Source of the DNA: Branchiostoma floridae | Lineage: Eukaryota > Chordata > Leptocardii > Amphioxiformes > Branchiostomatidae | Assembly: GCF_000003815.2 (NCBI RefSeq) | Contig: NC_049997.1 | Coordinates: 2,284,484-2,348,483 of the forward strand | Reading direction: 5' to 3' | DNA: 64,000 nucleotides | In this document: piece after piece, positions 1-64,000 of the stretch | Layout: every line of letters starts with the position of its first letter | How positions within the stretch are numbered: the stretch's first letter is position 1 | Position numbers and translations under genes: made by a program | Notes under the pieces: generated by a model | What the model was told of the DNA's origin: nothing | What the model saw: only the letters and a program-made list of their open reading frames with translations | Database searches by the model: none

Positions 1-11105: not shown

Positions 11106-14100
11106 CTGAGATAAATCACAGAGCTGTGGTTATGTAACGATGCGACAATTTTGTACCTTCGTGAAAACGGAAGTATTGTGTTCAGGGAACTCCTGAGTCC
11201 AGCCATCACTAAACAGAGACGGTGGCCGATGTAAACTTCCTGGCACGTTTGACCAATTGCTGTCGTCACGTATCAGCAAGATCGCGTTTTAATAAGATCA
11301 CGTGTCTGTAGTCTCTTATACCCCCCTCACATTAGGCGCGATTCGATCGAACGACGTGTCTGCGAGCTCTAAATTACGAAGAGGCATGACCCTGACGGGA
11401 GGGGGGAACTCTGCAATTTCTTCGTCGGCATCAGAGTCATGCCTCCTCATAAATTAGAGCTCGCAGACTCGTCGTCCGATAGAATCGCACCTAATGTGAG
11501 GGGGGTATTAAAGAGGGTCAGATTAATATGTCTATGGCAAGTTTTTGCCCGAGGACTAATAACAAGTGACAAAAAATGACAGACAAACAATGGTAAACAG
11601 TACAGTAAGCAACTACTCTAGTAAGTCTAAATCTTAATTATATCTTATTGGGTTTGACTTCTTTTTCTTAGACAGTAGAAGACAAATGACCCTACCTTTT
11701 CTATAATATGTGGCTTTTGTGATGTTAAGAGGAGAGTACTAAGTATTTGTATTACCTTCTGTGATGGTGATTGACACCTCCTGTGAATAGTCGCCCCGCC
11801 CCGCCCCGGTCTCCGCCGCCACACGGAAGGTGTAGGTCTCCTGGAGCACCAACCCCGAGATGGGGAACTCTGTCACGTCTGTCAGGGAGAAGTGAGACAT
11901 GTGAATGGCCTGGAGTCCAGCCTTGTTCGCTTTGTTCCGCTCCCGAAGATCGCTTGTTGGCGAGTAGCGACCTTTGGGAGCGGACACAAAGCTAACAAGG
12001 CTGGACTCAAGGCTAACTTGTGAAGTCTACTTACTGGATTAGGAATGCTTATCAAACGCAAAACATCAAAACAGGCGTTATTCAAAGCGTGAATTAAAGT
12101 TTTATATAATGGCATACGGAGCTCAATGACAAGTTTCTTTCTTCACAACCAAAGAGTTACATTTCGGTGACCGTTTGTCACTTTTCTTAAGGCAATAATG
12201 GTTGGATATATTTAGCATTGCCGCTAGGTGTCGCTCCTGCAGTGTTAACAGTGTTGTTCCAAACAAAACATGAGGTATTGTCACACATAGATTTACATAG
12301 ATACGGTGCGAAGTATAACCAGTTATTATTGCCCCGAGGAAGGTGAAAGACGATTCCCTAAACATCGCCTGTTGTAACTCTTGGGTTGTGAATAAATAAC
12401 AATGACAATCTTTGTCGTTAAAGAATTTTGTCATTCAGTCATTCACCAACTTAATGAAATTATCAACGGTGGTATACCGAACTCATATGGCCGAAGTTTA
12501 AAGAATATACTCACTTTACAAGTATTTGCTCCAACATTGAAATCTCAATCCACAGGATTGGAAAATACATACTCTTCCGCATGAATATAACCTAATTATA
12601 AAGAGCTCTTGCACAGCCACTCACCTGTGTCTGTCTCTGTGACCGTGGTCCAGGCGTCATCACCAGAAGCACGGTACTCGATGATCCACTGTGTCAAGAC
12701 CAGCGGCTCGGACCCCTCCGGGCGGTCAAAGGTCACCAGCACATTCGAAGTGGTCGGAGTTTCCAAGGCCAAGTTCAGGGGCGGCCCAGGAAAGTCTACA
12801 AGGTCAGGACAAAAATTAAAGAGAGTTAGTTGAGTTGGTGACTTCAAATGCCAGTTGGAATAAAGGATTATGACTGATTTTAAGATTGTTCACAGCAAAA
12901 CGACAATATCATATCAAAATCGAGCCATTTTTGGATACCGTGGATTGATAAGGACACTGACGAAAGAAAACGGATGTTTTATCTGAAACGTCTGGCCGTT
13001 TCCAAAATCATATCCAGTAACGACGGTGAAGACAACGGATGGCTGTCTGAAACGTCTCATCAAATCCAGTTGCCTGAGTAACTGCTTTTTGGCGAATCAT
13101 ATATCCAGTTGCTTGAGTAATTGCTATTTAGCTTAACTTTAATTTTTTGTTTCCGCAAACATTCCGGCCCGGCCCCGGTTTGGAAATGTGACCTATTAAA
13201 TCCTAACTCACCGTCCACGATGACCCGTACAGTGACGGTGTCCGTGAAGCCGTTAGACAGCTCCCCTGTACACACCCAGTCTCCCGCGTCCGACAGCACC
13301 AGGTTCTGGATGATCAGGCCGTTCATCGTGCTAGTCGTGCGATCCCCTGTGTGATACATGTACCAAGACACACCATTGGTTGAGACATTTGATGACGTAT
13401 TTTATTAACCAATAGCTTAACGATTTTCTAACGACGTGTGAAATAAAAAGTGATATTACCTTGAAGTAGTGTTTTGACACATTGTGTTTTGAGATGCCGT
13501 TTACCTCAATACACACTAACACACAGTATATGTAGGGCGTAATGAAGGGTATATTCTTGTGATGATACGTTTTATAACTAACAATTTGTAATTTCTATAA
13601 CATTTGGACAGAGAGATAAGAAGATTATAATAGCTTTTTTGCACGTCCTTTGCACAAGTTATATTAGGTGCAAAGTATGGTGTCTTCTGGTATATATTAA
13701 CTACAATTCCATAGGGCTATTACCTATTACAAGACTATGTGATGGTCAGCCACCCATACTTGTATATAAAATTTATAACGTTATATACATATATGGCATG
13801 TCTACTGGTACTGGTTTGCAGTCCTATTTTGACCTCCTTCCTCGCCTTTCTCTTCGACCCGACGGCTGCTACCCTCTCAGTCTCAAAGATTGATACAAGA
13901 CTAACATCTATTATCATAATACCGGTACGTTTACGACGATTTCTCTAGCCATACTGATTTGACAAATTGTCAACGCATCATTTTCTCCAGTTACATGTTG
14001 CCGTTATAGGTTACCCTTGCCACTTCTTCTGTGTAACTTTTCTGCCACTCTTGTCCTGCTAAAAGCGCAATATTTTAATTGTAACACGCCACGGAATTAC

Positions 14101-17100
14101 ACGGCGAACGGGCGCGTGGTTGGGAGGGGGTAAAAATACCGGCCGGAAGAAACACGGCACAATTAACTGTCGCTATGTACCTTTATACATCCCCTGATGT
14201 TCCTTCTTTTTCTGTCAGTAAATGCATAAAACATAAACCTGCATGAGCATACAAAATGTCATGAGAAAACGGACGTATACTGTCAAGAATTTTCATTTAA
14301 CTTCTGTCCGTCACAACCGCTATGACGGAACACTTCACTGCTAGCGTAGATATAAAAATGGCGGGAAATGGCTGCGTACGTTCAATTTTGCCCATTCAGT
14401 CGTAGATCCGGGCTATTATGCAACGGTTCTTCACACTTTTACATGAGTTGTAGGTCACCAACAGAAATTCAAGATTGTTGTTGAATCATGTTCGTCTTGT
14501 GCCGTGAGCATGTGTAATTATGATCTACAAATCTGGCAATGAATTCGAATGTGACAGTGTGTTCGTCCCACGACGAGCTGCCTACCCCGAAAAAGATACT
14601 GAAAACTTTTGGCCTTGTTGCCTTCGAATGCATTGTTATCGATGCTTTGTAAATGATGTATTGGACACCTAGATGTCTGAAGTGTGCACACCTCAGAAAT
14701 AACTATTGTTGCATGTGTAGATCTCTTTAAATTCCATTATTTTTGATCGGCCGGTATAAGTCTTATGCCGGTATTATGCCAATGCATGTTATATGTAGTA
14801 TGGGATGATTGTGCTATTTTTATACAATCATCTGAGTAATTTCCAACGTCTAGACAGTCTTTAAATGAGTGTAGGGTGCTGAGATTACAGTTCTCTTCGT
14901 GTTCCGTGATGGTTTTTCTCACCTTGGTTGGGCACGATTACACTGTTGAAGAGCCAGTTGGTGTTGGGTACCTCCTCACCGTCTGACGTCACCACGCAGT
15001 AGATCAGGAACGGGTTGTTCGCCAGGCCCGTCTGGGGGGAGGGGCAGTCAAACGTGATCTGTGCCACCACACCGTCTGTAGGAGATAAAACAACGTCATT
15101 ATTATTCCATGGGGGCCGAAATTGACCTTGACCTTCGTCCTCCTAACAACCTCCTATTAAACAGTATCATTCCAATCTATCCAGTGGTTCACGTCTTGAC
15201 TGCAAATACTGGCCGAAGGCGTGTGGCGTCACGGCAGAGTATTCCTAAATCTACACCACTCCATGGCCTGGAGCAGATAAAAACATCATCACCACGGTAC
15301 CATAAAGAACAGGGGGCCCAAAATTAACCTTTGCCTTCGTACTCCTAACAGCTATCAACATGCCAAGTATTATTCCAATCCATTCAGTGGTTCATACACC
15401 AAAACATAACAAATACACCACCGTTTTTACAGAGTAATGTTCTTCTTTAAAGAATCGCTTGAATCATTTCACATCTCTACATGCACAGTGGAAGGGAATG
15501 CCCCTTACAGTTTAGCCTTACAGTTTAGCTCCTGGTTCTAAATAATTGGTAACTGGGAGACCCTGGTTCAATCCGGGGTAGGGCATCTCGGTTGGGGCTG
15601 CGCTTGTCTTTCGGGAGGGACGTAGACTGGGGTCCCGTGTTCAAGAAAGTGTCTCAAGCACGTTCAATGGGAAGGGCTAGCAACCCCTCCTGCTACTGAA
15701 ATAGGAAGGAAAGTTGTTGCCCTATACATGTACACCAGTAGGCAATGCAAAGGTCTGAACGAGCGTTCTTAAAAACATCATTTGAATCATTTTCATATCG
15801 TTGTAAGGCCCCCTTTCCACTAGACGGCGATCACGCTGCGCTCTCACTGCGACCTAAATAGGATATGTGTAATCTTCACTTTCACACTTGGTATATCATA
15901 CAAAACGTAAAAGTGTGACTGAGAAGACAACAAAACACACGAGGTGTAAAAAGATTCGTTTCTTGTCTATAGAATTCGTTGAGCGATCTGTAAAATTTTA
16001 GGTCGTAGAGAGAGCGCCGTCCTAGTGGAAAGGGGGTATAATCATCTAAACGTATAGCGGAAATCGTGTGCAACAGACGGCACTTAAAGCAGACGACCTT
16101 ATCTATGGTAATCGGGCAGGAGCCTCAGTGGTCATCAGCTTAGGTCAACATCGTTCCGCATCGCTACAACGTGAAGTGTACGTCCTAATGTGTTAAACAG
16201 GGCGGAACCTTCTAGAGCGGGTAAACAGGGTGTTGTGTTGTAGTTGAACCCTGGGGATAAGTGTAAGTGGGGTCATGCATCCATCACTCTGACAGCCAAA
16301 CAGTTCACGAAAAGGATACAAAAACTACACTGTTGACAGCATTGTAAAGAAGGAGTTGTTGTAAAAAAGTAATGTTTGGTTTATTGTCTAAAAGGATTGC
16401 TGAGTCATTCGGCTTCAGGAAGCCAACGGTCCTTCCTACTTAAAGTGAAACAGTCGCAATAACAAATGGTTGTATCGGATACAACTTTTATTCTGGTCTA
16501 AAGTTAATGCCGGTTAGTCTGTCTAACAAGTAGTTACAAGCTGAAACAGCTAACACCGTAGCGTAAAATTGTCACTGACAAGGATAGTATCTATACTACA
16601 TGTACACTTCCCATCTAAACTGTACTGTTGAAGTGAATTCTTCATTCATTTCCCGAGTACATGGCAGATTCTTTTAAGGTGGTAAAGTGATCACTGTTCA
16701 TCTTTGCGTATTTTCTTTCAAGTGTCTAGAACCGTCGGTTCGTCCAAGAGGAAAAATTCCCTACTTTGCAGATGCCGCAAGATAGATTGAAAGGGGAAAA
16801 TTGCACGGTTGTTAGTCTCCATGTGAAAATCTACAAAGTCTCTCATCAATAATGATTCAGATGAAAATTATTCCGGTATTTCACGATGATAAGTTACTTT
16901 TTAAAATGCATGATCCCTCTACAACTTGTCATGTACCGTTGTCCAATTTCTATACAGGAAATAGCGATCATATGAGTCGTACTCTTACGTTCTGGTTCTT
17001 GCATGATGATTCAAACAAAGATGATTTCCATGTCCCAACGACACAACAAGTGGTCCTTTGCCATGATTGAATCCTCCACTCTCTAATTAGCTGAGTGAAC

Positions 17101-20100
17101 TGAAACCCGAGCCCTCTTCTCGAGGCTTATTAAAGCCGTGACTGGAGGTTTGTGAACTCATGGATTTCCTCGAGAGCTCTCCACGTCCATTTGCACGACA
17201 TTTCGGCGACCGAAAACCAGAATAAATTGATTCGGTAAACACTCGGCCATTTCCCGAGGGATCGTAGATTGTAGTGAAGTGCTATAGCCGACCAGGTCTA
17301 GTGCAGCCCGACGTTAAGCTAAGGGCACAACCCGCCGTACGTGCAATTTTTCCGTACGTTATTTTTTTTTGGGGGGGGGGGGGACGTACGCCACGTAATT
17401 CTGAAAACGTTCAGGCTGTACAGGGCAGGCGCGTCGCCCGTACTGGCACGTACGGGGGCGAATCCACAGCCCGATGGCACACAAAGTTTTGCCTGCACGT
17501 CAGGTTCTGCGGCGTGTCTGCGTGCTCTAAAATCCGTCGGATTCCCTACGAGTTCGTAAGGAGGCGGTACTTACCACTTACGGATCCAAAAGATTGCCCA
17601 CGTTTTGGCACGTAGACGGCGCGTATTGGCACGTACGGGTTGTGCCCTTAGCTTTTGCAAAGGTGGACTCTCACGGCACTTGGGGCACCGGTGCGGCACT
17701 GTGGGGTGCGTAGATGGCTCAACAAATTTCAGAGATAAAGAACGAATTTTTTTCCGTTTTATGTAATTTGTTTGTATTGTAAGCCACACTGTTACGTATC
17801 ACGCAATATCTAAATTATTAAAAGTCGTGAAAATAACGCAACAGCGCCGCGGTGAACGAACCCCGCAGTGCCGCGCCGGTACCCCAAGTGCAGTGAGATA
17901 TCACCTTAACGGTTCAGGAGAGGCTGTGCACGTTTTGTATGTAATGGACACTGTGGAAGATGTATGTAACGTTAATACACTTCATACACGTCCTCGATAT
18001 AAGGCCAACAGGAGAAACTCACTATGTCCACGGGCTTTCACCATCTGGAAAATTCATGAAAAGGTCATTTCTACTAAAATAACCACGTATAAAACCTCAT
18101 GAAAATTGCATCTCTACTAAAATCACAAAATCCACTCATCGCTTAATTGTGTGACAATATCAAACACTGCCTCCAAAGCATTCGAGAAATCCCTGCGGTA
18201 ATGCACGTGAAACACCAGAAAGATATATGAAGACTTGACATTTTGTATATTTTACGTTATAACGTTAGTATCTGTGTATCAGATAGATCCATTTAGACAA
18301 CATTGTAGCTATATTGTATCTTTCAAAGTTTGTATAAAACGTATTTGTATATACCCTCGCATTCGGACACGAGTTTGCAAATAAAGATTATTATCATTAT
18401 CATTGCCGCATTCAAACATGGAACTTTATTATTAAATTTACAGACGTTTTCTTTTCATGTGTTGATACATAAGTGTAGCTAGGTATTCTGAAGAGCGTTG
18501 TACTCGTTGACAGAATGCGCCATTGATTTTTGTTATTAAAACCTGCGCCCACACTGTGCATACAATAACGTATGCCATGGCAACGGCCGTCAACAGAATC
18601 TCTACACATTACTCACACTGTATCAGCTATTTGGAATGTACTTCGTGTCAAAACGTGAGGGTATGAGAAAATAAAGGTTTGTTTTTGAGATTTTTTCAAT
18701 GATTCCTAGCTACGTGTGCAAACTATGATAGAATAATTACAGAATGTCTTTCAATTGGCGGTTTTGACTCCGCAAAAGCTATTGATTCAGTGAAAGAGCT
18801 CACTCAACTACGGCGGGTACATTTCATGCATAATGCCAATAAATTAGATAATTTGTGACTGTTTCTAATATAGAATTGCTGTAAAGTTTAGCATAGGGTA
18901 GCCTTCTTCAGTTCTACGCAGACATCTGTGAGCGCAGGCGGGGGTGGGTGGACTGATTGGCGACTTTTATATGGGCCAGGTTTTGTAATTCTAGTCCCCA
19001 TAGCAGGCTCGGGGATAGTATTCAGCGGCGGCTGGCAAACAGCGACCCTGTACAAAAAAAAAATGGCCAGCAAAAGTGTATTATGAGCCAAAAAAGGTCC
19101 GAGAGAGCCTGCTTTGGAGGCTACCCGTACTATCCCTTCACCCTAGATAGCTTGCCGGTGTTCCTATACTCTACCTTACGTGAATGTAGACGGTATGTGA
19201 GCCCCCGTAAACTAAGGTGACACTCTAACAAGCCCCTTCTTGTATACAGTACTTTCATGCTGATTGAATCGGGCTAACATGTACTAGTGTCTTGAGAGTT
19301 GGAGACACTACGTGAAAGACAGAAGAGCTGTCGTCTGTTTACTCTAGGACGTTCTCTCAGCCCCCTCAGTAGTCGGACGGCCCATCGCCCCTTTGATGGT
19401 CTGTCATTCAAATCTTAACGACTGTGTGCTTAAACATATTGATCGCGCATTGACGAAGAAGAAGCACAAAAACACAGAAGAAGGGCGTTTTCTCTACGCA
19501 CCTAGGAATGACAAGTTCTTTCCAAGAACTGTACCTTTAAGCAACAGACTCCTTCCTGATTGCTAAAAGCTAAAAGTCTGTTCATCTTTGTCTTGAAAAG
19601 TTTTAGCCTAAAACTTTTAAAGAAAACTTTTCAAGACAAAGGTGAACAGGCATCTGTTGTCATAATGAGTGACCCACACTGAGCCCTGGGTGTATAATTT
19701 TCTGTATCTAGAACTGAAGTAAATTAAAGGATAATTTAGGAATTTCTTTAACAGAAAGTGCGAAACAAGTCTTCAATGCCTTAGGTTTCCATATGCCATT
19801 TCCTAGTCGGATTAACAGACGGCGTAAAAAACTGCGTGAAAGTACAAATCGGTTAAACCACGGCGAAAACTTACAAGTTCTTTAGAACCTGAAGTAATGT
19901 TGTTGCAAGGTTAAAAGGAGAGAAATAAGAAGAACGTGTGAAAAAGCTTCTCTGATCCGCGGAGTTGAAAGGCAAGTTCAGGTAATCCCCTTGCTCTCAC
20001 ATGTCCTGAGGTGAAAAGCTCAATGGTAAGGAGCTTGGTGTATTTTTCCGTGCGCTTATCCCACCAGGTACTAAAACAGTCACGTTTTGAGAGAAAGGAT

Positions 20101-20776
20101 CGTGGAATATTCTGTGTAGCCATACCTACCTACATGTAGCGGCAGTACCTTCTAGAAGAACTGTTTTCGACATTGCATTTATTACTTAGAACGCTCTTTG
20201 TTGTCGAGTAGAAGTCGCTAAAATTCATTTCACTGCCTCATAACTTTTTGGGGATGATTTCGCGTAATGCAGTCTTTTTTTCAGACCCTGTCGGTGATTA
20301 TTTCGCACATTATATCACCATTGGTGTTGGTTAGGAGTATACAGTAATCGCCGGGAGACTAAATTCGAAGTCCAAGTTGAGTGTCCTTTACTCGCTGTTA
20401 GAAATCCTCAGAGACCAATCTTACTTGACTTTAGGGAATTCAAAATGCGTTGAGGAATTTCAGAGATTGTAATTCTGTCCCCATGCCACAGGGTGGAAAA
20501 CAATGAACAGCAACATCCTTGAAATGTGATTTTTTGTTCCAAAACTCAACCAAAACTTAACATGTCGTTTGCGCATAGATATCAGCCATACAATGCCACA
20601 ATGCTCCACCAATGCTTTGACAACGTCCGTGATCATATTTGCTCATTCGCACAACTACTCGTCTTTCCATTTTGTTTTCCTTTCTTATCCTATACTCATA
20701 TACTCTCCACACAAGAAGCCGATAACTTACCTGACAAAACGAACACCAGTAACCAAGCGATCCAAGCGCACTTCAT
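10810..20776 (-). CDS. Ig-FN3 type I membrane protein, 307 aa, complete
   Basis: Six exons (20776-20731, 15075-14923, 13346-13212, 12795-12625, 11878-11756, 11105-10810) total 924 nt, all introns phase 1, as usual for shuffled extracellular domains. Residues 1-15 form a signal peptide. Residues 16-111 form one Ig domain (Cys42, Trp56, DAGDWVC with Cys92). Residues 112-209 form one FN3 domain split over two exons (Trp148, Tyr184 in TYTFRVAAETGAG). A Pro/Thr-rich, probably O-glycosylated stalk follows (210-259), then a transmembrane helix (about 262-286) and a 21-residue tail starting CKRSRRR. It is likely a cell-surface adhesion or recognition receptor; no ITIM or kinase motif is visible. I recognise no orthologue. 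Confidence 0.82.
11318..11508. mobile_element. Fold-back MITE, ~80-bp inverted arms
   Basis: Opens ATACCCCCCTCACATTAGG and closes with CCTAATGTGAGGGGGGTAT. The arms stay paired through CTGCGAGCTCTAA and GAGGCATGA, leaving a short loop. It sits in the last intron of the Ig/FN3 gene. Confidence 0.9.
11756..11878 (-). CDS. Ig/FN3 gene exon 5: second half of FN3
   Basis: Entry after TTCTCCCTGACAG, exit GAAG/GTAATA. It encodes the FN3 F and G strands (YTFRVAAETGAGRGDYS, VSITITE). A fold-back element starts 29 bp upstream of its acceptor. Confidence 0.83.
11907..12014. mobile_element. Fold-back element, ~42-bp arms
   Basis: The arms pair as AGCGGAACAAAGC..ACAAGGCTGGACTC against its inverse, with a loop around ATCGCTTGTTGGCGAGTAGC. 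One arm recurs alone at 27968-28015. On the pre-mRNA strand it folds just upstream of the exon 5 acceptor of the Ig/FN3 gene. Confidence 0.85.
12625..12795 (-). CDS. Ig/FN3 gene exon 4: first half of FN3
   Basis: Entry after CCTTGTAG, exit ACAG/GTGAG, phase 1 both sides. The exon opens DFPGPPLNLALE and has the FN3 strand C WIIEYR. Confidence 0.85.
13212..13346 (-). CDS. Ig/FN3 gene exon 3: second half of Ig domain
   Basis: Entry after TATCACACAG in phase 1, exit ACG/GTGAG in phase 1. It contains LSDAGDWVC, the strand-F signature, and a final VTVRVIVD strand. Confidence 0.85.
14923..15075 (-). CDS. Ig/FN3 gene exon 2: first half of Ig domain
   Basis: Entry after CTCCTACAG and exit at AAG/GTGAG, both phase 1. 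It holds Ig strand-B Cys (LIYCVV) and strand-C Trp (NTNWLF). An additional Cys at residue 26 is unpaired in the canonical fold. Confidence 0.85.
15500..15745 (+). mobile_element. SINE relative, plus orientation
   Basis: A B-box-like GGTTCAATCC at about 15569 is followed by the CTTTCGGGAGGGACGTAGA and GGTCCCGTGTTCAAG body motifs shared with 5417-5575 in the opposite orientation. Confidence 0.6.
15809..16036. mobile_element. MITE with CCCCCTTTCCACTAG inverted termini
   Basis: 228 bp bounded by perfect 15-bp inverted repeats; partial arm pairing continues inward (GCGACCTAAA against TTTAGGTCG). It lies in intron 1 of the Ig/FN3 gene. Confidence 0.88.
17316..17654. mobile_element. MITE with AAGCTAAGGGCACAACCCG termini, CGTACG-rich
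   Basis: 339 bp bounded by AAGCTAAGGGCACAACCC and its inverse. The interior has many CGTACG and TGGCACGTACGGG blocks, plus a T8/G13 homopolymer at 17361-17383 that is a likely assembly weak spot. Confidence 0.85.
19578..19649. repeat. Perfect-stem hairpin (72 bp)
   Basis: CTGTTCATCTTTGTCTTGAA with AAGTTTTAG pairs with the downstream CTAAAACTT and TTCAAGACAAAGGTGAACAG, apart from a short AAAG-type loop. A small MITE or a stem-loop RNA are both possible. Confidence 0.75.
20731..20776 (-). CDS. Ig/FN3 gene exon 1: signal peptide
   Basis: ATG at 20776 opens MKCAWIAWLLVFVLS, a compact signal sequence, and the exon ends at CAG/GTAAG in phase 1. It is 5.6 kb from exon 2. Confidence 0.75.
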
Positions 20777-22212
20777 GTTCCTCTGTGGACCTTGCGGTGA
20801 GATATGGCGTCCCGAAATTTATCAACGTCAGAGTTTTTCCGTGTAGGACAGACTCCCCAAAAACCTCGAAGTGATCCCACCGCCACGGCAGCCTCTTCAG
20901 AACTAGACGCATCCCCCCAAAGTGGGTCCTAATGATAACCAAGTGCTGACGTCACAGGAAATCAGTGATTCAGCTAATTTGAATATTCGGGATTCGTGTG
21001 ATTTCATGAGTCACAAGTTGGGCGCACTGAATTCGTAGTATCTGTACTTGACCAATATGGAAACGTGTTAAGAGGACTTAAATATCAGAAGCTGACTCGA
21101 GATTTTGCCTATATTCCCATGATTGAACAAAGCGTAATATTACCGAGCACAAAGCCTTGTTTATATTCATAGCTTTATTTAAACCTATTAGCGCTAAGTG
21201 GATTAGTAAAACTTACAACAAAGGGACTGAATGTAACCCTAGTACCGGCTAGATGTAATAACACTCTCGCTATTTCTGGTAGGGATAAAAATATCTGACA
21301 TCGACAGGTACACAGCTAATTTTGCATTTTGGAACAAAACGGAACGGGCTTGATAGAGGACAGGGCGTCTGAAGACGACTGAAACGACGTCGTTCGTAGC
21401 CACAGCGTGCACGTACCTAGCTTAGGTTTCCACTCCAAGCGTCACGCCATTTTGCCGCTCGCTGATAAGCTTGTTTCAGTCGCCAGTCGACTGTTACTTT
21501 TCCAACAGACTGGCCCCGGATAAGCCGAGTCGAGGACAATCCAGCCTGGCGACGTGTTGATTCAACCTCCGGAGAGAATGGGAGCCAGCTTATTGTTTTT
21601 GTCGCCACGACAACGGGGAAGTGCAAAGTCTGGACTGGACGACAAGACTCTGAGAAAGTGGACCATCGATGTTGTGGAAATAGTACAAGTGTTTGATATG
21701 GTTTCTGTATGAGGGAAAATTTATATTTATATATTAACGATCGTGGGGGAATGAGATCTAAAGTGGTCGTACAGAAGATAAATTGTTATTGAATGAATGA
21801 AAGAGCTTTATTGTACATTCATGCCTCATTCACGGGCTATGTACGTAAACACATAGCAGAAAGCAGAACCAACAAGATACAATTTAACTGCTTGTAAGTG
21901 CTAAGCTAACAGGATGGTCAACATCTTCTCGCTTCTTTGTTCAAGTGTATACATATGATCAGATATGTTTGATATTGTTGATAAGCCATACTATCTTAAT
22001 TTTATGGATGACATTCTCTAGAGACCCCAAAACTAATGCGCGAAGGTGAAAAATAGACAAATCCAGCAAAAATAAAACACTGCAAATAAATTTGTTAACA
22101 CGGCCTAAAATTGACTCCCGGGCGGCTGACAGGAAAACCGCAGCTTTGTAATTTAGCTATCAACAAACTCATTTGTTTACGATGTTACAGCGTTCCAGAA
22201 ATAACGCTTAAA

Positions 22213-23050
22213 ACTAGAAAGGCCGACATTTGCTTGAGAGCAAATACAGCATATTTCAGCCATAATGCAACAATAGGCCTTGAGGTCGTTGGCCATTGGA
22301 AAATGACCCCAAAAAATCCCAAATATATCATTTTAAAGTGTTCCATGCCAAAAATTATACATGGGTCCTTTGGATAAATATCTAGAGCACCGCTTAACCA
22401 AATTTCGGGTCATTTGGTTGTAAAACGAGGGAACAGGAGCCAAAAATGTCCAATTTTTGTCCAAAAACGGCCATAAAATCGCAATATTTAGCATTACGTT
22501 GTACTGTATGGAAAAACTGTTATTGAATTCATGCACACATAATTGAAGGGCACTTTTATACCAAATTTCAGGTCATTTGGTTGTAAAACGAGGGTACAGG
22601 AGGCAAAAATGTGCTTTTTTTTGTCAAAAAATGGCCAAAAATCGCAAAATTAAGCATTTTGTTCTACCGTATGCCAAAACTGTTTTTAAATCTGGGTGGG
22701 CATATGATCAGGGCACCTCTGTACCAAATTTCATGTCATTCGGCTGTAATACCAGGGCACAGGAGCCCGAAATATACATAAAAATTGACAAAAAACTCAA
22801 TAAAATCATTTTGAAGGCAGATATGAAAAAAATGGAAAAAACACCTGAGGGTATTGGCTTACTCTACCTTTGTGCCAAATTTCAAGTCAATCGGTTTAAA
22901 AACGGCGGAGTTGATTCGATTTGAAGATTTGACAGGAGAAAGAAAGAAAGAAAGAAACACTAGAAAGGCCGACATTTGCTTGAGAGCAAATACAGCATAT
23001 TTCAGCCATCTCCCTCCTCATGTAACAATAGACTGTTCCAAAATCACCTA
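22213..23050. mobile_element. Repeat composite with ~55-bp direct terminal blocks
   Basis: The block ACTAGAAAGGCCGACATTTG..TTTCAGCCAT occurs at about 22213 and again at about 22961. Between them lie three ~160-bp tandem modules (starting about 22398, 22563 and 22723, each with CAAATTTC-GG/TGTCATT and CAGGAG). The block ends with GACAGGAGAAAGAAAG. No coding is visible. Confidence 0.65.
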
Positions 23051-23099
23051 TGTGCAAAAATGGAACACTAATCTGCTTAAAATGACTTCTAACTACTAA

Positions 23100-23840
23100 T
23101 CACACTTATGAGCAAAAATGAATCTTACAAAAAACTCTTCAATAATGGACTCTTCTAGTGCACCCCATGTAGAAAGGTAAAATAGACGACTCCAAAAACA
23201 CTTCCGCTAAGAAATGGAATTTTGAATGATCAGCCGTCCAAAACCATATTTAAAAAAACCCTCTGTGCAAGAATCGACTCTTCCTGTTATACCTCTATGT
23301 AAAGTGGAGCGATCCAAAAATACATCAGCTAAAATAGGACATGGACATAATCACCAAAGTCCACAAAATGAATTTAAAAAAATACCCCCTTCATTGAAGA
23401 ATGGAATCTCCCAGCACACCCTGTTTAAAATTGCACAATAGACAAGTCCAGAAATACTCACAGTACATGGCCTTTTGTATAATAAGCATCCCAGTTCAAA
23501 ACTGAATTTTAATAAAGTTCCCCGTGCATGAATGGACTCTTCCAGATAACACCAGGCTTGCTGATTGGCTGCCGAATCCTCCTCATGTGTAGTCTTCAGG
23601 TGGGGGTCAACTTCCATTCAACAAATGGAATTCAGAATCATCACCAATGTCCAAAACTGAATTTTAAAAAAATTCCCCCTATGTGCAAAAATGGACTGTC
23701 CCAGTAGTAGTCTTATGTCAAGTGGTTCAGTGCAAAAACACTTCCGCTAAAAAGAGCATTGGCATTATCACCAAAGTCTAAAAGTAAATTTTAAAAAACA
23801 CCCCCTGTCCAACAATGGACTCTTCCAGCAAAATCAGCTC
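23100..23840. repeat. Imperfect long tandem repeats
   Basis: Units with AATGGACTCTTCCAG, AAACACTTCCGCTAA and CACCAAAGTC recur at about 23140-23470 and 23520-23830. They look like internal repeats of a dead transposon. Confidence 0.55.
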
Positions 23841-24049
23841 GCTCATTGGTTGGTCATTAATTGCATTTACCTTGTCCCCCAACCACCTGGATGTCTATGG
23901 ACTAGGAAGGTAGGTAGATAATTGGATCTACCTGGCACACCTGTGGCCCTGACACACCAGAATGACCTAGAGGTCGTTGACCTCGGCACCTCAATCTCAC
24001 ATATCCAAAACTCTCCCACAAAACCTCCTTATAGAGCCATTTTGAAGTA

Positions 24050-24450
24050 ATTTATACCAAATATTATACATGGATCCTTTGAATAAGTATCTAGGGCACC
24101 TCTGCCCCAAATTTCAGGTCATTTGGATGTAATACCATGGTAAAGGGGGCCAAATTATACAGTTTTGGTCCAAAAGTTGCAATAAAACCTTAATAAAATC
24201 ATTTAAGGAGCAGATATGAAAAAAATGAAAAAAACACATTTTGGTATTGGCCCACTCTACCCTTGTGCCAAATTTCAGGTCAGTCGGTCTAGGAATGGCG
24301 GAGATGAATCACTTTGAAGATTTGACAGGAGAAAGAAAGAAAGAAAGAAACATTACGAATACAATATATTTCACCATACTATGTATGGCTGAAATATAAT
24401 TACGAATACAATATATTTCACCATACCTATGGTATGGCTGAAATATAATC
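24050..24450 (+). mobile_element. Second copy of the GACAGGAGAAAGAAAG repeat family
   Basis: Shares modules with 22398-22940 and is inverse to 6540-6780. It ends in two tandem ~48-bp hairpin termini (ATTTCACCATAC..GTATGGCTGAAATATAAT) at 24355-24450. Confidence 0.65.
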
Positions 24451-24894
24451 ACACAAACCAAAGGCGCTGCATGAAGACATATTTTCGTTGCAAAAGTTAG
24501 AGTTACAGGATAGCCGGTTGCGTTTTTGATCGACATCCGATTATACATTGCTATATGATGTTCATTTAGATAATCACAGGGAATGAATATGACCTTATCT
24601 GAGCGCCCCAAAGTGAGTCAGGCCAAAGTGCATTGCATATTATGCCCTGGTTATCTAGCTACTAAGCTAGCATTCGCACATTATACCACACATGTTCTGT
24701 ATAACACATTGTCGATCAAAAACGCGGTTTACTTTTCTGTTTTCCTTTTGAACCAAACAGAGGGTGACTTGATGCAGTGTTTTTACTTTGATATCGTCAT
24801 TTTGCGGTCAATAACCGAGATAAACGACTTGGAAGGGAGCTGCGGCTGCAGTACTCCAGTCAGCCGCTATGAGTCTCTTTTAGACCACATCTAC

Positions 24895-25478
24895 GAAATT
24901 GCTCGCACATACATACAATGCATACACGTATAACTTACATTGCATACACGCATAAATACATACATTCCATGGCATACGTGCATACAAATATTGCATGCAC
25001 GCATACAGAATTATATTTTGCCTACACTCATACATGAATACATTCCGCACACACACACACATTTCTTATACATACATGCATTGCATACACTTCATACACA
25101 CATACATTGCATATACATGCATACACATTGCATGTACACTTACATTGCCTACACACATGTTCATTGCATACACTCAATCATTGCGTACACGCATGAACTA
25201 CAGACGCACATACATGCATTTCATACACGCATGCACATTTTGCATGCATATATACATTCTACACGCACATACTGTACATTGCATACACGTTTACACACGT
25301 TGTTTACAAGCATACATACATTCATACACACATTGCATTATATTCAAGCATGCATTAGTCATACATCGCCTACACACACACATTGCCTACATGCATGCAT
25401 TGCATACATACATTGCATACAGATACATAAATTATGCATACACGCATGCATTACATATACAAGCATACAAAGTCTAGA
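24895..25478. repeat. CATACA/GCATACACGCATAC minisatellite
   Basis: About 580 bp of imperfect CATACA, TTGCATACA and ACGCATACA units. The open frames across it (His/Thr/Ile repeats) are by-products. Confidence 0.92.
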
Positions 25479-25539
25479 CTGACACGTAGCCTGCAACTTT
25501 CAGCTGCCTGCCGTCTCCGTCTTCTTTGGGGGTGGGCCC

Positions 25540-25639
25540 NNNNNNNNNNNNNNNNNNNNNNNNNNNNNNNNNNNNNNNNNNNNNNNNNNNNNNNNNNNNN
25601 NNNNNNNNNNNNNNNNNNNNNNNNNNNNNNNNNNNNNNN
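25540..25639. other. Assembly gap, 100 N
   Basis: Exactly 100 undetermined bases next to the CATACA minisatellite, which probably caused the break. The true length is unknown. Confidence 0.98.
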
Positions 25640-25885
25640 ATACAAGCTTCCAGAGATGGCGTCCGATGTTTAGAATCTTCTCGACATGAAAGACAATCAT
25701 ACTTGCATAATACAAATCGATTAAACCCCACTTACCTGTTGTGCTAATCTCAAGCAGATCTTTCTATTCATTTTTTAGGTGAATCGTTAAAAAATACAAT
25801 ACACTGTACTTGAAAGGCGTTGTACTACATTTTACAGAAACAGACGTAAATTCAGACTTAGCCGTTTCTTACATCTGCTTGGAGA

Positions 25886-27398
25886 CTAGCTAGCGATGTC
25901 TTGCACCAGTGTAGAGCTCATCAGACAGCCTACCATCAACACCAACAGGTGGTGTTGCGGGCCCTGACAGGAAGAAAAGAAACACGGCTCAGATTTATGA
26001 ACTAAACTAAGAAAATGATTGATTAAACTTTGCATTTTGTACCGACATACGTATGTTTCAATGCAGGGTCATTGATGTGAATGGTGTTATAATTTTGAAC
26101 GCAAGTCAACACTACAATTATCAATAGTAGTACGTTTGTAATTGCACGAACAAGCGTCGCGTTTTTAGCAGATACAGATGTTCGGTAAAAGCATGTAATT
26201 AAAAAAAATGCATCAGAATCCCCAAATGTTTTCAGACAGCAAAAATTCTACCACTGAAACATCTAGTATGAAATATCAATTCTTAAGTATCATAGCCTTA
26301 GACAAGGAACGGCAAGAGAAAAGAATATTTCAATGTTTCAGACGATGAATACTGCAGGCTTTTCATTTGACGGCATCTGCGCCATGTTGGATTACAGCGT
26401 ACGTCTGTAAAACACACGAGGATGCTACTGTTAAATTCAATTACCCGCCAACATGGTCGGAGCAGGATTCAAATTATAGTTAGTATGACGTCAATGAAAA
26501 GCCTGAATAGCCTATTTGATAAAACACAAAGACAATGTGCTTAGCTGGAACAACAATTATAAGGCGGCCGATGTTCGTTGCCATGGCAACATCCAAGAAA
26601 TGAAATCTACATTGACAATGATATGCATACCTGAGGAATCAGTCAAACTTGCTACACAATTATGCAAATGACATGAAAAGAGAACCACGTGCGCAATCCT
26701 TGCACTCCGCTTAGTAAAACATTTCTATGTATGTTAACTACAAATCAAAATGTGGTTATGTGACGTTTTGCCGTCACACAAGACGACAACGGTTTCTAAA
26801 CAGTTGTAAGAGTCGGTAAAAAAAGTACGCAATGAAAATTGTTCTTACCTGTTCAGACTGAAATTGTAGTGCTGGCATTGAAATTCGTCTCCGCTGTTTG
26901 TTGAAGGAGACTGAATGCGCTGTGCCCGGCTATAACGTTACAGCAAAACAAAGGAAAATACATGAAACGTTAACGAAAATGTAATGTTTCTGTTGAATGT
27001 GTGGCCACGTACTTGTTGACAAATAAGTCTCAACCCCTCAGCCTGAATTTTCTGCCGTAAAGTTTTCATTACTTTTCTCGTCCTTATTTTTACCCGTTTC
27101 CTATTTGCGAAATGTCGTTTGTTATGTTCTCAAGACACACGCGCCCTATAGCTAGATATTTTCTATTCGATTTCTCAGTGGTGTAAATTAAGGGAATATA
27201 TTCTTGTTATACGACATGTGGAGGAGTAAAAACAGTTTAGCGACCACTCTGTATAGAAAAGACGAAATTCAATGCGGCATTTTTCTCTTTTATACTAAGA
27301 TGAAAGCTTACCTGTGGTTCGTCGCACTTTTGAATCCGAAGACATCCGACCTCCCTTCCAAGTCGCTCACCAAACATTGTCCGGCCATTCTCGCCCAT
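25886..27398 (-). CDS. Possible three-exon small protein, 81 aa (weak model)
   Basis: Three minus-strand exons (27398-27312, 26929-26849, 25963-25886) join in phase 0 throughout to 82 codons ending in TAG. The start MGENGRTMFGERLG has a good ACC-ATG-G context and a strong CAG/GTAAGC donor. Exon 2 has a basic RRRISMPALQ segment resembling a PKA site. Exon 3 encodes a short hydrophobic end (HHLLVLMVGCLMSSTLV). The exon 2 acceptor has a poor pyrimidine tract. No family is recognised. If real it is head-to-head with DNAH1. Confidence 0.3.
26577..26590. promoter_or_regulatory. Perfect palindromic RFX X-box
   Basis: GTTGCCATGGCAAC fits the RFX/DAF-19 X-box consensus RYYNYYATRRNRAC at every position and is a perfect palindrome. 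RFX factors drive motile-cilium genes, and the axonemal dynein gene starts 2.8 kb away. Its target could also be the minus-strand model it sits within. Confidence 0.55.
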
Positions 27399-27768
27399 GG
27401 TATTCCAGAAATATTTTACAACAATTTTTGTGGAAAACTTCCCGCGAAAGTGTAGGAAAACTTCAACTTTTGAATGACAGAAGTAGAGAACCTTTCTCCG
27501 TGACTTCGCACGAGGCACACGCTGACCATAGTCTCATACAGCAAAAATGCAACACCTGGTCATCACCTGAACCCGACGTCATCACAGCGGGAAATTTGAA
27601 TATAACGTGATGTAATTAGGCACAAGGCGTTCATGATTGGCTGTTTATATTCCTATGCACGATTGCTGTATGCTAGAAAGTGTGTCGTGTGGGGTGTAGC
27701 TTAGTGCAGTTTGCAATGGCACAACTGAAAACATAACTTGCTTGGAACACATGATATCTACTCTACCA

Positions 27769-27955
27769 GGCTCCGCGGATAGGTGGTCTAATTGTAGAAA
27801 TTGGACAAATATAGAGTCAATAGAACGCTAGGGGAGTCGGCCGGCCAGTAAAAACCTGATCCACAGTGTGTTTTACTGACCGACCGACTCCCCTAGCGTA
27901 CTACTGGCTCTATATTTGTTCAATTTCTACAATTAGACCACCGATCCACGGAGCC
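27769..27955. mobile_element. Fold-back MITE, ~80-bp arms
   Basis: Starts GGCTCCGCGGAT and ends ATCCACGGAGCC. The arms pair through GGTGGTCTAATTGTAGAAATT and GCTAGGGGAGTCGG around a CCTGATCCACAGTGTG loop. Confidence 0.9.
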
Positions 27956-27967
27956 GATCTACGAGTA

Positions 27968-28015
27968 GCGACCTTCGGGAGCGGAACAAAGCTAACAAGG
28001 CTGGACTCCAGGCTA
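27968..28015 (+). mobile_element. Solo arm of the 11907-12014 fold-back family
   Basis: GAGTAGCGACCTTCGGGAGC and AACAAGGCTGGACTCCAGGC match one arm of the element inside the Ig/FN3 gene; it directly follows the 27769-27955 fold-back. Confidence 0.7.
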
Positions 28016-29400
28016 GTTCACTGGGCCTTTGTGGCATATTTTCAATGATTGCTAGACGGCGCTTTCAGGAGTTACATACACTTTGAAACTTGTTTTGTTC
28101 TCCCAGATGAATATCAAATGTGCTTTGCTGATTTTTGCTCTGTAGTTGTTATAATCGCCATAATCTGGTGATTTTGAAACGTGAATGTCTGACCATGCCA
28201 CAAAGCGATGGCGTTTAAAATTTCGCGGGCTGATGCATGCCGGGATATGTTTATGAAATCACGTCCCTAACAACCAAGCGTTGCTATCCACCATCTTGGA
28301 TTTTCGCTAATGGCGTAAGAGCGGAACACAAGTTGAAGTTTCCAAACTTCTCACGCACGTTTACTGATGTTCCGTGCGCCGATTTAACTTTATTTCAGCT
28401 CAGATCCATTTTTTGGTAAGTAAGAAAGTACGTTTTTATGTCGTTAAGGTGTTTGTTACGTTCAAATTGTTGTTTTCGGTGCTTTTTTAGCCGTGTCAAA
28501 ACAAAATCACGGTGTGGGAGGGGGGCGTAACAACAACATGAAAACTTATTTGAGTTGATCTTTCAATAATTACACTCACCCTGCAGGTCTGTATTGGATT
28601 TTTGATATAACATTTAGTAAAATAGTCACCAATGAGGAAAATATCCAACGTTGGATTGTGTTTTGTTCCTATATTCCTATTCAAAACAGTCGCGTGCGAA
28701 AGGAAAGTTAATTTCATCGTGACACTTTCCTTCGTGTTTCAGTCGAAGAGCTCTGAAGTGAATCATTTAATTGTTTTGGTCAGTAAATATCATTACTCTG
28801 GCTGAGGCCTGTCTAGATGCCTTCACGACTACAATGTCGAACCATAGATAATCATTTATTGATAAGCCACAAGTCTGACCAGTACTGTCATCACAGTCAC
28901 GAGAGGGGAAATAAATTATTGTTATTGCGTTGTAGACCTTCGGATATACTAGCCAAGGATATATTTCAAATATAAATGTTATAATGATTTTTTTAAGTCT
29001 CACTTTACTGGTTCTAAATCTAAAGATAAGTGTTGAAAGTCCAAAGTGATTGCGAATGTACGATAAATTAAGTGACAGATTGAATGTTTTTTTTTGGGAA
29101 ATGGCAAAAGTTGACCAAAACAACTGTATAAGGCATTGATAACATCAAAGTTATGACATTGACACATTGTGGAAGATAGAGCTCTGATCCTTCGTAGCTC
29201 ATACCTAAAACTATTTTTCTTTATGCTGTTTTGAGTTTTTCGTGATATAATATTAACACTGAGTGGCCGTGGATCAAACAGACCTTTTCATATATTTATC
29301 TTACAAGCTTTTATGAAGTCAAATCTAATCAACCCTTTACTTTACTCAACCTTATTTCTCACAACAAGCACTCTTTTGTATGTTCCCAGATTAGGTCAAG
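28016..29400. other. Upstream region of DNAH1
   Basis: No coding exon is seen. CCCAG followed by ATTAGGTCAAG-ATG at 29388-29403 suggests the first coding exon begins with an acceptor, so a 5'UTR intron is likely. Confidence 0.4.
28278..28300 (+). promoter_or_regulatory. Candidate DNAH1 core promoter: RFX half-site + YY1-like
   Basis: GCGTTGCTATCC (RFX half-site) is followed at once by ACCATCTTGG, a YY1-type element often near transcription starts. A pyrimidine-AG and GTAAGTAAG donor about 120 bp downstream suggests a short non-coding exon. This is inference from motifs. Confidence 0.3.
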
Positions 29401-29568
29401 ATGAGTTTTACGCCAAAGACGCCGCAAACGTCGCAGGGACGACAGTTCTCCGCCACCAGTGCGAGATTACGCGGTCGGTCCAGCCAGGGGCCGCACAGAT
29501 ACCCGCAGATACAACAGAGAGGATTCTACTCCGATATCCTCCCGCATCAGGCTGAGAGAAATCTGGGG
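29401..29568 (+). CDS. DNAH1: DNAH1 exon 1 (start)
   Basis: ATG at 29401 opens [20 protein letters not shown], a basic, Ser/Arg-rich, non-conserved N-terminus of 56 codons. It ends at GGGG/GTGAGT, phase 0. The start is chosen because the exon is open only from here and joins exon 2 in phase. Confidence 0.75.
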
Positions 29569-32500
29569 GTGAGTAACATCTGTTATGATTTGTTATGAAT
29601 TGATTGAATGTGTAATCAATAAATGTATGTCATACTTGGTATTTACTGCACTACATGCACTGTCCAAATGGCCCAAGAAGACCATGGCCTATGTGGGTAG
29701 GTGGTCGCTATAAACAAGCTTCTTACTCTTAGCGCTTGAGGCTTGTCAATAGGAAAATTATAAGAAATTGATGATATTGGCCAGCTGGTTCTTATGTAGG
29801 AGGGGTTCACTTGTATGGGATTCACTGTATATTTGTATTCCATAATAACAATTAATTGTGCCCATTTAACAAGACTGGATTTGTTGTGCTTCATGGCCAA
29901 GTACTTGTATTACAAGTTGTAAAAATTGATGTAGTAATGTTTAAGTTAAGTGTGGTTCCATATCATATTTGAAGTTCAATCATAAAAGACATTTTAAGAT
30001 ACATTGCTATAATAACGATTCTCTCATAGGTGTAGATGCTGTGCTTTAAGAAAATAAACTAAGTAACATGTTTAAAATTTGTAGCTTTCAATTGAAGTGC
30101 TGTAATGCCAGTATGAATTATATATTATTATGGCAATCAATTTTTCTGCAATGTTTCCAGAATGTTTTAAGTGGGCCACAAACACAGCAGGACACACTAT
30201 GGAATATTGGGAAGGAAAAACACACTCCAAAAGGTAACTTAACTTACTTTAAAGCACACTAATTGGTAAGAGTACATAAGACAGGACATTTTCAGTGATT
30301 TTTGTAATTGTTTATTGTTAAGCAGGTGGCTGTTCAAATTTCAAAGTTTATAAACAAGTGAGAAGAATTAGTTTAAAAGTAAATGTGTCAAACTTGCAGC
30401 AATTTGTAAAAAAAAATCGGAGGCACGAAAAAGTGCTGCGTAGTCAGTGGAAACCTAATACCACAGCGCCATGTTGTAACAGTATACGTTGCCCTTTGTT
30501 CGTGAGTCTATTTTGATCGGTGGACATTGCCAACAAGGCTGTACAATTTGTAAGGGTCTTATTGTGTTACAGTAATAAGATATGTCTTTGGTCTGTGCAT
30601 TGATAGTACACATAGTGTCAAAGCCTATAGTTAAACCCCAAATTACTCAACATTATGTAGATTGAAATATATGACTACATATAATCACCTCAGAACTGAC
30701 TATAATTTTTTTTATAAAGTAAATAAACAATAGGAATGAACAATATTTGTTTCACATTTTAAGAAGAAAGGAATATTTTCAGTAATTGTGTACATGCCGA
30801 TTATACTTTTTAAGGCATTATTTTTATGGGAATATACAACACAAGATCTTAAAAGGTCATTCAAACAAGGTTGGAATAATTTCATCTATGCTTTTAATCT
30901 CCCAACAAAATAAGGGATATACCCTAGCCAGTGCTTCTCACAGTTAGTAATGTTTAAACTTTTGCAACTATCAAGAATCCCTCGTATTTTCCAGTCACCA
31001 CGTTCCAGACGCCCAAGGACATGAAACCTCTGCTTGAGAAGCAGGTTTACGGCCCGACCACAGAGATCCTGACCAAGTCAGACTTCCCGGAGAAAGCTTT
31101 CGCGCCCAAGGTGCAGCTGCCGTACTATGTAGAGCCTGGGAAGACGCCCAGGAAGATAGAGATGGAAAGGTAAGAAGACATGGTTTGTTGTTGTATGTAA
31201 CATTCATTGCTCATAGTCATACTGACCTAATGAGATATTTTGATCTCGAGACTTTACTTTTGTGGCAAATTTTAACTCATTTCTTGATAAACCTGCTGTG
31301 AATGGCACTTGCAACTTAAAGTTTTCAATTTTTTTACTCTCGTATTTAATGCTCTTTTAATATTTTCTTCACCATTTTTGTTGTCATTGTTTTTATTTAC
31401 AACTCCAACATCTTATTAGATTGCACTATCATCCAAATTTATGCCATGTAAAAACATTGGTTAACGTAATCTATTGTGATAAGTCTGATGTTGCATGGCT
31501 TTCAATTGCTGTTTGTTTGTTTGTTTTCTAGACAAAAGAGACATTATTCTAAACAAGACCTGAACGACCTGCTGACAAATGAAGGCATTGATGTCACAAG
31601 ACTCATGCCGAAACATGTCTCCAAGGAGCACAGGTACAGTACTTTCTAATCATGATGTAATTCCATACATTTTGCTCACATACATGTAGTTTATCTTATA
31701 TTGTGATAAAACTATAAAAAAATGCATTGTTAGCAGTGAAAAAAACAAAAATGATAAAAAAAGTTGCTACCGTAAGTTCCTAATGGACAATAAAATGAAG
31801 TTTATCAAAATTTTGTTTCAATTTCTGTCTCTCTTCCTTGCATGTTGTAATGCAATCTTTTTATATTGCAAATGACAGTTGAAGAAGTTGTTTTATAAGC
31901 TGCTAAAAAGTCTTTTACCAATTGAAAAAAACAGAATGGTATATTAGACAGATACTGAAAGAATTACTTTTGAGGTGTTTTAAAATGTTCTAAATTCTTA
32001 TAGCATACATTTTGACTGTACAATGTTTGCTTTCTTCAGAGTACAACTGAATGCATGTGACAAAGACCCAGCGCCATTCCCCGCGTACCTCCCACTGGAT
32101 ATCTTCGATAACACAGAGTACGACTGTCGTACGCCAGAGGAGTGGATCAGGATGGGGCTGGAGAATGGTGTACAGAAACCCGTACCGGGCAGGGCGCTCT
32201 TACCTACTGTAGACAGCCTGGACAGAAGTAAGCAGAATCTAAAAAAAAATGATACATTCCAGAGATTGTAATGCTTACCTCTCTTTACGATATGTACTAG
32301 GTTAATTTGATCCATGCAATCATTTTTCTTTATATCTTTCATGCCATGGATGTTTTAAATGTCTTAAAGCTGAATTAAGAACATATTGTTACTGCTTTTT
32401 ACTATGTTCTTTTCTGCATTGTTACAAGTATTGATTAAAACACTTTGCTAAAATGTGGTAAATTTAAGACTTAGCCATGTAGGTTACAACTAGAATTCCC

Positions 32501-35500
32501 TTGAGGATCTTGACTTTACCAACAACCTTTGTATCCAATAGAGGTATGGTAAGATTCATTGTTCTATCTAATAGTAACTGCAACTTTCTTTTAATTTGAG
32601 GTCTTCTAGTCAGAGTATGAGACATATTTCTGCTGTAACTGTGGAAGTTATTTCTTTGTGGTCCCTGATAGAAAAATCATCTTTCAGAGTTCAACAAATA
32701 AAGTGTTTTGATGAGAAATGTTTGCACTTGCAGAGGACCCAAAGGACCCCAACATCTTCTACCACTGGTGCGAGGTGGGGGTGCTGGAGTATAACCCTGA
32801 CACACAGCTGTACCTGGTGCAAAAACTAGACAAGCACGGCAAACTGGCCAACAAACCGCTCCCTGATGACAGTGTCTACACAAGAAATGGTAAGCTAACA
32901 AGCTAAAGTTAGTTACCGACCGGATGCCGGATTGAATTCTGATGATTTCAAGTGGGATCTTTTTTAATCGTGAAAAAAATGTCAGAAAGTTTGCACCAAG
33001 TTGCAGTGAGCACACTAACTGCAGCTGATGTGTTTATTTGAAACAGTCACCTTGAATGAGTTGACAAATATTTATTACAATTTCATAGTTTGCAAGTTGG
33101 TTGAAAAAAGTTTGAATAATGTTTTATTTCTGACTCAGAATGTACTAGACTTTTGGTGGACATGCTGGAAAGAACCTAACACACTTATCAAGAAGAGTAG
33201 GGTGCATTCCTACAAAGGCTAACTACTTAGTAGCGGAAAAAAAACGCTTTTTGTCTAAAGCATAGTGCTTCAGTTTGGACAGAAGAGAGTGGCATTTGAA
33301 CCTCTGACCATACTACTTGTCACTAAGAGCACAGCAAACCTTGATGTACAACATCCTATTTGTCCCCCAGGTCCCCAGACAAGAATCTTCATGAGTACAT
33401 TGTCATCAGTACAGCATGTGGTTCTGTTAGGACAGAAGAGAGTGGCATTTAATTTGAATCTCTTACCCTATTGCTTTTCCACTAAGACCACAGCAAACCT
33501 TGATGTGCAATGTTTTATTTGTCCCCCAGGTCCCCAGACGAGAATCTTCATGAGTAACCAGTACTGGATCCCCAGAGTCCGGCTCATGTTCTGTGCCGAA
33601 GACCCCGCAGTCTTCTCTAGAAGAGTCGCTGACGCCGTGAGGGCGCGAAAGCTGACGGAGTCCCTGATTCGCTACAACCTGTACGTGGACTGCATGCCGA
33701 TGGACGGCATGGGGGAGGTGGAGCCAGCGTCATTCCAGAAGATGTTGAAGTGGGCCAGGGACACGCCTTTCCTTAAAGATAAGAAGTAAGGGTAATTTTC
33801 TCTTGTCTCACAACACGTCTTTATACTCCAGCAAATTAACGCTAGTTCACCTTTATCCGCTGGGTAACCTATATCCGTTGCTTCTAAAATCGTTGTATTT
33901 GGGGATATCACATCAACGGACGTTGGTTTAAAATTGCAACATTTTCGGTACATTGCAGCCCGTCGACTTGATATGCTTAAATGCACTGTTTTGAAACACA
34001 ACGGATTTAGGTTAGCCCGCGGATAAAGGTGAACTAGCGTTACTTGTCTGATTATATTGTGTGGTGAAAAATATTCTTATGACTTATGCACAATCAAAAC
34101 AAATTTATTCAAAACTGATTGTAGGTTTTGATTGACTGTGCATATACATTATAAGTAGTAAGAATTATTGACTCTAAACAACTGTGATGTGTTGGGGTAT
34201 GTTTTCTACTGCAGTTAAGATAAATTCTGCACAGTGGGGCTTTTGAGCTGCTCGATTATAACCTCGCCAGCTAGTTCTGGTCCTCCAACCTTTTGAGCCT
34301 AAATGTGCAAGCAAAAGAAACAATTTCATTTGTGGTCTCTGAGATAATTTTTCCCATTAACACCAATAGCATTAAGAATCCTAATGGGGAGGTTTAAATG
34401 TTACAGCAATTTTCTTTGGAAAAAGAAGTAATATTTCATTAACATTTCTTTTTCTCTAGCTTGGACAACTACATCGAGCGGTTGCGAAAGGAAGTGAACA
34501 TCGACTTTGCGCGCTCCATGAACCGCATGGTGTTCGACAAGGTCGTGGAACAGAACCCAGCCACGTTTGCGTACGTCACAGTGCCCGAGAAGGTGGCAGA
34601 GGTGGTCCCAGAGAAAGGTACGACTTCCTTTTCTTCTTTGTTGATGTTACCTACATTCCTCACGCAATTTAATGTCTTTAAGAACCATTTACAAGCAGAA
34701 TACAAAATGATAGAACATAAATGCTAAAAAAGCTTATTTATGGTTTTATCCACATTCGTGGCCATTTCTGTAAGATGTTGACTACTGCACAAACAAACAA
34801 ACAAACAAACAACGTTTCAGTACCACGGAGATCACCTTTTATTTGTCCTTGGCAATTCAAAGTTTAAAAATGTGTTTGTGGGCCATCCTATCAGAACTTT
34901 TTATGCTTTATACCTTCAAATCCATCTGTTTATTGCTTCATTCATTTGGTGATAATTGTAATGGCTGGATATTCAGCAAAATTTAGCAATTAGGGTTTTA
35001 TTGAAATAGTTTTGTATGATGGTTTCCAGTCTTTTCTACTACATACAAATGTAGGCCTCCTCTTATTTGGGTACTAGTATTTTATATTCAGTTTTCAAAC
35101 TTGCCTAGACTTATGTGATTAAGCCTGTTTTAGCTTATAGCTTGTATTATTTGGTTGCAATGATCATTTAGTGTAACTAATTTACAACATTCTGTCTTAT
35201 AAGGTTTAGGAATAAGGCCTAAAAATATTGATAATTAACTGAATTCCCCCCCCCCCCATAGGATCCTATTCAGATGTTCCAAGCTACCCTTTCAAGGAAC
35301 AGAAGGACAGTTTTGAGTTCAACACTCTCCTGACCAGAGAGGAGAGCATCCTGGCTATGATGAAGGTAGGAACAACATGGTACATTTGTCAATGATGAGA
35401 CAGCCAGAGTCATTTTGCTGGATTTAGATTCATAGTTCATCTAACTTGAATTGGATGGCGTGCATATGTCTATAATCTGGTTTGTTATGCTGAAGGGCGG

Positions 35501-37231
35501 TTATACAGGCTATATAGATACAGTTAACAGATACATGTACAGGTACCTACCAAAGTCAGCTTTAGCCAGCTGATAACTATAAGTTGTCTGATTGTTCAGG
35601 TTTACCCACAGTACCATCAGATTGAAGCGAACAGTTTTGATAAAGAAAATTACAGAGCAGTAGGGATATACTTGATTATAATATTTCTTTTGAAAATGCT
35701 TTCAGCTACATGTAGATGTGCAAAGGTTAGGTATGACAGATATTTCAATGTAATATATTCAGCTACTGTTGTGCGTCTGCAAAGCTGGACCAGGTGTGTT
35801 ATGCTGAAGGGTGGTTATATATACTGGCTAATATACAGATTTGATACTAGTACTGGTAGTATTTGGTAAAAGACAGAATTTGTTGGAATGAATGCTCCTC
35901 TTGACGAAATATACCCATGTTATTCCCAGGTGCGTACGGAGTGTAACAAGGTGTCAGGGATGTCCCTGATACGGTGTTAGTGGTGGGAAAAGGGAGAATG
36001 TTTCAGAATGAATTGTCCTCTTGTTTCCATCCCAGGTGCATATGGAGTGTAACAAGGTGTCCAGTGTGTCAGCTAGATTCACAACGAAGGTTGTGACAGG
36101 TTGTCTAGTGTAATATAGCCAGCTGCTGCCACACCGTGTGTGTCCAAAGCTGGTGCGTTGTTATATAGATATTGATACTGTGTTGTTGGGAAAAGGTAGG
36201 AAATTTAGATTGATGTCCATGTTATTTCCAGGTGCGTACGGAGTGTAACAAGGTGTCAGGCATGTCCCTGTTCCACATCCCCATGCCCAAGTGCATGAGG
36301 CTGGAGGAGTTCGAGCAGACCCAGGGACAGGCCAGCTCACAGGTGGGTGGGGGAAACTTCTTTATTTATTCATTTATTAGGATTCTCCATATACCATGAC
36401 AATTGAGGGTATGGCGAAACAGGTGTCAAAGGTCACCTCTTCAAAGCTGCCATACACACATGTTCGCACGTGTTTACACACGGCGGGGTTATACCGCCCC
36501 TTACGGGGTGATATACCCCGACTCTTTGTAAAAGTCTCGAGTTCAAATCTCAATAGCTACAGTAAAAGGGATAGTCATAGTCTTTGTTTATTTCCAGAGT
36601 TCAAATCTGAACAGTCACTATAAAGTGTTAGTCGTAGTCCTTCATACAAGATTTTAAGGTCCACTGTTTGTTATACTCATTCAAAAGAATAGGGATCAGG
36701 AACTACATTTAACATTTAACATAACAGTGTTTTAGTACTATTGATAATAGTTCTTTCTAGTGATGCTGACTTAAAGAAGAGTGATGGATGTCACTGGAAA
36801 CATTTAATCTCAGAATCTTACCAAGTTTTTGAGATTGTGGAGACTTTAAAAACATTAAATTTATCCACTTTTTAAAAGACAGTCATAACCGGTGGGAAAA
36901 ACAGACAGTCAGTCACTGAAACAGCCAGCACGGTTTCAGGGTTAGGTAGCAAGGAGAAGTTTAAAAATGGATCGACTATCTGATAGAAATGGTTTACATT
37001 TTCTGCAGGTCCAACTGTTCCTGAAGGATATCTGGATCTCCACTCTGCGCGCCGCTATCCGCACCAGCCTGCGTGACGTGGGGAAGGGCTGGTTCAACAT
37101 GCACGAGACTAACTGGGCCGTGTACCAGATCTCAAAACTCAAGCGATTCATGGACATGGTCAAGTTCTCCATGCAGGTAAAACTCTACTTCTACTTCTAT
37201 GGACATATATACACAAATACATACAAAATTC

Positions 37232-37262
<31 letters not shown>

Positions 37263-37361
37263 ACATGCACAAGACAGACTGGGCTGTGTACCAGATCTCA
37301 AAACTCAAGCGATTCATGGACATGGTCAAGTTCTCCATGCAGGTAAAACCTTACACACACA

Positions 37362-37394
<33 letters not shown>

Positions 37395-37493
37395 ACATGC
37401 ACGAGACTAACTGGGCTGTGTACCAGATCTCAAAACTCAAGCGATTCATGGACATGGTCAAGTTCTCCATGCAGGTAAAACCTTACACACACA

Positions 37494-37526
<33 letters not shown>

Positions 37527-38157
37527 ACATGCACGAGACTAACTGGGCGGTGTACCAGATCTCAAAACTCAAGCGATTCATGGACATGGTCAAGTTCTCC
37601 ATGCAGGTGCAGACTTGGGGAAAACACACATACACGCAAACACATGCGCACACACTAGAGGACATTTTACAATCATGCTTTTTACTTGTATTCTGAAAGA
37701 AAGTCAGCTACAGTTTCAAAAAAGCAGTCCTGGCCATGGTACTGAATCACTACCACCTCACTCTCTAACCACATGCCTATATTAATTTCATTGTCATACT
37801 TGGGTTCCAATAGCATTTGATACTGGTGTTTTGGACTGTGATAACTTGGGTTATTACATGGGGTTCTACTGTTATCGTACAGACTTCCTTAGAACCATTT
37901 GAATGCATTTTGAGTGTGCCGTTATTGATAAATTCATGTATTGGATTCGGACATCAGAATGGCTGTTATCTTTTCTGTTTGTTTGAGGACACCAATTTCT
38001 GGATGTGTTTCCTTGGTTGGGTATGACATAAGTGCATCACAACACAGTGTATGCACAACAGCTGACATGCTGACCCTGTTTTGTGCGCAGGACTCCCTGA
38101 GATACCTGGTGCAGGATTCCCTAGTGGCCTTCGTACAGATGACACCTGACACTTGGT

Positions 38158-38216
<59 letters not shown>

Positions 38217-41200
38217 CAACAGTTAACATAATGTCCCTGTTTTGTGCTCAGGACTCCCTGAGATACCTGGTGCAGGATTCCCTAGTGGCCTTCGTACAGA
38301 TGACACTCGACGCCTGTCACTCTGTCCTGGAACTGCAGGAAGACTTCGCCTGGGGCAACGACCTCATCGTCTCCAAGTTCAAGTAAGTCTGAGGCTCTTA
38401 ACCCTCAAACTGTCAAGCCCGGATATATCCGGCACACATATACATGCCTTGTGTCCTGCACCCGGATTATATCCGGGATAGTGTATTTCCCCAAAGTAGC
38501 AGCTTTGCGTGTGTGTAGCGCACGACCCCGAAAGCTAGGGACGTCGGCCTTGTTCGGGGGTTTCTTTTTGGAGGTCAGCGGCCAGCCCTGGCACCAATAG
38601 CATTTTATAGGGCTGAAACTCTGGCAGTTTAAGGGTTAAAAGTTTATTGATAAGAGCCTTTTTGTGTGGATGTCAAACAAGTAACAATTTGAATTGTAGG
38701 TTGATGCAACGGTTACTTTTTCTCTACAAACGGTTTTGGCAGCTTCTCTGCCACCATCTTGAGTAAGTCTGAAGCTCTCAAAAGTTTAAGAACATTTCCT
38801 TGTGTGGATGTCATCAAGTAACAATTTGAATTGTTGGTATGCAACGGTTACGTTTTCTCTACCAATGGTTTTGACAGCTTCTCTGCCGCCATCTTGAGTA
38901 AGTCTGAAGCTCTTAAAAGTTTAAGAACCTTTCCTTGTGTGGATGTCAAACAAGTAACAATTTGAATTGTAAAGTATGGAACCTTTTCTCTACCAATAGT
39001 TTTGGCAGCTTCTCTGCTGCCATCTTCAGGGAAAAAAGATCTTTCTCTTTGTCTTGTCGTGGCATGATTACTAGAACAAGGATGCATTCTCTAAAACTGT
39101 TTCTTCTTGGCCGTTGTGACAAAAAGTGGCAAGGATATGTTCCCAAATGGGACCCCTCGTTACAATTTGAAATTGCACAATTTTAGTAGTTGTATGATAA
39201 AACAATCGGCAGTTTTGATTAGGCATCACTTCCATCTAGAATTGTTAATTTTTTTGGGCAATATTTCCTTTTTTAAATGATTTGGACTGCTAACGTTATG
39301 TCAAAGACATTATAATTGGAGAGCGATAAGTATAACACAATTTTATTTGTGTTACAGGCCCAAGAAGAATGCGCTGTTCCTAGTTGACCTGGTCCTGGAC
39401 AACCAGGGCGTCCATTTCAGCACACCGCTGAACAGTTTTGACACCTCCATGGTGGGGCTGTTCGACAAGGGCATCTCTGCTACAGCTGCTGTGCCACAAC
39501 TGGAGAAGGTATGTAATCAAGAACATATTGGTCCAACCTTGTTATAAATAAAAAGTCTACAAGGACAGATTTAGAGCTGAAAATCACTCACTCACTCACT
39601 CACCATCACTCATTATCATCTGTTCCTTGTCTTGTGAGGGTTTAGATGTGCTAAATAAATGTAGATAAAATGTTGTACTTTAATGGCTAATTGTCATTTA
39701 GGATTACAGCAAACTTTTTTCAGTCATGCTGCAATTTTGCTTGGTTTAAGTTGAAGGTCACTACAGCTTATACTTATTGTACATGGTCTCCATCTTATGT
39801 TTAGAAGGTATCCCCCTGCTGTTCTGATACAGTAATAAATCTAGATAAAGGATACACACAAAAGGATACACACTCAGGTTTTCTTTTCTTGCATTATGTT
39901 ATAAATTTAACTTTATTATTCAAATGAACAAATTGATAATGAAAAGGAAATAGATAGATCTACAGATGCAAACATAGACCTTGGATCCAAAGTAAAAAGC
40001 TTCTTTTATATATATATAATAGTAAGATAAAATTTTCTGAAAAATAATTTGAAATGTTCTGTTTTTTACAGTATGTTCTGGAGGATATGTTCTGGTCCGG
40101 AACGCCTCTGCTAGAGTCAGTCGGCCAGCATGAGCCATTTGTGGAGGAGTTGAGAGAAACTCTGCGGAGAGCAATCAGGAAGGCTTTCATCCCGATGAAG
40201 GCATACGCACAGCAGTACGAGCAGTACCTGGAACTCAACGCCTTGGACATCAACGCCTACATCAAGTAAGTTCTACCAAATTGAAATAAGCTGTTTCCCA
40301 GTTTGAATTGCGCATGCACAGTGGGATGTGTTGTGGGTAATATGTCAAAGTTGAAGGCCCTTGAGAGACAAACAAAGCAGGTCTGGACATTGTATCAAGC
40401 ACAGTCTAGAAAAGAATTTCAACTCAGAAAATATCATATATAATATGTTATCAATGGTAAAACTATGATCATTGTGTGACGCATTTGTTTTGTTTTATCA
40501 CAGAACTGACAACTCACAGAAATTGACAGCTTTCATTTCAAATGCATTGATTCATTAGATTTATGAAACAATAATATTAAGCAGACTTTGTTGATATTTT
40601 TAGAACAATTTTTAGAACATGCTTTTGCTAATCCTATGAAAAACGTCATTCATTTGATTAATTTTTTACCATCTATAGGGAGTTTGACTCCCAGGAGAAC
40701 ACAGCTGCGCAGGTGAAGGCTGAGGTGGACCTGCACCTGCGGGAAAAGGAGAAGATCGAGAACACCATCCCGTCCAGCGTGGTGATTGGTCCGTTCTGGC
40801 TGAGCACGGACAGCGTCCGACAGAATCTGGCCAAAAAGAGGAAGGCTCTCGCCAGTGCCGTGTTGGAACTGCTGGCCAAGAAGTTAGCTGTCCAGGCAAA
40901 TGAGGTAAAGACAGATAAATGAAAGAAAAATAAAATTTGATATAAAAGATCATTTTGTAAATGGATGAATATAATTGTATTGCTATATTAATTTTCAGTC
41001 CCTTCAGTAGCTTTACAGAGCTGTGAAGAATTTAGGTTGATCCCTGCATGGAAACAATTGTATGGCATTGAATGGGCAAGTGGCTATGGTAGTGGATACA
41101 AAATTGAAAGGTCCTGGGTTCTACTCTTGGTATTCCTTACTAGATGATGCGTCCTTTGGAAAGACACTTAACACATCTTCCCTCATTTGGTTGGGGAGGT

Positions 41201-44200
41201 ATAAGACTGTAGAAGGAGAGGGATGGGCTTTGCCTGCTGATATTGTGCCCTAGACACAGTTGTTAACAGTGACCCACTGTCCCAATACTGCCTCAAAAAG
41301 GCTTATAATGGGACTGCCTTTTTTGTACCCAAAAGATACAATCATTCTTAGGATTTAGCTGTCCTGTAACCTTGGATGTTTAACTGAAATGATTCCAATG
41401 AGTAGATGAATTGAAAAATAGTAACTGTTATGTCTTCATTGTTTTCTTCTTCCAGGCCTGTGAAGCCTTCAAAGGCATCTCCAGGAAGCTGTATGACAAG
41501 CCCAACTCTATTGAGGAGCTGGCAGAACAGAGGGAGTGGATGAAGACAATTCCTGAGGCACTCAAGACACATGAGGTTTGTTTAGAGCAAGGTTAACCCC
41601 TAAGCTGCCAGATGTGTATACATGCACGATACTGTGTCTTCTGGGGGAATACCCTAGCCCACCAAGGTGCAACACCCAGAGCATGACACACAGAAAAGAT
41701 GATAGAAAAGTGAGAAGTAAGGGGCAAAAATGGTTGAAAAGAAACAGAGAGAAAATCTTGACTAGAAAGTTGACACAGGAATGCAGACTGGAGGATTGTA
41801 AATGATGATAGAAGAAAAAAAAGTTTTGTTCTCTAAAAACAAAGGAAAATTAATCAAAATAGACTTTGGTGAATTTCCATTGATTGTTCGAAAGTTTGCA
41901 ACCAACGTTAATTAAATTAACAACATTCATCTTGATGTGATAACAGCCTCTGGAATAAATCTACTAGATATTTAGTGAAAAGAAGTCAGTATCCATGTGT
42001 TTGTCTCATTTTCCCATCCTCAGGAGGCAATTAACAAGGCCATGACAGACTATGAGCTGATTGAAGAGTTCTACTACAACTTGTCGCAGGATGACTTCAA
42101 TGCCAAGTAAGTACTACCAGATAGACGTAACATTTCTAAAGAATATTCAACAGTTACGGTTTGTGCACTATATATAATAAGCCCATCACTCAGTCTACAA
42201 GGCTTTGATCGCTTTTGTTGTCACATTCAAAAGTTGCCACAGACTTGTGTGTTCGCATTTTCAACTTAGAATTTACCTTATTATATTGGATAGGGCTCGT
42301 GGACCTACAAACATCCACTGATACATGAAATTGCATATCTATCACTAAACTTAGTAAACTTGGTCTGGGCATATTACTGCGGAAAAAGTTGTTTACACCT
42401 TGTAGACTTTTAATCTATTAATCAATTTTCTTGCTTTGTGACAGGCGTTAGAAACCAAAAACATTTTCTGAAATTTTTCCAATGTTTGCAGGTAACCTAA
42501 TCAAGCATATCCGTTGTTTTTAAACCCAGTGTATTTAGGGATATCAAGTCGACAGAGAGTAGATTCAAACTACAACATTTGTAACACTGTGCGAATATTT
42601 TCAGGTGGACAGCGATCGGCTGGCCGCACAAGATCGTGGACCAGATGGACATGACCCTGCAGCAGCTGGAGGAGGATGAGGACCGGTTCCGCAAGATTCA
42701 GCTGTCTGACCAGAACAACTTCCAGGACAGACTGGACACACTACAGGTCTGTATCACTGGAGTACAGAGGTTACTGGTTCTATTCCCATTCTGTATTCTG
42801 AGTGCTTGAAATACAGATCATGGCAACTTGAGTGAGTCAAAAGCCAGGTTGCACTATCAACATTTAAGGTTTTCCCACTTCCAAGTTATTCTTTTCTTCA
42901 AATCAGCTACTTATCCATGATATTTTTTTCTGGTTACATGTAACTACTTAATGTTTTATCTTATCAAAAGATAAAACAAAAGCTTAATGCACGGACGTGG
43001 GGGGAAAAGTGGTGTTCCAACTACTAAATTTGAGGTTGCCCACTATGCTACCTGTGTTTGAAATTTAAGTTGTGCCAAGCAAAATGTGGTTGTTTGCAAG
43101 TGTGCAAGTGGGTATTTTGAGCACCTCCCCCCTCCCACTCTGTTTACTTTTAATCTGAGTTAATGCGGACCTTGTTAAAAGTTCTATAGTTCTTGCCCAG
43201 ACTGATTCTATCTATTCTTCTTCTCCAAACATTTTGTCTTTGTCATATTCTTATTGTAATATGGTGTTTATAACTGTTTCACCTGCCATTTCAGATGGTT
43301 GTTGCCGGCTTTGCTGCCCACACGGACATCAGCAAGGCCCATGAGATTGCCAACGAGGTGCGGCGCATCAGCAAACAGCTGAAGGAGAGTCAGGAGCTGG
43401 CTCAGACCTACAACAACAGGGAGAGACTCTTCGAGATGCCTGTCACTGATGTAAGTACTATTATTACCTACAACAACAGGGAGAGACTCTTCGAGATGCC
43501 TGTCACTGATGTAAGTACTATTATTACCTACAACAACAGGGAGAGACTCTTCGAGATGCCTGTCACTGATGTAAGTACTATTATTACCTACAACAACAGG
43601 GAGAGACTCTTCGAGATGCCGGTCACTGATGTAAGTACTATTATTACCTACAACAACAGGGAGAGACTCTTCGAGATGCCTGTCACTGATGTAAGTACTA
43701 TTATTACCTACAACAACAGGGAGAGACTCTTCGAGATGCCTGTCACTGATGTAAGTACTATTATTACCTACAACAACAGGGAGAGACTCTTCGAGATGCC
43801 TGTCACTGATGTAAGTACTATTATTACCTACAACAACAGGGAGAGACTCTTCGAGATGCCTGTCACTGATGTAAGTACTATTATTACCTACAACAACAGG
43901 GAGAGACTCTTCGAGATGACTGTCACTGATGTAAGTACTATTATTACCTACAACAACAGGGAGAGACTCTTCGAGATGACTGTCACTGATGTAAGTACTA
44001 TTATTACCTACAACAACAGGGAGAGACTCTTCGAGATGCCTGTCACTGATGTAAGTACTATTATTACCTACAACAACAGGGAGAGACTCTTCGAGATGCC
44101 GGTCACTGATGTAAGTACTATTATTACCTACACCAACAGGGAGAGACTCTTCGAAATGCCTGTCACTGATGTAAGTACTATAATTATTACCTTTGCCAGA

Positions 44201-47200
44201 TGGCTAAGATTATGTTTTGGGCGTGTTTGTGTGTCTGTCTGGACATGCTGTGGTCGTGAGTGGTAGATAGCCCTTGGGGGAGAGAGTAAGTGCTGTGAGT
44301 TTGGGCCCCCAGCATTTTTTTTTAACTGCAGGCTCCGGTTTCCTTTCAAACTTTGGACGAGAATGACTCGAGGACTTGTTGACAGATCGTCATGATTTTG
44401 TATGTAGATAAAATGAGTGATGACTCTTCGTGATGCCTGTCACTGATGTAAGGGCTATCATTATGTTTACTTGAGGGGAAGATATTGGTTTTGCTCGGTT
44501 TCTTCTTCCTCCCCTTCTCCTCCAAATAGATAAGGTCAATGACCTGGACCAGACGGCTGTCACCATGGTTACTAGTAAAAGTAGCAAACGCCCCGTGGTG
44601 TTCAATTATATAATGTACCAAGTGGCTGGGAGGGCTGGAAACCATATGAATGTGTTTTAAGTTTGAGTAAAGATTTATCCATACATTTGATTGTAATAAA
44701 GCCAATTGAGCATCTGTATTCAACTTTTTCTTTCTGCTGTTTCCAACAGTACCAAAAGCTGGCGAAGATGGTGCGTAACTTCGAGCCATACAGGAACCTG
44801 TGGCTAATGTTTAGCATCTGTGATCAACATTTCTTTCGTTGTCTTCCTGATATTTCTTACAGTACCAAAAGCTTGCAAAGATGGTGCGTGACTTCGAGCC
44901 ATACAGGAACCTGTGGCTGACCACGTCTGACTGGCTGAAGTGGCATGAGAGCTGGATGACCGATCCGCTGACCACCATCGATGCAGAGGCTCTGGAGACA
45001 CAGGTCAACAACTCCTACAAGACCATGCACAAGTGTGTCAAGCTCTTCAAGGATGTGCCAGGTGGGCTGATCTTAGCTTTTTCTTGAAGTTGCTGGAATT
45101 GGTTTTAATCTGAGAAAACTGAATAATGGGAAAAGCAGCTACTAGTAGGAGGATGTCTCAAAGGGAGGCGAAAAAGATGTTCACAAGTCAACAGCTTTTT
45201 CACCATCTAAATCATCATTTCTACCTCTGAATGTTATTTCTGAGCAATCACAATTGATTTTTTCACCTTCAATATATTGTAAAAGATGCACAAAGATACA
45301 TTGTATGCATATAAGATTGCGACAGATATGTCATTTCTCAGCCTTTACTGGATGTTGTATCAGACTGAGTGTAAAATACAATGATATTTCTATAGATAAT
45401 GATGATATTGTGACAGCTGTGTTTATCAAATCATCAATATCAAATGAATGTTTCCCATTTATCCACCTCTCGCAGGCTGCCAGCTGGTTGCTACAGAGAT
45501 GCGTACGGGTATCTGACGCAGTATAATACAGTTGATGTTTTCCAAATCTCAAACATCATAGTTTTATTCTATCATGATAAAATGTGACAGTTGTGTTTAT
45601 CAATATTTCCCATTAATCCACGTTTCCTACTCCCGTCTCTCGCAGGCTGCCAGCTGGGTGTTAATGTGCTATTCTGGATGTTGTGTCTGTAAAGTATACA
45701 AAGAAAGACAAAGATAAACTGGAAAGGGTACAGAACCAAGCTGCCAGATTCTGTACAAACAACTACAGCAGAGATGCTAGTGTTACCAAAATGAAAACAG
45801 ATCTGCAGTGGACATCACTTGAAGACAGGAGGAAAATGTCCAGACTTTGTATGATGTACAAAATGACCAATAAACTGGTGGACGTACCGACTGATAAGTA
45901 TCTAACACCAGCTCAAAAACGAACTAGAAACAGTCATGCTTTCAAGTACCAGAGTTACCAACCTAGGATTGATGTGTTCAAAAATTCCTATTTCCCCAGA
46001 ACTATTGTAGAGTGGAATATGTTATCACCAAGCACAGTAGGGGCGTCTTCTCTGGATAGTTTCAGAGAACACTTGCATATAGGTGTGCAAAAGTTAGGTG
46101 TGATGAGTCGTTCAGTGTAATATAACCAGCTGCTGCCGCGCCGCGTGCCTGCGAAGCTGGTGTGTTACGCCGAAGGGCGGTTATACCGGCTATATAGATA
46201 CAGATACAGATACAGAAAGTGCAGTTGATGTTTTCCAAATCTCAAACATGTACTTTTATTCTATAAAATGTGACAGTTGAGTTGTGTTTATCAACATTTC
46301 CGATTAATCCAATAATTTTCTAATTCCGTCTCTCGCAGGCTGCCAGCTGGTTGCCACGGAGATGCGTACGGGAATCGAGGAGTTCCGCCCGTACATCCCG
46401 CTCATCCAGGGCCTGCGGAACCCCGGCATGCGTAACCGCCACTGGGAGCAGCTCTCCTCCGAGCTGGGCTTCCCTGTCCGACCCAAAGCCAGTCTGACCT
46501 TTAGCAAGTGTCTTGATATGAAGTTGCAGGACCATATCGAAGTCATTGCTAAAGTCGCAGAGGTGGCTGGGAAGGAGTACTCCATCGAGCAGGTTGGTCT
46601 CGTTCCCAGGCTGGACCGCAGGACTCAACGGCTTTTCCTTCAACACTATTATAAATCTTCATCCTTCAAATTGGTCCCTTCTCTTCAACACCACTTCTCT
46701 TTAAGATTATTCACTTTAGATTTCTAAGTCTTCATCTCTTAAGTTCACCAGGTCCTTTAAAACCAGTAAGGATTCAACAGCTTTTCCTTCAACACCACTT
46801 CTCTTTAAAATTATCCGCTTTTTTAAAAACTTTGTCCTTTAAATTGGTCCCTTTCTACAACACCACTTCTCCTTAAGATTATCCGCTTTTGTCCTTTAAC
46901 TTGGTCCTTGAAAGCCACTAAGGACTCAACGGCTTTTCCTTACATATTTTCACTTTGAAATTATCCCCTTAAAATTTGTACATTTTCACTCTTTAGATTG
47001 GTCTTTTAAAACCACTAAGGACACAACTGCTTGTCCTTACACCACTCCTCTTTATGATTCCCATTTTTGAAAATTTCTGTCCTTTAAATTTGTGATTTTA
47101 AAACATATAAAGAACAACTTCTCCTTATTCCATTGTCCCTCTCTTTAAAATTATCCTCGTTTGACACTTCTTTCCAGAAATTGAGGCTCCTTTTCCCATT

Positions 47201-50200
47201 GTGTGCTTAAGTTTCTCATTGCTTGTGTGACGGATTTGCAAGAAAACTTTCTTGGTTGATATCACATACAACATAACTTGTGTAGGAATCATGATCTGTT
47301 TTGATCAAAATCTAATACAAAAGTTAGATTAAAAACAGCCTACACATTTCCTGACATTAAAGCTTTTCCTTCTTTATTTCTTTATTTGAATTTACCACAT
47401 GCAAAAACAAGTGGAAGGGAGGACAAAACAGGTGTATCAACACCTTTACAAGTTGTCCTTATAAAGAACATAAACATTTTAAGCAGAAAATGAATTGAAA
47501 ACAGTAGTACACTTTCTTTAATTTTTCATCTTCATTTACTTTTGTAGTATGATTATGATTTTAAGATCCAGAAGTTAGGTCAAAGCAAGATGTTGTTTAA
47601 CTTAAAGAGCAATAACAGCCCTTTTAAGGTACATAACAATTATATACAAATGAGAACAAGTTTAAGATAATAACATAAAGTAACGATATAATCACATAAA
47701 GCCATTGACAAAACCTGACAGATGTCTAAGGATTTTTTTAAACATTCATGATAACAACTGTCCAAAAAGCTGGCAGTCAGAGTTGTTGTTTTTTAGAGTT
47801 GGAAACTTTCAGTCCAGGTTTGACAAACCCCGTCAAATGACCAGATTTTTCTAAACATTCCGTACAATAGTCCAGAAGCTGAAAGTTTGGAAACACTAAG
47901 AAAATTTTAGCATCAGGAAGCCAGCAAGAGTTTGCAGCCAGTTTAGGGAACCCAGCTGTGAAGCTGTACTGACCAGTCACTGCCCACCTGACCAGTCAGT
48001 CTAACGTACATGTAGGCTGCAGCAGCACACATGTAGGGTAGACTGGGAGTACAGGCAGGGTGGGCCATGACTGGCTGGGCGGCTTCTACAGTCTGAGATG
48101 GAGTTGTTGTTTTTTAGTAAGTTCAGATCAGTTGGATTCAGTTGGGTCGAACAGTTAAAGCTAGTTCAAATTGCTGTTCTGCTGTTTTTTTTTTGTTTTG
48201 TTTTTGGAGTTCAGCTTTGAGTTTATTTATTTATGTTCAGCTTTGAGTTCAGCTTTGAATTCATTCAAGGTAGCTATAATACTCTAAGACAGTTTTGAAT
48301 CTTAGAAAAAGGAGGTTTTTTTTTAGCAAGTTCAGATCAGTTGGATTCAGTTTGGGTCTAACAGTTCAGTTCAGTTCAGTTCAGTTAAAGCTACATCAAA
48401 TTACTGTAAGTTCTGCTGTTTTTTTTTTTTAATTTGGACTTACAGCTTTTATTCAAGGTTACTGATCTAAGTCAGTTTTGAATCTTTAAGTCAGATTCTG
48501 TAATAATTGAGTTTCAATACTTTTGATTCAAATTGTTCTTTTGTTTTTGTTGATGAATTAAAGCACAAGATTTAGAGTCTATTGTGTTGGAGGTTCAATC
48601 TGTTACAATGTTTTCAGATAGTTCAAATTCCCATGAGAATTATCCCTTGCATCTTTTGTTGTTCCAACAAACCATCTTACATGTTGTGCTACCGCTAGCC
48701 ACATTCTCTACATGCTGTTGGATGTTGTTTGATAACATTTGTTAAAATACAGTGTGTTTTCTCAATTAACTTAGTTCTATTGTTCAGAGAAGACAGAGGT
48801 TTTGTAGATACAGGTAGGTCCTACAAACAAAGAGAGCTAGAGAGATGATAAAGAGAGGAAAGGGAGATTCTGAAGAAACCTGCATCACTATAATACCAGA
48901 CATGCAAGCAAACTTTAAGAATGTATGATGCGGTAGGTAAGTAGACATACACTCATGTCGCCATCAACATTTTCATTCTAACCATATATCCATCTAGGCC
49001 TTGGACAAAATGGAGGCTGAGTGGGACCCCATCAAGTTCGAGATCATCGCGTACAAAGAGACGGGTACGTACATCCTCCGCAGTTCTGATGAGTCGTCCC
49101 AGCTATTGGACGACCACATCGTGATGACGCAGAGCATGTCCTTCTCACCGTACAAGAAGCCTTTCGAGGAGAGAATCACCACCTGGGAATCCAAGCTGAA
49201 AATGACACAGGTGTGAACTTGGGTTTTCTGTTCTGATGATGATTGATTGATTTGCAACAAGTGCACACACATACTGTTGCAGCCTTACCTGGCTCAGGAT
49301 TGGACAAGTTTTCTAAAATTGACTTGTCCTATCGGGCAAGTACTTAAAAAATTTACTTGCCCGAACCAACTTTTCACTTGCCCGAAATGTAAATGACATT
49401 TTTCTATGTATATTCATGGCCTTCAATGGAATTTTTGTTATTGGCTCTATTTTCCGTGTTAATCAATGCTTGATGTCATGACTTTGAAAAGTAGCAAGTA
49501 CATCAAAATCTCACTCAATGGAGAAAAGCTAACTTGTCCGATCGGGCAAGTGGGGAAGGACATGCACTTGCCCGATTGGCATTTTCACTTGCCCGGGACT
49601 ATAGGGCTAGTGGACTTGTTTATCCCTGCCTGGCTGAATTGCTGAAAGTATTAGACATAAACATTTCTTAAAATTCATTCAACAATTCTACACTAGAAGG
49701 TAAGGTGCTACGTATGGGGTGACTATCATGTATACTTTGATCTCTAGCCTTACAAGAATTTTACAAGAATTCTTATTTAAGCCCCTGTTACCTGTTTCAC
49801 CTGCTTGTTGATTGCCAGAAGGCTGTCAAAATAAACAAAAGAATGGAGTGTACAATTATGTCACCTGAAAAGATACCTTATCACACTAGATAGGACTTGA
49901 AGACCTGTGAACATCAGCCAATCTCTACCAATTAGGGATGAGAAGGGGGAAGGGGCAATGGATTATCAGTAAACAAAAAGCTTCAGAATCAGAGGTTGAT
50001 ATTTAGTGATGAGGACCCACCTCAGTGTGAAGCACTGGAAATGTGGCGATGATAACGATTATGAAAAAGTTATGCATTGCCAATTGGTTTAATCACTAAT
50101 TTTGCACAATGCCAAGTATCACCAACAAATAAAAATATCCATTAGTTTATAGCTCTTTGAAACAAGCTGTTTTGCGACATATAAAACAAACAAACAAACA

Positions 50201-53200
50201 AACGTCGTTACATGTAACCACTCTCACAGGATGTTCTGGATGAGTGGCTGTTGTGCCAGCAGTCATGGCTGTACCTGGAGCCCCTCTAAAACAAACAAAA
50301 TAACAAAATAACAAACAAACATTGTTTACCGTTCCTCCAGGATGTTATGGATGAGTGGCTGTTGTGCCAACGGTCATGGCTGTACTTGGAGCCCCTCTAA
50401 AACATTCAAACAAACAAACAAACTTTTTTAACTGTTTTTCCCCAGGATGTTATGGATGAGTGGCTGTTGTGCCAGAGGTCCTGGCTGTACCTGGAGCCCC
50501 TCTAAAACAAACAAAACAACAAACAAACAAACAAACATTTTTAACTGTTTTTCCCCAGGATGTTATGGATGAGTGGCTGCTGTGCCAGAGGTCCTGGCTG
50601 TACCTGGAGCCCCTCTAAAACAAACAACAAACAAACAAACATTGTTTACCATTTCCTCCAGGATGTTATGGATGAGTGGCTGTTGTGCCAGAGGTCCTGG
50701 CTGTACCTGGAGCCCATCTTCAGCTCAGAGGACATTAACCGCCAGCTACCTGTGGAGGGGAAGCGTTTCCAGACCATGGACCGCATGTGGAGGAAGATCA
50801 TGAAGAACGCCAACGACAACCCACAGGTAACGTTAACCACAGGTTGCAGCGGGCAACGTCCAGTGAACTTTGACGTTACTTCTGGGTTTTGAGTTTGAAT
50901 CCTCCCTGTGTTGCTCACCTGACATTCACTCTACTGGAAAGGGTTGCAATAACTATGATAGACTGCTATATGTTGAAAGGAACATCTCTGGTAAAATGAA
51001 CTCATCAATACTGTGTATTTGTCTTCTCTGTCACGATTAGATTGCCTCATTGGTTCATTGAATTTCTTCTTTCAAAATGTGTCCCTATATGGGGCACATT
51101 CAGAAGAAAATTACAATTGCAAATTAGTCTCAAAATACCGCCACATGAGGAAAAAGGCATCAATTTGAGGTGGCTTAAAGAGATGTACCAAATGAATGCA
51201 GCATCTCATTCAGTATATGCTGAGGTGCATGTCTGTACACTTCAGGTATTCAGATACATTGTAAATCTTGAGAAAGGGTCAAATTGTTTTTTTAATATGG
51301 CGGTATTGATTAAGTATTATGGCAGTGAAATTATGAATGTGGGTGTTATCTAACTGTAAAATTACCACCCCCTCCCCCCAGGTGATCTCCCTGTGCCCTG
51401 ATGCTCGTCTCCTGGAGAACCTGAAGGAGTGTAACAAGCTCCTGGAGCAGGTGCAGAAGGGCCTGAGCGAGTACCTGGAGACGAAGCGCTCCGCCTTCCC
51501 AAGGTTCTACTTCCTGTCTGACGACGAGCTGCTGGAGATCCTGTCGCAGACCAAGGACCCCAAGGCCGTCCAGCCGCATCTCAGGAAGTGCTTTGAGAAC
51601 ATGGCGAAGGTGGGCACATTGGCTAGATATGCAATATTCTTATCATGGTCCAAGTGTAAAGACTTAAGATGTTACGTGTTCAAAGAGGCTTGCTTGTAAG
51701 GCCTGTCCTTGGTGCTGAAATCAAGATGTATAAGAACTTTCAATTGTCTCTTCGCACCAAGCCAGAGGTGTGCACTGCGCTACCATATTCTGTAAATTGT
51801 GGACATGATTTAGTGTCTTTCTTTTTTCTCTATTTCCTTGATATTTCCTCTGGTTTTATAAACCTTGAAGTAGCCATTTGGCGCCCAATTCTCTATTAGT
51901 TGGGGAGTTAGGCAGCAACAATATTAGTACCACCAGACAGTTGAATTTTTGGGAATCAAGCTAAAAAGTGTTGTAGCTCATACAAAACTATCAAAATAAT
52001 GGTTGCAGACTAAAGAAGATAATGTTTCTATTGGTATGTTTCTGACTGTGACATTGTTTTTCCTTGTAGCTTCACTTTGAGGAGGACCTTGCCATCACCA
52101 AGATGTTCTCCACAGAGGGAGAGTGTGTTCCCCTGTCGGAGAAGCTCTACCCCACAGGGAACGTGGAGGACTGGCTGCTCGAGGTGGAGAGGGTGATGAG
52201 GGAGAGTCTCAGAACCATCATTGGACGGTCCCTAGCAGTCTATCCAGATGTATGTGTTTGGTGTAGCCTTTATACTATCATTTGATTGTCCCTAGAAGTC
52301 TATCCCGATGTAAATTTATCACAGATTTTTAATACCATCATTGGACGGTTCGTAGCAGTGTACCCCAGTGTGCGTCTTTCACAACTTTAATACAATCATT
52401 GGATGGTCCCTTGCAGTGTATCCAGATGTAAGTTTATCACAGCTGTGATATCATTATTGGACGACCCCTAGAATTATATCCTGATGTAAGTTTATCACAA
52501 TTTTAAAACTATTATGGATGGTCCATAAAGTCTACCCCAATGTATGTCTTTTACAGCCTTGATACCATCATTTGATTTCCTTGGTATTATATTGAACTAC
52601 TGAGATTATGCTCCTACAACCATACAACCAGTCAGAGAACAGATTTCTGTGAACTTAAACTTGACAATGTTAATCCCATTTTTCCTCACTTCACAGACAA
52701 AGAGAATAGATTGGGTTCTAGAGTGGCCTATATATTTTTTTATATACATTGTATTGGTGTATTTGCCAAGAAAAAGAGGATTTCCTAAGTTGGTATATTG
52801 AACTCCTACAACCATACAACCAGTCAGAGAATAAATGTCTGTGAGCTTAGTCTTGATGATAACCCCATATCTCCTTTCTTCACAGACAAAGAGAACAGAG
52901 TGGGTTCTGGAGTGGCCCGGACAAGTCGTCATCGCCGGGTGTCAAACCTTCTGGTCTACGGAGGTGTCGGACTCTTTGGAAGAAGGGAAGCTGCCTGAAA
53001 GACTGGATATTCTTATTGAGCAGGTATTTTATTATGATAAACCCAACATTTTGTCTCTCCATTTCTATGCCAGCCCCATATGATATTTGGCAATACCATG
53101 GCCAGCCTGAAATTATTTTTCGTCCCCTCGATTTTCAATGGAAATCCTATCGAACGCCAAAGGCCTGGTACACAGAAAACTTCCATTGACTATTTTGAGA

Positions 53201-56200
53201 TCTTTGCAAAGTTTCACGTTTTTTTTATATCCTTACAATAAGATATCGATTTTTATCCGTCATAGCGGACGGAATAGTCAAAATTTTTTCCATCCCCAGC
53301 TGCAAAGGACCCATACTATTTCTTGTTAGAGCTCTTTTCTAAGACATCACCTATGTTAAGATTTAAAAAGTTGTTTTCTGTGCCTATAGTTGGCAGGGCT
53401 TGTAGGGCTGGTCAGGGGCAAGCTGTCCAAGATGCAGCGTGAGATCCTCTCGGCTCTGATTGTGATTGAGGTGCACGCCCGCGATGTGGTCGCCAACATG
53501 GTGGAACTGGAGGTCAAGAACGTCAACGACTTTGAGTGGATCAGTCAGCTCAGGTAAGGAGACTAGAAAATTACATAATTTAAAAATAAAAATAGATGCT
53601 AAAAACGCAAAGAACACACATGATCAAGAGGATATAAGATCACTCGAAAGCTTGTGAGTTTTTCTTCATTGATATTTTCCCAAACTTAGCATGCTGTATT
53701 CCTGACTTCGTCTTGAAATATATTGGAAACATAGCTTAGTGACTCCATGTATTATTCATATCCCTATAGTACATAGTTTGGAAGATGCCAAATTGTAACA
53801 GAGAGGTAGTCAATGAAAAATTAAGAATCTGCCTATTATAAGTAGAAATACTATATTTTATATACTATATAGAAGGTAGATTCCCTCACTTCAGACATAT
53901 GATTATGAGAAGCACTGACAAATTCATATTTCTCATGCCTTTTGACAAATTGGCTATTGCTAAACCCATAGGCATGCATACAGTCCTAAATTTTCACCAT
54001 TGCCAAGAAGAAAGAAAGCCGAACTTCTGTGTTAGACTAGATCTGTGATATGTTTGTGTACCTGTACTTAGCTCGGTTGGGCAAAAATGTACAATAAAGG
54101 TCTTAATTCAATTCAACATCATGTCCGTCACTGAAGGTATTACTGGGTGACCGACAACCTGTACGTGAGAGCCGTGAATGCGGAGTTCCCCTACGGTTAC
54201 GAGTACCTCGGGAACACAGGACGTCTCGTCATCACCCCACTAACTGACAGGTGCTACCTCACACTCACCGGAGCGCTCCATTTGAAGTTTGGGGGTGCAC
54301 CAGCTGGTCCAGCCGGAACTGGGAAAACTGAAACCACCAAGGTGCGTCTACAAGTTTTTTTTTTATTCATTTTATTTATTCATTCTAGAAAATATTGACT
54401 GTGTTCTTTCATGATATGAAACTTGTAATAAAACTTGACTGACCCTTTAATGAAGACTTAGACAAGGGAAACAACTCACCAGTTAAGTTTTAGGGCTTTG
54501 GTCTTCCTTTATTGGTATAGAAACTTTCTTCTAACACAATACTTTTAGAACATAAGCCTCATGTACATTTTGTAGAAGTAGTACATGTAGTAGTAGTAGT
54601 ATGAAGTATTTGAAAAATACAGCTAAAAAATGTTGGCTGAAAATTTGAATGGTGAATAGTTTTTATGAGCTCTTATGCTAACAATACTTGTTATCCCCAC
54701 TTATAGGATCTGGGTAAGGCCATGGCTGTGCAGTGTGTGGTGTTCAACTGTTCTGATAATGCTTGTTATCCCCACCTATAGGATCTGGGTAAGGCCATGG
54801 CTGTGCAGTGTGTGGTGTTCAACTGTTCTGATAATGCTTGTTGTCCCCACCTATAGGATCTGGGTAAAGCCATGGCTGTGCAGTGTGTGGTGTTCAACTG
54901 TTCTGATAATAATGCTTGTTGTCCCCACCTATAGGATCTGGGTAAAGCCATGGCTGTGCAGTGTGTGGTGTTCAACTGTTCTGATAATGCTTGTTATCCC
55001 CACCTATAGGATCTGGGTAAAGCCATGGCTGTGCAGTGTGTGGTGTTCAACTGTTCTGATAATGCTTGTTATCCCCACCTATAGGATCTGGGTAAGGCCA
55101 TGGCTGTGCAGTGTGTGGTGTTCAACTGTTCTGATAATAATGCTTGTTGTCCCCACCTATAGGATCTGGGTAAAGCCATGGCTGTGCAGTGTGTGGTGTT
55201 CAACTGTTCTGATAATGCTTGTTATCCCCACCTATAGGATCTGGGTAAGGCCATGGCGGTGCAGTGTGTGGTGTTCAACTGTTCTGATAATAATGCTTGT
55301 TGTCCCCACCTATAGGATCTGGGTAAGGCCATGGCTGTGCAGTGTGTGGTGTTCAACTGTTCTGATAATGCTTGTTATCCCCACCTATAGGATCTGGGTA
55401 AAGCCATGGCTGTGCAGTGTGTGGTGTTCAACTGTTCTGATAATAATGCTTGTTGTCCCCACCTATAGGATCTGGGTAAAGCCATGGCTGTGCAGTGTGT
55501 GGTGTTCAACTGTTCTGATAATGCTTGTTATCCCCACCTATAGGATCTGGGTAAGGCCATGGCGGTGCAGTGTGTGGTGTTCAACTGTTCTGATAATAAT
55601 GCTTGTTGTCCCCACCTATAGGATCTGGGTAAGGCCATGGCTGTGCAGTGTGTGGTGTTCAACTGTTCTGATAATGCTTGTTATCCCCACCTATAGGATC
55701 TGGGTAAAGCCATGGCTGTGCAGTGTGTGGTGTTCAACTGTTCTGATAATAATGCTTGTTGTCCCCACCTATAGGATCTGGGTAAAGCCATGGCTGTGCA
55801 GTGTGTGGTGTTCAACTGTTCTGATAATGCTTGTTATCCCCACCTATAGGATCTGGGTAAGGCCATGGCTGTGCAGTGTGTGGTGTTCAACTGTTCTGAT
55901 AATGCTTGTTGTCCCCACCTATAGGATCTGGGTAAGGCCATGGCTGTGCAGTGTGTGGTGTTCAACTGTTCTGACCAGCTGGATTTCATGGCCATGGGCA
56001 AGTTCTTCAAGGGTCTGGCCAGCGCCGGCGCGTGGGCCTGCTTTGACGAGTTCAACAGGATTGACATTGAGGTGTTGTCTGTGGTCGCTCAGCAGATCAT
56101 CACTATTCAGAAGGCCCAGCAACAAAAGGTATGGTCGCCAATGTCTGTAATTTTAGCTTCTGGTATGTAACACTTGTTCACCTTTATCCGTGAGGTATCG

Positions 56201-59200
56201 TATATCCGTTGTTAAAACAAAAAATGGGTATTTAGGGATATCAAGTTGACAAATGGTAGTTTCAAGTTGCAATTTTTCCAAATATTGTAATTTGAAACCA
56301 CTGCCCATCTATGCGATATCACTAAATACCCTTTTTTTAAAAACAACGGATATAGGTCACCTTATAGATAAAGGTGAGTGAGTGTTATCGTTTTGGGGGG
56401 ATAAGAGATAAGATGGAAAAATTTTTAAGATTGGCCAACTCACTGGCAGCCCTAGAAAAAGGCCTAGAGAAAAAATGTTGTGATTATGGTTACCCAACCA
56501 GCTCTAGCAAAAACCTCCTAGCCAAAGCCTTTTTAGGGGGTTGGCTACTGAAAAGGGACATGATCTGACATGACATGGACTCTAGGTTAGATGAATAAGT
56601 TAGTGAAGGGAAGGAAATGGGGGCAACTTTCAAAACCCACCCTCTGGTATTTCTCGTTGCTGAGAAGGTTCGTTCTGTCAGTGGAGGACGTCCCACCAAC
56701 ACCCGATAACAGACCCCGTACCTAACCTGTAAGATGTCTTCTACACTGGAGAGAAGGGATACCAATGATTAGGATACGCTACTCGTACAAATTTTTTTAC
56801 TGTGATAACACTTTTTCCTCCACTCAGTTGGACCGGTTCATGTTTGAGGGAGTTGAGATCGCCCTGAAGGCCGCCTGCGCCGTGTTCATCACCATGAACC
56901 CTGGGTACGCCGGCCGTACGGAGCTCCCCGACAACCTGAAGGCGCTGTTCCGTCCGGTCGCCATGATGGTGCCGGACTACGCCATGATTGCCGAGATCTC
57001 GCTCTACTCCTTTGGGTTCTCGGACGCCAAGGTGCTGGCAAAGAAGATCACCACGACGTTCAAACTGTCATCGGAACAGCTCAGCTCACAGGTGGGTGCG
57101 GTTTTGTATTGCTGAACTTTCAGAGCCATCTTTTCTTTTTAATGATTTTGCTTAGTGCATGGCCATTGACTACTTCTAGGCACCAAACTACACTCACTGT
57201 AGCAGCATCTCTTCTCCCTAAGTCGGGAACACTGAATTTCGATAAGTTCAACTTACTGACTCAATAGGCTTTGTGAGGCTGCTTGGGAAATTCCCTGCCC
57301 CAGATCGAATAGTTTGATCTGCTCACACTGGGAAGGACTCCTGAGTTAAACCTTTATCTTACGATAAATTTCAGGACCACTACGATTTTGGTATGCGAGC
57401 GGTGAAGACCGTGATCTCGGCAGCGGGTAACCTGAAGCGGGAACACCCTGACATGAATGAGGAGCTCATCTGTCTGCGTGCCATCCGGGACGTCAACGTG
57501 CCAAAGTTCCTGGTGGAGGATCTCAAGCTGTTCACAGGTATGCAAATTTGTTCACAGGTATGCAAATCAGTAAACAAACATACAAGTTATAAAAGAATTT
57601 GATATTATTGTTGTTGTTGTTAGATGTAGAGTTCAGCACCAAGGAAAGACCTTAAAGTTAAAATTGATTCAAAGTAAAATTCATTTTCACAGCTTAAACC
57701 ACTTCTAGAAATAAGCTGCACAAGCTGTGGATCTTATTTAAGTTAAGATCCATTGTTTCATGGACCTTAGAGATAATTTGTACACTTTTCTTGACCAGTG
57801 CCATGTAATTGTAATTCAAGTTGTAGGCTAGTATACCTGTATACTATGCTAAGTATCTTATTTTATTGTAATGTGACTCTTGGAAGATTGGTGCACATAT
57901 GGTGTTTCACTAAAATAGAGTTTTCTCATAATCATAAACATGAACATTAACATTAACATAAACAAAAAATAATTTTCTCCAACACAGGTATCGTGTCGGA
58001 CTTGTTCCCGAAGATCAAAGAGGAGCCAATCGACTATGGCACGCTGGACTCATCACTGGTTGCCAGCTGTGAGAAACTGGGCATCAAGGATGTCCGAGGT
58101 AAGATCTTAGTAACAACTACTTGTAAATTATTGGTTTTGTTTGTGGATACATAATTTGGTGGTTACACTTAGTCTAGTTAAACCTCTTTCGGTTCACAGA
58201 TGAAGCAAATAGTAATACAGCACATTTGTGGTGTCAGAGTTCAGAGCAAAAATTGGGAAAATGAACCCATTGCAAACATTTCAAGATTTACAATACAACA
58301 CTTTCAACTACAAGTAGAACCCATCTCTAACTTGCTGCACGTATTTCTGATAAAGCCATGTAGCCGTGATATTGACCTTTCATTTCAATTCTGGCATTAC
58401 TTTTTGATCCAAAGCACATTGTTTTGGTTCTATATTCTGAAGTGTTTTGGTCTATCTCTCACTGCTGCACTTCAAACAAACAAGTGTTTTAGACCAACTT
58501 GTTGAATGATTGTCAAATGGCTATGGTGTTTTTGTTCACACCCATGTCACAAGGATTACTTTAAGAACACTTTTTTAATGTTTGGCCACTTTTTACATAT
58601 AAAAGATCATATCAATATAAATTTGCACTTTTTTGAAGGGCACATGGCACATCAACAGGTTTGATAGAAGTTGAAATAAAAAATTCCTGACAATATTTCC
58701 TGTTTTTTCACACATTCTGATCAGGACCTGATGGTGAGTTCAAGTAACAATTGAATTATAGTCTCTAATTTTCTATTCCCTGTAAGAGAATTTGTTGTTA
58801 GAATTATTTCTAGAATAACTTGATACCCAATCCTTTTTTAATAAAACGATCAATGGTCACGTTTGTTAATGGTAATATTAAATATTCTGCACAATTACTT
58901 TAAAGGAATGCTTTTTTCACTTGAAGTGTCAAATGTGGGTCCTGTTTTCTGAAGTCTTTTACAATAGCTCAGGTCTCTAGCCAGCGTCCGTTTTTCTGTC
59001 AATTGACGGAAATTTGCTGCGTCGGACGGAAATATTTTCAAACCAATCCGTCAACCTTGACGGACAAAAATCCTTGGTGGAAGCTACAGGCGGCTTGGGG
59101 ACGCCGTCCACGGTCGGAAAAGCCACACACTGTTTGTTTTGCTATTGTTATGATTGTCGACAATGTGTGTCAGCGCCCTTTCGCATACGATAATCTCATT

Positions 59201-62200
59201 AAAACCCGTTTTTCAAGGTTTCAGTTCAATCAATTTTCGCGGTTTTCGCGACGATTGGAATTGGCTGACGGAAAAAAAATTCGAGCTGGCTAAAGCCCTG
59301 CAATAGCTTCAACATTGTTGCATACACTAAGTACATGTACTACCTAGAAGTGCTGTTTATGGACCAGTAGAGCCAATCTCCAGCTCCAAGGTATACAGCA
59401 AGAGTGTTTGCTGCAGTCTCTACAATACTACATGCTGCTTTGCTCACAATTAAACCTAACACAAGTGTCACAAGTTTGTTGTATGCTTGTGTGCTGAGCA
59501 TAATCTTAGTTATAATCTTGCTGACACAAATTGCAAAAGCTTTGTCTTGAACCTGCACTGATACATGATGACATGCTGATTTTGCTTGCAAAGAACACTG
59601 TTGTCAATGCTACACCTGTAACGCAAGTTCACCTTTATAAGAGGGGTTACCCGTATGAATGAATGATAATTCATTTGCGTGTCTTGTGCTTTTACACGCC
59701 AGCATGATCTGTTGTATTAGCAAACAGGCTATTTAGGGATATCAAGTCAGCAGATTGTTTCAAAATATTGTAGTTTGAAACCTGTCAACTTGATATTTTT
59801 TTTTTTTTTTTTTTTTTTTACTCAATGGTCACCACGTAACAAGGCCTGAAGGCCACTCAAGGTTCAGGTTACATGATTGGAACTGTAACAGCAACTCTTC
59901 GCCCTAGGTCAGAAACATCATGATTGAGACCAGCCCAATTGCTCACTATGAGTGAGGACTAACTGACCCAATAGGCGAAGCAGGGGTTACGAGGGCTGCC
60001 CGGGAGATTCCCTACCCCTATTTCGGCCGGAATGGTTTGATCCGCTCGGGTGGATGTTCGCACATGTGGCGGGTTCTTTAACGTGCATAGGGTATGGCTC
60101 TCCCCACACACGGGACCTCCATTTAACGTCCTATCCGAGGGACGACTCATTTTTTCACTTGAGTAAAGTGAGGAAAGTCGTGTAAAGTGCCTTTCCCAAG
60201 GGCACAAGACCGGCAACACGGCAGGCGGATTTGAACCGGCGACCTCTTGGTTCACGGGCCGAATACACTACCACTGTGCTTCGAGGCCCCACAGCGATAT
60301 CCCTAAATAGCCTGTTTTAAATACAACGGAAACATGTATAGGCTACCCCACAGATAATGGTGAACTAGCGCTAACCATTGCACAACTCAGCTGCTACTGT
60401 GACTGTGTGTGGAGGGGTCTTTTTGCATGTGAAAACATAACTTGTGATTAGTATAAGACAATCTATTAATTCAAGAAGTTAAACAATGTTGTCAATTCCA
60501 TGATATCGTATTAGATTGTGTATTTAGTACAGCACTATTTGTTGTGGTGCCTGATATCACAAAGAAAACAAAACACAACTTGTGAAAGGCATTTGAGGAA
60601 TCCAGTTCAATGAGTTTTCTTTGTCATCTTGTACCCCTCCACACATTTTGCATGCGCAACTGCTGTATTAACCCATTTCCAATGTTTTCCAAGCCGTGCA
60701 TTGAATTTTTGCATTCCTTTATACGCTATTTATAATCATAATGAAGACAAATGCTGCTAATCACTTTAAAAAAGGCTTAGTTTTGGATGCAAAGTTATTA
60801 AATGTTTATTTCAGCACCAAGGACAGGCCTAGCATGTCCCCCACATATTCGGAAAATCCTTGAGACCATGATTTTCCCTTTTGAAAATTTATTTGTTTTG
60901 CCCTTGTCCATGATGCTTTTCTCTGTAAGTATGATTTGTATTATGTATCATGATTTTTCGTGTTGAAATAAAGTTGAAAATATTCCCCATAAACCGTGAT
61001 TTTTTTACCATGATACATTTTCTTTTCAAGTTTCGGTTATTTCCCTGAACCATGATTTTAGCCCCTGAAGAATTTGTCAAAATTGCATTTTTTTCTGTTT
61101 CGACATGTGAACATCATTTTCTTCCTTGAAAACCAAATTCAAGTTGCGGCTAGAACCGGCGGAAAGAATCACATCAGTACACATTCCCTCCTTACAATTA
61201 ATTCATGAAGACAACCTTGTCACCTAAAGTTGTCACTACTTACTGCACAACCACAACAGCTGCTTGAAGCCCTAACATTAACACGCTCTGCTTGCTTTGC
61301 TTTTCTCTTTACAGGCGCACTAGGTGAGACTGCACTGTTGTTTGACAGACTTTAAAACCCTGCACCAAAAAAGTCTACTGTATAGGACAAGTACACTGTA
61401 GATGCATCAGAATTACAAGCTGCTTTCTTTTGTTGGATAAAAAAAAGATTATGAAAAGCCTGTATTTTTCAAACTTAAGCAAACTTTAATGAAGTTAGAA
61501 TCTAAATCATATTCAGTTCTGGATAGCCAGTTTAGCTGAAATGATAAATATGATGATACTTCAAGCAAAAGAGTAGCTTGTGATTCCGTTGTTTTGAGAG
61601 GTACAAAAAGGTTGGTATGAGGTTATGTTATGGTGGTATGTGTCTTATAGACAGTTTGTTATAGACAGTGGTGCAAACAATAATTATATCTTTGTTACTG
61701 GTGGGACATACATGTGTTGTTAAAGAAGTCTGTTTTCTTTAACTAATCTTTTTTGTTTTTTGTTTAAGCTATTAACCCTCCAGGCCTTTGTGTTGAGTCT
61801 ACTCCTTAACCCATGTGATGTTTTAACCCTTGTTATGCTGGAAGCTGGGAGTTACCTTGCTGCTTGTTATATTAACACATTGTTATTTTTTTTAGTTGTA
61901 ACAATTTTTTTATGCAGTTTTTTTTTATATCTGCTATTTATAGTTTGTGTGTATGTTGCTTGTATTTACTTGATAATCCAGTACAATTTGCTGTATATAT
62001 TGCTTCTGCTTGCTAAAAAATAACATGTTAACCACTCCACTCACGGCGGACAAACAGGTCTGTACGCCAACATGTTAAGTTGTTCAGTATTGGCATATGT
62101 ATGCTGTAACATAGAGTTTTGGCAAAAAATGCAAATACTGAAACTGCGTGACTAAACGCATTCTCTTTGGCTGTGGCTTAAAATGATTTTCTCTGCTTAC

Positions 62201-63639
62201 TTTCTTCATTATCGAAGAATTTTGATCAAACAATGAAAGATCTCAAGACATCTGAAACTATGAAGCAAATACTAAGGCTAGTACCTATATCCGCAGGGTG
62301 TTTAAGTGCGCTAAATGTGCTGTTTTTCAATACAACGGATATAGGTTACTTCACAGATAAAGGTAAACATCAAGCGTTATGTGCATGCTGTAACATTGCT
62401 TCTAAACGTTTGGCAATGCTGCGTGACTTAATGCATTCTCTTTGGCCACGGCTTAAAGCACTTTTCTCTGCATGCTCCGTTCGTAATCTAAGAATGTTTA
62501 TGGAACAATAAAAGATTACAAAATATTTTAACTTGAACTATGAAGCAAATACAACATTGTGTAATGTTACTGATCCTTGTCTCTGCCCCCCTCCCCCCTA
62601 GGGTTCATCACCAAATGTATTCAGCTGTATGAGACCACAGTGGTGAGGCACGGTCTCATGTTGGTTGGCCCGACCTGTTCAGGGAAAACCATGTGCTACA
62701 AGACACTGCAGGCTGCCATGACAGCCCTAAAGGTAGGAAGCAGTAAGGAAACAGACATTAAGTATGATCCTCTAATTCTTGCATTGCTATAATGATTTAT
62801 GATGCAATGAATTTGCATCTATCTAAAGTTTAACAATAAGACATGTGCAATTATCATTCATGAACATTTCACATCAAGCAATTTGTCCTATTTGATGTAT
62901 TGTGGTAGACCTCTGAAAAATTGCCCTTGTGTGGCTTGTATCTCAATAAAGTTGATGTTTGAAATTCTAGTAATTCCATCAATCCATTCATTCATTCATT
63001 ACTTCCTTAAACTGATAGCCGTATTTTTTTTACTCTATTGAGCAAGGAACTGTGATTGTTACTAATTGAAAACAATAATCAATATTGATTCCTACATTGA
63101 ATTCTATGTTATATAGCCCAATTCTTAATACTACTATTTAGACAAAGAACTGTGATTGTTAATTGAAGATTGCTACTCGACGTTTATTTCATATGGATGT
63201 CTACGATGATTGTAATAATTCCCCCCACCCCAAGGAGAGCCAGCAGTGGGTGGTGGTGTGCACAAGGCCATGTCCATCATCCTAGCCACTAGCCATTTTA
63301 CACCACCCTTATGATTGTATTCACTGGATTCTGTTGTTTCCCCATCCCAGGGAGAACCAGCAGTGCGTGGGGGTGTGTACGAACTCCAAGTCTATCACCA
63401 TGTCGTGCATCAAAGTTATCTGTATTTACTGGATCCTATTATTTTACCCCACCCCAGGGAGAGCCGGCAGTGGGCGGGGGTGTGTACGAGGCTGTGCACG
63501 TGAACGTGGTGAACCCCAAGTCCATCACCATGGGTCAGCTGTACGGAGAGTTTGACCTGCTGACCCACGAGTGGACCGACGGGATCCTGTCCACCCTGGT
63601 CCGAGAGGGCACCTCCGCGACAGACTCAGACAAGCGCTG
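29401..63639 (+). CDS. DNAH1: Axonemal inner-arm dynein heavy chain, 5' part (34 exons)
   Basis: Thirty-four GT-AG exons with matching phases encode about 1,887 residues; the gene runs off the right edge. Residues 1-900 form the tail; the linker runs to about 1,470 with the family motif [15 protein letters not shown] near 1182. AAA1 has Walker A GPAGTGKT (1525-1532), Walker B CFDEFNR (around 1577) and sensor [14 protein letters not shown]2 has GPTCSGKT (1806-1813). The segments [20 protein letters not shown] and [20 protein letters not shown] match DNAH1 better than the DNAH3/7/12 or DNAH2/10 groups as I recall them. DNAH1 is a microtubule motor of the inner dynein arm in motile cilia and sperm tails. 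Many exon borders are tandemly copied into introns (separate entries). Confidence 0.9.
30161..30233 (+). CDS. DNAH1: DNAH1 exon 2
   Basis: TTTCCAG acceptor, AAAAG/GTAAC donor; 24 codons plus one base ([14 protein letters not shown]). Confidence 0.7.
30995..31169 (+). CDS. DNAH1: DNAH1 exon 3
   Basis: TTTTCCAG acceptor in phase 1, AAG/GTAAGA donor in phase 2. Encodes [20 protein letters not shown] and a Pro/Lys-rich stretch of the tail. Confidence 0.85.
31532..31633 (+). CDS. DNAH1: DNAH1 exon 4
   Basis: TTTTCTAG acceptor and CACAG/GTACAG donor, phase 2 both sides. Encodes [20 protein letters not shown]. Confidence 0.85.
32040..32227 (+). CDS. DNAH1: DNAH1 exon 5
   Basis: CTTCAG acceptor, AGAA/GTAAGC donor. 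Encodes [18 protein letters not shown] and [14 protein letters not shown], a block typical of DNAH1-type tails. Confidence 0.9.
32734..32889 (+). CDS. DNAH1: DNAH1 exon 6
   Basis: CTTGCAG acceptor, AATG/GTAAGC donor, phase 1 both sides. Encodes [18 protein letters not shown]. Confidence 0.9.
33270..33529 (+). repeat. Exon 7 5'-border duplication (~160 bp)
   Basis: GGACAGAAGAGAGTGGCATTT, the ACAGCAAACCTTGATGT run and CCCCCAG/GTCCCCAGAC occur twice; the first copy has a decoy acceptor at 33370/33371 and about 34 bp of exon 7. Confidence 0.9.
33530..33785 (+). CDS. DNAH1: DNAH1 exon 7
   Basis: GTCCCCCAG acceptor in phase 1, AAGAA/GTAAGG donor in phase 2. Encodes [20 protein letters not shown] and a long helical segment. 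Its 5' border is duplicated upstream at 33371. Confidence 0.9.
33837..34042. mobile_element. MITE family 'TTCACCTTTATCCG', full copy A
   Basis: 206 bp with ~45-bp inverted ends (TAACGCTAGTTCACCTTTAT and its inverse), the strongest-preserved member in the window. Intron 7 of DNAH1. Confidence 0.9.
34460..34617 (+). CDS. DNAH1: DNAH1 exon 8
   Basis: TTCTCTAG acceptor, AAAG/GTACGA donor. Encodes [20 protein letters not shown], part of the tail. Confidence 0.9.
35262..35365 (+). CDS. DNAH1: DNAH1 exon 9
   Basis: Acceptor after a C-tract (CCATAG), donor AAG/GTAGGA, leaves in phase 0. Encodes [16 protein letters not shown]. Confidence 0.9.
35493..36185 (+). mobile_element. Three LINE 3'-end relics
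   Basis: Relics at about 35493-35550, 35757-35870 and 36107-36185 carry GAAGGGCGGTTATA, CAAAGCTGG and TATATAGATA landmarks of the LINE end at 46128-46217. They interleave with the exon 10 border copies. Confidence 0.6.
35930..36231 (+). repeat. Exon 10 5'-border copies (2 decoys)
   Basis: Decoy acceptors at 35930 and 36036 are followed by GTGCGTACGGAGTGTAACAA or a variant; the true exon starts at 36232. Confidence 0.9.
36232..36342 (+). CDS. DNAH1: DNAH1 exon 10
   Basis: TTTCCAG acceptor and CACAG/GTGGGT donor, phase 0. Encodes [20 protein letters not shown]. Two truncated copies of its start lie upstream (35930, 36036). Confidence 0.9.
37009..37176 (+). CDS. DNAH1: DNAH1 exon 11
   Basis: TTCTGCAG acceptor and ATGCAG/GTAAAA donor, 56 codons in phase 0. 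Encodes [20 protein letters not shown]. Its last ~80 bp with the donor recur three more times downstream, so the true donor could be any of 37177, 37343, 37474 or 37607; only the first gives a contiguous dynein frame without repeats. Confidence 0.85.
37096..37610 (+). repeat. Exon 11 3'-border array, 4 donors
   Basis: The last ~80 bp of exon 11, its CAG/GTAAAA or CAG/GTGCAG donor and a (CA)n tract recur four times, with donors at 37177, 37343, 37474 and 37607 (spacing 166, 131, 133). Spacings are not multiples of three apart from none, so read-through shifts frame. Confidence 0.93.
38087..38251 (+). repeat. Exon 12 5'-border duplication with (CA)n
   Basis: A decoy acceptor before 38091 is followed by ~60 bp nearly identical to exon 12, then ~57 bp of CA repeat (38157-38213) and the true acceptor at 38252. 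Confidence 0.92.
38252..38382 (+). CDS. DNAH1: DNAH1 exon 12
   Basis: TGTGCTCAG acceptor, TCAA/GTAAGT donor, leaves in phase 2. Encodes [20 protein letters not shown]. Its first ~60 bp are duplicated at 38091. Confidence 0.9.
38381..39035 (+). repeat. Intron 12 tandem repeats from the exon 12 donor
   Basis: AGTAAGTCTGA-GCTCT, the exon 12 donor context, recurs at about 38762 and 38895 within ~135-bp units that also share CAAGTAACAATTTGAATTG and GCAGCTTCTCTGCC (three units from about 38650). Confidence 0.8.
39358..39508 (+). CDS. DNAH1: DNAH1 exon 13
   Basis: GTGTTACAG acceptor, GAGAAG/GTATGT donor. Encodes [20 protein letters not shown]. Confidence 0.92.
40072..40265 (+). CDS. DNAH1: DNAH1 exon 14
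   Basis: TTTTTTACAG acceptor, ATCAA/GTAAGT donor. Encodes [20 protein letters not shown] and a helix ending near [17 protein letters not shown]. Confidence 0.92.
40679..40904 (+). CDS. DNAH1: DNAH1 exon 15
   Basis: ATCTATAG acceptor in phase 2, GAG/GTAAAG donor. Encodes [20 protein letters not shown] followed by a coiled helix. Confidence 0.92.
41040..41335 (+). mobile_element. tRNA-derived SINE, plus orientation, diverged
   Basis: Head with AGTGGCTATGGTAGTGGA and a B-box-like GGTCCTGGGTTCTACTC, body with TTTGGAAAGACACTTAACAC..CTTCCCTCA parallel to the 4496-4842 SINE. Intron 15 of DNAH1. Confidence 0.65.
41456..41575 (+). CDS. DNAH1: DNAH1 exon 16
   Basis: TCTTCCAG acceptor and ATGAG/GTTTGT donor, 40 codons in phase 0. 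Encodes [18 protein letters not shown]. Confidence 0.92.
42024..42106 (+). CDS. DNAH1: DNAH1 exon 17
   Basis: ATCCTCAG acceptor, CCAA/GTAAGT donor. Encodes [20 protein letters not shown]. Confidence 0.92.
42491..42604. mobile_element. Truncated MITE of the TTCACCTTTATCCG family at exon 18 acceptor
   Basis: ATATCCGTTG, TATTTAGGGATATCAAGTCGAC and CTACAACATTT match the left half of copies at 33837 and 56168; the right half is missing and the exon 18 acceptor follows at once. Confidence 0.72.
42605..42746 (+). CDS. DNAH1: DNAH1 exon 18
   Basis: ATTTTCAG acceptor, CTACAG/GTCTGT donor. Encodes [16 protein letters not shown] truncated MITE copy ends directly at the acceptor. Confidence 0.92.
43295..43450 (+). 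CDS. DNAH1: DNAH1 exon 19
   Basis: CATTTCAG acceptor, first donor GAT/GTAAGT at 43451, 52 codons in phase 0. Ends in [14 protein letters not shown]. The last 44 bp plus donor and 16 intron bases are repeated as a 60-bp array, so the real exon end is ambiguous; every choice stays in frame. Confidence 0.85.
43407..44170 (+). repeat. 60-bp array with 13 identical 5' splice sites
   Basis: Twelve extra near-identical 60-bp units each repeat the exon 19 end, GAT/GTAAGTACTATTATTACC. Donors lie every 60 bp from 43451 to 44171. Units are divisible by three and free of stops, giving a 20-residue repeat ([14 protein letters not shown] plus VSTIIT). A diverged unit remains at 44423-44452. Confidence 0.97.
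44750..44862 (+). repeat. Exon 20 5'-border duplication
   Basis: Decoy acceptor (TTCCAACAG) at 44749/44750 followed by ~58 bp of exon 20 with few changes, then the true exon at 44863. Confidence 0.9.
44863..45061 (+). CDS. DNAH1: DNAH1 exon 20
   Basis: TTTCTTACAG acceptor, CCAG/GTGGGC donor in phase 1. Encodes [18 protein letters not shown] and [17 protein letters not shown]. The start is duplicated at 44750. Confidence 0.92.
45476..46338 (+). repeat. Exon 21 5'-border copies (2 decoys)
   Basis: CTCTCGCAG/GCTGCCAGCTGG occurs at 45476, 45646 and truly at 46339; the preceding ~110 bp (CAGTTGATGTTTTCCAAATC onward) is also shared. A LINE fragment lies between the last decoy and the exon. Confidence 0.9.
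45683..46217 (+). pseudogene. 5'-truncated LINE: RT C-terminus and 3' end
   Basis: An open frame to 46120 encodes the C-terminal tail of a non-LTR retrotransposon ORF2 ([41 protein letters not shown]). It is followed by the 3' end with GGCTATATAGATACAGATAC repeats. The catalytic RT motifs are absent, so it is a dead fragment, apparently Jockey/CR1-like. Confidence 0.85.
46339..46592 (+). CDS. DNAH1: DNAH1 exon 21
   Basis: TCTCTCGCAG acceptor in phase 1, GAGCAG/GTTGGT donor. Encodes [20 protein letters not shown] and [20 protein letters not shown], a conserved linker segment. Truncated copies of its start occur at 45476 and 45646. Confidence 0.93.
46610..47060 (+). repeat. Intronic minisatellite, ~100-130 bp unit
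   Basis: Imperfect units with GACTCAACGGCTTTTCCTT, CACCACTTCTC and TTTAAAACCACTAAGGA just after exon 21. Confidence 0.8.
47061..48997 (+). other. Rest of intron 21
   Basis: A ~215-bp tandem duplication at about 48110-48480 (GTTCAGATCAGTTGGATTCAG, short GTTCA runs). Otherwise nothing is recognised. Confidence 0.5.
48998..49210 (+). CDS. DNAH1: DNAH1 exon 22
   Basis: ATCTAG acceptor and ACACAG/GTGTGA donor, 71 codons in phase 0. Encodes [20 protein letters not shown] and [20 protein letters not shown] of the linker. Confidence 0.93.
49270..49645. mobile_element. Unclassified repeat with ACTTGCCCGA blocks
   Basis: ACTTGCCCGA and its inverse TCGGGCAAGT occur many times, and the flanks (TGCCTGGCTCAGG / CCCTGCCTGGCT) resemble a duplicated edge. 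Intron 22. Confidence 0.5.
50228..50661 (+). repeat. Exon 23 5'-border array, 4 decoy acceptors
   Basis: Decoy starts at 50230, 50341, 50446 and 50559 precede the true one at 50662; spacing about 103-113 bp. Each has ~60 bp of exon 23, diverges at GAGCCCCTCTAA (in-frame stop) and is followed by (AAAC)n. Confidence 0.95.
50662..50826 (+). CDS. DNAH1: DNAH1 exon 23 (linker motif)
   Basis: TTCCTCCAG acceptor and CCACAG/GTAACG donor. Encodes [20 protein letters not shown] and MDRMWRKIM, the hallmark dynein linker motif. Four copies of its first ~65 bp precede it. Confidence 0.94.
51382..51609 (+). CDS. DNAH1: DNAH1 exon 24
   Basis: CCCCCCAG acceptor and GCGAAG/GTGGGC donor, 76 codons. Encodes [20 protein letters not shown] and HLRKCFENM, a conserved linker block. 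Confidence 0.94.
52070..52249 (+). CDS. DNAH1: DNAH1 exon 25
   Basis: CCTTGTAG acceptor and CCAGAT/GTATGT donor, 60 codons. Encodes [20 protein letters not shown]. Its 3' border is repeated downstream as a ~58-bp array. Confidence 0.9.
52225..52560 (+). repeat. Exon 25 3'-border array, ~58-bp unit
   Basis: ACCATCATTGGACGGTCCCT..TATCCAGAT/GTA recurs about six times with donor-like GT at 52250, 52310, 52370, 52428, 52485 and 52541. Copies are more diverged than in the exon 19 array, and an in-frame TGA lies in the first repeat. Confidence 0.88.
52590..52885 (+). repeat. Exon 26 5'-border duplication (~200 bp)
   Basis: CTCCTACAACCATACAACCA, the CTTGA run and CTTCACAG/ACAAAGAGAA are present twice; the decoy acceptor is at 52697. 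Confidence 0.9.
52886..53023 (+). CDS. DNAH1: DNAH1 exon 26
   Basis: TTCTTCACAG acceptor and GAGCAG/GTATTT donor. Encodes [21 protein letters not shown] diverged copy of its start lies at 52697. Confidence 0.93.
53390..53553 (+). CDS. DNAH1: DNAH1 exon 27
   Basis: GCCTATAG acceptor and CTCAG/GTAAGG donor, leaves in phase 2. Encodes [20 protein letters not shown] and [10 protein letters not shown]. Confidence 0.93.
54137..54341 (+). CDS. DNAH1: DNAH1 exon 28 (AAA1 Walker A)
   Basis: ACTGAAG acceptor in phase 2 and CCAAG/GTGCGT donor. Encodes [20 protein letters not shown] then [20 protein letters not shown] and ends with [12 protein letters not shown], the catalytic AAA1 P-loop. Confidence 0.95.
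54690..55924 (+). repeat. 75/78-bp array with 17 identical 3' splice sites
   Basis: Sixteen units (ten of 75 bp, six of 78 bp with an extra AAT) each carry CCCCACCTATAG/GATCTGGGTAA and 51 bp of exon 29, from 54707 to the true exon at 55925. In the dynein frame every unit ends in its own acceptor TAG, a stop. The long open frame across the array is in another frame and is not a gene. Confidence 0.97.
55925..56128 (+). CDS. DNAH1: DNAH1 exon 29 (AAA1 Walker B)
   Basis: CCTATAG acceptor, CAAAAG/GTATGG donor, 68 codons. Encodes [20 protein letters not shown] and [20 protein letters not shown]. It is the last of 17 tandem acceptor copies and the only one that continues the exon. Confidence 0.95.
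56168..56387. mobile_element. MITE family 'TTCACCTTTATCCG', copy B
   Basis: Inverted ends TAACACTTGTTCACCTTTAT and GATAAAGGTGAGTGAGTGTTA; interior GGGTATTTAGGGATATCAAG. Intron 29. Confidence 0.88.
56828..57091 (+). CDS. DNAH1: DNAH1 exon 30 (AAA1 sensor I)
   Basis: CCACTCAG acceptor and TCACAG/GTGGGT donor, 88 codons. Encodes [20 protein letters not shown] and [20 protein letters not shown]. Confidence 0.95.
57195..57340 (-). mobile_element. SINE internal fragment
   Basis: ACTGACTCAATAGGC, GGGAAATTCCCTGCCCC and GTTTGATCTGCTC parallel 59960-60060 of the complete SINE. Confidence 0.55.
57375..57537 (+). CDS. DNAH1: DNAH1 exon 31
   Basis: AATTTCAG acceptor and CACAG/GTATGC donor, phase 1. Encodes [20 protein letters not shown] and [20 protein letters not shown]. 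The donor is repeated 20 bp downstream (57558). Confidence 0.95.
57524..57570 (+). repeat. Exon 31 donor duplicated (20-bp unit)
   Basis: TTCACAG/GTATGCAAAT occurs at 57531 and again at 57551, giving donors at 57538 and 57558. Confidence 0.9.
57988..58098 (+). CDS. DNAH1: DNAH1 exon 32
   Basis: CAACACAG acceptor and CCGAG/GTAAGA donor, phase 1 both sides. Encodes [20 protein letters not shown]. Confidence 0.94.
58975..59300. mobile_element. Unclassified repeat with TCCGTC/GACGGA blocks
   Basis: CCAGCGTCCG, GTCAATTGACGG and GACGGAAAT blocks, flanked by TAGCCAGC and GCTGGCTAAAG. A relative with CCGTCATAGCGGACGGAA lies at 53095-53310 in intron 26. Confidence 0.45.
59619..60373. mobile_element. 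MITE family 'TTCACCTTTATCCG', copy C, split by a SINE
   Basis: Left end TAACGCAAGTTCACCTTTAT with TTTAGGGATATCAAGTC, right end GGTGAACTAGCGCTA with ATCCCTAAATAGCC; the halves are separated by the SINE at 59794-60292. Intron 32. Confidence 0.85.
59794..60292 (-). mobile_element. tRNA-derived SINE (copy 2), poly(A) tail, nested
   Basis: Minus-strand head at 60292 with B-box-like GGTTCAAATCC, body nearly identical to 4600-4842, then a longer 3' part and a ~25-nt A tail (T run 59794-59819). Confidence 0.85.
62098..62552 (+). repeat. Intron 32 tandem duplication with MITE piece
   Basis: ATGCTGTAACAT, GCGTGACT-AA-GCATTCTCTTTGG and ACTATGAAGCAAATAC appear in both 62098-62275 and 62382-62552. A truncated TTCACCTTTATCCG-family MITE (62279-62379) lies between. 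Confidence 0.8.
62602..62732 (+). CDS. DNAH1: DNAH1 exon 33 (AAA2 Walker A)
   Basis: CCCCCCTAG acceptor in phase 1 and CTAAAG/GTAGGA donor. Encodes [20 protein letters not shown] and GPTCSGKT; the cysteine replaces a residue usually small or Gly in this loop. Confidence 0.95.
63230..63457 (+). repeat. Exon 34 5'-border copies (2 decoys)
   Basis: CACCCCAAG/GAGAGCCAGCAGTGGG at about 63234 and CATCCCAG/GGAGAACCAGCAGTGCG at 63351 precede the true CACCCCAG/GGAGAGCCGGCAG at 63458. The second copy also contains the AACCCCAAGTC/CATCACCATG part of the exon. Confidence 0.92.
63458..63639 (+). CDS. DNAH1: DNAH1 exon 34 (last in window)
   Basis: CACCCCAG acceptor, GCTG/GTAGGT donor, leaves in phase 2. 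Encodes [20 protein letters not shown]. Two truncated copies of its start lie at about 63234 and 63351. The gene continues beyond the window. Confidence 0.94.
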
Positions 63640-64000
63640 GTAGGTTCCTAACACCAACTTTTAAATATATGCTGCAACCCCTAAATGACTGAAGATTTGA
63701 CACATCATTCAGCAAACAATGCATTGGACATAAAGAACAAATTCTTTTAATATTTTGTGTGTTTTGTTGTCTTTGAAATCACACTAAAATACATAGCATA
63801 TTATTCTAGTTTTAAAATCAAGCCTCACTCTGCTGTACAGATGCTTGGCTAGTGGAATGAGAGCCTCAGACTTATAACATATTAGACTGTTGCACTGCCA
63901 TCACGATGGTATTCTATTAAACTAGAGGTGACTCCTAGTCCTAGATGTTTCAATCAGCATCCACTGTCATTCCTTGATGTCAAAGATCTGCAAAAGTCAC

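Follow-up and report, generated by a model that had tools for sequence, protein, structure and literature searches.

Tandem duplications spanning exon edges are over-frequent in DNAH1 and other dynein genes of the lancelet Branchiostoma floridae

Introduction

Why should one gene carry duplicated splice sites at more than a dozen of its exon edges? The question is raised by a stretch of 64,000 nucleotides of Branchiostoma floridae (contig NC_049997.1, positions 2,284,484 to 2,348,483, forward strand), hereafter the window. There, the original prediction, made from the letters alone, described a dynein gene with tandem copies of exon sequence plus splice site at 14 exon edges, and proposed a process that favours splice junctions or co-transcriptional templating. 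It also assigned the repeats to the mirage type of amphioxus, which agrees with the accessible text of two papers (PMC3087553, PMC3902484). According to that text, mirages are published for the lancelet globins BflGb6 and BflGb9, with Adh3 and other loci cited (PMC3087553), and for PGBD5, with TnC cited (PMC3902484). The accessible part of a huntingtin paper mentions tandem repeats in scaffolds (PMC2206037). Among titles and abstracts found by searching the open-access literature, none was recognised as testing edge preference across a whole gene or a genome. Outside the window, about 290 kb of sequence was examined, almost exclusively from dynein genes. The earlier observation is confirmed, and its interpretation is partly supported.

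The DNAH1 gene and its exon model

The gene at 30995-63639 on the plus strand encodes the axonemal dynein heavy chain DNAH1 (a motor of the cilium and sperm tail), its best PDB matches being mammalian DNAH1. Peptides from this interval scored 1030 bits against DNAH1 and 599 against the next dynein kind, and another comparison gave 598 versus 244. A manual model of the 5' part comprises 32 exons with GT-AG at all introns and an open reading of 1806 codons without a stop, and a spliced-alignment script, given the model protein, recovers the identical 32 exons. The model starts at 30995 and excludes the first exon(s) upstream. Beyond the window, the gene runs to about 102964 in continued window coordinates. 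A total of 73 exons were modelled, after the removal of four spliced-alignment micro-exons shorter than 20 bases. The 3' model is without at least two exons predicted from mammalian DNAH1 (about 30 and 22 residues), and a few edges are thus unlabelled. Exons are given here as E numbers, to which two must be added to obtain the exon numbers of the original prediction.

Two spots in the 3' half deserve mention. An exon at 102162-102368 (continued coordinates) has an in-frame TGA at a position of tryptophan in mammalian DNAH1, which may be an allele, an error or a real stop. Additionally, a gap of 100 N within exon 51 (83533-83632, continued coordinates) adjoins a partial copy of that exon, and the assembly may be wrong at this place.

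The window holds further features around and within the gene. A minus-strand neighbour gene, Ig/FN3-like by eye, contains at 15108-15394 a degenerate duplicate (74%) that reaches an apparent acceptor, also by eye, and is a candidate for an older mirage. Local repeat clusters of 54-265 bp with 73-98% identity occupy an apparently non-coding stretch at 22210-24355. Imperfect hairpins of about 215 bp at 33834-34045 and 56168-56387, with ends related by eye, resemble MITE-type elements. A tRNA-family match of 35 bits lies at 4767-4838 on the minus strand.

Mirage edges in the window

Extra direct copies including the splice site were found at all 14 edges listed by the original prediction, using TRF, self-BLAST and core-pattern counts. 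All lie on the plus strand and were detected by the core-pattern count, which used a border core of 19-28 nt with at most about 25% mismatch; the other methods are named with each edge. Among the acceptors, E5 (33530; 33256-33556; self-BLAST) has two copies, 84% alike at an offset of 154, covering 120 intron and 27 exon bases. Three copies are present at E8 (36232; 35915-36270; self-BLAST), and two, 93% alike with a CA run between them, at E10 (38252; 38056-38306; self-BLAST). E18 (44863; 44706-44918; self-BLAST) has two copies that are 81% alike, E19 (46339; 45396-46376; self-BLAST) has three, and E24 (52886; 52611-52917; self-BLAST) has two that are 85% alike. At E21 (50662; 50182-50719; TRF and self-BLAST), five copies recur with a period of about 103-113 bp, given by TRF as about 105 bp x 5. 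The largest array belongs to E27 (55925; 54683-55974; TRF), in which a unit of 75 or 78 bp is present 17 times, with higher-order periods of 153 and 228 bp. E32 (63458; 63223-63492; self-BLAST) has three copies, the first with AA instead of AG.

Donors are affected as well. The E9 donor (37176; 37095-37608; TRF and self-BLAST) has four copies at a 132-bp period with 97% matches and CA runs between them (TRF, 132 bp x 2.8). The E17 donor (43450; 43406-44464; TRF and self-BLAST) has 13 copies of a 60-bp unit with 98% matches that extend to 44186, followed by a relic at 44422-44464; GT is present in every copy, and the 13 copies can be read through in the dynein frame without a stop. At the E23 donor (52249; 52214-52577; TRF and self-BLAST), there are about six degenerate 58-bp copies with 68% matches (TRF, 58 bp x 6.2), three of which pass the core pattern. 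The E29 donor (57537; 57529-57567; TRF) has two copies of 20 bp with 100% matches across the array. The weakest of the 14 is the E10 donor (38382; 38379-39029; TRF), whose 22-nt core has three occurrences within the gene; the additional two, at 38759 and 38894 within a degenerate 135-bp array, carry 3 and 4 mismatches.

The predicted ranges hold, the smallest unit being 20 bp (E29) and the largest about 190 bp, with 2 to 17 copies. The share of affected introns, put at about 40%, comes to 11/31 (35%) in the window model. Self-BLAST, which is blind to exons, recovers 12 of the 14 edges as clusters, counting the E9 donor, where the BLAST copy stops 2 bases into the intron. The E10 and E29 donors were recovered by pattern counts and not as self-BLAST edge clusters. 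The 98% matches over the 13 copies of E17 and the periods of 75, 153 and 228 bp in E27 show homogenisation or block growth in the arrays.

Properties of the copies

The core-pattern count yielded 51 extra copies, and AG or GT is kept in 50 of these, which had been chosen by core similarity including the dinucleotide; only the first E32 copy deviates. Among aligned edge-spanning copies, the dinucleotide is kept in 30/31 overall and in 9/10 of the older ones. This alignment had no second copy at E18, E29 and the E46 acceptor and matched a run of N at E51, and these rows enter no total. Selection that keeps the splice signals in the copies was considered and found no support, as retention in 9/10 older copies is not clearly above drift. 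Identity in these 10 copies is 89% for the exon part (274/308) and 83% for the intron part (550/659), which fits drift with one constrained copy and not preserved function.

When one copy per edge is used, the translation of E16-E27 aligns with mammalian DNAH1 over all 749 residues with a single one-residue gap, which sits inside E24 apart from the mirage junctions. Judging from this end-to-end alignment, splicing most likely uses the copy that is continuous with the remainder of the exon.

Orientation is uniform at the edges. None of the 12 inverted local repeat clusters, several of which are hairpins, lies at an edge, compared with 22/40 direct clusters (Fisher p 0.0005). A genome search with the E5 unit, the single unit searched by a method that skips very common words, returned two matches, namely itself and its neighbour. 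A dispersed repeat or transposon was thus rejected for the E5 unit, and no known dispersed element is present there.

Excess at exon edges over chance placement

For the chance test, clusters of local direct duplications (offset of at most 3 kb, low complexity removed) were held fixed and the exon map was shifted circularly. Repeat pairs that contained N or were of low complexity, as well as paralog exons that were short, low-scoring or located in the poorly aligned N-terminal part, were dropped before counting. Cluster totals vary with filters and span (20-21 for the window part, 40-41 for the gene). The E10 donor, whose array was counted as non-edge, and the E29 donor, which falls under the BLAST cut-off, are absent as edge hits.

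In the window part, 12/20 clusters lie at an edge against 7.3 expected (88/4000 circular shifts as high), and at 80% identity or more the figures are 11/13 against 4.4 (0/4000). The 3' half beyond the window gave 10/19 against 5.9 (92/4000). Over the whole gene, 23/40 clusters are at an edge against 13.5 expected (5/3000), and 19/26 against 8.45 (0/3000) at 80% identity or more. Both of these whole-gene counts still include the E51 donor and E52 acceptor, which were otherwise dropped on account of the assembly gap at 83533-83632. Pairs that are at least 90% alike gave 9/14 against 4.0 (14/3000). Restricting the window alone to pair offsets of at most 400 left no clear excess (7/17 against 5.9, 1504/4000); with 80% identity or more added, the count was 6/11 against 3.3 (269/4000). 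Under a stricter placement, each cluster was placed independently, exon-interior copies were barred, GC-rich places were favoured and the artefact edges were left out. The gene then showed 22/40 clusters at edges against 12.1-13.9 expected and, among clusters of 80% identity or more, 18/26 against 7.6-8.7. The edge excess is about 2-fold, part of which may be detection because one copy is held constant by selection.

Several candidate causes were tried and rejected. Weighting by GC leaves the excess in place, which rejects GC-driven placement. The E9 and E10 arrays contain CA runs, and that of E21 contains an AAAC run; over the gene, 4/23 edge clusters are near a microsatellite against 2.8 by chance. 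Moreover, mirage acceptors are no different in polypyrimidine content, C content or exon-head GC. With neither these differences nor an association with microsatellites, a sequence trigger was not found.

The 3' half beyond the window adds 10 edges with copies. Six of these 10 are at least 80% identical across a stretch that includes 5 or more bases on either side of the edge; the E68 donor copy is 91% alike, and the E42, E46 donor and E54 copies are 73-79% alike. Over the modelled gene, 24/144 edges and 21/72 introns are affected, excluding the E51/E52 gap artefact and including the E10 and E29 donors. With 17 acceptors and 7 donors, both kinds of site are involved, as had been predicted.

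The two kinds of edge are not equally affected in DNAH1. Acceptors are hit by 17/40 clusters against 7.9 expected (0/4000), whereas donors show no excess (5/40 against 7.9), and the same holds in each half of the gene. The predicted process favouring splice junctions thus stands in so far as the edge rate exceeds chance placement in both halves, and has to be narrowed in DNAH1 to acceptors alone. Of the intron bases within 40 bases of an acceptor, 17.6% are in copies at least 80% alike, compared with 1.9% within 40 bases of a donor and 1.8-14.8% by bin for deeper intron bases.

Other dynein genes and chromosome position

Three paralogs (C13:6.3 Mb, C5:13.6 Mb and C3:13.2 Mb), chosen as the best protein matches after DNAH1, offer 50 reliable exons and four clusters, with 1/100 edges affected. 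This sole hit is weak (72% identity). Against the 24/144 edges of DNAH1, the contrast gives a Fisher p of 2e-5, and a uniform genome-wide phenomenon is ruled out by the 1/100 edges in these three genes. Local duplications per 10 kb number 5.7 in DNAH1, 2.9 and 1.9 in its flanks, and 1.5, 0.56 and 0 in the three paralog regions.

DNAH1 is nevertheless not one exceptional gene. One homologous exon (AAA1 region) was surveyed in 23 loci of 3 kb, which by position correspond to 18 dynein genes. In 6/18 genes (DNAH1, C11:20.5 Mb, C1:0.22 Mb, C13:20.0 Mb, C7:5.6 Mb and C12:4.2 Mb), this exon is overlapped by a duplication, and in 12/18 it is not. At two loci, L008 and L016, the edges were read by eye; the L008 exon is on the minus strand of its locus, and the repeat therefore counts as an acceptor case. 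Two chromosome-3 dynein exons (G000:C3:9140113-9140268 and G000:C3:13238260-13238415) have near-equal score and identity against DNAH1 and may reflect a recent gene duplication.

The 10-kb stretches of the C1, C13 and C7 genes were compared in the same manner, after dropping clusters beyond the span of reliable exons. Further edge hits appeared in two of the three; the C13 stretch, with two reliable exons only, gave no additional one. In these stretches, 8/11 clusters are at an edge against 3.67 expected (25/4000), the cluster that had selected each locus being excluded, and 8/41 edges are affected against 1/100 in the three paralogs above (Fisher p 2e-4). Long donor arrays occur in the C1:0.22 Mb gene, whose exons come from spliced alignment to DNAH1. 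Counting the functional copy, a donor unit of 37 or 43 bp is present 32 times and another of 38 or 48 bp 15 times, at 1725-2927 and 6608-7185 of the locus (L043). Every copy has an intact GT, and the 32 cores are near-identical, again a mark of homogenisation or block growth.

This gene also differs in the edge affected, with 5 donors and 1 acceptor against 6 donors and 17 acceptors in DNAH1 (Fisher p 0.018, post hoc); the DNAH1 ratio is 17:7 with the E10 donor. For a single edge type in the other dynein genes, the figures are not decisive, with 3 against 2.3 for acceptors and 5 against 2.3 (163/4000) for donors. The acceptor polarity of DNAH1 is not general.

The distance to a contig end is 0.2-5.6 Mb for the six mirage-bearing genes and 3.9-14.3 Mb for the 12 without. 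This order holds in 69/72 pairs (exact one-sided p 7/18564, or 0.0004, post hoc). The position of mirage genes nearer contig ends is a lead only, since the pattern was noticed and then tested in the same 18 genes.

Discussion

All copies are in direct orientation and adjoin the functional edge. Most retain the dinucleotide, divergence increases with age, and edges carry more of them than chance placement would give, both in DNAH1 and among other dynein genes. A mutational preference for exon edges is the best reading of these facts and a rather probable one, with survivorship combined with detection as its main rival. The repeats belong to the mirage minisatellites and are local and direct tandem duplications at the DNA level, roughly 20-200 bp in size, straddling exon edges. 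They may arise frequently in certain genes, possibly in distal chromosome parts, through slippage, unequal exchange or replication repair. Duplications inside exons would be purged by selection. Those spanning an edge would be tolerated, as splicing can go on using the copy attached to the remaining exon; the extra copies would become intron and leave the mRNA unchanged. As survival alone fails to explain the excess over mid-intron, we infer that duplications begin more readily near exon edges, and the preferred edge may differ by gene (3' splice sites in DNAH1, donors in C1:0.22 Mb). A more specific version, to which only a small chance is given, is a regional mutational process of lancelets, strongest distally, in which exon edges are duplicated with a polarity characteristic of each gene (acceptor in DNAH1, donor in C1:0.22 Mb). 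One possible mechanism is that replication forks coming from one side falter at the entry to a GC-rich exon, in which case the preferred edge would depend on fork direction relative to transcription.

The main rival holds that duplications originate uniformly, that those in exon interiors are lost, and that edge-spanning ones stay visible longer because the functional copy is conserved. The greater likeness of older copies in their exon part and the size of the excess, about 2-fold, speak for it. However, the excess remains when exon-interior placement is barred, and it persists at 90% identity or more, where age-dependent detection should matter least. Furthermore, a uniform rate with survival would not give acceptors at twice the expected number and donors at or under expectation. 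This explanation is regarded as possible but doubtful. Far less credit is given to copying templated by RNA or R-loops and aimed at splice junctions during transcription, which the original prediction had entertained as co-transcriptional templating and which found no support. The location of the copies at splice sites and the 3' splice site preference of DNAH1 would suit such copying; yet the counted copies span the unspliced junction and adjoin their source, none of the inverted clusters lies at an edge, the E5 unit, the one searched, has no match elsewhere in the genome and another gene shows the opposite edge preference.

The remaining two alternatives appear about as improbable. Misassembly could have made or inflated the arrays, as is suggested by the gap beside the partial copy in exon 51, by a misassembled mirage in a draft lancelet assembly and by assemblies that differ in copy number, both described in the accessible text of the earlier reports (PMC3087553, PMC3902484). 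Against this, many copies differ from the functional one, from several per cent up to 30%, and similar repeats elsewhere in lancelets are backed by trace data, resequencing or RT-PCR in the same text (PMC3087553, PMC3902484). The exact copy numbers of the arrays may nonetheless be wrong. The extra sites could also be functional, as alternative or recursive splice sites maintained by selection. AG or GT in 50/51 extra copies would agree with this, as would the AG|GT at the junctions of the E8 copies and the 13/51 alternative sites in the window that would add in-frame, stop-free sequence (the extra acceptor of E5 and all but one of the 13 extra E17 donors). On the other hand, 38/51 alternative sites would shift the frame or introduce a stop, and the dinucleotide of older copies has no clear surplus over drift.

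If edges are truly preferred, tandem duplication would constitute a directional supply of duplicate splice sites, which bears on intron lengthening and on new introns. Moreover, 13, 17 or 32 near-identical splice sites in a row provide a natural experiment on the choice made by the spliceosome. Lancelet gene annotation is at risk at such arrays.

Comparison with known systems

The subtelomeric minisatellites of vertebrates are tandem arrays with units of tens of bases that grow by blocks. The higher-order periods of E27 and the possible distal location resemble them; in contrast, the DNAH1 arrays lie on exon edges, and the distal preference is a post hoc one from 18 genes. A different parallel is intron gain by tandem genomic duplication under the AGGT proto-splice-site model, which, as outlined in the accessible text, likewise starts from a tandem duplication with splice signals (PMC3087553). 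Unlike that model as presented there, DNAH1 shows the copying of existing edges, and its E16-E27 protein keeps the mammalian length bar one residue.

The closest likeness is to the mirages of amphioxus, which in the accessible text are direct tandem copies over 5' or 3' exon boundaries with units of tens to about 160 bp, in many copies with AG/GT retained and at several lancelet loci (PMC3087553, PMC3902484). The mirages described there affect one boundary per globin gene and two in PGBD5, whereas 24/144 edges are affected in DNAH1 (PMC3087553, PMC3902484). The kind of repeat is thus already known. The additions made here to what that text describes are the density, the excess over chance, which has been measured, the documented contrast from gene to gene and a possible distal bias.
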